Source of the DNA: Thuidium tamariscinum
Lineage: Eukaryota > Streptophyta > Bryopsida > Hypnales > Thuidiaceae
Direction: 5' to 3'
Assembly: GCA_947034885.2 (NCBI GenBank)
Contig: OX344757.2
Location: 22,190,001 to 22,254,000 of the forward strand
DNA: 64,000 nt
Shown: piece after piece, positions 1 through 64,000 of the stretch
Numbering within the stretch: position 1 is the first letter of the stretch
Layout of the letters: the number at the start of each line of letters is the position of its first letter
Made by a program: the position numbers and the translations under genes
The notes under the pieces: generated by a model
Database searches by the model: none
What the model saw: only the letters and a program-made list of their open reading frames with translations
Told to the model about the DNA's origin: nothing

Positions 1-1669
1 CCACAATTTGTAAAATTTTACAATTTGTAGATTTTATGGTCTAAAGATCTAAAAATTTCTAAAATCCAAATAATTTAAAAATCTATCAATCATTGAGATT
101 AAAATTTAAAAATCTACAAGTTGCAAATGAATCGCAATTGAGTTGCAACCAAGTAACAAATGAATTGCAATGAAATTACATATGAATTGCAAACATGCCA
201 TACATTAATTTCCAATAAGTTATAGAATTCTTTGATTGAGTTGTTGTGACAAAGACCACATAAGTAACCAAGTTAGAAATCTTGTCAACAAAGTTTTAAG
301 GAAGCTATTACATGAGAAATGATCCCATTAGAAGAGATTTGAGGGGTGTAAGAGACTACCAGTTCTCTCAGTCTAGAAATCCGATATGGAAGGGGCAGTG
401 CTATATAATTTTTTTTGGACTTCTTTTTACATTTGAGGATCCAATTTTATTTTTTTATTTTTTATTTTAAATGCTAGCTTGACAGCTCGTGGCCATTTTG
501 GGAACTGTTTCAGGAACAATCCCAAAATAGCCCTTTGAAGGCTTCAGATTTCATCTAATGTATTTTGCTTTGCAAAAACTATTTGACATGTGACTTGTCC
601 ACAATGATTGGAGGCCTTTAGATTATCACCAATCACAAATGTCCAATGCAACCCAAAAACCAATTGTCTTTTGTAGTCGCAAAACCCCTCATTTTCTTCT
701 AGTGATGTTTATAACATATGTGCTAAATCTCAAGGCCAAAAGATTCACCCAAAAAAAGATATTCAAATCTACCAATATGCACAGTTGTCAGAAATAATTT
801 TATTGCTACCAACTTCAACACCTTCCTATATGTCTAGTTTGAATTTCTATAGTTGCAATTCAATAATAATTCATAACACTTATCAAAATGTTGACTTTTT
901 GTTCAATTAATAGCAAATTTCAAGAAGCTCTAAAAAAGGTTGTGGGCATTTAACCTTGAAGTGTTCTAGTGTCCAATTTTTGGACAATGTACAAATTGAA
1001 ACTCTTCTTTCTTTTACATTATAGCTTAGATGAAAGTCATTCTAATTTTTAGAGATATTGTATGAAGTTGTTGTCCTATCCAAAGATTGCATTGGTATTT
1101 CTAGAGTACATATTTTTCAAAATTACAAATGTGGAAGTATGTCAAGTGGTTGACCAAACCTAAATTGTATTGACTCTAGCTCAAACATAGGATTGCAACA
1201 ATGAGGTCATAGATTTTATGAACACAAAAATTTCAAAAAATCACCATCTCAAGGTAACCTCATTTCAAATCCATTCCAACAAAATTTATTAAAAAAATGA
1301 CAATATTTTGCTTGTAATTGATTTTAGAGAAAATTTTGAAATTTTCCTTTTAAAATTTATAGAGAACTATTGGTGATAGCATTGGTGATACTAACTACAT
1401 GGATAGAATCTACAAACTCTACAACTTATATTTGCATCTCAATTCCAAATATTCTTCCAAATAGTATTTTATGAAGATTTTTCCAAAATTGTCAATTCTC
1501 AAGATGAATCTCAATGTTTAGGGGTTAAGGATTAATCAATAATAAGAACTTCTATCCAAAAAATTTTTAAACAAACTAAGTTGCCTATAAAATCTTTGTA
1601 GCAAAGGTCACTAAATTCCCAATACCAACGGTTGTGACCATTGCTACAACTACTAAAATACAAGAATGG
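1..1669. other. AT-rich intergenic DNA, no gene seen
   Basis: No reading frame or RNA gene could be supported here. The first 200 bases hold loose, degenerate repeats of a GAATTGCAA-type word. The base composition and many stop codons on both strands fit old repeat-derived DNA. Confidence 0.6.
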
Positions 1670-2090
1670 TTAAGGTAGAAGTACCTATAACGGATAAAAT
1701 AAGCACATTTGGACATGACTTAGGATAGTGTAAATCAAAGCAAATATTTTCAAAGGTGCAATGACAAATACGATGGGGATTGCAAAAAATTACATAATTT
1801 TATCTCGTGAACTGAAATTACTATGAATTTTGAAAGGCAAAAGTTGGACTTGATCCATGGTCAACTTCTAGAATCATCTAATTCTGATCATTCAAGAACG
1901 ACTATCCTGCTCATTGCTTCCTACTTTTGTACTTACTTGTGTGTCATTTACTTGATGGTCCAAACCTTAAAAAAGTCAGAGACATGCATTTCAAGGAGAA
2001 AACAAAAATCCTTTCCAATCTTGATTGGAAATAGGGTACCCTATTGATTGTTGGTGGGGCACCGGCTAGTAATTGGTACATCTACGTTAT
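1670..2090 (+). repeat. Dispersed repeat, copy A (inverted partner at 29310-29775)
   Basis: This stretch matches the reverse complement of 29310-29775 over about 400 bases, with scattered substitutions. Shared blocks include AAATAAGCACATTTGGACATG, the segment around GGGGATTGCAAAAAA, and AAAGGATTTTCG-type sequence next to a GGGTACCCTATT palindrome. A short open frame (1823-2047) and the corresponding frame in copy B encode related peptides containing Q-T-L-K-K and C-I-S-R-R-K. This is probably a fragment of one mobile-element family; I cannot assign the family. Confidence 0.65.
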
Positions 2091-3175
2091 TTGGCGGTCT
2101 CCGATTCCAAACAGGAACTCAAAAGATCTATCCGTGGTAAAGAATAGATTCCAGCGTCTTTACCTGCCTGAGCAAGTGCGTTGTTCTCCGGTTCTCCCTC
2201 ACCAGTACTGGTAAAAAACTCATCACGATTTTACCCCACGGGTGAAACCAAAGTCGATAGACTAGGCCGACTTGGACGCTTCCCAGAAGCGCGGGTCCTC
2301 CAAGGTCAGGTTTCTGGACACGTGTCCACTTCCCACCCACCCCAAGATGACGTCAGAATTTCAAAGCCAACTCAGAGGTCTGGTTTTTACTCCCGAAAGG
2401 CTGCCCCGGGGTACTGCCAGGTGTCATCATCTGCACTCCTCACCACTCAGATCGACGGCTGAAATTTGCCGTTCGACAAAGGCTTGGAGACGGAAAACCG
2501 TGGAAACAACACCGCAAGACGAAGGAGACGATGAATTGTGGTGATGGTCGCCCGCGAAGTTTGTCGACACGGCGATGGCTTCGCCGATGCGTGCGTCTTT
2601 TTCGGGTCGTTGATGTCTGTCGACGTTGTTTGTGTCGTTGCCGAGGAAAAGATCATTTCGGAGAATTTTTTCTCGCCTCTTTTGGTGGAGCGGGGGATGA
2701 GATAGAGCAGTTGGCGATGGTGACCTCCCGGGATGGCGTAGATGTGTGGTGGTGTAGACTTTGCCGATGATGTGATTAGAAATCGTTTTGCGTACCTGCA
2801 GGAAGTCCGTCTTCGAAGCGGCGTTGCTTCAATGATCGGGATTTGGAGATTTGGTCTTTTTCAAGATGCATGGGGAATCCAGACCTAAGGAGCGAGGATG
2901 GTTGCGAGAGGGGGAAGCAGGTAGCGCTTGGAGAGCTTGGGTGTGTTTACTTTCATGTGAGAGGAGCCGGCGGTTTACATGAGGAGAACAGGGAAGGGAT
3001 GAATGCGGAGTCGGTATGGCAGGGGGTTGTGGTGCCTAGTAGGGGTGGTGATTATTATATGGTGGAGACGGCGGAGGATTGCGTTTGTCAATGGTCGATC
3101 AAGGCTGCTGAATCGGCTGTTGGAGGTTGTTGACTTGTAGGCATCGCCCTCGGTGCGGACATTGGAAAAAGCAGC
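2091..3175 (+). promoter_or_regulatory. GC-richer upstream region and probable 5' UTR of the WD40/TPR gene
   Basis: Base composition changes sharply at about 2090, from AT-rich repeat to GC-richer DNA with CpG, directly ahead of the gene that starts at 3176. Several short upstream frames occur (for example 2531-2770 and 2843-3133), but none looks like a conserved protein. The region most likely combines promoter and leader. The transcription start is not visible to me. Confidence 0.5.
2317..2355. promoter_or_regulatory. Paired bZIP-type palindromes (G-box/ABRE core and TGACGTCA)
   Basis: GGACACGTGTCC (2317-2328) is a perfect 12-base palindrome with an ACGTG core. TGACGTCA (2348-2355) is a perfect 8-base palindrome. 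Both are known plant bZIP binding sequences. They lie about 20 bases apart and about 820 bases upstream of the start codon at 3176. Use by this gene is an inference. Confidence 0.45.
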
Positions 3176-6100
3176 ATGGGGCAGTTTTCCAGTCCTGATG
3201 GCAACATTCTCGGCCACATCGTCGGCCGATCTCTCAATTGCTCACAGGTTTTTAGAGATCAATCATTATTTCTCATTCAATTTCGTTCTTAATCGCAATC
3301 CAATGCACGTGCATGAGCGATCAAAATAAGTGAGACGGGGCAATGGCAGAGCGATGTGTATTTTCCAGGTGAATTCTTTTGCAAGTCTGGATTCTATCTC
3401 CTATGTTATCCCTTGTGGCTAAGGATATCTGGTGTCTTAGAAATGGCCACACGTCAGCTCTAGGGATGCATCGATTTACAGGTTTGCGCATCAAATTCGT
3501 TGATGTATCCATTCAAGCGAACTTTACATCTCTATAAGTGCTCAGAATCACGAAATTTCTTATTATCCCCTGAAAGTTGCAGATATTGAACTGATTTTTC
3601 ACTGTTTCCTTTTCGCCTTTGTTAAAAATTTGTTTGATGACCTTGTTACTTTCTAGTGATTTTTAGAGTTCGACCAAAATTATCGTGCTGATAGGTCGCA
3701 TGCTTGTCTTCCATTTGACGGTAGTTCAATTCCTCTTCGTAACGAACGTGCAGTAATTCAGGATCATTCGCACTCTCTTTTTATTAAGGCGTGAGAAACG
3801 AAGCTGCTCTCTAAGCAGGCCTTTTGTATGACAGGTCTTTTAGGGTTAAACGTAGCATTAGGTTTCGATTGTTTTCATTGTTTTAGGAAATTTGTCTAAT
3901 AGACTCTTTGAAGATCTCGAAGGTGCAAACTGCAGTCGAAACCTTGTACTTGGGTACTTGTAAATGAATAAATTATCGGGCCAGAAGTGCTGACCTCTTT
4001 GTGTCATTTTTATTGATAATTCCTCTGCTGATGTCCTCGTTTATGGATGCGTTTTAGTATTTGTCATTTCCATGAAGCCCTGCAACTTGGAGGGTTCAAC
4101 TGTAGGTTTGTTATAATTGAATGCCTTAGATTTACGTTTTCATCGTTATGACTTAGTTCAGTAGCATCATGTTATCCGTTATTTCACTTCTCTATATGGA
4201 CGGAAATGGTGGGTTTTTTTGCATTTATGGGGTTTAGGTCGCCACATCCATTTCGAAACATAACAGCTCATTCAACTTTTTGACGAGTGTGTTTTCTTCT
4301 AGAGAGACATCGTGGAGATATTTTAATGGGGATTTCATTAAGGAGGCTTTCGATTCATGCTGCATGTTTACTGCATTACATGCATATATATTGATATAGA
4401 CGGTCTAAATAGTAGCTGACCTGATATTGCTAGTTGTCGTACTACGCCTATGCTAATGATTTGTGTGGTACATCTTTGCGTACAGGTGCCATCTCCAGTT
4501 TTGCAGCCATATTCTGTGCGTGCGCTGCAGATGCACTCCTCCCTGGTCCAGCGATTGGATCTTGAGAAAGTGATGGAGGTGGGTAGATACTTCGTCTTGT
4601 GTGTTCTGCAGTTGATAAGCTTGTTCATAGAGAATATCACATCAGCCATGCTTGAATTGAGTAGAACTACGGAATTGCCCTCCTAGTAGACAAGACATGT
4701 ATGAGCACAAGAATTTGAAGTTATGGCTCTGGCATGACTTGAAATTATTGCTATAGACGCATTATATGCAATGCATCTAGAGCAAGATGAGTAAATTAGA
4801 TCCAGAATGGCAGAATTGCTAATTGAACTGCAAAACATTGCTGCGACCCGAAACATTACTTTTTTGTATGCCGCGGCCTGAGTTTTAGTTGTACTAGTGC
4901 TGTGCAGGGTCATCTTGGGTGTGTGAATGCTCTTGCCTGGAACGCTTCTGGTTCTCTCCTCATATCTGGATCAGACGACACCAGGGTCTGTTCCCATACT
5001 CTATACTCCGTGTATTGTTTTATATCCGGATTGATTTGCGGATTCACGATGGTTCTTTTTAGGTTTAGATTAAACATTCTTGGTGGACATTTAGTTTTGT
5101 GCATCTTCTCATTGGCAGGTGAATATCTGGGATTATGGAAGTCGGAAACTTGTTCACAGCATTGAAACAGGGCATTCTGCCAACATATTTTGTACAAAGT
5201 TTATGCCGGAGACTGGAGATGATGTTGTGGTGTCTGGAGCAGGTGATGCAGAGGTATATTACCGATAGATATCGCTCTGTAGAACCAATTCTTGAATTTT
5301 CAATGTAATTATTATTAAAATCAATTATTATGATCAAGTTTCTTGTTGCAAAGTTGTATGTGATATTAGATAGCCGTTTCAGATCCAGATTTTGGTGTGG
5401 GACCATTTCAGTAAATTTTATCCCGTGTCATTCGACTCATTTAAAGGGAACTCTGTGAATTTACATATGTAGTTACAGGCATGTAATTCTTATCTCTTCT
5501 GGGTGCTGCAGCTAGATGAGGGCTTGATTCTAGATTACATGCCTTTGGAGCTATAGCTTCCTTCTCATGTGCCTTTCTTAGTAGTCTTTCTTGTGGATCT
5601 TTAATCAAGCTTTCTGTTTTGTTTTGTCAGGTCAGAGTGCACCGAGTTAGCAGGTCATCTGCATCTTCGAGAGGTTCATATTTAGAGCAATCGGCTCTTT
5701 TTCGTTGCCATTCAAGACGGGTGAAGAAGTTGGCGGTGAGAATTTGTAGTGTTTTTCGTTACTTGAAGGTTTTGAGGAGCTTGAATGCTTGTACATCTTT
5801 TAGTCTTCTTTCCCTCGGATTGGACTATGGGCCATGCGAGATTCTTGATTGTGTGCCTTTCGCATGGGAGAGGACCTTCAACAGTTCGTGATTTGAGATA
5901 AAGTGGTGGTTGCAGTGAGAATAGTAGCAGCAGATGTGCTCAAAATTTTCCATTATCAAAATCCTGAGGATACGAAATTTATCAGAGATTGTCATACCGT
6001 TTTCCAGGTTGAAGATGGGAATCCGCATGTTGTGTGGAGCGCAAGTGAAGATGGTACCCTTAGGCAGCATGATTTCAGAGAGGGAGTTCAGTGCCCTCCT

Positions 6101-9100
6101 CCAGGCTCCAGGGACCAAGACTGCCGAAACATTCTTGTGAGCTCCTCTTTGGAAAAACGTAGTTGTTGACCGTTGTTGTTGCTTTTTAGTTCTTTACGTG
6201 CTATTCAGAAAGTGTTTTCATATTTCTGTGCAAACGTGCGCAGTAGCTTGTCATTTCTGATTAACTCCGGATTGATACGTACAAGTTTGACTATTTCTTT
6301 GGTTTATCATGAATTTTCCTACTTAAGTACTGCCAGAGTATGGATCTTACTTCAAAATCAGCCGGCCATATGCATACGAGTTATTATGACAGTGCGGTTC
6401 AATAGCCGAACAAGATCACTTTGGTGAATCATGTTTTCCTCTGTTGCCTCGGTAATATGATGCTGTGTTCTGGTGAGCAGTTGGACCTGCGCAATGGTCA
6501 TAAGAGATCGCTGTCAGATCCTCCTAAGCACTGCCTGTATTTAAAAACTTGTGCCATGAGTCCTACTCGACCTCATTTGTTGCTGATTGGAGGCAGGTAA
6601 ATTTATTATTGAGAACGAACTGGAAAGTCAGTTCACAGTTGTCATTAGCAAAGTCGTATTGATGAGTCGAGTTCTGCTGACGACTTTGTTCAGAATCTGT
6701 TTCTGGGAATTGTAGTTTGATTTCGTGAGAACTAGACCACAGTTTGCAATGAGGATACTACAAAATCTAATATTTATCATCTCATGTGTCTTGTGTTTAT
6801 TACGTCTATGGTGTATATGTTCATGCGACCATCACTTGACTCAAAGTCATTCTCCGTTCTCTCTGTGTTGCAGTGACGCATTTGCACGGTTGTACGATCG
6901 GCGCATGCTTCCGCCTCCAAGTTCAACGAGGCAGTTGAATAAGCCCCCCTCTTGCGTCAGCTACTTTTGTCCAGCTCACTTATCAGATCAGGTATATTTC
7001 TACCGCTTATTTCTCGTGCAAGTTTCGATAGGTACTACAATTTTGACAACCATGTGCTTTTAACCAGTATGTTAAGGCTCTTAATTACTGCGAAAGTTTT
7101 AATTCCTGCAAGGCTCATCTTGTGCAGAGCCGATCAGGACTTCATCTGACTCACGTGACATTCAGTTCAAATGGTGAGGAGGTGCTGCTAAGCTACAGTG
7201 GCGAGCATGTATACCTCATGAACGCTAATGGCGGTGAGTCTTTGCATTGAGACTTGTTTCATGATTTCCTTGCAACGAGTAGACGCTGGTCGTGTACTGA
7301 ATATTTTTGCACACTGGTTGTATTCCCACCTTCAGCTTAGAATCAGATTTCTTGATAGTTACAGCTTCATTAGGTGCAATTGCTTCTTGATTGGATTCTA
7401 CATGGAGTTAGTGTAGAAGATGGTTTTTGAAGAGTCTAGTCTTACTCTTTCTAGTATTCTCACCGCAGGTCGTGAAAATCCTGTTGTGTATCTGGCAAGT
7501 GACGTGCCCAAGAGAATGTCACTTACATCAGCTGCATGTAACACAAGAACTGTTCAAGCACCCTATGTAGGCGTTCTCGGGCGCGGGTACCGGCGCAACT
7601 CGGCTTGGGTAACTATCCCACCATGATATTTCTTTTTTGAGGTTTAAGTTCTTTTCTGTTGTTTGTCATCATTTACTTCAGGCTTTCTTTATGTGAAATC
7701 GGTGACGTCCTTGGATACTTCTTGTTGCTCATCTTTTGGGGGGTGGGCGTGGGGGTGGGTATACTAGTTTATACCTCTTGGGATTGTGTTTGTCAAGGTC
7801 TGATGCATATTGATATTCCAGTCATGTACCACAGATTTGTCTTGTCAATAAATTTCTTTCTGTCTTCGAGACCAGTTGCTTGCTACACTAGCTTGGTACT
7901 GTGGATCTTTTTCATGGAGATTTCTTGTGCAGTTGCGAGAGTGCACCGAGTTAGTAGAAGAAGCCAGGAAGGCTTCTCAAGAAGGAAATAATTATATATA
8001 CACAATTGAGGCAATTGGAGAGGTATTAGATGCGGGAGGCCAAGTGGTGGGTGATAGTCTTCGTTATGACTGCCTTTGTATACGAGCCGCTGCATTCTTA
8101 AAGGTATGAGCCTTCATCTGCTGGTAATTTGTTGTGCTCCTTGTCAGTGTGATTTTTGAGGCACTTCGTCCTTAGCATCCTTTTTCCTCTGCAAACCTTC
8201 ATACGCAGTTTTTTCCTCCTTATGATGAACAGGTCAGCTGATTGCAGTAACCGTGTGTACATTACCCAGATTTTGGTCAACAAATCATCATTGATTGCAA
8301 TTATTAATGGTTGTACTTGGGATGGTCTGGCAGCGTCAGTGGAAAAATGATGTCCATATGGGAATTAGAGATTTGAATGATGCTCGCCGTATTCTTCCAA
8401 CGTCCAGCAGAGCCCATCACTACATGGCAGAGGCACTTTCACAGGTTTCATTTCCTTCCCACTTATTCGTTCCAGAAGAATAGTGAAGCTTATGTTTCCT
8501 ATGTCTACTTGTCGAGCACTGAGGTAGTACTAGACGATACATATAGTAATTCTTGGGGAAGAATTTTGTTGGACCTCTTCTTTGTTCTGTTTTGGATGCA
8601 AAGTTTGACTTTCTTTTCTTCGATGCCAGCGCTCGAGGGAATTAGTTTTTGGACCGCAATGCAAGCTCTTCGAGTGATTTACGATTGGTGTGTTATATTT
8701 TCAATGTCTTCCTTCAAAATTAAAATTTTTCATTTCCTGAATTTGACAGCTCGGAAGATTCAAGGAAGCACTAGATTTTGCCATGAGGTCATACCAGTTG
8801 GATCCATCTGATAGTAGACTGTCTGAGCATGTTGCGCAGCTCCGTGCCAAGATTAATGCAGGTGCTTTTTCTGCCCTCTTAAACTTTTAGTATTCGGGTA
8901 TATTATACCTTTGATATTTGTTGTAGGTATGGCTTTCGAGTTCTTTTTCCTCCCCAACTTTCATGGACATCAAATTCTAGAACAGAGGAACACCAAACAC
9001 ACAATGTCGCATGGATAGTGACACGCTTTGAAGAGATTAGGGTACCTCTTGAGGAGGATGCTCCTTGGGAAGCTATGATCTTCAAGAATAAAAATAGGCT

Positions 9101-12058
9101 TCTCCGACTTCTGGGGGAGTACTTTATCCAACTTAGTTTCGTATCTGTTCCAAATTACGTGAGGTTTCGACTGAGGAGCGAGTAGGAACATAGAGGATTA
9201 AAGGAGCCATGGCCTTAAACTTAATATATCCATTTATATTTGATATTGAATTTATCATTTTATCTTCTGACTTGTGACAGAAGAAGCAAGGATGAACAGA
9301 GGTAGCAATGCTGATGTAAAACTGGAGAGGAAAGTTTCAAGAATCCGATCAATCAGCGACTTTTTGCTGAGGACAGAGTCTAATAATTCTGATGGTTCAC
9401 TTGATGAGCACACCATGGATAGAGAGGATTCCGACTACTTTGACGATGATATGGAGGAAATGGAAATGGAGATTGAGATGTCAAATGGAATTAACGCGGA
9501 GGAAGAGGTAAGGTTCAGAGGGACAGGGATGCTATCTATGTCAAGTCTAAATTTACAGCATCGAGGGGAGACTGCAGGGATAGGGAATTCCCAGATGAAA
9601 AGCTCACCTCCTCTGACTGACAACTTTGTTCCTCAGGTTCGTAATATCTCTAGTTTTCGGAGGATTTTTTCCTTGAGATCAGTGCACTTCATTCTGGTTA
9701 CCGAGCTTAAGATTTTCTTGGGCCTAATCTGCACGACTGTGCAATTCCATGTCTCTTTATCAGTTTTTGAGCTATTCATTTTGCTTTGCAACTTACTAGG
9801 GTAAAATGATGATACAGTAGTTAGCAATTTAACCCTGGTTGAGACGGCCGTCTTTCATTATGTCTGCAACTAGAGGAAGAGTGCGCAATATGTCACGCAC
9901 ATAATTTTTGCTTTTCAAGGTCGGGTATAAATGAGCGTTTAAATGAGGGTCTACTTATTGAAGCTTGAGGTGAAAGACTTGACGAGTTAAAAGAAGTCTC
10001 AGCTATTTTGTGTGGAAGGGAGTCTCTTCTCATTGGTTTGGTAGGATCCATCTTGTTGAGCTTCAAACGAAATATGCGTATAGAGTGACTCTGTCAGTAG
10101 GCATGGTCTTAATCGGTCTTGCCGTATTCAGGTTGAAGTTGCAGTGGATATGCAACAGCGTTATGTGGGGCATTGCAATACTGGTACAGACATCAAGCAG
10201 GCGAGCTTTCTTGGTGAACAAGGTACGTCTACCCTCATGCACTTTTCAAGTATCCAAAGAATGTTATGTTGATTTTAATTTTGATACTCTCTCCGACTGA
10301 AACACGAAAGAGATCCTGTTAGGTCTTAATTTTGAGAACTTACGCTTCGAACTGTTGTACAGGTTCACAGGACTTTTCATATTTGATTCCAGAAACAAGA
10401 CTATATATATCTTTGTTTAGATTTTCCTGCCTTCCGCAATCTTTAGTGAGTAACTCTCTTTAACTTGGTTTCAAATGACAGGGGAATTCGTGGCAAGTGG
10501 CAGTGACGATGGACGCTGGTTCATATGGTCGAAGAAGACAGGAAGACTGATTAAAATGTTGAATGGTGATGAGAATGGTGTGTGTCAATCCGATACTCTT
10601 GGCTGTCATCGTATTTTGGCACTACGTGGTGGGACTGGAGGCCTTTATATTTCATGGGCACTTGTGGTTTTTCACTTGATTGATGCTGCATGATCAGCTC
10701 TTGGTACATTATTCATATCTGGTTGACAACTACAATGTACTAGCAAAGAAGCAGTGAACATTTGTTCTTCGCGCAGGAGTAAATTTTCTGTAACTGCTTG
10801 TATCTGATGTATTGCCTGACGGTCGTACCTGCTTGGGGCTATTGCAGTTGTTAATTGTGTCCAGAGCCATCCATTTGATTGTGCTGTCGCCACAAGTGGT
10901 ATTGATAATACCATCAAGGTAACATGCATTGAATTTGTGCTGATCAGTCCAATGCTCAGATTCCTTTTTACTGGTTCTTTGCGTTGATTCAAACCATTGT
11001 TCTAACTAGCATAACTCGTTTTGTCATTCCCATTTTTGTCAGTTTTGGACGCCATGTGCAAGAGTTCCATCAATGGTGGCAGGCGGAGAATCTGGTCCTG
11101 ACACTGCAGATTCTCTGCAAGTCATGGCTGACAATCAAAATCAGATGAGGAGGCATCGAGAAATTGGATTGTAAGTACCTCCTCATGAACTGGATCTTTC
11201 GTGTGCTTCCTATGTCATCCCTCAAAATAGTGGATGATAAGGTGAACGTTATTATTGCATTACTCGACGCATGTTAACATATGTAGGACTTTGATTTTTG
11301 TGAGATCACTATTGGGCTACTGAGATCACTATTGAGATCACTATTGGAGAGATCTTTGGATACAAGAGCCAAATATGTTGAGATCAAATTTTTATAACCG
11401 TGTATGAATTTCTTACACAATTATGAAGTGGGAGGTTGTAGAATATTGACCACTACAAGTGACTTTAGACAAAGAATATAGACTCAATTTAAAGGTCTGC
11501 CGCCATAGATATGTGACCAATTCATGCTTACAACGCTTACTGATAAGGTGAACACTTACAAATGCGCCACTGCCCCAAACCGTCGCCATCACTTTGTACA
11601 TCTCCAAAATCAACTCAAATCAATGTGTACGTATGTGGAAGAAACGATTTTAGGACCCGTACCAAAATGAAGTTTGACCCTTCATAACTTTTGCATGTGG
11701 TATCCAAATGTCACATTCTTTGGTGCATTGGAACCTCCTTTCCCTTGCCAGCAAGAAAATATAAAAATTTGGCCAGTCCAATAATAGTAACTGGGTACAG
11801 GAGCAAAATGTGGCGGTCTTTGGGGTGCCCACCTTAGGTCCAACCAAGTGTGTGAATGGACCAGTTACTGTCGGCAACTGGGTTCAATATCGGATAGGAT
11901 TTAGGTCCCTAAGGTAACGGGTTTTAGAATCATCTGCCTCATACAACGTACTTATAATTGAAGTGAATCGTTGCAGACCAATGGAGATTCTTCAACGGTT
12001 TAGAGTGCAGGAAGGAGCAGAAGGTATTGGTCATCCTTTCCAGTGCACGCAGAGCTGA
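3176..12058 (+). CDS. ASG2: WD40-TPR-WD40 protein, ASG2/WDTC1 (ADIPOSE)-like, DDB1-CUL4 substrate receptor candidate
   Basis: Exons that keep frame throughout: 3176-3247, 4486-4578, 4908-4985, 5119-5253, 5631-5735, 6008-6136, 6481-6596, 6874-6991, 7128-7233, 7469-7608, 7933-8103, 8334-8444, 8750-8861, 9281-9636, 10132-10222, 10482-10577, 10848-10918, 11043-11170, 11977-12058. They total 769 aa, close to the usual length of the plant family. N-terminal WD40 repeats cover about residues 55-340 (L-L-I-S-G-S-D-D, V-V-W-S-A-S-E-D-G-T-L). A TPR region covers about 365-490, an acidic stretch about 530-560, and further WD40 repeats about 615-705. H-D-F-R near residue 182 fits a DWD box, the DDB1-contact motif. 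The protein ends C-T-Q-S, a farnesylation-type CaaX box, as I recall for Arabidopsis ASG2. The first exon is chosen because D-G-N-I-L matches the family's start; its donor (GTTTTT) is weak. Family role: substrate receptor of CUL4-DDB1 ubiquitin ligases. Confidence 0.9.
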
Positions 12059-15000
12059 GAGCAACCATGACAGAAAGCTCTAGCGGAATGTCCTCGCCTG
12101 ACCCCCATTACAAACCCTCCTGGTCGGTGGTGATTTTGGTAGGCTAGTGTGTTCTAGCTTAATTGGAGCATTTCTGACAGAAATGAAACAAGTGTATATA
12201 CGTTACGAGTCACCCTGCATTATTTGTGATACCCTGCAATACATCTCAGATATGTACAAATGGTTCCAGAAGTTGTACATTCGGTTATCTTCCATTAATA
12301 GTGATTTTTTCAAGTAATTTCATCTTCATATTGCTAATCGGTTGCAAAATGTGTGAAGAGTAGGAGGGTGATTGGCGGTTTTGTGAGAGCGCAACCGCCT
12401 TCTGCAGATACATCTAAGTTGGATGCTACTCCTGCTTGTTGTTTGATTCGATTATTCCATTTAGTTACTTGCTGCAGTTAGGATATACTTCTGAATGTTG
12501 ACATTCAGGTTTTGTGAAAAGTTTGGCATTATTTGCTGAGGGTTGTAAGTAGAAATTTTATGTTAATCACTCAAAGTCAAATTGCAACAAGTTTTCATCA
12601 CCATTTTGGTGTGTTTTGTTCCACCCATGATCACGGATGTAATAGCTTTATCACTCTAGTGAAATCTCTTTTTCTACTACTGTGAGAACCCGTTGTTACA
12701 ATCTATGTTGAATGGGTATTGACCAATATACTTGTAACATACATTTCACAACATTATTTATTGGAGTAAATGGTAGTCTTCATTTATCAACCATTTCAAA
12801 GCATTTTGCACTATTGCAAGCCATTTCATTTTGTTAGCCATATATGCAACAATTATGTCTTGAGAAATCTTTGCATATACTTTATCAAGAAAAACATTGA
12901 ATAAGTAGCTTCGCCCCTTGTATTGTTCCATATACAATATCAAACATTGGAAAATTATCATAAGAATTGCCAAATAAATTGGCAAATCAATACAAACAAA
13001 TAAAATTAATAGCAATAGATAAAATATCTCTTATTGGAGCAAGGATGTTGAATGCAATTGACCAAGATTCTATTAAGCTTGTTTAAAACAAATTATTTGG
13101 TGGATTAGATGTTATAGTTTGTAGTGATTTTTGTCAAGGACCTCTAATTAGAGATAAATGGATTTTTCCAAAATTGAACCATACATTGAACTAGTTTTTG
13201 GTACGAATATATACAATGTTATAAACTAACTAACTATTGTGGTGCAACAAAATGATCCAATGTTTGTTGTCATATTGATAGGTCTCAAAAAAATCTCAAA
13301 CCATTACAAATATTAATCTAATTAGTTCATTAGACTTGAAAACACCTAAGCCAAATGATTTAACTATTCCACATTTGTTTTATACGAATAAAGACACAAC
13401 ATCACATAACATGAAAGGTTTTTTTTATCAAGCTAAAGAACTGCATATCATTTAAAGGCTATTGATATTTGACACCTTTCTTTGTCCACATCATTTGAAA
13501 TTCCCAACAATCCTTCCAAAATTGTTGGATCTACATACAATAATAAAAATTAAAAAAGACATGGTAAGAAAACTATGTGCAAGGAATTATACCACACATG
13601 ATGGTTTAGTTCATTGAGATTCATGATGGTCTTCTTAAAACATCAATTAAAACAAATTCAAATAAATATATTTTGATAGAATTTTTAAATGCAAAAGTTA
13701 GAACTTTAAGACGTTTGGCAAATGTTGGTTTATATATAAAGACAATACATTATATTATTGTGGACACCTATTGAAGCATTTGACAAAAGAAATAATGTTT
13801 GGAAAACCCCACACATCTCATCACTTGCATTTCCAATACAACTAGTAGCTACAAGAACCACTCATTGTTCTTAAGGTTTATCTTTAGATGAAATGATATT
13901 TATTCTAAAAGGTGTCGATAAGCATGGACTTTCATGTACTAGTTTGTCATGTATTAGAACCAACAAAAAGTTGTATCTATAGTATCCATTAACCATGTCA
14001 AACTTTCATGTAGATCATTCAATTTCTTCGGAAATGGAAAGATTAAAGTCAACATTGTAGTTGTTGAGCATGTTATGTTTCCATTGTATATCAAAAGTAG
14101 ACCACGTTTATCAAGTAGACCACATTATATGTGAAATCCAATCAAATATAATATAGAATGAAATAATTTTACATGATGCGTGTATTTGTGATGAAACATG
14201 TTCCAAAGCTCATGATCCTAGGCTCATATAATAGCAATCATCATTCCTTAACTACTTCAGTTTGTATTTGATTATGTATAACATTTGCAATTAATCCCTA
14301 GAAGCTTTTAACTATGTTTTCCCAAAAAAAATGCTCCAAAACTGTCATTTCTAGTACAAGGACCAACTTTTAGAAAAAAAACATTTTTGGGCACATATAA
14401 CTATAGGATCTTCCAATAACTGATTTGAAAAGATGTAGAAAAAATTTCAATTTTTCTATTGAGTAGATTGTAAGATACGAGCATTTGAATTGATAAATAT
14501 TCTTTTTTTAGTCCTTCCAAAAATTTGGTAGCTACACTTTAGATGGTCACATTTGTATGAAAAAATTGTCTAAAATGGTATGTCTATGTATTGATCTTCA
14601 TTTGTATAAAAAAATGTCTAAAATGAAGAAAAATAAATAAAACTCCATTTGTAGTAGTTTGCCTGAAATTGCTATGATGCCAAAAAAATACAATTTAGTG
14701 CTTTAGGGATTAAAGATATTTCTATAATATTTTTATTAATTTTTAAACCAATTTTTTCCTTATATTCTATATGCTTTAAGTGTTTTATAACTTCATTACA
14801 TATTAATTTACTACTTTACTATTTGGAAAAGGTTCCAAAAAATGATTTGCTTTATTTTCAAAACTACTATATTTTAAATCATTTATAAGAGTTTAAATAC
14901 AAGAATTTCATTTTTTTTAATTTATATAATATCATTTTCTATTTTTCATTTTACTTTTTCCACTAAAATTTCCATAACTATTTTGATTATTGATTGTTTG

Positions 15001-17302
15001 ATTGTTTTTATTTTTAAATCATTAATATGACTAATTACTTGCTAAATAGAAATATTTAAAGTAATACATGGAGACATAATTTATTTTGCTATTTCTATGT
15101 TGGTTTAAAATGGATTTTTCATTAGTTTATTCATTTTTTCATATTCTAAGTTCAACTAGCTAGAATATCCTTTTAGATTTTTTCATTTTGTGATTTATAT
15201 TATAACAATTAATGATTGTAATAGGATTATCAAAGTGAATATTAGGTACACATTGACTAATTGGTGAATTGTTTAAACAATTGAATTTGGTATTTATGTT
15301 GATTTTTGATTCAAATTGTATTAAGCTTGTTTTTCACTTTATAAGTTTATATTCCATTGAGTTTGCATTTGATCATCTATTGTCTATTGTCTATTGTATG
15401 GATTTGGTATTCTTGATCCAAATTTATAATATCAATTTGTATTGTTTTAGTTGGTATATGAATAGGTCTTAACTCAAATCAAATTTCAGTTGGTTCAAAA
15501 TGACTACTTCCAAGAGCTATATACAACATTTCACTATTAAATTCTTTATCAAAAGTACTAAGTACTATTCCATTTTCTTTATTCTAGGCACTAATTCGTT
15601 TTCTCAAGTAACCACATATTTACTTAATCGCACTAAAATCACCCTATAATCCACCAACAACTGGAGTTTTTCTATGCATTGATCTTCATTTAAAACTCCT
15701 TCATTGCATAAATCATGTAGAATGATTCATTTAATTCCTTTGACTAAGTTTCACATGCTTTAAGAGCATTCATTTCTATTCATTGTTTTAAATGATGCAT
15801 TGCATTCATTTGTAAATTTGTTGATGATTTGGTATATTGCAATAAATATGCAACATAATCAAATAAACGATTTCCTACATTATATTTACAACATGTATTA
15901 CATTGGAGATTAAAACATTTTAAAATCTCATCTAGTTTTGCCATGTTAAGATATAAAATATAAAATTCTCTACTAATTGTAGAAACCTATACAGAGTTGC
16001 TAAAGTACAAATATACAAATATATAAATATACCTACAAAACCAATATAAAAGTATTGCATTTTTAAAATTCAAATTCAAAAGAACAACAATGTATACACA
16101 ATCATTTTTTTTCTTATCATCTATTTCATTCAATTTTTGCTTTGAAACACTTTGATGGAATTGTGATGTAAATCTACATAAGTTGGAATGACATTTTTAG
16201 AAATTGGAGTCATGTCTTCCACAAAAGTTGGAATGAAAGAAATAGGTATACATTGAGGAAAAACAATATCTTAACTATTATATGCAAAAACTAACTCATT
16301 AGATAGATCATCTTCATGACACTCTTCAAAACCAACTAAGTGTGACATTGGTGTCAATTAAAAAATTTCTATGATGTAAATCTTTAATAAGATTCTAATT
16401 TGTACTTTTTTCATTTCACTCAAAACTTCTATTCTAGATATATGAACATCAATTGCCAACCATGGTCCTTCCATGGATACTTCAATGTCTCTTGCATCTT
16501 GTGTACTCATTTTACTTTGGAGATAAGGTTATTTTGTCACTTGGTTGCGTTGATAGCTCTTACAAAAATACTCCTCAATAGATACCATTGTAATTTTTTT
16601 CAATTGATAAATTGAGTAAATGCACTTGAAATTTAGAATATTTGGGTTGAGGATTGATAATGGGTCATTGCAAAAAAAACCAACTAGTTTTTGTACACTT
16701 CTACCATTCTACTCATAATTTTTCAGGAGTACTTTAAAAATAGAAAAATAATTAAAAAAAAATATGAAAAATATGTTTAATGTATATTTCTTTAAGAAGA
16801 AGGTACCCTAAGAAGGAAAAATGTAGAAAAATTCTTTAAGTAGGTCAACTAGAAAAGTCCAAAATCTCATGAAAATAGGCACTTTGACATTTTTATTTGT
16901 AAAAAATAGGAAAAGAAACATTTTGAAAAACTAAAAATTGAACATTTAGGAATATTTCATGATGACAAGATTTCTTCAAAAACTATCTAAAAACCATCTT
17001 CAATGTTCAAAAATGGTGTGCAATGGGAGTGTTGTTTATACTCATGTGGAGGACATAAAATAATAAATTTTCAAATTTACTTTGGTAAATACATGATTCC
17101 CTACTATGAAAATAGACCGTGAAATTTTGAGCTTTAGATCATTAAATTTGGGGACTCCTAATGTAGTAAAAAACCTTAAACTGCTAATTGTGACAAATTA
17201 CTTAAATTTAAACTAAAATATATAATTATTTCAAAAAAATTCAAAAAATAAGGGATCTGATTAACTTTAAGTTAGTCATCTCCAATAAACATCTTATACT
17301 TA
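12059..17302. other. AT-rich intergenic DNA
   Basis: The first few hundred bases are probably the 3' UTR of the upstream gene. Beyond about 12.7 kb the DNA is strongly AT-rich, and open frames are short and low in complexity (for example 12758-13015 on the minus strand). I recognise no protein family, RNA gene or complete mobile element. Confidence 0.6.
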
Positions 17303-17662
17303 GAGCATCCCCATGGCCACGCATAATATGGCGCAAACTAGGCAAGTGGCTGGCCTAGCTAAATTTAATAATGACACGGCCAAATGGTGAGTGTATGGCC
17401 GGGCTTAGTGAACATTTGTTTCGTATTTAATTCCTCCATTTGAGGCACTTTTTGAGTTGGAAAGACTTGATTCTTGTCAGCAATCATGAGGTGGCACCTT
17501 GAAAAACTGGAAATGATTCTTTCCCATGTTTGTTGGTAGGCTTGGCGTAGGGCAAATTTATTTTGCTGGGCCAAGCTTGGTTCATGACTCGCCAATTGCT
17601 CCTTGGCCGGGCCATTTGCTCCTTGGCCGGGCCATTTGCCTAGGCCAAGCATGGGGATGCTC
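17303..17662. mobile_element. MITE, PIF/Harbinger (Tourist)-like, with TTA target duplication
   Basis: The 360-bp unit begins GAGCATCCCCATG and ends with its exact reverse complement. It is flanked by TTA at 17300-17302 and at 17663-17665. The GAGCATC(C/T)CCA terminus with a TTA duplication is the known signature of plant PIF/Harbinger-derived MITEs. It encodes no transposase. Inside, a 20-bp unit (GCTCCTTGGCCGGGCCATTT) is tandemly duplicated at about 17599-17638. The element is GC-richer than its surroundings. Confidence 0.8.
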
Positions 17663-20164
17663 TTATAAGGTTCATGCTTCAAAAGTTATAGCAAGAAACA
17701 ACAATGTCACTTCAATTGTGACATGAAATAGGACCAATGTTTCTTGCAATGACCCTAATTCACCTATGATTTGCAAAATTCTACAACAAGATTTTTAATT
17801 GAAATATAAAAATTATAAAATATAAAATATAAATATGAAACATCTATAACATAAACACATATTCCATGTGTTCCACTAAAATCCTTCAAATCAAGTAGAA
17901 TTTTTGTTCTACAAAAAGCTTTGTTTCTTGAATTTGACCATTTTGTAAGTGTCTATTATGTTAAATGACCTCACATGGTCAAATTAAACAACTTGGGAGC
18001 ATTTCATTAGATTTACAAGCTTAGCCTTGTCCATATGGAGTACATCGTACTAATTACTTGCTTAGACACTAGTATTGATGATGCGTTTAGTGACCACTTC
18101 ATTCCATGAAAATTTGATTATAAAGTAGTCTAGGTGTTTTAGTGGTTGTTTAGGGTAGGAAACATATTTCTAGAATTCTAGTGTTGCCACCACTGTTTTA
18201 AATAATCTAAAATAACAGAGCTAGTAACATTTGCAAACTATGTTCAAAAATCATACTTTGTACATGGATTTTGGATGTCTATTCAATAACACCTAAATTG
18301 AAGATTTTACATAAATCAAAGTTATCGATTACTTGTTTTTGAATGCATGTATTGCTAGCAATAGGACTAAAATGCAATTAATCGCTCAAAAGAAATATTT
18401 TTGGAGGTTTTTAGTGAAATATATGGAATATTTCTCTAAGATTTTGTAATGAGGAGTCATAGATTGTTATTTGATGATAAATATTTATCAATTGGTCACA
18501 TTTATCTTTCTTGATCACATGTGTGACAATTATATAGGCTTTGTTTTTAAAAAACAATCATATTTTGATATTACTTTTGAGTGCTTGAACATCACAAGAA
18601 CATATCTTCTTGCATTAAAGCTTTTAGATCAAATCTTTGAATACTCTTTCCGAAATGTATGGATGAAACCAATTATATCATGGTCACTATGGGTGTGTCC
18701 ATCAATGACATCTATTTGAAACATATTTTGATAATGACCCCTGATTCCAACTACTACAACAACAACAACAACAACGGCACTAGAAAGACCCTCTAATAGC
18801 ATTTTCTGAAATCTCCAATGGAATCTTCCATATTAAAAATAGGAAGGAACACTAGGACAAATGGAGGAAGAATTGTTATATGAATAAGCTAGAGATTGGA
18901 CATAATACAATACAATGTGTCCCCCTTTCAGGCTCCCTTTTGAAATCCACCACTACTTTTGGATTTGACAACAAAACTCTAGGCCTTCATATAATTCCCT
19001 AGTTATAATTGTATTTGGTGGTATTCTATCACAGGTGTACAAGTTGTAGATAAGGCGAGAGATAAAGTTTACTTGTTAAATATTCTTTATCTATCATATT
19101 ACAATGCAAATAAATATAACAATAATCTTTTAATTTCTTTTTATAAATATAAGTAAAATTACTATAGTGAAAATCTTTCCTTCACTATAAGAGTCTTGTG
19201 TTTTAGGGATGTGTGGAAAAACATTAAAAAACATCACATTTGATAAGATTTGAATCAACGTTGATGTCACCTAAAATCTGTCTTAATGGATGGAAAAAAA
19301 TGTCACAAAATTTTACATGATACGTCTAAATTTAGATTTTTTTTTTTCTAATTTTCAATAAATATGGTTTTGCAAGATTTGCAAAAGGCTATACGTAGAG
19401 GAATCTTAAGCACTACGTAAGCTCTTTTGGGGATACAGTGTTGTATGGGACAATTTTTCATCCAACACCATTTTGACCAAGGTTGTGATGTGGATGTGGA
19501 AAAAAAAAGATGTGGACCTTCAAATTATGTTGACGTGGACCTCAAATCATCCTAATGTGTATCCTTGAATTATGCTAACGTAGCATGCTTTGCCAGTATT
19601 CTTTTGTGTCATTTGAAAATTTTAATGGTGTTTTTTGAGATGTCAAATTAGATTCTTTTCAAAACATCCGTTGGTGTATACTCTACATATAAGACAAAGT
19701 CAATAAAAAATGATTTTTTAAAAATAAAATAAAAAATAAAATAAATTGAATGAGCAAAATTCTTGAATTCAACAAGAATTGTAGAAAACTTACCATCTAC
19801 CATTAAGAAAAAATTTGATGGCAAAATGAAGGAATTTCTTCATTGAAAGTTAATAAGAATGAAGGATAGAGGGATTATATTTATATCCATTATTTTCCCA
19901 TTGTGAGACAAAAGATATGGGATAATTAGAATATAGCAATTTGACCACTGTACATGTCAACATTGTTCCCACGTCTAAATGTTGTTTCTGACGTCTAAAT
20001 GTTTTTTTAGACATGTAGATGTTGTTTTAGACATCTCAACATTGTTTCAAACATTTCACACTAAATACAATTGTTGCTTTATATATTCTACATGGATTGA
20101 TTTTACTTCTTACTATTCCACTTGTATAATGTATAAAGACCATCTCTCTTTATCCATACTATAC
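17663..20164. other. AT-rich intergenic DNA with microsatellites
   Basis: No gene is supported. Simple sequence includes a short CAA run near 18750-18775. About four diverged copies of a roughly 20-bp word related to GACATCTAAATGTTGTTTT lie near 19960-20060. Confidence 0.6.
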
Positions 20165-20321
20165 ACACCACAAAAAATAAGGATATAAATGACTTGTCTA
20201 CAATGACTATAAGGGCAAGAATGATAGCATAGTGACTACAAAACGAGTAGTTTGCAATCATTGTTGTCTTTAAAGTCATTGTGGATAAGTCATTTATACC
20301 CTTGTTTTTTTTTGTAGTGAC
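20165..20321. mobile_element. Fold-back / MITE-like element
   Basis: About 157 bp whose two halves are imperfect reverse complements. The left arm reads TATAAATGACTTGTCTACAA and the right arm reads back as TATAAATGACTTATCCACAA. The outer ends are CACCACAAAAAA on the left and, reversed, TCACTACAAAAAAA on the right, resembling CACTA-type short non-autonomous elements. No clean target duplication was identified, so the family is uncertain. Confidence 0.55.
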
Positions 20322-21739
20322 ATCCATCCATTTTCCGTTTTTTGCAAAGCATGCCATGTAGCTACCCTTTCCTTAAATTTTTTACATATAGTCAATATTT
20401 AATTATTTATTATAGCCCGTGGTAGTTTTTACTAATTTATTCATAATCAAAATTAACTTCATGTTGATGTGGCAATCTATGTTTTTTTGGATGTCACAAA
20501 AAACATGAATTTGTTTTTCCAAAAATGATTAAAGGTTTATCAACAGTGACATCTACTTATTCTCTAACTTGATATGATTTCTTGCAAGCAACACCTAAAA
20601 TGCGAGTTTCTTATAGTGCTTCCAGACAAGTATTATACTTTCATTGTCTACTCTACATTGACTAGCTACACTTGCCCCTTTTTGAACAAGCTTCTAAAGT
20701 ACACTAATCAAATGGATTAAACTAATGCAAAAGTATAACTTTTGTTCCCATTTTAGACTCTAGCTCCCAACGTGCAATTTGGTGACTCCAATTAGTAAAT
20801 CTTTAATTGATCATTGAAGTATTGTTTATAATATAAATCATATCTTTCATAATACATCATTGCTAGTACAATTTGTACAATATTCTATTATCTAAAAAAA
20901 GACCAAAGTTTTATTCTATAAGAATTTTTTTTTTTAAATTAGAAAAACTTTAAGAAAATTAGATTGGTCAAACAAAAAAGGGTTTGTCTAGGTAGCCTCT
21001 CCTTTGATTGTAATTTTAAAGGCTAACTTGTAATCTCATTTGACTCAAGTTGAACAAATATAGCAATTCCTATAGAAAACTATCACATAGGAGTAGGAAA
21101 AATCTTAAGAATTGAGAAGTAGTCATTCAAAGAAATTGCCTTCAACTTTAGTTGTCTTCCTACACAAGTCTTCTTCATTGTTTGCAACATTGGCATATCC
21201 ACCATAACAAGCTTCAAGAAGTCATGTAGAAAATCTCTACAAAATTCAATACCATAACATTAAGTCACAAAAAAAGCCTCTATATAACTAATCTGAATGT
21301 CTACAAAAAAGATTGTATTGGCTTCCAATGTTCAGTAAAGTTATGTTAAAGAACCATTAAATTGTAGTTCACAATATACTATGTTAGATTGTAATATATA
21401 TTAATAATATAAATGTTGAAGAAGATCAACCATACTTATATACAATGGACACTAAATTAAATTCAACTACTCTATCTTCAATTCTAATTCTATCACACAT
21501 TGCTACTTGAACCAATCAAATTTTTGACAATTGCAGTAGCTGAAACAACATTTGTAACATGTACATGAATTGTGCATTTGCTTAGGTTTCCATGAGAGAC
21601 AATATTTGTTATAGTGTTCACCATACAAGACAACTCAAGGGCTTGCTTCTTGTAAGAAATCACTTCACAATCATGTTCCTCAACAACATCAGGCCATCAA
21701 GGTTTGACCACTAATTGGAATTTGGAGAAGATTAGTATT
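20322..21739. other. AT-rich intergenic DNA, no gene seen
   Basis: No coding frame, RNA gene or bounded repeat could be supported in this stretch. Confidence 0.6.
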
Positions 21740-21846
21740 GAAGAATACCACCCTTGTCTAAATTTGAAGAACACCACCCTTGTCAAAATTTGAAGAACAC
21801 CACCCTTGTCAAAATTTGAAGAACACCGCCTTTGTCAAAATTTGAA
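21740..21846. repeat. 26-bp minisatellite, four copies
   Basis: Four head-to-tail copies of a 26-bp unit (GAAGAACACCACCCTTGTCA plus AAATTT). The first copy is the most diverged. Because 26 is not a multiple of three, the array does not encode a peptide repeat. Confidence 0.85.
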
Positions 21847-22899
21847 GGTGTTGGCTACTTCAAACACCGCATCCGTAGCAATTGGTCCTTCAGAAGCCAC
21901 AATATCAATAAATGTAGATGGTGATCATTCCATAGATACAATTTTTGATAGTGCCAATTTTCTTTTAAAAATTTCTTTGTATTGTTGTCATTTGTATTGC
22001 AAAGAGGCACCCTATGAAATTTTTCCACTAGTTTTAGGAACAATGCTTTCCAAAAATTGGAATGCTAAATTTCTATGCATCCAATATAAGTATTCAGGGT
22101 TGCTAGCAGGCGAGCCTAGGAGCATGAGCTTGTGAGCCTATGAGTGGGAAATTTTTTTAGGAAAAATTTCATTTGGGACCTATGACCATGGATAAGTAAA
22201 GGGGGTCTCATGACCATGGTTTAGTGTTTTAGGGTGAAGTTTATCAATCACTTTGAGTTAGAATTTGGAGTTTAGAGGAGAATGTTGAAATGTTATTGGT
22301 TAAAGTATAATTCATACAATGAAAAATGAAAATGAATACCATAAAGTACCAAGATGTAGCCGTAAAATACACAAATCCAACCATAATAGAAGGCAATATA
22401 CAATAGTTTGACTCATGGAATATGTCAATTCCGTGAGTCTAAATCGCTGAGGATTCAGTCTCAGAATGAAAACTCTTTGACAACTCGGAAGACTCTCTAC
22501 CTTCAGATGCTGTTGACCTGTCTATAAACTATAAAACATTTAGGGTATATGTGTCTTTAGAATGTTTTATTTTAGAAGAACCAAAAGTCGCAAAGGCACT
22601 TGCCATTTGCTTTGCATGGACGGGAAGGTCAAAAGTCTTTTGAGGACTCAAAAAAAGACTTTGCTTCGGCATGTTGGCATCTTCCAACATCAATCCTCAA
22701 TGACTGCAAACCAATATACACAATAACTTTTCGGTTTGATGAATTCACCATCTAATTCACTAAAAAATAAAAAAAGTTCCAACTTACTTACTTACTGAAT
22801 TTTCCTTCGCGAGTGAATTTTAGGGGCAGCTATTTTTGGGGCAGCAATTTTTTTAAACTATGACCAAAAATTTGATTTTAGACTTAGAAAGGTACCTAA
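21847..22899. other. Intergenic DNA, no gene seen
   Basis: No supported gene. A small perfect-but-one hairpin lies at about 22410-22439: GACTCATGGAAT, a 6-base loop, then the near-complement. Confidence 0.55.
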
Positions 22900-25030
22900 A
22901 CTGCTTTATGGACCTCCTACCTTGACTCTAATATCGTGCCAAATTCAAACTGACCGGAAGCCAGCTTCGTTGCGTCAGAATCTCCTTGTGCAATTGCTGA
23001 CATGCAAGAATCATACTGAAAACAAAACCCAATAGTCCAGTCTAATTATAGAAAATACTAGCTAGACTCCACTCATGCTTGCGGAAGCTAGTGTCCGAAT
23101 CTGGTGCGATCCCGACGGAATTTCTGAGGTGAGGATCCTGCATTGACGGTGAATGAATGCAGGCGGCCCAGGGCGCTAGCTACTTACTGTAGTCGTACGT
23201 CCACATTGCTTCCTTCTTTTACCCCTGATGAATACATGGCATGGCCACGACATGCAGCAAGTGTGCACTGCACGGCCGCGAGTTGATTCGCGTCTTCGTC
23301 GATCGTGTGCATTTGGCACTCCTGCTAGCAAACAAGACTTGGGCAAGAGATTGTCGCGCTCGCTGCTACAGTGCGTAGCTCGGGACCCATTCAATCAATG
23401 ACGTGCCCATCTTGTGTGCACATGCAGGAACAGTTCCATATAAGAGCAAGCCGAAATTAACGAAGGGCCTCCAAAGGAAATGATTCCCTACGACTCAGTC
23501 TTCCGAAAGATTCTTCTTGTGGGCTGTCATTCATTCCACTGGAATTCATTCGACGCGCATGCCGGGTCGGGAGTTGGCTAGCTGCCGGCTGCCTGCGCGC
23601 ACGCAGCTAAAATAAGTTAACTTAGCAGTGAAAGATCAAGAGTTCGATTCTGCTCACTCCTGCGTTTCGTGTCTGCATTTCACCGGTCCTGTTTGCGGGC
23701 TAATTTAGGGGAGGAGGGGGGGGGGGGGAACAGTACGTACACGTCGATGAGTGAGAGCGAATCGAATTGATCAATCAAACCCACACCCTGGATCTGATGT
23801 AATTCATCTTGTGCGTCCGTCCGTGGTGTTTTAATTTTTTCCTCCGAAATGATTGCTTCCAGAAGGACAAGAGCATCTCCTTGGCCAGCCAGTTGGACGG
23901 ACTCCCAGTGCCGGCGGGCCGGGTAGGCCCCCAAGCGAGAGAGGGAGGGAGGACATGACAGGAGTACAGTGTTGTGTGCGTTGGTATATTATTTGGGGGA
24001 TCGAGCTCGAATTCCGTCCAGGCTCCCTCCGATTCATCCCTTTCTACAATTTTGGAGTTTCCTCACGTCATGATTTTGTTTTGGTGCTGGAGTCAAATCA
24101 TAGGCATGGGACACCATCGAGGCAGGTCATCCGTTTTCTCGCGCTGCCATGCACGGTCGAGGCGAATTATCATCAGTGGGGTACGTTGCCTTCCGTCGCG
24201 TACTACAGGAGCCAGCCAGTGAAGAGAGAAACGAGCTTATGCTGGAGCCCGCCCGCCGCGCCTGGAGCCCATCTTCAATTCCATCGGCCGGAAAATTCTA
24301 ATCATTCAATTTTAAAACAATCATTTCAAACGATCCTTGGGTGGCAACATGGGTTGCCTTTTACCATTAAAATTCAGCAACGAATGATCTTCGATCCAGG
24401 GCAGTCGATCTTCGAAAGGTCCAGTAGATCGATCGATGTAGCACTCATGATCGAAGGCTTGTTTGTACGTACTGGTGGTAGTCGTCAAATTGGATTGATT
24501 TGAACACAATACGTATCAAATCTCCACGCTCGCTCTGACTTTTTAAAATTTGAGAACCCTAGCTAGCTGTAGCACCCCCTCGTTTCCTTTCATTTCTTTA
24601 ATCATACCCTTCCAAAGACATGTGTGGGTTGAATTTGGTAGCCACTGACGTACGTCCTAGCGTAGAATTCGGCCTCGTTCGTTTACTTTGACTCTGGAAT
24701 CGATCCTTTCAAGGACGCAGCCGGCGGGCTAGGTGAATTGAATGTCGTGGTGGGTTTTTTCATGCAGGGAGGTGCTTTGTGCCACCCCATTCGCCGGAGC
24801 ACATTCATACTTTTTGTCCTAACAAATGAGTCACGAGAGGATCGGAATTGGCCACTAGTCTAGCTCAGCTAGGGCAGGAGAAAAAAACGGGGAAGACAAA
24901 GACTGAGGTGAGGGAGAGAGAGCCAGAGAGGGCTGGAGAGAGAGAGACGTGATTGTGTCTGAAAAGACAAGACAACATGGCCTGATCGCATCAGGCAGGA
25001 ATCTAGCGTCGTCTAGGTGAGCCATCGTGG
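22900..25030. other. GC-richer island of unknown nature
   Basis: Composition differs from both flanks. The DNA is GC-richer and crowded with self-complementary tetramers (GATC, AGCT, GTAC, CTAG) and GA-rich tracts near 24900-24960. The longest open frame (23853-24503 on the plus strand, 216 codons) has no recognisable domain and skewed composition, so I do not call it a gene. It may be a regulatory region, a non-coding transcript or a decayed gene. Confidence 0.4.
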
Positions 25031-28000
25031 AGCTTCTTGTCTTATGTCTTCAATTTCCTGCTTCCCACGTCCTATTTTTACTTCAAATTGTTTGGGTGGG
25101 GAGATGCCGTGAGGGAAACAGTGGCGGAGGGGCCCAATCCATCAATCAAAAGGATCCGTTTTTTGGTACTCCGTAGCAAAGGAACCCAAAAGACAGAAAA
25201 AGAAGAAAAACTAACCTGTCCTGACGGTGAAGTTGCCCACTGCAACACGGCTCTCCTACCATTGTCCCATCTAGATTCGTGCCTATAAAAGGTAAATCCT
25301 TCGGAGCATGAGATTAGGAGAGGTACGGTAGGGTCAATTTTGGCTGCACCCATGACGAACACAAGTTTGAAACTTCCTCTTCATTTACTACTTGGATGGC
25401 GAATTTCCTTGAATTGGCCACATTCCATTACTCCGACACTTTTTACAGTGCAGGCCGCGTGGTCTGAAATCTAAACCCATCATAGATTTTTTAAATCTAC
25501 ATGGGTCCAAGATGTTTCAAGCTGCATAGTCTGAAATCTATACTAGTCCTAGATGTTAGTTTTCAGTTCAAACCGTGCAGTCTGAAAAATGGCATATGGA
25601 ATACCACCATTTAATGAAATTTGCCATTTCTACGGTGCTCCCAAAATATCAAGTAAGAAACTATGAAATCCTCTTTCTATTAAATGCACCACACACTCCC
25701 CACAAAAAAAATTTACAAATAGGAACCATGCTCATAATTATGCTCATGCAGAAGATTTTTGGAAATATAGTTACTGTAGTTACCTTATTGTTATTAATTA
25801 CAATTACCCCACCTAATTACAACCATGAACACTATGGTAACTAACACCATCCCATCTTGATTCTTGTTCTTGCAAAAAACGTAAATCCTCCAAACATGGG
25901 AGCCTTTAGAAGGTCGATTTTGGGGTCAACACTTTGAAACTTCTCAATTAATCCTTATTGTATTGTGATTCAAAAGTTACCACCAAAAGCGAGAACTTGA
26001 ACCTCACTGTCTTTCAATTGCCAACAAGCTCCAACAAATATAAATAATATTTAGACAATTTAATAATAGGAATTTATGATCGGATTCTAAGGTGAAGAGT
26101 TACCTGAATTCCCAATCAACTGCTTCACCTTGGCTACTGGACAGCTGTATTCGCGTAACATGCGCAACTCTTCATCTTCTTCTTCATCTTCGTTCTTCGT
26201 CATCGTCTTCAAAGATTTTACGGTTCAGCGGTCAATCGCTTGGAGTTATCCTTAAGCCCACCTACGTCCCCAACTCTCTCTCTTCCTTGATTCGTGGCCG
26301 ACGTCCGTCTGTATTCATCTCCCTCCTCCTTTTTCTTCGCATGTTTTGATTCTCGCATGCTGCATTTAATTTCTTGACGTTATCTCTCCTTCCAATTCAA
26401 CCGGCCAGGTTTTTCGAGAAGCTTCTACACCCCGTTTCCAAATCGTTTGTAGAGCCAACTTTCTTTCCTGTTGCGTCCCGGCCAGTTTACTTCTCTTGAG
26501 GTTGCGATTTAAACTTTGTTCTTCGCACCAATCCGACGTGATTGTGTTTTGATTGTACTTAAAAGAGAGAGAGGAGCTTAAGTTTGTTGTTTTAGAGATC
26601 GCACCGTGTGTGTAAGGCGGGGGAAGTTTGAGCTGTGATTTATAGATCTTACCTTCCTTTCTTGCTTTCTGTAAGAGTGGTATCGCAGACAGAGAGGATT
26701 ATCTCTCTAGAGAGTTTCCTGATTCCCAATTACTTCTGGTTTTTCAGTTCGCAAAATTTGGGTCACTGATCGATTTCTTTGTCTTCCTCTTTCGCCTGAA
26801 TGATTCCTCAGTTCCTAGTTCAAATCATCTGATATTCTCGCAAGGAAAAAACGGGGAAAATCTCCCTGCGGATTAAAACGTATTAACAATACTGTGAGCT
26901 CGCACATAAAGTTTGACTCGTAGAGAAGGACGACCACCGTCCAAGAATAATCGTGCCATCTCTCACGCGTTATTAAAATACTAAATTTCGCAAAATTTCT
27001 TCGCTCTTATTCGTTAATTCGGCATCCTGGTTCACAGTTCAAAGCCACTTCATAGTTGAGAACCATTTCATAGTTCGTAGCCATTTCATACTTCTTTAGT
27101 TTGGAGTGCACAGTTCTATGTAGTTCGCAGTTCACAGCAACTTCCTTAAGTTTCGAGGACAGTTTGTTCGTGATTGCGAGTGGTTTCCGAGTCTCGAGAA
27201 TACATTTAGTGGTTTGGAAGAAACGTTTGGATGTGGGCAATTCCAATTTGCATTGAGTCATGTGCAGGATGTGAATTGGCCGAGAGAGGTTTGAGTACAA
27301 CGGGGCAATCGAGGAGATGGTGAGGCGGGAAGACCAATTGACGGGATGTTGGGTATGCTCAACACGATCGGTCAACATTCGACGGTATATTGACGGGTCG
27401 TGATGGGCATTTTCAATGTCCACTTCATGATTGTTGGTGCGAAACGTGAGCGGTTCCATCTTCAGTATCTCGTAAGAGGAAGAGTAAATCATTCCTCATG
27501 GAGTTTTTTTAGCGGTTTTCGCAAATTCTGGTACAATTCCTAACCTGTCTTCGTTTTCTAAGCAAGAAATCGTTGCGCATCTCAGTTTTAACAATTGAGA
27601 GACGGCCTTTTCGATGAATCAGTTTCTCAATTGATCGCTTCTATTCTCTCTTCCTCGCTGGTCTTCTTGCATACCGGTATCCTTGCGTCCACACTGACTA
27701 TGTAGTCGAGAGTGGAGACATATCCATATAGTTTTTCATGGTGAATTCTCAGTCTTATTAAGATTGAGAATTTCATGTAGGCGTCTTTAATGTTGTGGCA
27801 CAGTCTTAGGCGCCCAGTAAGCCCATGCTTCTATGAGTACACACAGCTTTGAAACCTTGTGACAACCAACAGTATTGTACGTAAAAGACAGTTTCAAGAA
27901 GTCTATGGAGCGGCTGTGTAGAATCTTTTCTTGCTCTTCTTGAACTCTTCATTATCACATCTGCGTGTAGCTTCTTGAGGTAGAATCGAGATGGATTGTG

Positions 28001-29309
28001 AGAGTGCAGAGCTTTGAATCGAACTGGGTAAGCCCATTCCCTAGGGTTTGGAAAACGCAGGATGGGATACAAGAGATCTGGTGATCTTCCCGGTGATCTT
28101 CAAGAGATCTGGCGGTTACCTTAAGAAGATGTAACGAGGTCGTTTTGTAATTGCTTTGAACTTCATTGACGGACAGAAGATTGTCAAAGAAAGGTTCTTC
28201 TTCTACACTGAAAGCATATGAGATATGGCAGATCATTTTGTTAGAAGTAGATTTGATTATTGATGATTAGAGTCCTAGGCACCGTCTTTTCTGTCCTGAT
28301 CAATGAGGTATTTTGTAAGATATTTAGACCTAAAAGTGTCCAAATAAGCATTTGAGCATGGTTTTTGTTGTGAGAGACCGCCTTAGATTTTGTTGGGTCT
28401 TGTTGGTAGTTGGAAGACAATTCCCTAATGCATATGATCGTGATATTTTGGGGATTAGAAGTCATGAATAGTGAGGTGTGTCAAGAAGTAGATTCGAGTA
28501 CGAGTCTGTAATTTTTGCATCAGCCGAAACCTCAATTCTGCGATGCTACTTGTGTCACAAGCATGTAAGCAATCAATATTATGTCCGAGTATGATTTTGA
28601 GGATATCACGAGAAAGCTGAGGACAGATTTGGGGGCGCAAGACTCAAATCTGTTTGAGATCAATTTTCATCACCTCTTATGGATTTTATATTTCTTTTGG
28701 AAGTTGGCCTTTGGAAACTGCTTTGAAGTGACAGTAGGTAACCCAATTCCCCATTATAAGATCAGACTTACGTACAGCACTAATTCAAAGGCCACCCAAA
28801 TGTATGAAAAGATAAAGTTGATCAAAGTACTTGGACATGTCTATATATGAATATTAGTGACACTGGTGACACATCAAAGTCGGTACTTGTGAAAGCTTAA
28901 CCGAACTTCCCATAACCAAAGCATATTTGCTATCTAATTACCTTGTAGAAGCTATTTGTCATTGCATGTATTTTTCAGAGATTGAGAAGTTTGAGAAGAG
29001 CCATTTGTAAGAAGAATCAAGACATTTCAACAATAAGTGAATTTTTTGTGATTTTCCAAAGTTTGTTGGGACTAAATTGGTAAAGTACGGGTAAATGACC
29101 CATGTCCCCTCTCCAAGTGCATTGTCATGTCTAATGTTAAAGGATTTTTAAGATTGTGATTATGGTTGGGTGATTGATGCAAAAGGAAGGCTAGTCCAAT
29201 AGATGTTGGAATTGAATGAATTGATGACATAAGGACATGCATTATTTGGATACCATTTTAAGAGTTCAAATTTTATTAATAGATGATATAAGGTAGATGT
29301 ACCAATTAC
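25031..29309. other. Unassigned DNA with diverged local duplications
   Basis: No gene is recognised. About 25250-25400 and 25845-25975 are diverged copies of each other: both run from a CCCATCT(A/T)GATTC word through GTAAATCCT to TTTGAAACTTC. Near 27020-27150 a word resembling TAGTTCGTAGCCATTTCAT is repeated with errors, which creates the repetitive antisense frame at 27007-27492. Splice-like signals occur, but no exon chain holds a conserved protein. Confidence 0.45.
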
Positions 29310-29775
29310 TAACCAGCATCCCATCAACAATAAATAGGGTACCCTATTTCCAAACAATATTGGAAAGGATTTTCGTCCCATCAACAATAAATAAGATACC
29401 CTATTTCCAACCAAGATTGGAAAGGATTTTCGTTTTCTCCTTGAAATGCATGTCTTTGTATCTTTGTACTTTTTCAAGGTTTGAACCAATAAGTAATGAC
29501 ACATAAGTGAGCATATAAGTAGGAAGCAATGAGCAAGATAATAGTTCTTGAATGATCGGATTTCCATGAGTCTAGATATTGGCCTTGGGTCAAGCCCAAC
29601 TTTTGCCTTTCAAAATTCATAGTAATTTCAATTCAAGAGAAAAATTACAAATTTTTTTGCAATCCCCATCATATCTATCACTCCACCTTTGAAAATATTT
29701 GCTTTGCCTTGCACTATCCTAGATCATGTCCAAATGTGCTTATTTCATCAATTATGGGTGCATCTACCTTAAAAC
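29310..29775 (-). repeat. Dispersed repeat, copy B (inverted partner of 1670-2090)
   Basis: The reverse complement matches 1670-2090. This copy also has an internal tandem duplication of about 50 bp around the CAACAATAAATA / CCCTATTTCCAA segment (about 29325-29430). The minus-strand peptide (29160-29567) repeats a K-S-F-P-I-L-x-G-N-R-V motif because of that duplication. This is a fragment of an unassigned mobile element. Confidence 0.65.
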
Positions 29776-30071
29776 CAAAAAAGCTTTTTGTAGAAGTTGT
29801 GCACATTCTCAGAATCGACATGTATAAGCGTGCAAAATATTGGGGTTCCATGTTTAGGTACCGACAGTTACGTATGATGGCCTGAGAAGGAGTTCACCCC
29901 TTCGACAAGATTGATTCAAAGCCACTGCAATTCTTCCATCTTTTCTTTTTCCTCTTCAATCTACGTATAAGAATCTATTTCGTAACCCTCACAGAAAGCA
30001 CAAATTCTCCAATATCTGACAGTCCTGATTTTTAGTTCGAGGGAGAAGGTTGTGTCCCATAGCTGACTCAG

Positions 30072-30491
30072 GCTTTCCGACCCTAAGCTGGTTATCTAGT
30101 TCCGAGTCCAAAATAAGGTGGCTTTACTTGGCATCATCTCTAAGTACAGAAGCATGAAAAGTCTTGTCCTCAAACAAATAGGCTCACATTATGTGGAAAC
30201 GAGATGATTGGTTTGTCACCTTCCCTTCACAAAACACTGAACCCAACACCAAATGAAACAAGGCCACTTTTCAGAATTGCTTTCCGACCCTAAGCTGGTT
30301 ATCTAGTTCCGAGTCCAAAATAAGGTGGCTTTCCTTGGCATCATCTCTAAGTACAGAAGCATGAAAAGTCTTGTCCTCAAACAAATAGGCTCACATTATG
30401 TGGAAACGAGAAGATTGGTTTGTCACCTTCCCTTCACAAAACACTGAACCCAACACCAAATGAAACAAGCCACTTTTCAGAATTGCTTTCC
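30072..30491. repeat. 207-bp tandem duplication in the 3' region of the cofactor A gene
   Basis: Two head-to-tail copies (30072-30278 and 30279 to about 30484, plus the first 8 bases of a third) begin GCTTTCCGACCC. They differ at only a few positions that I noticed. The duplication lies about 180-600 bases past the stop codon of the minus-strand gene, so it is probably in or just beyond its 3' UTR. The near-identity points to a recent event. Confidence 0.85.
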
Positions 30492-30671
30492 GGGAAAGAA
30501 TGAGCAAATGATTGAGTTGACAACTCCAAAGCAAGCAATTCAACAACCAACGAGATGTATTGATAACAGATGAAATCTGGATTTGGTTACAGGAACAGTA
30601 GAACATTTCGCACGGCCACTGAGGAGGGCCGGCACCATATACAAAGTAAGCAGCAAACGCAGTCCCCTGAT

Positions 30672-32565
30672 TCACCGAAACATGGGCTCCACCTCCACGA
30701 CCAGCGCCTGCGCTGCTGCCAGTTCCTCGCTCCCTTGACACGTCTCCTCGTTCTCTGCTTCGGCCTGTCACAACAGCATCACATCGAAATGGGCCGTAAT
30801 CTTAGTAGGGTGAGACAGTTCAAGATTTGAAATCTACGAATGGAGGCAATTGGGAATTGAAATCTCTACAAGGGGGTGGTACCTTAAGCATAATGCTGGA
30901 GGCCAGAATCACGCAAATTTCGAAAAACAATGACAAAATTGAACATTTGAAATCGAAAATTTTGACAACCACAATGAGAACTTATAATCTCTGGGTGACA
31001 AGCAACCGTTCAAGAAGAGGAGTTGCGTTATGAGCCATAATCAATCCCCTCTTTCCAGACACAAACTCAATTCCGCAAAGATTACTTGTTTCACCACGAT
31101 TAAAAACCTCTCATGAGGACTGATAATTAATCCCCTAATGAGAATTTATAATCTACAGATGATATGCAAACAGTTCAAAAAGAGGAATTACCATAGTCAA
31201 TCCCTTCTTTCCCGATTCTGTTGTGATATATTCTTAGTTACCAAGAATTCCTCGCTGTGAATTGCTGTCATTGGATCACACATCAGCGTAGAGTCCTCAA
31301 GTTTATGATAGATCACTCAACTCTGAAGCCTGGCTGTCAGAAAAGTATATACATCGCTGATTGCACAACTCAGCATGTACTACTTTCCACAACCTAGTTT
31401 TTAAGAGTGCAATGATCATTATGGCTATGTCCCATACCCTAAAGAAAGGAAAACATATTTGGGAAGCTTGTGGAACCCTAAGTGGTGCAGTGATCTGGTT
31501 GAGTCCCTATACTCTCAATCCTCCCACTACGTCAGGGAGAGAAATGGGCTCACACGTCTTAACAACTTGGTACGTGGAAGTTGTCCAATCCGAGATGTGA
31601 CGGATTCTAAACATATTCATGGAATGTGTCATTACAAAGGGTTGAGTGTAATCTACCATCTCGGATGCTTATGGAACGCTAAAGAGTTTCAATGACCACT
31701 CGAATTCTGTCCCATGCCCTAAACGAAGCCAAATCAATACACTCAACCCTCTCTAATGAGACTACCTTCAAGCACAAATGCACCCTAACAAATTTTCACA
31801 ACTGGACATGTGAAAGTTTTTCAAATCAGATGTGGGCACATTATGACAAATTCTGGAAATTCAAATGAAAAATGTGAACAATAGAGTGCAAAATTAGAGG
31901 GCATTGACTGTACTCTCCCATTTCAGAAACTTTTAGAACCCTAAAGAGTGCAATAATCATACAGCAACAATACACACCACCCTCTCTAAGGACATTCCCA
32001 AAGGAGACAAAATTGCATCTACCCGCACTCTCAATAACGTTCACAACTTACCATACAAAAATTTCTCGACCACATTTGCACACAAAACGGGAAATTCTCA
32101 GACTCCACAATCAATGTCCAATTCCAGTGTGCATCATCACAGAGCGTTAATTCCCATTTCGAAACTTTCCTAAACCCTAAAACGAAAAGAGGTTTGAAAA
32201 AATTACCACAAGCTCTCGCAGCGCGTCAAGCGCGGCCTCCAAGCGGCGCCTGCAATCGGGGATCATCATCCTCGACTCTGCCAGCACATTCACCTGCCAC
32301 AGAAGTACCAAACGAACGATCAATCGCGAGTTTCAAAAACACAAGAAACACATATCAATTGCAATAAAACGAAGAAGATGTGTCTGATGGGTTTTGTTGA
32401 TCCAGTACGTACTTGCTGCTTGAGGTCATAGGGATCAGCATTGTTGTCGCGCATGGACTGCGTCTTGGCGGCCTCGCGCTTCTCCTCGGACTCGTACGAT
32501 TGGAACTCCTTGAGCGTGCGCTTGCACACACCGGTCTTCACCTTCAAGTCCTTCAAGCTAGCCAT
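30672..32565 (-). CDS. TFCA: Tubulin-folding cofactor A (TBCA; KIESEL in Arabidopsis)
   Basis: Three exons in one frame: 32413-32565, 32207-32293 and 30672-30764, separated by GT-AG introns of 119 and 1442 bp. They encode 110 aa, the usual size of this family. The product is a small helical-bundle chaperone that holds beta-tubulin during alpha/beta-tubulin assembly in the cytosol. Family features visible are the N-terminal L-K-V-K-T-G-V-C-K-R, then Y-D-L-K-Q-Q, then V-L-A-E-S-R-M-M-I-P-D-C-R-R-R, and a glutamate-rich C-terminal helix. The start is the only ATG ahead of the conserved N-terminus. The next gene (30672 to 34866 gap about 2.3 kb) lies on the same strand. Confidence 0.92.
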
Positions 32566-33608
32566 GGCAATGCGGAAAACAAAAATTGTAAGAGAACAAG
32601 CTCTCTAAAATTGCAAGACAATGGTGTAACTGATCGATGAAATGCTGCAGGGAACAAGATTGTTGAGTGTGATGATCGATTTGACAAGTGTGCTTGACTG
32701 GCTTCTTCTTCGCTGAGTCATGGGCTTCAGTTTTCTGAAACTACTGTCTCTAAGTATTCATGCTGTATATTCCTTAGTTATACGACACGGAACGTAGTTA
32801 TACGGGACATTGAACCCTAGAACGGCCCTTGGGGTTTCTCTATACAACCCTGGATTTAGCCTAATAACTCTTCAATTGTGATTAAATATATAAATTGTGA
32901 TACATTTTTATTTACATACTAACATGATCATCAATTTACTTTGTATTAACTTTGTATTGAAAAGTATTCACTCAATGTTTTTTGGATCAAATACCACCAT
33001 ATTTATAATATACTATACAATCGCAAAGGGCTTTCAAGCCCTTCTAGGATTAAACAATCATTGCCAATTTGATCCTCCATTTGGAAATGTTTAATTTCCA
33101 ACACCAATACACCTGTCTTCAATTGGGAATTGTCTATCTTCAAACAATCGCTATTTGCACATTGGTGTACATTTTATAATGAATTAGTTCACCCATCAAT
33201 GGATTCATACATCAAAGCCCATGATACAACCAATGTGCAAAATACTAGGTGGATATAGTGCTTTCATAAAATTGTCAAATTTTAGCTACTTGCCATTTTG
33301 AATTTAAGACTAATACCTAGATAGATAAAGGTGGGTATATACTTGAACAAGTAAGATATCACTTTAGAGTTTTCCATGGTAGCTACTTCCTACTTTGATG
33401 TCCATATCTACCCAATGTAACAATCTTTGAAGTTGCAAAACCTGCATGTCTTTGAAAGGAGAAGATAGTAGCCTTTGCAAATTTGAAGTTGAAGAAAAGT
33501 GGCCAATAAGATTTTGATAGAAATGAAATGAAATGAGTTAGATGAAATGAATTGGGAGGTTTTGATAAGTTGAGGATGCAACTAATGCCCATCTTCAAAA
33601 TAATTCAA
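32566..33608. other. Upstream region of cofactor A gene and AT-rich spacer
   Basis: The first few hundred bases upstream of 32565 should hold the cofactor A promoter and leader; no clear TATA box was located. The rest is AT-rich, without a supported gene. Confidence 0.5.
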
Positions 33609-33822
33609 CTTCTTCTACAAAGTAGAGGCAAATTAACAGGCAACTCCAAAAAATTCTTGGACACTAAAAAAAACCCATCTTTTTCTACAAAGTGGAGGCA
33701 AGTTATCAGAGCAGCTCCAAAAAGAATTCTGGATCCTAAAAAAAAGATCCATCTTCTTCTACAAAGTGGAGGCAAATTAACAAGGCAGCTTCAAAAAATT
33801 TCCTGTACACTGGATTGGTGTC
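33609..33822. repeat. Tandem repeat of about 72 bp, three copies
   Basis: Copies start at 33609, 33679 and 33753, each with CTTCTTCTACAAAGTGGAGG (middle copy slightly changed), then GGCAAATTAACA and CTCCAAAAA-type sequence. Spacing is 70 and 74 bp. The plus-strand frame through it is an artefact of the repeat. Confidence 0.75.
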
Positions 33823-34865
33823 ACCAATATCATCAGCCTTATCCAAATAAAGAGTATGGCGATCATCACAATCATCCTGATGTCAAGACCAATTCCCAGC
33901 CAAAAGCCTGTTGGTAACACAGGCAACAGCCTGCAGCAACATAGTGCGCCAGTTGGATGTCAGCTTCAATGAATGAAAGGGTGCTACACATAGAAGCCTA
34001 CGAGTTACGGTATGATCCCAGTTTGACAAAAGGCCTGCAAACCAGCATTACTCAATTAAAGGACTTAGATACGTAAGCTTAGATGAAAAGTACTGAAGCC
34101 GAGCAGCTGGTCTTGCCATACCCGGTATGACAGCAATCCTGAACAAGATAGACGAAATCATGGAGGGGTACATCCGAAAGAAATAACACATATTGCTTGA
34201 AACAACACGTCAAATGCTCCTCCACATGGCCGGACCTAGATCGAACCAAACGGACGTATATATCACGAACTTTCTAGGTAACTCTTTCAAAACAGAGGGA
34301 TAACACGTTCCGTGGGAAAAGAATTCCAAAATTCGGGGCAATATGCCCTGTAAACATCCAATGACGAAGTAAAAAAAATGGAGAGGAACGGACGTTTTAT
34401 TACCAAAGCAAGCTTTCTAATAACCAGGCAAATCAACATAGTTGTACAGATTTAAACTGTCCGGGAGATTTGTACATGTAATCTCCGCTCTTCACAATTT
34501 TGATGAGCTGATCCCGAAGCACTACTGTAAGTGGAGAAGATACACATAGCAAACAGCTTGCTGAGCAAACATTTACAAGAATAACTTTTAATCGAAACTC
34601 ACAATGTCAGGGACATAACAGTGAGAAAAACGGTTAGGCTCGCGTCCAGAGACTTCTTGTATAACTCTCTGGTAAGGAGCCAAACGTCAACAGAGAACAA
34701 AATTTACCCGCGTATGCAACTATTTCTTGTCTAAACATAAACATAAAAGAACGGTTCCTAATCTCATGTAACAATTGTAAACTTGAAGGTAATGCATAAT
34801 AACAAGACACCTTTGCAAGTCTCAACGTTTTAAGAATACAAACTAATTAGCCGCAAAGACAAATC
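33823..34865. other. Spacer and probable 3' UTR of the cytidylyltransferase gene
   Basis: No gene is supported. The right-hand part is probably 3' UTR of the minus-strand gene ending at 34866. The left part follows the tandem repeat and is unassigned. Confidence 0.5.
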
Positions 34866-37807
<2,942 letters not shown>

Positions 37808-38998
37808 CCGCACACTCTCGTCCCCGAACGAATCTATCGCTTCTCTTTTTTCTCTTCTCTCTTCTCAAATCCCCGATCCGTTCTCCTCACAAGATCTCGT
37901 CCCTTCCACAAAAAAGAAAACTCCTCCAAGATCGCTACAAAAATTCCAAGATCACCAAAATCACCAAAATCCCGCTTCGAAGTCCCTCCCGCGCCTCCAC
38001 GCCAAACGCGCTCGTTACAAAAGCTGAGAATCCCGTAGAAACGCCAACTACCAGCGGCGTCGGTGCTCCATGCACTACTACTGCTGATGAAACTCCAAGA
38101 AAACAACTGCGCCTGCGGAAGTACACTTAAGGCTTGCTGTGAACAACAGAAAGTCTGAAGAACAGCATCAATATACAGTGATTCCTCTCACTCCCCACCT
38201 GCGCTGGAAGAAGCCCCCTGACTACGAGGACGACATAGCCACCAAGCTCGACAATACAGCGTTGCTTGCTTAAAAACCTCGGAAGCTTCCGTCGTCGGTC
38301 GTCGTCGTCGTTGGCGTCGTCGTCTTCGAACGAACGAACGAACGAACGAAAAAGAGGAAAACCCAGGAGAAAAATAATATAATATCGGCCAATCGGTGGG
38401 GTGCCAACTGCAGCCGATATTTCTAATCTTTATCTTTTGCCGAGTTTGGGTGGAGTCCTGCACTCCTGCCTTGGGAGTTGGGAATCACTTGACACTTCCA
38501 ACTAACTTTCGGGCAGGAGATCTGGTTGAGGATTGATTTGGCATAATAATTATTTAGCTGGGTTTTGTTGTTCCCAAGGAATAATAACAAGGAATACAGT
38601 GGAAACACCCAAAACCGTCCAAATAAGGAATTCAACATAGTTGGAGGCAACTTTTTCTAAAAATGATATTTTTCTAGTATTAGCAAGTGAGAATCGTGAA
38701 TATTCAAAAAAAAATTAGATTTTTCAGATACAGTATGTAATTTCTACAAATTTTCAAAGTGTTGGCTCCCTAGACTTGTAGAACCGTCCTGTAGGTGTCC
38801 CCCAAATTGAACCCTGCGAAAATCAGCACTCAGCCAACCAAATTTCTCTGTGTGTTCTTCAGTTGTGTCAACAAATTACAAGCATACATGTGGTGAATAC
38901 ATTAAGGGAAGTCTACTGATGCATTTGGGTGAATCTACAGTCCACTGCAAGGAACAGGTGCGGGAATGGATGTTTTACCCTTAAAAAGGAGCAAGGCA
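37808..38998 (-). promoter_or_regulatory. Upstream region of the cytidylyltransferase gene
   Basis: Contains the presumed promoter and 5' UTR of the minus-strand gene. About 38282-38352 is a compound microsatellite: CGT-type trinucleotides followed by (CGAA)n on the plus strand, which read as (TTCG)n and (ACG)n in the gene's direction. I see no other gene. Confidence 0.5.
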
Positions 38999-39260
38999 GG
39001 ACGTTAAATCCTACCATCGAAGGTGGGACCAATAGGATAATTTTGGGTTTTTCAGGGTAAAAGTGAAAAAAAGCCCCCTATTTTGTGCCGTGTCTAGGGT
39101 ATATTAGAGACCTCTTCAAGTTAATTTGGGGTCTCTAATTGCAAATATGAATTCAGAATTTGTAAAAAAAATTATTTTTAAAACATAAAAAATTCTTGCA
39201 TTTTCACTCGAGGTAAATCCATCGTGTTGGACCCACCTTCGATGGTAGGATTTAACATCC
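38999..39260. mobile_element. Fold-back element with 32-bp inverted termini
   Basis: Bases 38999-39030 and 39229-39260 are inverted copies, matching at 30 of 32 positions (core TTAAATCCTACCATCGAAGG). They are about 200 bp apart. The enclosed DNA is AT-rich and non-coding. This looks like a non-autonomous fold-back element; the exact outer ends and any target duplication are unclear. Confidence 0.6.
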
Positions 39261-41357
39261 TCTAGGAGCAAGAACGGTATGACCATGAAGCTCTGTCATA
39301 GGTGAACAATATTATTAGTTTTATTGCAGGCTTGCTAAAACGTGAGCAGGGAGCAATGAGCGTTGAGCAATGAGCAATCCCATTTGAGCAGTAAAATTAA
39401 TTTTTACTATAATTTTTTTATTTTTTAATTAACATAATTCTACAATTAGAAATTAAATTTTAACATGAAAATTCATTTTGGATGTAGGTTATGTATTTCA
39501 TCCGTTTTTTTGGATGGATGAAGATGATGACAAATGAATGTGGATGGAAAGTGGTGGATGAAAAAAATTGGATTTGAATTTTTCATATTGAATGTGAATG
39601 GAAAGTGGTGGATGAAAAAAAAATTGGACTTGAATTTTTCATTTTGAATTGATCTAGTGACATCATAATGCATCTAATGTAAAGATATATAATGTGCATC
39701 CATTTGACATGGATGCAAGTGATGGAAACTATTCACATTGTAATATTCACATACCACCATCTTGTAGGGTTGTAAGATGCTATTTAGTTACAAAAGAGGC
39801 TTATATTGAGTTGATTTTAAAATGTAAATATGGTATGAATGCCTCCTTGGTCTTTGAAGAGGCTTGTAAGGAGACAATATTCAAGAGTACACATGGTCCA
39901 AATGCCTCTTTGAATTTCAAATAGGCTTTGAGGTACAAGGAAGATTGAAGTGCATGTAAATCTAGAAGCCTCTTTGATTCCAAGGAGGCTCTTAGTGAGT
40001 AGGAAAAAATCATAGAAATTTAGAAAAGAAAGTTCATGAATTCATTTAAGAACTTAAACAGATGAAAATAAATACATTTGTCTAAGAATGCAATCTCTAA
40101 GGTTGCCTACTTCAAATATTGTACAACTATAGATACTTTTTTTAAATTTAATATGTACAAAATGATTTAAATTTCTTGAAAATCAAATTCACTGAGCCCT
40201 TCAGTGAAACAAGATGCACACTATATAAGATTTATAAAATTTCTCAAAAAACATCATATTATAACAGAAACATGTTTGAAATATTGAAGTGTAGGCTCCT
40301 TGTCATTTAAACATGTATATATATACATATAAAACATGTAAAGAAGAAAATACTCATAGAGATTAATGTATAAGAAATTAAGTATATATTTTATAATATT
40401 TCAAATGAAATGGTTGGCTAGATTCTTTGAAGCTTCAAATGACACCCAAAAAACTTAAAGGAGAAACCCTTAATATGGTATAAAGAAATGACTTTTTCAA
40501 ATTCAACAAGTATTTTTTGTCTTCAAAGAACCTTGACTAAAAACAAAAGTCAATAGCACTAAAGTAGTGCTCCTCGAAATCGAGGAGCCTTTATTGAGTT
40601 CAGAGGAGCCCTCAGTTGGCTCCAAAGAGCAATCACATGGCTCTAAAGAGCCATCACTTGAGTTTGGAAAAAGTGTCATAGAAATCCCCCGAAAATAAAA
40701 TGCTCCACTTCTAAGATACTTTCAACTAACTTGACACCAACAATCATGAATCACTTCATCTTGATGTGCAATGGATTACTTTATCTTATAGTACATTTAT
40801 AATTTAAGATAAGCATTATTGTAAGCTTCATTTTTGAGGATGCTAGTAGGATTGCTCCTATAAAATCAAGGTGTATTATACATAGGATTTTATAGCATTG
40901 AAGGCATTCATAAAGATATAAGGTGACTATTCAATTTGAAAGTGACTAATTTGCCTAGTAGACATCAATGAATTTCAATCCCAATTTCAATAACCAAAGA
41001 AAAACTTTGTTTGTAGGCAATGCAAAGTTGGTGATACCAACTCCAAAGGTGATACACTGTAGATGTGATCTACAAGTGTCCAAGCCCTTTATTTAAATTT
41101 TTATATAGTGATCAATCTGGAGTGTCCATGAGGTACATATACTCACTCCTAGTTTGAACCTACTACATCTACAACACCAAAAGCATTACTGTTGTCGTCT
41201 TCTTCATTCTCACTTCCACTCTCATGTTTATCCTCTACAGCCTCCACATCCAAATACTTTAGGGCCTTGAGGCATAACCTTTTTTTTTTGGTGTTGCTAT
41301 TGGTGAAACTTCTTCAGCAGCAACTACAGCAATTGCTTCAGCATATAGAGGTAGTGA
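39261..41357. other. AT-rich spacer with tandem and hairpin repeats
   Basis: Includes a 54-bp tandem duplication (39536-39646, unit starting GAATGTGGATGGAAAGTGG). The first hairpin-type short repeats also appear here (about 39841-39863, 39904-39927, 39967-39990, and the near-perfect GCTCCTCGAAATCGAGGAGC at about 40570-40589). No gene is supported other than the 3' end of the minus-strand gene at 41358. Confidence 0.55.
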
Positions 41358-41500
41358 CTATGGCATAGGTGGACTGTCAAATAATTTCACCAACCTGTAC
41401 AACCAAATGATACATTGCAAATAAGATAATGAACTTTAAGAAATCGAGCTAATGAACATTGAAGCTCAAATACCATGATGTGAATATGGTTTAAACTTAC

Positions 41501-43502
41501 GGACCAAAGCGGTTTTGTGCAACTGGCACTGGGCTCTTAGCACCCTTGCTAGTCGAGCTGTCATCATCTTCTTCGCTTGATGATTCATGATATTTTCTCT
41601 TTGTCCTAACTGAGGTCATTGTGGCCTCAAGGACATTTAGAGGGGCAAGAACTTCTTGAAAAATTGCTAAATCTGATTCAATCGCCACAATATGCCGGCC
41701 AGCCCTTTTACATGCATGAATGCTTGCCCCTGATGCAAATAGAACAAATCATAAGAGAAATTCTTGCATTTAATTGGCAAAAACAACACTTGAAATGAAA
41801 TATGCAAAAAATAAAGACAAACGAAGGTTATAGACTTTAGGATTTAAGTTCTAAAACAACCTGTTGATGCATTGCAGTCCAATACTACGTCGCCAGGCTT
41901 TGAAAGATTCTCGATGAGAATTTGGAGAAATAAGGGATCCTTCTCACGAGCACCTCTCCATGGGATTCCATCTTTTTTCAGTTGACTACTGAGTGTAGTG
42001 AAGTTGTGCAATAGTCCTTCTCCTATTCCATATAGAATGACAAAATTAAAGAATTTCATGATAACAAGATAGTCCTAATTGATTACATTACCACCAAAAA
42101 ACCGTTACCAATGAAATTCTATTATAAAGACTATGTTCTTAAAACTAGGCTGGATTGGTACATTACATTAATATTGAAGCAAAATATTGCATTGCAATAA
42201 AAGATAGAGCCTCATTTAATCCAAGGAAGCCTAGTCTAAAAGGATTTTTTATCCATTAGTCTCTTCTAATTTAAAGAGATCTAGCCCACAATAATTCTAA
42301 ATGCAAAATACCAAACTTTTTTTAACACTAACAGTCTCTAATTTGAATAGTCCTAGTCCATAATATTTCCAAGTGCAAATTAGCAAACATTATTTTCTCA
42401 TTAGCCTCTTCTAATTCAAAGAGGCCTAAATTTTAAAAATTGTAAGTGCAAATTTTAAAAAAAAAAATTCATTAGCCTCTTCTAATCCAAGGAGGCTTAA
42501 ATTCTAATAATTGTCAATGCAAATCACCAAACTTTTTTTTCCATTGACCTATTCTAATCCAAGAAGGCCTAGTTTCTAAAAATTTTAAGTATAAATTGCC
42601 AAACTTTTATTTTCCATTAGCCTCCTCTAATCTGAGGAGGCCTAAACTCTAATATTTGTAAGTGCAAATTACCAAGCTATTTGTTCCATTAGCCTCCTCT
42701 AATCCAAGAAGGCCTAGTCTCTAAGAAATCTAAGTGCAAATTACCAAACTTTTTTTTCCTTTGACATCTTCTAATCTAAAGAGGCCTCTTTCGTTATAAT
42801 TCTAAATGGAAAATAAAAAAGTCTTAAGCCAATTAATTGCAACTTCTTAATAATAATAATTTTTTAAATAAATGAATCAAGTTAGTGTAGGCTATGATTT
42901 ATGAAACTACTTATCCATATAAAAAAGAGTTTACCGCTTAGGTCTGTGGCGTACCCACTTTGCTTTTGGTTTTCTTCAATTGAAAAAGTTGATTCAACGT
43001 CCTTTCCTTTGTGCGAAACTCGAATGTACAATACAATCCAAAATCGCTTTGTCTGTGAAAGTTACAAAAAAAATACAAAAAATTATTAGAAACAAAGGTA
43101 ATTCAAATATTTACAATTAAATTATGAACTTTATAATGACTAAATGTTACTTACAGTACAATTGATGTTTCTGTAGGAAGTCAAGTGCAACTCATTGACT
43201 CCCCACCAATCATGGGCGCACTCAAACCCGTGCACTTTGGCAAATTTATCCACTCCACGTCGTATTTTGGGATTGTCCGAGAGAAACAACACCACTGCAC
43301 CATTATCTTGAAGTGTACCGCTAGCAAATTCAAAGATGGATTCAACAAAATTTGGAGTATATAAGTTCCAAGATGGAACAGTAAGCGGAGGTTGAGACAC
43401 ATGTGGTACTGGTAAACCATCAGGTACATCACCAAAAATGAGATCAAAACATGCCTCATGTTTATTAACTCCACCAATTGGACGATCACGTCCTCTACCT
43501 GC
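41501..43502 (-). other. Beta-class amino-methyltransferase domain, four exons
   Basis: Exons 43155-43502, 42935-43052, 41861-42022 and 41501-41729. The order matches beta-class DNA amino-methyltransferases. First comes F-D-L-I-F-G-D-V-P-D-G (the motif IV position, where D-P-P-Y is usual) and L-Q-D-N-G-A-V-V-L-F. Last comes L-S-K-P-G-D-V-V-L-D-C-N-A-S-T-G-A-S with R-A-G-R-H-I-V-A-I-E-S-D (the SAM-binding motif, where D-P-F-x-G-S-G is usual). Both key motifs deviate from the catalytic consensus, so the copy may be inactive or act on an unusual substrate. Confidence 0.65.
42208..42790. repeat. Tandem array of about 72-bp units, each with a covarying palindromic hairpin
   Basis: Hairpins of about 25 bp begin near 42208, 42258, 42332, 42402, 42473, 42546, 42619, 42690 and 42763, mostly 70-74 bp apart. 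The type sequence is AGCCTCYTCTAATYYRAGGA followed by GGCCT. Between them a spacer (AAGTGCAAATTACCAAACTT and a T run) is shared. In unit 42402 the arms are CCTCTT and AAGAGG. In unit 42619 they are CCTCCTC and GAGGAGG, so both arms changed together. The array fills most of the intron 42023-42934 of the minus-strand gene. Confidence 0.8.
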
Positions 43503-45674
43503 CTATTGACACTACAACATATTTCTTAGTAAAAATTGATCAATATGTATACACAAGAACATAGATAAAATAAATAAGGATGTAGTTAAGAAATTACCTT
43601 TTTTGCAAAGTCCAATATTTGGATTTGCTGAGGGGATTGTTGTCTATTCTTTACCAAGTATTCAATGGCATCGTGAATGGAATATTGGAGAACAAGGCGA
43701 CTTGCATCAACACTTGTAGTGATAGAGCGGAGGGTACTTGCAGTTTGCCATTGTGAAGGTGCAAAAACCACTGTTGACGAAGATTGTAGGGGAGGTGGAC
43801 CTTGTGATGAAGCAACTGGGACAACTTCTGCTCTTGTACTTGCAACTTCACCTTGATGTACGGATGTGGCTCCAGATGCTTTTTCTTTTCGAGTCTTCTT
43901 TGCAGCAGGTTGTACTTTGGAAGTTTGTTTTTTCTTCATCTTAGCATCAATTGGTGCCTCCACAACTTCTTCCTCTTCTTCATCATCGGACAGTTCTTCA
44001 GTTGTTGCCTTTGTCACCACTCCTTTCTCTGTTTGTTCTTTTGCAGGGGCATATGATCTTTTACATTCTAAATACCATGGGCAAGCAACAAGCTCTTCAC
44101 TAGTGAAAGCTTGAGTCTGTAAAGTTGTGAATACACAAGATGGTAAAGTCTTGTCAATCCATGCTCCAAATAGTTTTGGCATCGCCCTCTTGGAAATGCC
44201 TCCTTTTCGAGCTAACTCACAAAGGAAATATCTGGAAAAAAGTGAATCTAAAAAATGAGTACAATGCAATTTGAAAATTAATCTTACAAATACAATAGAA
44301 AATCAATGACAAAACAAAAATAAATGGTAATGGATATACCGATACACGCATCGCAACATAACGTGTTCTATTCCTTCTTGACCAATGAATGGTACTGTGC
44401 GTGAATATTTTGATTTCTTTCCAAAAAACATATAGAAGGCGTGATCCCAAAGAATAATTCGATAACGCTCAATGTAATCACCAATCCGGTCAAGAGAATC
44501 ATCAACATCCCATTTCACAATGATGCGCTCAGAAGCTATTGTAGCATTGAACCATATGGTGGCCGCTTCTTCTAACTGCAAGATGTAAGAAAGATGCATT
44601 AGTTTTGTATATAAATTTGAAATTAGGAGGTAATGCTATATGACACTCATACAAAAATTATTTAATTCACTTAATGCCCAAAAAAAAGTGGAGAAAAAAT
44701 CATCCACCTCTGCCCAAAATGTTGCCTTTGGCAACCAATTCTTGAGTTTTTCTTCGGTTGCCACAGGTACTGGAAATCGAAGCGCTGCCCGATTCATATC
44801 ACTTGAATTCCACCAAGACAACCAACGGCTTTTGTAAACTGGGAGGACAATGGTTGCAGCCAAGTGTTGGAGTTTATCTAAAGTCATATCTGGACGATCA
44901 TATCTGCTCCAATGAAGATTGATCTGAAAAATCAAATAGAAAAAATGAATTTGAAGGTTTGTAGGAAATAAAAGATCTACTACCAAGAACTTCTTTTAAT
45001 TTTAAGTAGAAACAACTCAATTTCAATATGAAATGAATGAAAGTAAATGTAATGCACCTCTTCTAGCCACCGTGTGCCGTGCTTGGGGTTCCCAACTGCA
45101 CTCAGCTTATCAAATTCAGACCGGAGAGACTTGACTTTGGCATTGGCTGCCCCTTTCATAGCATCATGCAAAGCTCTTGAATTCTTGTCTTCTTTGGTTG
45201 TTCGTTCTTCGTATAAGCTGGCAGCTTCATCCGCAGCAGCTAATACTTCTTGCTATGAAAAATAAAGAGAAAAAGTCAAATAGCATGAATTATAATTTCA
45301 AGTTTTAGAGAATCCAAATATTGTTTAGCAATTCTTTTACCCGATATAAGAACCTGATGAAGACATCAGAGGTAAGTGGATACCATGGATAAGGTTTACC
45401 CCTATTCTCAGAAGTTCGATAGTGTTCTTCAGTGAGGAGATCTTTGAAATCTTCTAGATTCAACGATCCATAAGTATTCACTCGATGAAGACGATGTACT
45501 AAATTAGTCTTCACATGTGCATTTTCTGTAGACCTGTTGAAATAATATGACAAATTAGTATAAACTAAATTCTTTAGAATAAGACTTTATGTATCTTGTT
45601 ATTGCAATGTACTAATAGCTAAACAACTAAAATCATATAATAAATACATTATAAGAAGAGGCACCACATTTGAC

Positions 45675-46219
45675 CTGTTTATGTCATTCATTGCGTTCAT
45701 TAGAACTCCAATGAATCCTTTGGTCTCAAGCAAAATTGAATCAGCCCAAATATGCTACTTCTGTTCTTCAGCATGCATGTTGTTGATGTAAGCCGTCCAT
45801 GCCATAAGCCGGTGATTACCGTCCCAAACAAAAAACATAAACCCAGATAGGCATGAACGATCTTCATGGCTTTGCAGTTGTTCTTCAAAAACTGCATTCT
45901 CTGTAGTCCACAAAGCATCCCAACCACTAGAAATCTCCTCGGTGACCCTTTGGGTGAGGCCCTTGTCATTAGTGATTGATACATACATCACCCTATCACC
46001 TTCTCGATATTGATGGACAAATTCAGATTGAAGGCGAACAACATCTGTTTAGAGAATTGGCCTCACCATAGGGAGCGATATCATACGGCATAAGGGAATT
46101 TTAAAACGACTTGATTCATGCGGCTTAAATCGCAATTCTCGTATGATTGAATTGGAGTCCAGTCTTTCTTTCACTCGAAAAGCATCTCTAGTTTCTTCAC
46201 ATGTTAGCAAAGGTGGCTC
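45675..46219 (-). other. ParB/sulfiredoxin-superfamily domain exon (two in-frame stops)
   Basis: This 545-bp exon starts after a TTTTCAG acceptor (E-P-P-L-L-T-C) and ends before GTCAAA. Its strongest motif is V-W-D-G-N-H-R-L-M-A-W, the D-G-x-H-R signature of ParB/Srx-fold proteins, preceded by V-T-E-E-I and a Y-V-S-I-T strand. TAA at 46049-46051 and TAG at 45755-45757 lie in the reading frame. The residues on both sides of each stop continue the same protein, and no phase-correct intron removes them. A single base change would explain each. Confidence 0.6.
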
Positions 46220-47140
46220 CTGAAAATCCATGATCACAATTTCAAGTAAGTAATATATACTTTGAATTTTGTTATTGAAAATAAAACTAACTTGAAATGT
46301 AGTCACACTACAAAACAAATAAATAGGCTTGAATCCCTCTTTGATTCCAAGGAGCGTTACGACATGTAACTTTCAATTTGAACTTGCCCTTATTAGGTGA
46401 AAATACATGAGAATTTTACAACATCAGACTTGGCCTCAAATAATATGAACCAAGGCATAAATTCTAATAGACACTAATAAATAAATACAATATCAATTAA
46501 TTGAATTTAGGCAATGGCAACTATGTTGGGCTTTTACATAGGTGTTTATGAGTAGGGTAATAGGCCAAGATCCCTCTTTAATTTTGAACAGCATAAAAGC
46601 ATCAAATTATCTATTTGAATAGATCTTTAGTATTTATAATTGAAAATAGGTCTACAACATCAATCATCAATCTATTGACCAAATAATGGTAATCTAAGCA
46701 TTTGAATGAATTTATGCAAAATAGGCTAAGACCCCTTCTCTATTTCGAGGAGCAAAAAAAAAGAACTATCTGTCTAAAAAAATCTTTAGAATATAACAAT
46801 ACAAAAGGTATATATCAATTAAATCATTAGACATTTAACAATGGCAATAAAGGGTAGCACTCTAATGAGTTCTAATAGATAGTAAAGATCCCTCTTTGAT
46901 TTCGAGGAGCACTTAGACATACAACACTTTATTAAAAAAAATGCATTATATAAAAATACAAGAGGTATTTTCAATATTAATTACTTATCTTTAGACAATG
47001 TCAACAAAGATGCATATTTAAACAAACTTATGCATGTAGGTCTAGGCTCCTCCTTGATTTCGAGGAAGACAAGGAAGTAGATCCTTGTGCTTCAAGAAAC
47101 ACTATTTTCAAAGAAAATGACAAAATTCTTAAAAGACTCA
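46220..47140 (-). other. Intron sequence left of the retrotransposon, with dispersed hairpin repeats
   Basis: Part of the intron between exons 60876-61034 and 45675-46219. It contains at least four single hairpin-type words of the CCCTCTTTGATTTCGAGGAG kind (near 46335, 46735, 46889 and 47050). No coding exon is seen. Confidence 0.55.
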
Positions 47141-47145
47141 CCATC
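47141..47145. repeat. Target-site duplication, left copy (CCATC)
   Basis: CCATC directly precedes the TGTGGC terminus of the left LTR and is repeated at 60290-60294 directly after the GCGACA end of the right LTR. Five bases is the usual length for Ty3/gypsy integration. Confidence 0.95.
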
Positions 47146-47458
47146 TGTGGCAAGACATATTTTTGATCTTTCCATTTAAAGTCAGTATGGAGCGGAAAGT
47201 CGAAAATTTAGCAACCGGATTTGTTCAGGGAACGGGTAAGATCCAGAAGTAGTACCAGATAATGTTGTAGAGACCGGTGGCAGAATAATTCCGGTTTATT
47301 ACGACGGAATACCAGAACGGAAAAATTTCGGACCCTACAGAACGGATTCTATCCGGATTAAGTCCCAGAACGGAATGGATGATTTCCGGACTTGGACCGA
47401 TCGGATGAGAACGGGAACGGATGATCAGGAACGGAAGACCGGATCCATTTCTGGAAAG

Positions 47459-47465
47459 TATATAA
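47459..47465 (+). promoter_or_regulatory. TATA box of the 5' LTR (copy at 56982-56988)
   Basis: TATATAA followed by GG, in a well-formed plant TATA context. It lies about 353 bases upstream of the LTR reading frame. A start near 47490-47495 would make the LTR frame the first long frame of any transcript from here. Confidence 0.6.
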
Positions 47466-47817
47466 GGCCTGACATTTTCAGTTGGCCCATTTGCTCTCAG
47501 GCGCTTCGTTGTGTGTTTTTCAACCCTCAGCGTTTTCCGCCTTTTCTGTGAGTTGGTTTTCCGCGCGTGTTTGGTGGCGCAATTTTCTGTGACGCGGCTG
47601 TCAGTATTAGCAGCGGGTGTTTTGTCAGAGCGGGCAGTTGTCAGCGGCGCGGGTTTCAGACTGTGCGCTGAGACGCTGGTGTGTGGAGAGGAGTGTGTGT
47701 GTGTATGTGCAGGTGGTTATTACGGGCAGATTACTTTTGTATTTGTGATTGTGAGTGTGTGTGAGGAACGGGACGTGCGGCTAGGAGAGGAGTGAGGTAG
47801 TTTTCTGGATAGTTGCC

Positions 47818-49500
47818 ATGCCGCAGCTACGCCGGAAGAGAACCGAGTCCACTACACCCCCACCCTCAGGGATAAAGCTGAAGAAAGTAGTTCCGCTCAT
47901 CCCTTCCACAGAGCCGGAGAAAAGCAACTTGATGGCGGACTTAACCGCAATGGGGTGTCTAGGGTTAGCAGAGATACCCTGGGGTTTCAAGGAGGAGCGG
48001 ATGGTGAAGGAGCTGAAGGGCAAGGTGTCGAATCAGTTCGACAACACGGCGCGGGGAATGCCGCACAAATGGACGGAGGCGCACTGGAGGGCCGTATACG
48101 GGTTCAAACACCAGGGGCACGGACCGGCCGGGAGGAAGGTAGACTTCCTCCAAAACAAGTTTAGTGGCACCCCTCACCCGAAGGACGGATACCGGATCAT
48201 GGACTGCAACGAAGACAGGCATAGGCGCCTGTTGAAGTTTCTGCTTCCGGTCCTTCATCCGGAGAAACCAACCCGGATCACGATCGGCCTGGCCAACACC
48301 ATTTTCGGTGCGCTGATCGGAGACCGGAAAGTGGACTGGGGCCGGATCATACAGGACCTGATCACCCGGTTACTGAAGAACCTCGGAGGGAGTAGGGCAA
48401 CTCCGATCTCCCCCTACCTCTTCCACCTCTACCACCATCTACAGCTCCTTTCGGATACGGAAGAGAAGACGTGGCACACCCAGAAGATAGTCTTGACGTA
48501 CGGGGAGACGTCAACGGATGATGAGGAGAGCTTCGAGTCCGAGACAGAGCGGGAGGACTCGGATAAGGGAGAGGAACCGGAAGTTCCGCTCGTGAAGCGG
48601 CAGAAGACCACACCGCCGAACACGAGGGGATCTCCTCCGGTCCGACACAATCCGGGAACGGAAGGCAGAGCAGGACCATCCGAACCGGGTCAGGCCGAAC
48701 CAGCAGCAGAGGAAACGGATCCCAGTGATCCGTTCCTGCAACTGACGGAAATCCTGTGCAACATCCGAGCGGATTGGGAGGTCAAGCGGATCGTCCTGGA
48801 GAACATCGCGGGGATGGTCAATGGCAAACCGGATCATACTCTTCCGACCGTGGTAGGGAATTGCATCGCCTCGCCTGCGGATCTCGCCAAGATGGAGGAG
48901 GAAAACCGGAAACTTCAGGAGGAAGTTGACGGTTTGAAGGCGGAGCTCCTTGTTCTCAGGGACAACGAGGCCGCTACCAAGGAGATGGCGGCAGAGACCG
49001 TCAAATTGGCGGAGCACGTGAAGGCAACATTCGGGGAACCCGGATCGGCTGTCATCCGGGCTCAACTGTTTGACGAAGAGGTGCACAAGGAGAAGAAACT
49101 ATCCGGAAGCCGAATAGTCCGGATTCTGTCCGACTTCTCCGAAAAGGTGGAGACGACTTTGGTGAAGGTTCGGGAGGCGGCCGAACGGATGGAAGACTGT
49201 AGCCGGAGACTGACGGAAATTCCGGTCAGACTCTCCAATCTGTCTCTACCGGATATTTCCGAAGGGTTGCCTCAGAGACCAGGGAAGGATAGGATGCCGC
49301 AATCCAAGAAGTCAGGGCGAGCGTCAACGGGCAACCGGGAGGCGGCAATTCAGTTGTCGGAGTCTCCTACGAGTCCGGTTACTGGAGCTCCGGTTGCAAC
49401 AGACGGAGAACGGAATCGGAACCTCACTGAGGTCTTCGAGCAGATCAGTAGGGCGGAAAGCCCGACTATAGGATCTAGGGTAGCAGAGCCGGATACGTAG
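47818..49500 (+). CDS. LTR-encoded protein of unknown function, 560 aa (5' LTR copy)
   Basis: An intact frame from ATG to TAG wholly inside the LTR. I recognise no domain. The N-terminus is basic (L-R-R-K-R) and proline-rich. About residues 55-235 form a compact, probably helical region containing G-H-G-P-A-G-R-K-V-D-F-L-Q and P-I-S-P-Y-L-F-H-L-Y, reminiscent of domains in other plant mobile-element proteins. Residues about 240-265 are strongly acidic, followed by V-K-R-Q-K, a possible nuclear signal. About 365-420 is a coiled coil (E-E-E-N-R-K-L-Q-E-E-V). Codon use and CGGA-rich composition match gag and pol, so it belongs to the element. It would be the first frame of a transcript from the TATA box at 47459. 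Confidence 0.75.
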   Translation: MPQLRRKRTESTTPPPSGIKLKKVVPLIPSTEPEKSNLMADLTAMGCLGLAEIPWGFKEERMVKELKGKVSNQFDNTARGMPHKWTEAHWRAVYGFKHQGHGPAGRKVDFLQNKFSGTPHPKDGYRIMDCNEDRHRRLLKFLLPVLHPEKPTRITIGLANTIFGALIGDRKVDWGRIIQDLITRLLKNLGGSRATPISPYLFHLYHHLQLLSDTEEKTWHTQKIVLTYGETSTDDEESFESETEREDSDKGEEPEVPLVKRQKTTPPNTRGSPPVRHNPGTEGRAGPSEPGQAEPAAEETDPSDPFLQLTEILCNIRADWEVKRIVLENIAGMVNGKPDHTLPTVVGNCIASPADLAKMEEENRKLQEEVDGLKAELLVLRDNEAATKEMAAETVKLAEHVKATFGEPGSAVIRAQLFDEEVHKEKKLSGSRIVRILSDFSEKVETTLVKVREAAERMEDCSRRLTEIPVRLSNLSLPDISEGLPQRPGKDRMPQSKKSGRASTGNREAAIQLSESPTSPVTGAPVATDGERNRNLTEVFEQISRAESPTIGSRVAEPDT

Positions 49501-49679
49501 GTATTAGGACTTTCCTGTTTTTGTAGTTTTTAACTTAGGAACGGATCAGGAGGAAATCCGGTCCGGTTTAGGAACTTGGAGCGGGTTGGAATCCGTTCCG
49601 GTTCAGAAGTAGGTAGGAACGGATCCGCCGAGCGTTAATCGCGGCGGACTTGTATGGCGCTTTTTGCTTTTTTGCCCAT

Positions 49680-49687
49680 TATTTAAG
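49680..49687 (+). promoter_or_regulatory. Second TATA-like box in the LTR (copy at 59203-59210)
   Basis: TATTTAAG lies 180 bases past the stop of the LTR frame, after a T-rich tract. A start just downstream would produce a genomic RNA that lacks the LTR frame and has a leader of about 1.2 kb before gag. This is a candidate only. Confidence 0.3.
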
Positions 49688-50777
49688 TCAGTCCCCTCGC
49701 GGTGGACTGGGAGTCTTTTCCTTTGCATTATCTTTGTGTATTCCATTTCCTCTTGCTTTGCGCGTGTATCTCCCGGGTTTGGCAGGGCGGCGTGACGTGG
49801 AGTTAGGAAGGCGCAAGTGGTTTTGCAGGCGACGTTCTCCCTTTGGTGTTTATTTTCCGCGTCTGAGTATATGAGAACGGGTAGAGAAGAGTTGGGAGTG
49901 TAATTCTAGTGCCTCAGCGCTTCTAGGACTTAAGATTCCGGGTGAGAAAGCCGTTGTTAGGCTAGACGAGAGGGAGGGATTCCTTAATCGTGCTAGAGCT
50001 CCTGGGTGGGAAACCCAGTTGAGTGTCCGATCTCCTGTGAGGTCTCACCGTCTTTGTGGCAAACGGAAGAGTTCCGGTTGACGTTGGAACGGACGGATAC
50101 ACTTGTAGCCACCTGGCTCCCCAGGAACGGAAAGTAGTGTCAAAGTCGTTGTAGTATGAGAAGATCGTACGGGGGATCTCTGTGTGACCTACAGTCCGGA
50201 TCTTTGTCTGGATTGTTGTGAGGGATCAAACCGGATCTGAAGTATTTTTAGAATTAACAGGTAGAAAGTGGGTCTTCAGCCACTATAAGTCACGGAAGGA
50301 GCGGTGGGCCTACCGCTCACAAAATCAAGCGGCGACCCCTCTGATGGTAAAACAGAGGCAAAACCAAACCGGATTGAGGAACGGGTGTGGACGGATCATC
50401 CGGAACGGATTGGTCCAGAGAGGAAACCAAGAGCGGAACTCGTTAGGGAGCGGATCCGTTGCAGTCTGACGGAACGGATAAAATCCGGGAAACCGGAAAA
50501 GTGAAGGAACCGATCCGTTCCGGACCAGATTGCTAGAATATCAGTTTTGAACGGGATAACGGGTTGTCGTCTCGGGTTATTTGTGTATTTCCGGTTCTAG
50601 ATCTAGAACCGGATTATAGAGTTTTGGGAGCTGTCCTATCTTAATCGCTTAACTAAGCCAGATACTTCACAAAATCTCGCGGGTTCGATCTTTAGAGTCA
50701 CTTAGTTATACTCTACAGTGATTTTTGTGAGTATAACAGGGAATTTACTTACCCTGTGTTGCGACATGGCAAAAATC

Positions 50778-50795
50778 TGGCGCCGCTGCCGGGGA
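50778..50795 (+). other. Primer-binding site, tRNA-Asp type
   Basis: TGGCGCCGCTGCCGGGGA starts 11 bases after the 5' LTR. From memory of plant tRNA-Asp, whose 3' end complements TGGCGCCGTTGCCGGGGA, it matches at 17 of 18 positions. tRNA-Asp priming is known for Athila-like elements. Confidence 0.85.
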
Positions 50796-50911
50796 TTCTA
50801 AAGCTATCGGCTTCGTTGCGACAGAAAATAGAAGGGACAGTCTTGTTTTCCCCATTTTAGTTTACCATTTCTCGGAGTTAGCTTTCTTATAGAAATAGAG
50901 ATTTCTAATCC

Positions 50912-52519
50912 ATGAAAAAGGGGATACGGAAAGTGAGGAGGTCTGAACGATTTGGTCCAAGCCAGCAGGCGGAAGGATCATCCGGACTTAATCTTAGCAA
51001 TCCGGATAGCTCCGATCCGGAAGATCATCCTGTTGTAGATCTAGGAACCGGATCCAGAGAGGAAGTAGATCCTAGAATTGTAGATTCGCCTCCATCTTCT
51101 GACCGGGAATTAGAGCAAGAGCGGGAAGATCCGATTCTGGAGAACGAAGACATCATGACCCGGTTAAGATACAAGCGTTTCAAGGGCGACGGAAGTCAAG
51201 ATGCGGATGACTGGCTCTGCGAGTTTGAATCAACTGCAATAGCTAATCAAGAGAATGAGGCGGCCCAGAGAAGGATCTTTCAAGGACTGTTAAAGGGAGA
51301 AGCTCTCAAATGGTACCAAGATATTACGGATCCGGTCCGAAATGATTGGAACCAATTGAGAACGGAATTCTTGCAGGCATTCCGTGAAGTGGGGGGAGAA
51401 GCCAGAGCCTTGGGACGGTTGAGTACTCTTACTATGAGGCCATCAGAGTCCGTTCGTAAGTATGGACAAAGGGTTAAAGCACTCATTCAGAAACTGACTA
51501 CTGAGATTGCTCCCAGCCTGCAGGTGGAGTGGTACGTTGCCGGTTTACCAAAATCCATGGGATTTCTGATCCGTCAGACGCGACCGAGGACTTTGAGAGA
51601 GGCCATAGATGCTGCTGCCAACTACGAAAATTCAGCTCAGTCATTAAGGGAGTCCCTGAGAAGCAATGAGAAGAAAGAGAAGGGCAAGCACAAGAAAAAC
51701 CGGAAGAAGCACCACCGGAAGACTTCGGAGACGGAAAGTAGTTCCGACACTTCTGGAACGGAAGTTTCCGATCCAAGTTCATCAAGTTCGGATGAGGAGC
51801 GGAGCGATTCACCTCCTCGACGTTCCTCGAAATCGAAGGGCCTTCGAGGGAAGACCATTGTGAAGGTAAAGACTGAAGATGCGGATTCGAAAAATATGAT
51901 GAAGAGCATTCAACAATCTTTGGAGGCGATCAAGGTCAACCTTGCTGAGAACCGGAAGCCTAGGCGGATAATTCCGACCTCGCGCTCCAACGTTTGGTGT
52001 GGAAGATGTGGAGAACCGGGTCACTACCCGAGCGAATGCCAGAGAATCACCCAGAAACAAGTGCAGTATGTGTTTCCGGAAGAGGAGATCTACTACACCA
52101 TGGGAGAAGAAGAGGAAGAAGAGGTGTACCAAGTTCAGCCAACATACGGGCGAGGGAAGGGTATTGCAGTACCAATCCGGCCCAACATGTTGAGCCGGAA
52201 CTTCCTACCAGGATCAAGTCAAGGCATGATGGTGCAGCAGCCGATCCGAACCTCTGGCTATCCGGATAGGCAAGTGGTTATCTGTTACGGGTGTGGAGAG
52301 CCAGGACACTATGCCAACGCCTGTCCCAACAGAGGACTGGGGCAGGGTGCTCCGCGAACTCTTCCGTGCCAGAATTGCCAAGAATATGGACATCAGGAGG
52401 AGCAATGTCCCAAGCCGGTACAGCCAAGACCGGTGTACAAGAAGGTGCAAATTCTACCGTGGGAGCAGACCGTGCTCAATTACGGACACACTGCTGGGAC
52501 GGAAAATCCAGAGAAGTGA
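50912..52519 (+). CDS. gag: Gag polyprotein, 535 aa
   Basis: Starts at the first ATG after the primer site in this frame (M-K-K-G-I-R-K) and ends at UGA 52517-52519. The N-terminus is charged and disordered. About residues 88-240 form the retrotransposon capsid domain (Y-K-R-F-K-G-D-G, then L-L-K-G-E-A-L-K-W-Y). A basic and serine-rich linker follows, then three CCHC zinc knuckles near residues 362, 458 and 486 (C-G-R-C-G-E-P-G-H-Y; C-Y-G-C-G-E-P-G-H-Y; C-Q-N-C-Q-E-Y-G-H-Q). The knuckles bind the genomic RNA during particle assembly. It lies in the same frame as pol, directly upstream. Confidence 0.93.
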   Translation: MKKGIRKVRRSERFGPSQQAEGSSGLNLSNPDSSDPEDHPVVDLGTGSREEVDPRIVDSPPSSDRELEQEREDPILENEDIMTRLRYKRFKGDGSQDADDWLCEFESTAIANQENEAAQRRIFQGLLKGEALKWYQDITDPVRNDWNQLRTEFLQAFREVGGEARALGRLSTLTMRPSESVRKYGQRVKALIQKLTTEIAPSLQVEWYVAGLPKSMGFLIRQTRPRTLREAIDAAANYENSAQSLRESLRSNEKKEKGKHKKNRKKHHRKTSETESSSDTSGTEVSDPSSSSSDEERSDSPPRRSSKSKGLRGKTIVKVKTEDADSKNMMKSIQQSLEAIKVNLAENRKPRRIIPTSRSNVWCGRCGEPGHYPSECQRITQKQVQYVFPEEEIYYTMGEEEEEEVYQVQPTYGRGKGIAVPIRPNMLSRNFLPGSSQGMMVQQPIRTSGYPDRQVVICYGCGEPGHYANACPNRGLGQGAPRTLPCQNCQEYGHQEEQCPKPVQPRPVYKKVQILPWEQTVLNYGHTAGTENPEK

Positions 52520-52588
52520 CGGTGCGAGGTGGAACTGCCAGGGGGGATGGAGAATTTGGTGCACCGGGTATCCACCCGCAGTTCCACC
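52517..52588 (+). promoter_or_regulatory. Stop-codon readthrough signal (UGA-CGG plus 3' stem-loop) between gag and pol
   Basis: The gag stop is UGA (52517-52519) followed by CGG. Eight bases later a perfect 11-bp stem starts: GGTGGAACTGC (52528-52538) pairs with GCAGTTCCACC (52578-52588). An inner helix extends it after a 2-base bulge: GGGGGGAT (52541-52548) with ATCCACCC (52570-52577), one mismatch. UGA-CGG with a stem-loop about 8 nt downstream is the known type II readthrough arrangement of several plant RNA viruses. Pol continues in the same frame with no other stop. Confidence 0.8.
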
Positions 52589-55500
52589 CGGAATCAGCCG
52601 GAACGGTCTGTCAGGGGCAGGAAGAAAAAGCACAGAAGGAAGCCGGAATCGAGCAGTGAGTCTGATCCGCCCCCTTCCTTACGAGTTCCGGAACCGGAGA
52701 AAGACCACTCGGAGGAAGGAATGGAGCGGAACCGGATTCCGATCGACATTAGTGCCGAAGTACGAGCGGATATCTCTGCAGAAAAAATAGTGCCAGAACG
52801 GAAGAAAGTTACTTTCAATGACACTCCAGTGATACTGAACCCGGACGTGAGGGCCCACGAGTATAACATCATCCAGGACATCAAGGACCAGAAGGCGAAC
52901 GTGACGATCGGACAGCTCATCCACGACAATGTGATGTACCAGAAGCTGATCCGGGATGCCTGGACACGGAAACGGAAGAAGAAGGTGAAACTTCCATCTG
53001 TCGCGGTGAACTACTCTAAACCGGAGGATTCCGGAGCACCAGAAGTCACTGTGGAAATAGAAGGGTGTTCTATTCCAAAGGTTCCTATCGATGGTGGATC
53101 AGGAGTGAACCTGATGTTGGAAGAAACAGCATTTGATCTGGGATTCACTACGTTTGAAGCTACGGATCAAGTTCTTCGTATGGCGAATCAATCGCGAGTA
53201 AATCCGGTTGGGAGATTGTCACAGGTCCCAACCCGGATCGGAGGAACGGATTACCTCCTGAACTTTGTCATCATCCGTGTTAACAAAGGGAGACCTTTTC
53301 CTATGTTGCTTGGGAGGCCATGGCTGTACTCTGCGCGAGTACTCGTGGATTGGGGAGCCAAGGAGCTGGTTGTGGGGAAACCTTCAATCCGGATACCCTG
53401 GGTCACCAAGCGTCACTTGGGTGAGACTAGTGACTCAGAAGGTTACACATCCGACTGGACGGATCCGGAAGATTCCGATCCATCCTATTATGTGGATTCA
53501 TTTGGGCACGAGTCGGAGTCAAACTTTGGATTCTCTAACGCTGTGTTAGAATACACTCCAAAGGAGGATCTTAACCCAGTTTCTGAGGATCGAAGTTTAG
53601 GGGAGTCCAGTGTTCCGCTCACGGCTGAGTGGATCGCCCTACAGATCAGGAACGGAAATCTTCCGGTCAACAGCAGTACGTCAAATAAAGGAGAATGGGG
53701 ACATTTGGTCCACGATCCGGAAGAAGCACACACGGAGAAAATCAAGCCGGTTGTCGCATCCACGGATTATGAGAAGGAAGAGATCGATCCCGGCAAGAGT
53801 TTCTATCTGAACAAATTTTTGCAGGATACGGAGAGGCCCGGGTACACTCAACTGTTGAGGGAGTATCTGGATATTTTTGCCTGGAAGCCGACTGACTTGA
53901 CAGGGATTCCCCCGCATTTAAGAGAACACCACATTGACTTGACGGAAGGATCCATTCCAGTCCGTCAGCGACAATACCGGCTCAACCCCAAGTACTCGTT
54001 GATGGTGAAGGAGGAGATCGATCGGTTACTGGAAGCCGGATTCATCTACCCGGTCAACAATTCCGAGTGGGTCTCTCCCATTGTGGTGGTTCCAAAGAAG
54101 GTAGGAACGGATGGAAAGGTCAAGATCCGAGTATGCCAGGACTTCCGGAAGCTGAATGCAGCAACCCGAAAAGACTACTTTCCACTTCCGTTCACCGATA
54201 TCATTTTGGATCATGTAGTTGGACACGAGTGTTACAGCTTCCTGGACGGATTTTCTGGATACAACCAAGTATTCATCCGATGGTGTGACCAGCTGAAAAC
54301 CACATTTACAACAGAATGGGGTATGTACGCTTTCACCAGGATGCCGTTTGGTTTGTGCAATGCACCCGGAACCTTTCAACGATTAATGATGGACATTTTC
54401 AAAGATTTTCTTCGACACTTCATCGAAATTTTTATAGACGACTTTGCGGTTTTTAGTGACCGGAAAAGTCATCTCGAATGTTTACAGAAAACTTTTGAAA
54501 GATGCCGGGAGACCAACTTGAAGTTGCATCCGGGTAAATGTTTTTTCGGGATGAATTCCGGAATCCTGCTTGGACATATGGTAAGCCAGAACGAACTGCA
54601 AGCAGACCTGGAAAAGGTAAAGGTAATTCTATCTCTACTACCTCCCACGAGCGTAAGAGAGATTCGGGGTTTCCTTGGATGTGTAGGCTACTACCGCAGA
54701 TTCATTGACGGATACGCCAAGAGGGCTATACCTCTTACAGAACTTCTCAGGAAGGATGTGGAATTTGAGTGGACCGGAAAACGACAGCAAGCCTTCGAGG
54801 ATCTCAAAACCCAGCTTGCTCGAGCTCCGATCCTCTGTGTTCCGGATTGGGCAAAGGAGTTCCACGTCACCATCGATGCATCCGGTTGGTGTCTGGGATC
54901 TATTCTGTGGCAGTTCGACCAAGAGAAGCGTGAGAATCCGATCTATTATGCAAGCAGACAGATGAGTTTGGCAAAACGGAATTACACGACCACAGAACGA
55001 GAGGCGCTAGCAGTGGTGTATTTCTGTAAGAAATTCCGACATTACCTATTGGGGTATAAGGTAATTTTTCACACAGACCATGACTCTTTGAAATATCTTG
55101 TAAATAAACCGGATCTGTCGGGACGGATTGCAAGATGGATTTTACTTTTACAAGAGTTTAACTATGAGGTTAGAGTTAAACCGGGAAAAGCAAATTCAAA
55201 CGCGGATTACCTCTCAAGGCAGAGAGGGAAAGAATCCGTAGCAGATATCTCTGCTGAGTTTCCGGATGAGTTTCCGGACCCTCTGAAGATTCCGGATGGA
55301 CAAGAGAATCCGGATTCTTCTTTAGAAGTCTTTCACCTCAACAATGAGTCTGTTTCAGAGTACCAAGACGTCATAGATTATTTAGTAGAGTCTAGATACC
55401 CTGAACAGATGGATCGGGAGGAGAAAGAGATCTTTCATGGAAAAGTGGCTCCTTACACCCTGATTAGGGGAGTCCTTTTCAAGTTAGGAGCGGACGACAT

Positions 55501-56557
55501 TCTCCGACGATGCCTGGAACCGGCGGAACAGAAGAAGGTAATACGTGCACTTCACGCTGGAAGCTCTGGAGGGCACTTCGCCTCCATGAGTACAGTTAAC
55601 CGGATCCGGTCGACCGGATACTGGTGGCCGTTCCTACACCGAGATGTGAAAAATTTTGTTCGAAGTTGCGATCAGTGTCAACGGACAGGAGCACCATCCT
55701 TCCGGAACCACTGGCCGCTTACTCCTATCATTCCCCTAGCACCATTCGAAAAATGGGGCATAGACTTTATTGGACCCATTTTTCCGGTCAGTGCAAGGAG
55801 GAAGAGGTACATCATCCTGGCGACGGACTATGCAACGAAGTGGGTAGAAGCCAAGGCGACAAGGAAGAATGACGCTGAAACTTCCGCGAACTTTTTGTTT
55901 GAGGAGATTCTCATGCGGTTTGGACACCCATTGGAGCTGGTCAGTGACCGAGGGACGCATTTCCTCAACGATGTCATCATCGACATCACCAACAAATACC
56001 TTATTAAGCACCGGAAGACGACTCCCTATAATCCAAAAGCGAACGGATTGACGGAGCGTGCAAACGGAATCATTGGTAAGATTTTGAATAAGATGGTTTC
56101 CGCTCACAAGACTGACTGGGATCGGAAACTACCTTCGGCAGTCCATGCGTACAATACAACAGAGAAGAATACAACCGGACAGACGCCGTACTTTTTGGTT
56201 TTTGGCCAAAATGCAGTTCACGGAGTGGAGTTAGAGGTGGAAACATTCCGGGTAATGGCAGCCCAGAATGCTGAGCCAAGGGTGGATATACTTCCACGAC
56301 TTCTTGCAATTGAAGAATTGGAGGAGATCCGGACTGCAGCCTTGGAAAGGACCATGAGCATCCAGTTCAAACGGAAGGAAGACTATGACCGGAAGATCCC
56401 GGCTGACCACGGAATCCGAGAGAACGGTCTTGTCCTTCTTTACGACAACCGACACAAGGATTTCCCGGGAAAGCTACATACACGATGGATGGGGCCTTTC
56501 CGAGTCAACCAGGTATTCCAGAACGGATCCCTGCAACTTGAGAATCTGCAAGGATAG
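52520..56557 (+). CDS. pol: Pol polyprotein: protease, reverse transcriptase, RNase H, integrase
   Basis: Open from the codon after the gag UGA to TAG 56555-56557, 1345 codons in the gag frame. No well-placed ATG start is seen, so expression by readthrough is likely. Positions are counted from 52529. Protease has I-D-G-G-S-G near 187. Reverse transcriptase has R-M-P-F-G-L-C-N-A and the catalytic F-I-D-D near 634. RNase H has T-I-D-A-S and T-E-R-E-A-L-A near 779-840. Integrase has the H-H-C-C zinc site near 1010-1050 and the D, D, E triad near 1079, 1140 and 1177 (I-D-F-I-G; S-D-R-G-T; L-T-E-R-A-N-G). A G-P-F-type motif lies near the end. A conserved-looking N-G-S-R-V-K-K-Y-L tail continues in frame past the TAG up to TGA 56630-56632. 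Confidence 0.95.
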   Translation, partial: RCEVELPGGMENLVHRVSTRSSTRNQPERSVRGRKKKHRRKPESSSESDPPPSLRVPEPEKDHSEEGMERNRIPIDISAEVRADISAEKIVPERKKVTFNDTPVILNPDVRAHEYNIIQDIKDQKANVTIGQLIHDNVMYQKLIRDAWTRKRKKKVKLPSVAVNYSKPEDSGAPEVTVEIEGCSIPKVPIDGGSGVNLMLEETAFDLGFTTFEATDQVLRMANQSRVNPVGRLSQVPTRIGGTDYLLNFVIIRVNKGRPFPMLLGRPWLYSARVLVDWGAKELVVGKPSIRIPWVTKRHLGETSDSEGYTSDWTDPEDSDPSYYVDSFGHESESNFGFSNAVLEYTPKEDLNPVSEDRSLGESSVPLTAEWIALQIRNGNLPVNSSTSNKGEWGHLVHDPEEAHTEKIKPVVASTDYEKEEIDPGKSFYLNKFLQDTERPGYTQLLREYLDIFAWKPTDLTGIPPHLREHHIDLTEGSIPVRQRQYRLNPKYSLMVKEEIDRLLEAGFIYPVNNSEWVSPIVVVPKKVGTDGKVKIRVCQDFRKLNAATRKDYFPLPFTDIILDHVVGHECYSFLDGFSGYNQVFIRWCDQLKTTFTTEWGMYAFTRMPFGLCNAPGTFQRLMMDIFKDFLRHFIEIFIDDFAVFSDRKSHLECLQKTFERCRETNLKLHPGKCFFGMNSGILLGHMVSQNELQADLEKVKVILSLLPPTSVREIRGFLGCVGYYRRFIDGYAKRAIPLTELLRKDVEFEWTGKRQQAFEDLKTQLARAPILCVPDWAKEFHVTIDASGWCLGSILWQFDQEKRENPIYYASRQMSLAKRNYTTTEREALAVVYFCKKFRHYLLGYKVIFHTDHDSLKYLVNKPDLSGRIARWILLLQEFNYEVRVKPGKANSNADYLSRQRGKESVADISAEFPDEFPDPLKIPDGQENPDSSLEVFHLNNESVSEYQDVIDYLVESRYPEQMDREEKEIFHGKVAPYTLIRGVLFKLGADDILRRCLEPAEQKKVIRALHAGSSGGHFASMSTVNRIRSTGYWWPFLHRDVKNFVRSCDQCQRTGAPSFRNHWPLTPIIPLAPFEKWGIDFIGPIFPVSARRKRYIILATDYATKWVEAKATRKNDAETSANFLFEEILMRFGHPLELVSDRGTHFLNDVIIDITNKYLIKHRKTTPYNPKANGLTERANGIIGKILNKMVSAHKTDWDRKLPSAVHAYNTTEKNTTGQTPYFLVFGQNAVHGVELEVETFRVMAAQNAEPRVDILPRLLAIEELEEIRTAALERTMSIQFKRKEDYDRKIPADHGIRENGLVLLYDNRHKDFPGKLHTRWMGPFRVNQVFQNGSLQLENLQG

Positions 56558-56654
56558 TGGCTGGATACTCGCGTGAACGGATCAAGGGTGAAGAAGTACC
56601 TAGAAGCTACTTCTTCAGATGAGGGGGAATGATGTTCGCGAGGACGCTCACAGA

Positions 56655-56668
56655 TGAGGAAGGGGTAA
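56655..56668 (+). other. Polypurine tract
   Basis: GAGGAAGGGGTAAT-type purine run directly against the TGTGGC start of the 3' LTR. This is the expected primer position for plus-strand DNA synthesis. A second purine run (GAGGGGGAA) lies about 35 bases upstream. Confidence 0.75.
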
Positions 56669-59600
56669 TGTGGCAAGACATATTTTTGATCTTTCCATTT
56701 AAAGTCAGTATGGAGCGGAAAGTCGAAAATTTAGCAACCGGATTTGTTCAGGGAACGGGTAAGATCCAGAAGTAGTACCAGATAATGTTGTAGAGACCGG
56801 TGGCAGAATAATTCCGGTTTATTACGACGGAATACCAGAACGGAAAAATTTCGGACCCTACAGAACGGATTCTATCCGGATTAAGTCCCAGAACGGAACG
56901 GATGATTTCCGGACTTGGACCGATCGGATGAGAACGGGAACGGATGATCAGGAACGGAAGACCGGATCCATTTCTGGAAAGTATATAAGGCCTGACATTT
57001 TCAGTTGGCCCATTTGCTCTCAGGCGCTTCGTTGTGTGTTTTTCAACCCTCAGCGTTTTCCGCCTTTTCTGTGAGTTGGTTTTCCGCGCGTGTTTGGTGG
57101 CGCAATTTTCTGTGACGCGGCTGTCAGTATTAGCAGCGGGTGTTTTGTCAGAGCGGGCAGTTGTCAGCGGCGCGGGTTTCAGACTGTGCGCTGAGACGCT
57201 GGTGTGTGGAGAGGAGTGTGTGTGTGTATGTGCAGGTGGTTATTACGGGCAGATTACTTTTGTATTTGTGATTGTGAGTGTGTATGAGGAACGGGACGTG
57301 CGGCTAGGAGAGGAGTGAGGTAGTTTTCTGGATAGTTGCCATGCCGCAGCTACGCCGGAAGAGAACCGAGTCCACTACACCCCCACCCTCAGGGATAAAG
57401 CTGAAGAAAGTAGTTCCGCTCATCCCTTCCACAGAGCCGGAGAAAAGCAACTTGATGGCGGACTTAACCGCAATGGGGTGTCTAGGGTTAGCAGAGATAC
57501 CCTGGGGTTTCAAGGAGGAGCGGATGGTGAAGGAGCTGAAGGGCAAGGTGTCGAATCAGTTCGACAACACGGCGCGGGGAATGCCGCACAAATGGACGGA
57601 GGCGCACTGGAGGGCCGTATACGGGTTCAAACACCAGGGGCACGGACCGGCCGGGAGGAAGGTAGACTTCCTCCAAAACAAGTTTAGTGGCACCCCTCAC
57701 CCGAAGGACGGATACCGGATCATGGACTGCAACGAAGACAGGCATAGGCGCCTGTTGAAGTTTCTGCTTCCGGTCCTTCATCCGGAGAAACCAACCCGGA
57801 TCACGATCGGCCTGGCCAACACCATTTTCGGTGCGCTGATCGGAGACCGGAAAGTGGACTGGGGCCGGATCATACAGGACCTGATCACCCGGTTACTGAA
57901 GAACCTCGGAGGGAGTAGGGCAACTCCGATCTCCCCCTACCTCTTCCACCTCTACCACCATCTACAGCTCCTTTCGGATACGGAAGAGAAGACGTGGCAC
58001 ACCCAGAAGATAGTCTTGACGTACGGGGAGACGTCAACGGATGATGAGGAGAGCTTCGAGTCCGAGACAGAGCGGGAGGACTCGGATAAGGGAGAGGAAC
58101 CGGAAGTTCCGCTCGTGAAGCGGCAGAAGACCACACCGCCGAACACGAGGGGATCTCCTCCGGTCCGACACAATCCGGGAACGGAAGGCAGAGCAGGACC
58201 ATCCGAACCGGGTCAGGCCGAACCAGCAGCAGAGGAAACGGATCCCAGTGATCCGTTCCTGCAACTGACGGAAATCCTGTGCAACATCCGAGCGGATTGG
58301 GAGGTCAAGCGGATCGTCCTGGAGAACATCGCGGGGATGGTCAATGGCAAACCGGATCATACTCTTCCGACCGTGGTAGGGAATTGCATCGCCTCGCCTG
58401 CGGATCTCGCCAAGATGGAGGAGGAAAACCGGAAACTTCAGGAGGAAGTTGACGGTTTGAAGGCGGAGCTCCTTGTTCTCAGGGACAACGAGGCCGCTAC
58501 CAAGGAGATGGCGGCAGAGACCGTCAAATTGGCGGAGCACGTGAAGGCAACATTCGGGGAACCCGGATCGGCTGTCATCCGGGCTCAACTGTTTGACGAA
58601 GAGGTGCACAAGGAGAAGAAACTATCCGGAAGCCGAATAGTCCGGATTCTGTCCGACTTCTCCGAAAAGGTGGAGACGACTTTGGTGAAGGTTCGGGAGG
58701 CGGCCGAACGGATGGAAGACTGTAGCCGGAGACTGACGGAAATTCCGGTCAGACTCTCCAATCTGTCTCTACCGGATATTTCCGAAGGGTTGCCTCAGAG
58801 ACCAGGGAAGGATAGGATGCCGCAATCCAAGAAGTCAGGGCGAGCGTCAACGGGCAACCGGGAGGCGGCAATTCAGTTGTCGGAGTCTCCTACGAGTCCG
58901 GTTACTGGAGCTCCGGTTGCAACAGACGGAGAACGGAATCGGAACCTCACTGAGGTCTTCGAGCAGATCAGTAGGGCGGAAAGCCCGACTATAGGATCTA
59001 GGGTAGCAGAGCCGGATACGTAGGTATTAGGACTTTCCTGTTTTTGTAGTTTTTAACTTAGGAACGGATCAGGAGGAAATCCGGTCCGGTTTAGGAACTT
59101 GGAGCGGGTTGGAATCCGTTCCGGTTCAGAAGTAGGTAGGAACGGATCCGCCGAGCGTTAATCGCGGCGGACTTGTATGGCGCTTTTTGCTTTTTTGCCC
59201 ATTATTTAAGTCAGTCCCCTCGCGGTGGACTGGGAGTCTTTTCCTTTGCATTATCTTTGTGTATTCCATTTCCTCTTGCTTTGCGCGTGTATCTCCCGGG
59301 TTTGGCAGGGCGGCGTGACGTGGAGTTAGGAAGGCGCAAGTGGTTTTGCAGGCGACGTTCTCCCTTTGGTGTTTATTTTCCGCGTCTGAGTATATGAGAA
59401 CGGGTAGAGAAGAGTTGGGAGTGTAATTCTAGTGCCTCAGCGCTTCTAGGACTTAAGATTCCGGGTGAGAAAGCCGTTGTTAGGCTAGACGAGAGGGAGG
59501 GATTCCTTAATCGTGCTAGAGCTCCTGGGTGGGAAACCCAGTTGAGTGTCCGATCTCCTGTGAGGTCTCACCGTCTTTGTGGCAAACGGAAGAGTTCCGG

Positions 59601-60289
59601 TTGACGTTGGAACGGACGGATACACTTGTAGCCACCTGGCTCCCCAGGAACGGAAAGTAGTGTCAAAGTCGTTGTAGTATGAGAAGATCGTACGGGGGAT
59701 CTCTGTGTGACCTACAGTCCGGATCTTTGTCTGGATTGTTGTGAGGGATCAAACCGGATCTGAAGTATTTTTAGAATTAACAGGTAGAAAGTGGGTCTTC
59801 AGCCACTATAAGTCACGGAAGGAGCGGTGGGCCTACCGCTCACAAAATCAAGCGGCGACCCCTCTGATGGTAAAACAGAGGCAAAACCAAACCGGATTGA
59901 GGAACGGGTGTGGACGGATCATCCGGAACGGATTGGTCCAGAGAGGAAACCAAGAGCGGAACTCGTTAGGGAGCGGATCCGTTGCAGTCTGACGGAACGG
60001 ATAAAATCCGGGAAACCGGAAAAGTGAAGGAACCGATCCGTTCCGGACCAGATTGCTAGAATATCAGTTTTGAACGGGATAACGGGTTGTCGTCTCGGGT
60101 TATTTGTGTATTTCCGGTTCTAGATCTAGAACCGGATTATAGAGTTTTGGGAGCTGTCCTATCTTAATCGCTTAACTAAGCCAGATACTTCACAAAATCT
60201 CGCGGGTTCGATCTTTAGAGTCACTTAGTTATACTCTACAGTGATTTTTGTGAGTATAACAGGGAATTTACTTACCCTGTGTTGCGACA
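56669..60289 (+). repeat. 3' LTR (3,621 bp)
   Basis: Second copy of the LTR at a constant offset of 9,523 bases from the 5' copy. It holds the same reading frame (57341-59023), encoding the identical protein. It ends TTGCGACA before the CCATC duplication. Confidence 0.97.
57341..59023 (+). CDS. LTR-encoded protein of unknown function, 560 aa (3' LTR copy)
   Basis: Same protein as at 47818-49500, with no amino-acid difference. A transcript starting at the TATA box at 56982 would carry only this frame, with nothing of gag-pol. It could therefore be expressed from the 3' LTR as a separate message, the way the MMTV sag frame lies in a 3' LTR. That comparison is positional only. Confidence 0.7.
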   Translation: MPQLRRKRTESTTPPPSGIKLKKVVPLIPSTEPEKSNLMADLTAMGCLGLAEIPWGFKEERMVKELKGKVSNQFDNTARGMPHKWTEAHWRAVYGFKHQGHGPAGRKVDFLQNKFSGTPHPKDGYRIMDCNEDRHRRLLKFLLPVLHPEKPTRITIGLANTIFGALIGDRKVDWGRIIQDLITRLLKNLGGSRATPISPYLFHLYHHLQLLSDTEEKTWHTQKIVLTYGETSTDDEESFESETEREDSDKGEEPEVPLVKRQKTTPPNTRGSPPVRHNPGTEGRAGPSEPGQAEPAAEETDPSDPFLQLTEILCNIRADWEVKRIVLENIAGMVNGKPDHTLPTVVGNCIASPADLAKMEEENRKLQEEVDGLKAELLVLRDNEAATKEMAAETVKLAEHVKATFGEPGSAVIRAQLFDEEVHKEKKLSGSRIVRILSDFSEKVETTLVKVREAAERMEDCSRRLTEIPVRLSNLSLPDISEGLPQRPGKDRMPQSKKSGRASTGNREAAIQLSESPTSPVTGAPVATDGERNRNLTEVFEQISRAESPTIGSRVAEPDT

Positions 60290-60294
60290 CCATC
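60290..60294. repeat. Target-site duplication, right copy (CCATC)
   Basis: Repeats 47141-47145 exactly and abuts the end of the 3' LTR. Confidence 0.95.
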
Positions 60295-60875
60295 CAATCC
60301 CAAATTAGGACAAAATCAACCTTGTTTGGATCAACCTATTTTTATTTGACAAGTTGTAATCCCTCTTTGATTTCGAGGAGCACTTCATTGCTCTAATCTA
60401 AAATGCAACTCCCTAATCACAAGCATAGAAAAGGCTCCTATGCTTCAAGAAGTGTCTTCAACTTTCAAGGCTCCTATAGTTTCTAAGAGCCTCCTCTAGT
60501 TCGAGGAGGCTAATAGTGCACTAATTACACTAACTTCAATTTGAAAAAATTAAGTATAGTTATCTCCTACAACTACTTATTGATGTAGTTGTCACTCACA
60601 AAGAAGGTTATAGATGCTAAATGTACATAATCTCTATTTTAATCATTTAATAACAAAATCTAAATTATATGTAGATAGAAGGATTCAATAAGTTTACAAA
60701 CTTGACAACTAAACAACAATTTTGTATAATTGCAAACTTTATAACTATACCAAATGAATCCTTGCATTGTACATGGTGAAGCAATAATCCTATTGAATTA
60801 TAGGATCCTATTTTGATTACATGTAATTAATTAAACTTATTAGATTCACTTGATTCAAAAATAAACCAAACGTAC
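60295..60875 (-). other. Intron sequence right of the retrotransposon, with hairpin repeats
   Basis: Continuation of the interrupted intron of the minus-strand gene. It holds two hairpin-type words: CCCTCTTTGATTTCGAGGAG near 60361, and GCCTCCTCTAGTTCGAGGAG followed by GC near 60488. No exon is seen. Confidence 0.6.
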
Positions 60876-63182
60876 CTGTGGTGAATTGTCAGAAACGTTG
60901 CTTAATATCCCCTCTTGATCTACTAATGGCACCTCTACATTACCACCATTTATAGCTGGAACAATTGTAGGATTCATTTGCTGCATAGAGAGACCTTGGT
61001 CTGCTTCCTCGCTACTTAGTGCATGTCCCGAGTGCTACAAAAAGAATTAGAAACAAAATAAATACAAATTTTTGTTTTATAATAGTTACACAACAATACT
61101 TTCAATGACTTAAAAGATTTAAATCCAAAAACTCACAATGACTTTAGATGTTGTTTCCAGAATGTCTGTAGATGCAATCATATCCTCTCCTCCAACCACA
61201 TGATGTTGTGGATCTATTGTTGGACCTTTGTCTTGATCTTCCATTCCCTGAATTGCCCAAAAAATTAATTAAAAATTGCACTATCATACAATCATGCAAC
61301 AAGAAATCTATATAACTACAACTATGAAACAAATATAAATTGCAATAATAAGATGAACAATTTTTGGAACTACAAAAAAATTTGAGTGAATATTTCTTGC
61401 ATGAATAACATTAAATAGGCATGATAAGAGCTCAAAAATTCTGAATTATCAAATTGATCAATTATTTGACCCCAAACTAACATGCCCTTGCTTAGCATCT
61501 TATTGGCTCTTGTGGACAGTGAATACCCCTATTTGATTTTGAGGAGCCTTGATTGATGATCTACTAAAGTTGAATACATTTCTAATTTTTCACAAATTAA
61601 TACAAGACACTATACCTTCATTAACTTTAAAAAAACAAATATCCTTCTTTCATTTCCAAAAAAGCTAAGAGATGCAAATTGCTCAAATTTTTAAAAGCTA
61701 CCAACTAATTCTCAAATATGGAGTACTTACAAGTTTCACAGCAAAGTGACAAAACATGTAGTAAAGTACATTATTAAACCAACTATCATGCTCACCTATT
61801 AATCTATCCAAAAGCAAGGAATGCAATTCACAATCATGATTAACATTCCAATTAAATAAAAATTGGGCTCTAAAGAATGGTTGATAACAAACCTACAAAA
61901 ACAAGTCTCGACCCCTTTTGCTTCAATTTCCAAATCATAATCAAAATCATCCAATGCATAGAGTATTTTAAATCAAGCATTTTGTTTCACTTTGTTAAAC
62001 ATCTCTAAATATTTTTAGCTAGTATAGCTAGATAATAAACTTCTCTGGCCAAGAGAGGGCTTCTTTGAATCGAGGAGGGTTGGGTTGAAGTAACCTTATT
62101 GGCATAGTTGAGACTAAAATAAAAATAATTTAAAATTTAAAGAATTATAATATCCTTTCAAAACTGAAGATGAAAGGTTGACTTCCTCATATAAAAGCTC
62201 TATGCATAACCAAACTCAAAAACTTGATTTTATGGCCTTTTGACATTGGATATAAAAGTTCTGATTTTGAATCTTTAAAAAATAAATGTAATTATAATTT
62301 TAAATTCAAAATCAGTACTTTCAAATTCACCAAATTAAACCACACTAAGTCCTTTCAAATTCTTCATCATTAGTAAGATTGGATTGTTGAAATAAAATTT
62401 TGGTTAATGCCATGTCTACCATGGAGGACCGAAACGGAAACCTTAATTGTTGATAGCCAGTACCGTCCTTGATTTTTATTATCTCTTTCACCAATACTAA
62501 CAAATGAATACAATAAAAATCAATACATTAGTGGATTACATATAAATTTACATCAAAAGCTTCTTGACAATAATACTTGATTTCAATGTACTAACTTCAA
62601 CCTAACCACGTGTATTGTAAGTTGCAATTAAGAGAAACCTAAATCCAAATTAACACAAATTTGATGATATCTATTATATTCAATTTGTCTATCTAGAATA
62701 TGTGATCAAGAGACTTACATTTGATTTTGAAAAACTGAAATTTTCATGCTAAAATGTGTAGCATGATTCAAATTGCCTAAACTTAAGAGAATTGTTACTT
62801 CAGTAGCAAGATAGGAAGAATAAAGTGAAAAAGGCATCAACAATGAAAGTAAAAATGATCCATGAATTTTAACCCTAATAAATTCAAGACTCTACAAATC
62901 TTTGATGTCAATATACTCTTCTTGAAAGAGAAACCAAACAAATTTCAATACAGATTGCAATGGATCAACAAAACAAATAAAATAATTAATTTGATGTAGT
63001 ATAAATTATACAGTTTGTGAATGGGCAATTAACCTTCTCGAGTGCATATGCTTAACTTGTCATAGAAAAATCAAATCCTTAACACTACGAATTCTTTGAT
63101 GGCTTTGCGCTAAAAATTGTGATTAATTCCTTCCATGGCATAAAGGTATTTACAATAATTTATGTAATAATCAAGTGCAATG

Positions 63183-63404
63183 CTACACACATTTCTTACT
63201 ACCATTCAATACCAAATTGAATACTGAATTGAAGCTGTTTTTCTGGACAAGTAGTATGGATCCTTCTATATTATTAGCTTCAAAGTATTTGACTGCTACA
63301 CCACAGGAAACTTCATCACATTCTAAATTACAACACTCACTAAACTCTCTAACTCGAATACGGCCATAAACCTGATTATCTTGCATTTCTACTAATAAGG
63401 GCAT
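63183..63404 (-). other. Possible exon with SAM-domain-like pattern
   Basis: A 73-codon minus-strand frame with V-A-V-K-Y-F-E-A-N-N-I-E-G-S-I-L-L, similar in spacing to the Y-F-x-x-N-x-I-D-G-x-x-L-L core of SAM domains. An acceptor-like TTCTAG precedes it and GTAAGA follows near its end. Its end phase does not join the ParB gene's first known exon directly. It could be a separate gene, a distant exon or chance. Confidence 0.2.
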
Positions 63405-63878
63405 ACTAGAAAGTGAAACCTGTCTATGTGACTAATGCTCTGAAACTACTATTTTGGTAATAATAATGAAATTGTCCTTTTGAATCATATTTGACTCTCT
63501 AATAGAAAGATCACTCCAAAATTCTACACATCTCCAAATTTATATACCTTAGACACATACAGAAATTGCCAAAAGCGACTGGCAAATTTACTACAAACTT
63601 TGCAGAAGTGTCAATTCCTCTAATACAAAGAAAACAATTAGAAAATAAAGCTGCCTAGAATGGACTAAAAAAAAACACCTTGTCACTGATCACCCTCTTA
63701 CAGATGTAGAGAATCAAACAAGAAACAAAACTAGAGCTCTTTAATTCCTAAAATACCCCAACATCAATTCAATTTGATTATTCTTCTCCGAATGGATAAG
63801 ACGATGCGAAGACGATACAAGAATTTGAAACTAATCTGCACTGTAACCTTTCATATAAGAAACTGTGAACAAGCACGG

Positions 63879-63942
63879 GGCTCCTCGGAGCACACTTGGA
63901 GCTCCTCGGAGCACACCTCAGGCTCCTCGATTCCGAGGAGGT
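63879..63942. repeat. Cluster of palindromic hairpin words
   Basis: Three CTCCTCG-type palindromes in 64 bases: GGCTCCTCGGAGC, GGAGCTCCTCGGAGCAC and GGCTCCTCGATTCCGAGGAG. They belong to the same family as the intronic array at 42208-42790. Confidence 0.75.
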
Positions 63943-64000
63943 CAGAATAGAAGAGGTATGCAAACTTCCCATTCGGTTTCTCGGAATGCAGCTAGTGCTC

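Follow-up and report, generated by a model that had tools for sequence, protein, structure and literature searches.

A ParB/Srx-methyltransferase-like gene head-to-head with a transposase-like gene in a multicopy DNA transposon of the moss Thuidium tamariscinum

In plants, DNA methylation keeps transposons silent, and a small number of Mutator-like elements (MULEs) are known to counter this through accessory proteins. Mobile elements that carry a DNA-modifying enzyme fold of their own are also known, e.g. the KDZ elements with TET/JBP in fungi and the DIRS-type elements with a Dam-like domain. MULEs with accessory genes have been described as combining terminal inverted repeats (TIRs), a target site duplication (TSD) of 8-11 bp and a transposase with a second gene, as in maize MuDR (mudrA/mudrB), Arabidopsis VANDAL/Hiun (vanB, vanC) and Yarrowia Mutyl (mutB) (PMC6446971); VANC of this group is an anti-silencing protein (PMC10398659). 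Fusions of a ParB/Srx domain to a methylase are described in bacterial and phage ParB-methylases, such as Bce_0392 of B. cereus, with a ParB domain for which DNA nicking is reported, and in polyvalent proteins, where they occur in mobile or conflict settings (PMC5512222). A beta-class (permuted) N6_N4_Mtase in a eukaryotic nucleus, again fused to an extra domain, is presented by N4CMT of bdelloid rotifers (PMC8885841).

Here we describe a transposon with TIRs and a TSD in which a transposase-like gene lies head-to-head with a multi-exon ParB/Srx-methyltransferase gene, a pair that recurs genome-wide.

The element and its second gene

The window, i.e. the whole stretch of 64,000 nucleotides that was analysed, contains the following parts of one such element:

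39318..39326, no strand: left copy of the 9-bp TSD GTTTTATTG; its right copy directly follows 70466
39327..39377, plus strand: left TIR of the transposon, starting CAGGCTTGCTA, with an inverted match to the right end
39327..64000, no strand: window part of the putative Mutator-like DNA transposon, whose whole length is 31,140 bp including a nested retrotransposon

The element spans 39327-70466, its right end lying beyond the window (numbering extended), with GTTTTATTG flanking both sides and TIRs of ~50 bp. Its transposase is encoded on the plus strand just past the window end, at 65786-69556 in the same numbering. Sites resembling TIRs at 14.2 and 22.1 kb of the window were rejected, as they do not lie at the ends of this element. 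Three elements were followed over their full length, including the TSD copy on either side, namely that of the window and two further ones, here termed A and C. The latter are near-identical, full-length 14-kb DNA transposons on different contigs, which align at 99.2% over 13,996 columns with shared ends, have TIRs of ~66 bp and share the head-to-head order of transposase and ParB-methyltransferase gene; in A, the two TIRs align over 67 columns at 82%. A further copy (b) matches at 98.9-99.0% over the ~12.4 kb compared.

The second gene was rebuilt from the window sequence as 13 exons on the minus strand, running from 61244 to 41358 and comprising 1060 codons including the end stop. All 12 introns have GT-AG borders and the phase is consistent throughout, which bears out the exon chain proposed in an earlier sequence-only reading of this DNA. 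The motif order proposed there is likewise recovered: DGNHR is found at codon 222 and is followed after 565 codons by the motif IV position (codon 787) and after 744 codons by the SAM motif (codon 966). The gene and the lesions in it are as follows:

61137..61244, minus strand: putative exon 1 of the sequence-only model, without counterpart in four relatives
60876..61034, minus strand: putative exon 2 of the same model, without counterpart in four relatives
47146..60289, plus strand: nested Ty3/gypsy-type LTR retrotransposon in an intron; LTRs of 3621 bp with 2 mismatches, TSD CCATC
46049..46051, minus strand: in-frame stop TAA, codon 146, in exon 3
45755..45757, minus strand: in-frame stop TAG, codon 244, in exon 3
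45675..46219, minus strand: exon 3, ParB/Srx-like domain with VWDGNHRLMAW, holding the two in-frame stops
45341..45533, minus strand: exon 4, middle region; break matched in relatives
45058..45252, minus strand: exon 5, middle region; break matched in relatives
44708..44923, minus strand: exon 6, W-rich middle region; break matched in relatives
44340..44575, minus strand: exon 7, middle region; break matched in relatives
43598..44231, minus strand: exon 8, closing part of the middle region, then the lysine-rich linker; break matched in relatives
43155..43502, minus strand: exon 9, methyltransferase fold (first half), with DVPDG at the motif IV position
42935..43052, minus strand: exon 10, methyltransferase fold
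41861..42022, minus strand: exon 11, SAM-binding motif I DCNASTG
41501..41729, minus strand: exon 12, last part of the methyltransferase fold, followed by an acidic tail
41358..41394, minus strand: exon 13 with the stop codon (exon model of the window copy only)

Counterparts of exons 1 and 2 were sought in relatives D, E, A and C and none was found; the W-rich region of exon 6 has no match in Pfam. Matches of copy A to the window exons (~23-50% identity) break at codons 271, 335, 403, 471 and 553, and since these breaks nearly coincide with the window exon ends at codons 271, 335, 400, 472 and 551, the chain is not a product of chance.

Both stop positions of exon 3 are open in the aligned relatives, and treating the first stop as part of a 22-nt 'intron' was rejected because this breaks the reading frame. 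A 14.7-kb intron of the gene is mostly made of the nested ~13-kb LTR retrotransposon, a separate insertion that is no part of the ParB-methyltransferase finding itself. The window copy is a pseudogene, with two in-frame stops in its ParB exon and an LTR retrotransposon in its long intron. The earlier view of it as a nuclear plant gene gives way: rather than an ordinary host gene, it is very probably an accessory gene, the second of two in a multicopy, Mutator-like lineage of DNA transposons, of which the window contains a decayed copy.

The ParB/Srx-like and methyltransferase-like domains

A single-exon protein search with the ParB exon recovered 64 environmental relatives, and the structure model of one of these displays a ParB/Srx fold. 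The [D/E]GNHR motif is strongly conserved among the aligned relatives, with G and N present in 62/62 and R in 60/62. Members of the ParB/Srx superfamily are described as having a conserved arginine in an active-site pocket motif (PMC5512222), and in our own reading the R of [D/E]GNHR probably corresponds to it. In Pfam, PHROGs and NCBIfam the ParB part has no match of practical value, the best rows among the 64 relatives being DUF1015 (0.0042, in one) and DUF5531 (0.013, in three), which we rejected as chance-level. PF02195 has no match in the genome translated in six frames (363 Mb, 19 contigs), and a whole-protein query against 5.8 billion proteins, using words from the first 500 residues and proteins of similar length only, returned none.

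The C-terminal part matches PF01555 (N6_N4_Mtase) at 28.0, 39.2 and 27.6 bits (Pfam cut-off 26.7), and the methyltransferase profile aligns to CcrM (6pbd) over positions 53-274 with both motifs in order and the catalytic half preceding the SAM-binding half, i.e. in beta-class order. Together with the structure model, these matches uphold the proposal that a ParB/Srx-like and a beta-class amino-methyltransferase-like domain are joined in one gene, the Pfam sequence match being to the methyltransferase only and the ParB fold coming from the structure model. The outcome that the earlier reading named as refuting it, no hit to ParB/Srx or N6_N4_Mtase, thus did not occur. The site that the profile places on DPPY of CcrM is the motif IV position of this family, where a canonical (D/N/S)PP(Y/F/W) is found in none of the 25 copies examined; most have D-x-P-[D/E], with D or E in the fourth position in 24/25. 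Since motif IV is non-canonical in all 25, we file the domain as a fold homologue and not as an active member, and use amino-methyltransferase as the name of a fold rather than of an activity. As the catalytic DPPY is absent and D-x-P-[D/E] occurs in nearly all copies, the original chemistry may have changed or disappeared.

The encoded protein would act on the transposon's own DNA, with the ParB/Srx domain as a predicted NTP-dependent DNA-binding or nicking module and the methyltransferase-like domain potentially binding SAM and recognizing or modifying an exposed base. Both domains might mark the element, counter host silencing or help integration, like the accessory proteins of other MULEs. 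If the gene is indeed a transposon accessory gene, anti-silencing or self-marking is the role that we tentatively favour, with a confidence just short of even. A possible, if somewhat doubtful, variant of the same transposon reading is that the methyltransferase fold is catalytically dead and serves for binding only, in a MURB-like transposition co-factor, for which METTL14 provides a comparison case. The placement of D-x-P-[D/E], never a DPPY/SPPY-like sequence, on the catalytic site of CcrM would suit such a protein; against it, the first D of motif IV is kept in 24/25 copies and the P in 23/25, and motif I, D-C-[N/T]-A-S-T-G, is kept in the three copies aligned, motif residues that dead domains often lose.

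Transposase identity and copies across the genome

The transposase shows D...D...E-like motifs read by eye (FDHVKR, FMADS/N and CNLAETVHNKW). Pfam gave no match for two ORFs and nothing convincing in 47 distinct sequences, and Foldseek with a poor AF2 model of the core (mean pLDDT 69; input incomplete in the first catalytic region) returned noise only. The label 'Mutator-like' rests on these motifs, on the TIRs and on the TSDs of 9 bp (window copy) and 10 bp (A and C), which lie within the MULE range. This might be an undescribed eukaryotic DNA transposon lineage, possibly, as the transposase matches no Pfam model, a superfamily of its own, in which a ParB-type clamp or nickase and a SAM-dependent enzyme with the new motif D-x-P-[D/E] would write or read a private mark telling its own DNA from the host's; we regard this fuller proposal as unlikely.

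Each of the three exons tested has at least 150 matches in the genome, so that the related copies envisaged earlier do exist, and the option of a mobile-element origin raised with them is borne out by the inverted repeats with TSD, the paired transposase and the near-identical full-length elements. Among the matches listed, a ParB exon and a transposase lie within 25 kb of each other in 76 pairs, of which 69 are head-to-head and 7 are not; shifted controls give 5, 4 and 2 pairs. Of the 150 listed ParB exons, 121 are without a stop and 87 are followed on their strand, after 2.6-6.7 kb, by a listed methyltransferase exon, an arrangement that occurs 0 times in the shifted control. The median dN/dS of 0.25 (IQR 0.16-0.30; ParB exon only, 55/435 non-independent pairs from 30 loci) suggests that this exon is under selection.

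That a host gene or family was instead captured by chance in Pack-MULE style, the transposon being independent of it, appears improbable. MULEs are reported to carry pieces of host genes (PMC6446971), and 82 of the 150 ParB matches listed have no head-to-head transposase among the matches listed, which the scoring of up to 150 candidates per query may or may not account for; however, the two-gene layout is common to the window element and A despite identities of 46-49% in the transposase and ~41% in the ParB exon, exon breaks and both domains are retained across copies, and the dN/dS is low. That a retrotransposon insertion simply broke an ordinary host gene and left it a pseudogene is barely credible: the exon chain and the nested LTR element are both real, but this account is already contradicted by the full-length elements on different contigs, the TIRs and TSD of the window copy and the genome-wide pairing with a transposase in fixed relation, to which the number of exon matches adds.

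Comparison with known systems

Marchantia DN4MT are plant 4mC methyltransferases of the bacterial amino-methyltransferase type, for which we know of no ParB domain or transposon location, while the KDZ and DIRS-type cases belong to other hosts and differ in enzyme family and in transposase or recombinase class. A literature search gave no transposon with a ParB-methyltransferase among the matches listed. PADLOC returned generic methyltransferases only, and no confirmed relative was found among viral contigs or, for the methyltransferase profile only, among prokaryote genomes; phage matches, among those listed (10 of 28), mainly align with the SAM half.

The transposon reading accounts for a gene family whose ParB side is missed by standard domain libraries. 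If it is true, a ParB-methyltransferase that was selected and multiplied more than 100-fold would be a new weapon in the contest over transposon silencing, and would open a test of whether plant mobile elements mark their own DNA.

The rotifer N4CMT differs in its SPPY motif, its activity and its chromodomain, and has been reported to be of bacterial origin rather than cargo of a transposon, with no eukaryotic homologs according to that 2022 paper (PMC8885841). Compared with known MULEs, the element differs in having a ParB/Srx-methyltransferase as its accessory gene and a transposase without a Pfam family; the word 'methyltransferase' is absent from the main text of the MULE source (PMC6446971). 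Unlike the bacterial and phage ParB-methylases, the moss gene is nuclear, intron-rich and located in a eukaryotic DNA transposon, has a middle region and linker of ~500 residues between its two domains, and carries a non-canonical motif IV.

Gene model and decay of the window copy

The sequence-only reading had proposed a phase-consistent chain of 13 exons joining a ParB/Srx-like domain to a beta-class amino-methyltransferase, and rebuilding it from the raw sequence recovered the same minus-strand chain, in phase from its start ATG (61244) to its stop codon (41358); each of the 12 introns has GT-AG borders. The sole break lies in exon 3, the ParB exon (VWDGNHRLMAW), which carries two in-frame stops (46051-46049 and 45757-45755). 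A 22-nt GT-AG piece spanning the first stop was rejected as an intron because leaving it out destroys the frame. Since that piece is not an intron and environmental relatives of this exon read uninterrupted at both positions, the window copy is a pseudogene. The match to element A, a related transposon elsewhere in the genome, breaks at codons 271, 335, 403, 471 and 553, at or close to the exon ends of the window gene (271, 335, 400, 472 and 551); the exon breaks thus appear supported by relatives, except those of exons 1 and 2, which are putative and unverified, no counterpart having been found in the four relatives searched. Imperfect direct repeats, spaced by about 72 nt or a multiple of it, lie at 42254-42829 within the intron that separates exons 10 and 11.

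Intron 2, which separates exons 2 and 3, reaches 14.7 kb because an LTR retrotransposon, separate from the ParB-methyltransferase finding, is inserted there:
47146-60289, LTR retrotransposon with two 3621-bp LTRs (2 mismatches), flanked by CCATC

It encodes gag, reverse transcriptase, RNase H and integrase, and the mere two LTR mismatches point to a recent insertion. Each LTR also contains a 571-codon open frame (47785-49500 and 57308-59023, plus strand), the first of which had no match in Pfam; a long ORF within an LTR is unusual. By eye, a frame in the DNA flanking copy A resembles it.

Transposon anatomy and genomic copies

The window copy has the anatomy of the other elements, with inverted repeats ending at 39327 and 70466 and GTTTTATTG flanking both ends. 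It is 31.1 kb long with the nested retrotransposon and about 18 kb without it, and its transposase, 46-49% identical to that of A and bearing one stop of its own, is found just beyond the window:
65786-69556, plus strand, transposase of the window element

Two further sites in the window (14196-14237 and 22097-22144) resemble the terminal repeats of element A and face outward, and therefore probably represent termini of two further decayed relatives. The window also contains a pair of inverted repeats, each roughly 400 nt long (1670-2090 and 29288-29772), that lie 27 kb apart and are 79-89% complementary in pieces. The left end of the window transposon lies about 1.5 kb from a minus-strand open frame (37313-37864) with a weak match, below threshold, to the PF01467 cytidylyltransferase family (19.8 bits, cut-off 21); from its motif it is likely a choline-phosphate cytidylyltransferase.

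The genome searched comprises 363 Mb in 19 contigs, with the window at C9:22190001-22254000. Exon 3 yielded 604 first-look candidates, the methyltransferase (motif IV) exon 534 and the transposase core 774; for each query all 150 candidates scored were matches. Several exon 3 matches have identical scores, and by our own count 121 of the 150 listed have no internal stop. A listed methyltransferase exon occurs within 12 kb of 87 of the 150 ParB matches, always downstream on the same strand and 2.6-6.7 kb away; shifting positions by 1 Mb left no such pairs. Among the matches listed, 76 pairings of a transposase core with a ParB exon lie within 25 kb (5, 4 and 2 in shifted controls), and 69 of these are head-to-head, with a median spacing of 6.8 kb. 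A head-to-head transposase partner is listed for 68 of the 150 ParB matches and both partners for 36, counts in which, with 150 matches listed per query, a missing partner does not equal true absence.

Contig C11 holds 29 of the best 150 ParB matches, more than any other, several of them near-identical copies. At 17.5 Mb it is smaller than the others of C1-C11, as far as lengths and match positions show, and is possibly a TE-rich or sex chromosome.

Methyltransferase fold and constraint on the ParB exon

Single exons of the window gene gave nothing convincing in domain searches. The joined C-terminal part scored 28.0 bits against PF01555 (cut-off 26.7), and those of copies D and A scored 39.2 and 27.6 bits, the match beginning past the motif IV position in D and covering the SAM half only in A. 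A profile of these three copies aligned to CcrM across both halves in beta-class order (E 1.4e-5), placing the plant D-x-P-[D/E]-G onto DPPYN of CcrM; motif I reads D-C-[N/T]-A-S-T-G in all three. Motif IV was surveyed in 25 copies: 20 exons hand-picked from the 150 listed for diversity and an open frame, together with the window copy and copies A, b, D and E. The aromatic residue is missing in every one; the first position is D in 24, the third is P in 23 and the fourth is D or E in 24. The methyltransferase fold is thus present, but with a catalytic motif that is unusual throughout.

In a functionless passenger gene, dN/dS would be expected to move towards 1. For the ParB exon, the only one sampled, the median is 0.25 (interquartile range 0.16-0.30) across 30 loci, calculated from the 55 of 435 pairs with usable dS (0.05-1.2), which share branches and are hence non-independent. 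We argue from these low values that this exon was constrained while the elements multiplied.

Predicted function and relation to known systems

Starting from what is established, i.e. the element structure, two-gene layout, folds and constraint on the ParB exon, we infer a function for the protein. The ParB/Srx domain would load onto, or nick, element DNA, and the SAM fold would read or change a base, or act on another target, such that the element might be shielded from silencing or its integration aided. This would be the simplest synthesis. The unusual motif IV is compatible with a version of this transposon-encoded role in which the protein is a dead enzyme acting by binding, which we regard as a tentative though serious prospect. 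Among MULE accessory genes, mudrB serves integration and vanC acts in anti-silencing (PMC6446971; PMC10398659). A ParB-methylase of B. cereus has a ParB domain that is reported to nick DNA (PMC5512222).

No confirmed relatives were found in the viral or prokaryote contigs searched. No ParB-methyltransferase in a plant transposon occurs among the literature matches listed, whose coverage leaves out most subscription papers; this silence is weak evidence of absence. Each constituent is known on its own: MULEs with two genes, ParB-methylases and, in eukaryotes, a beta-class methyltransferase, the bdelloid N4CMT (PMC8885841).
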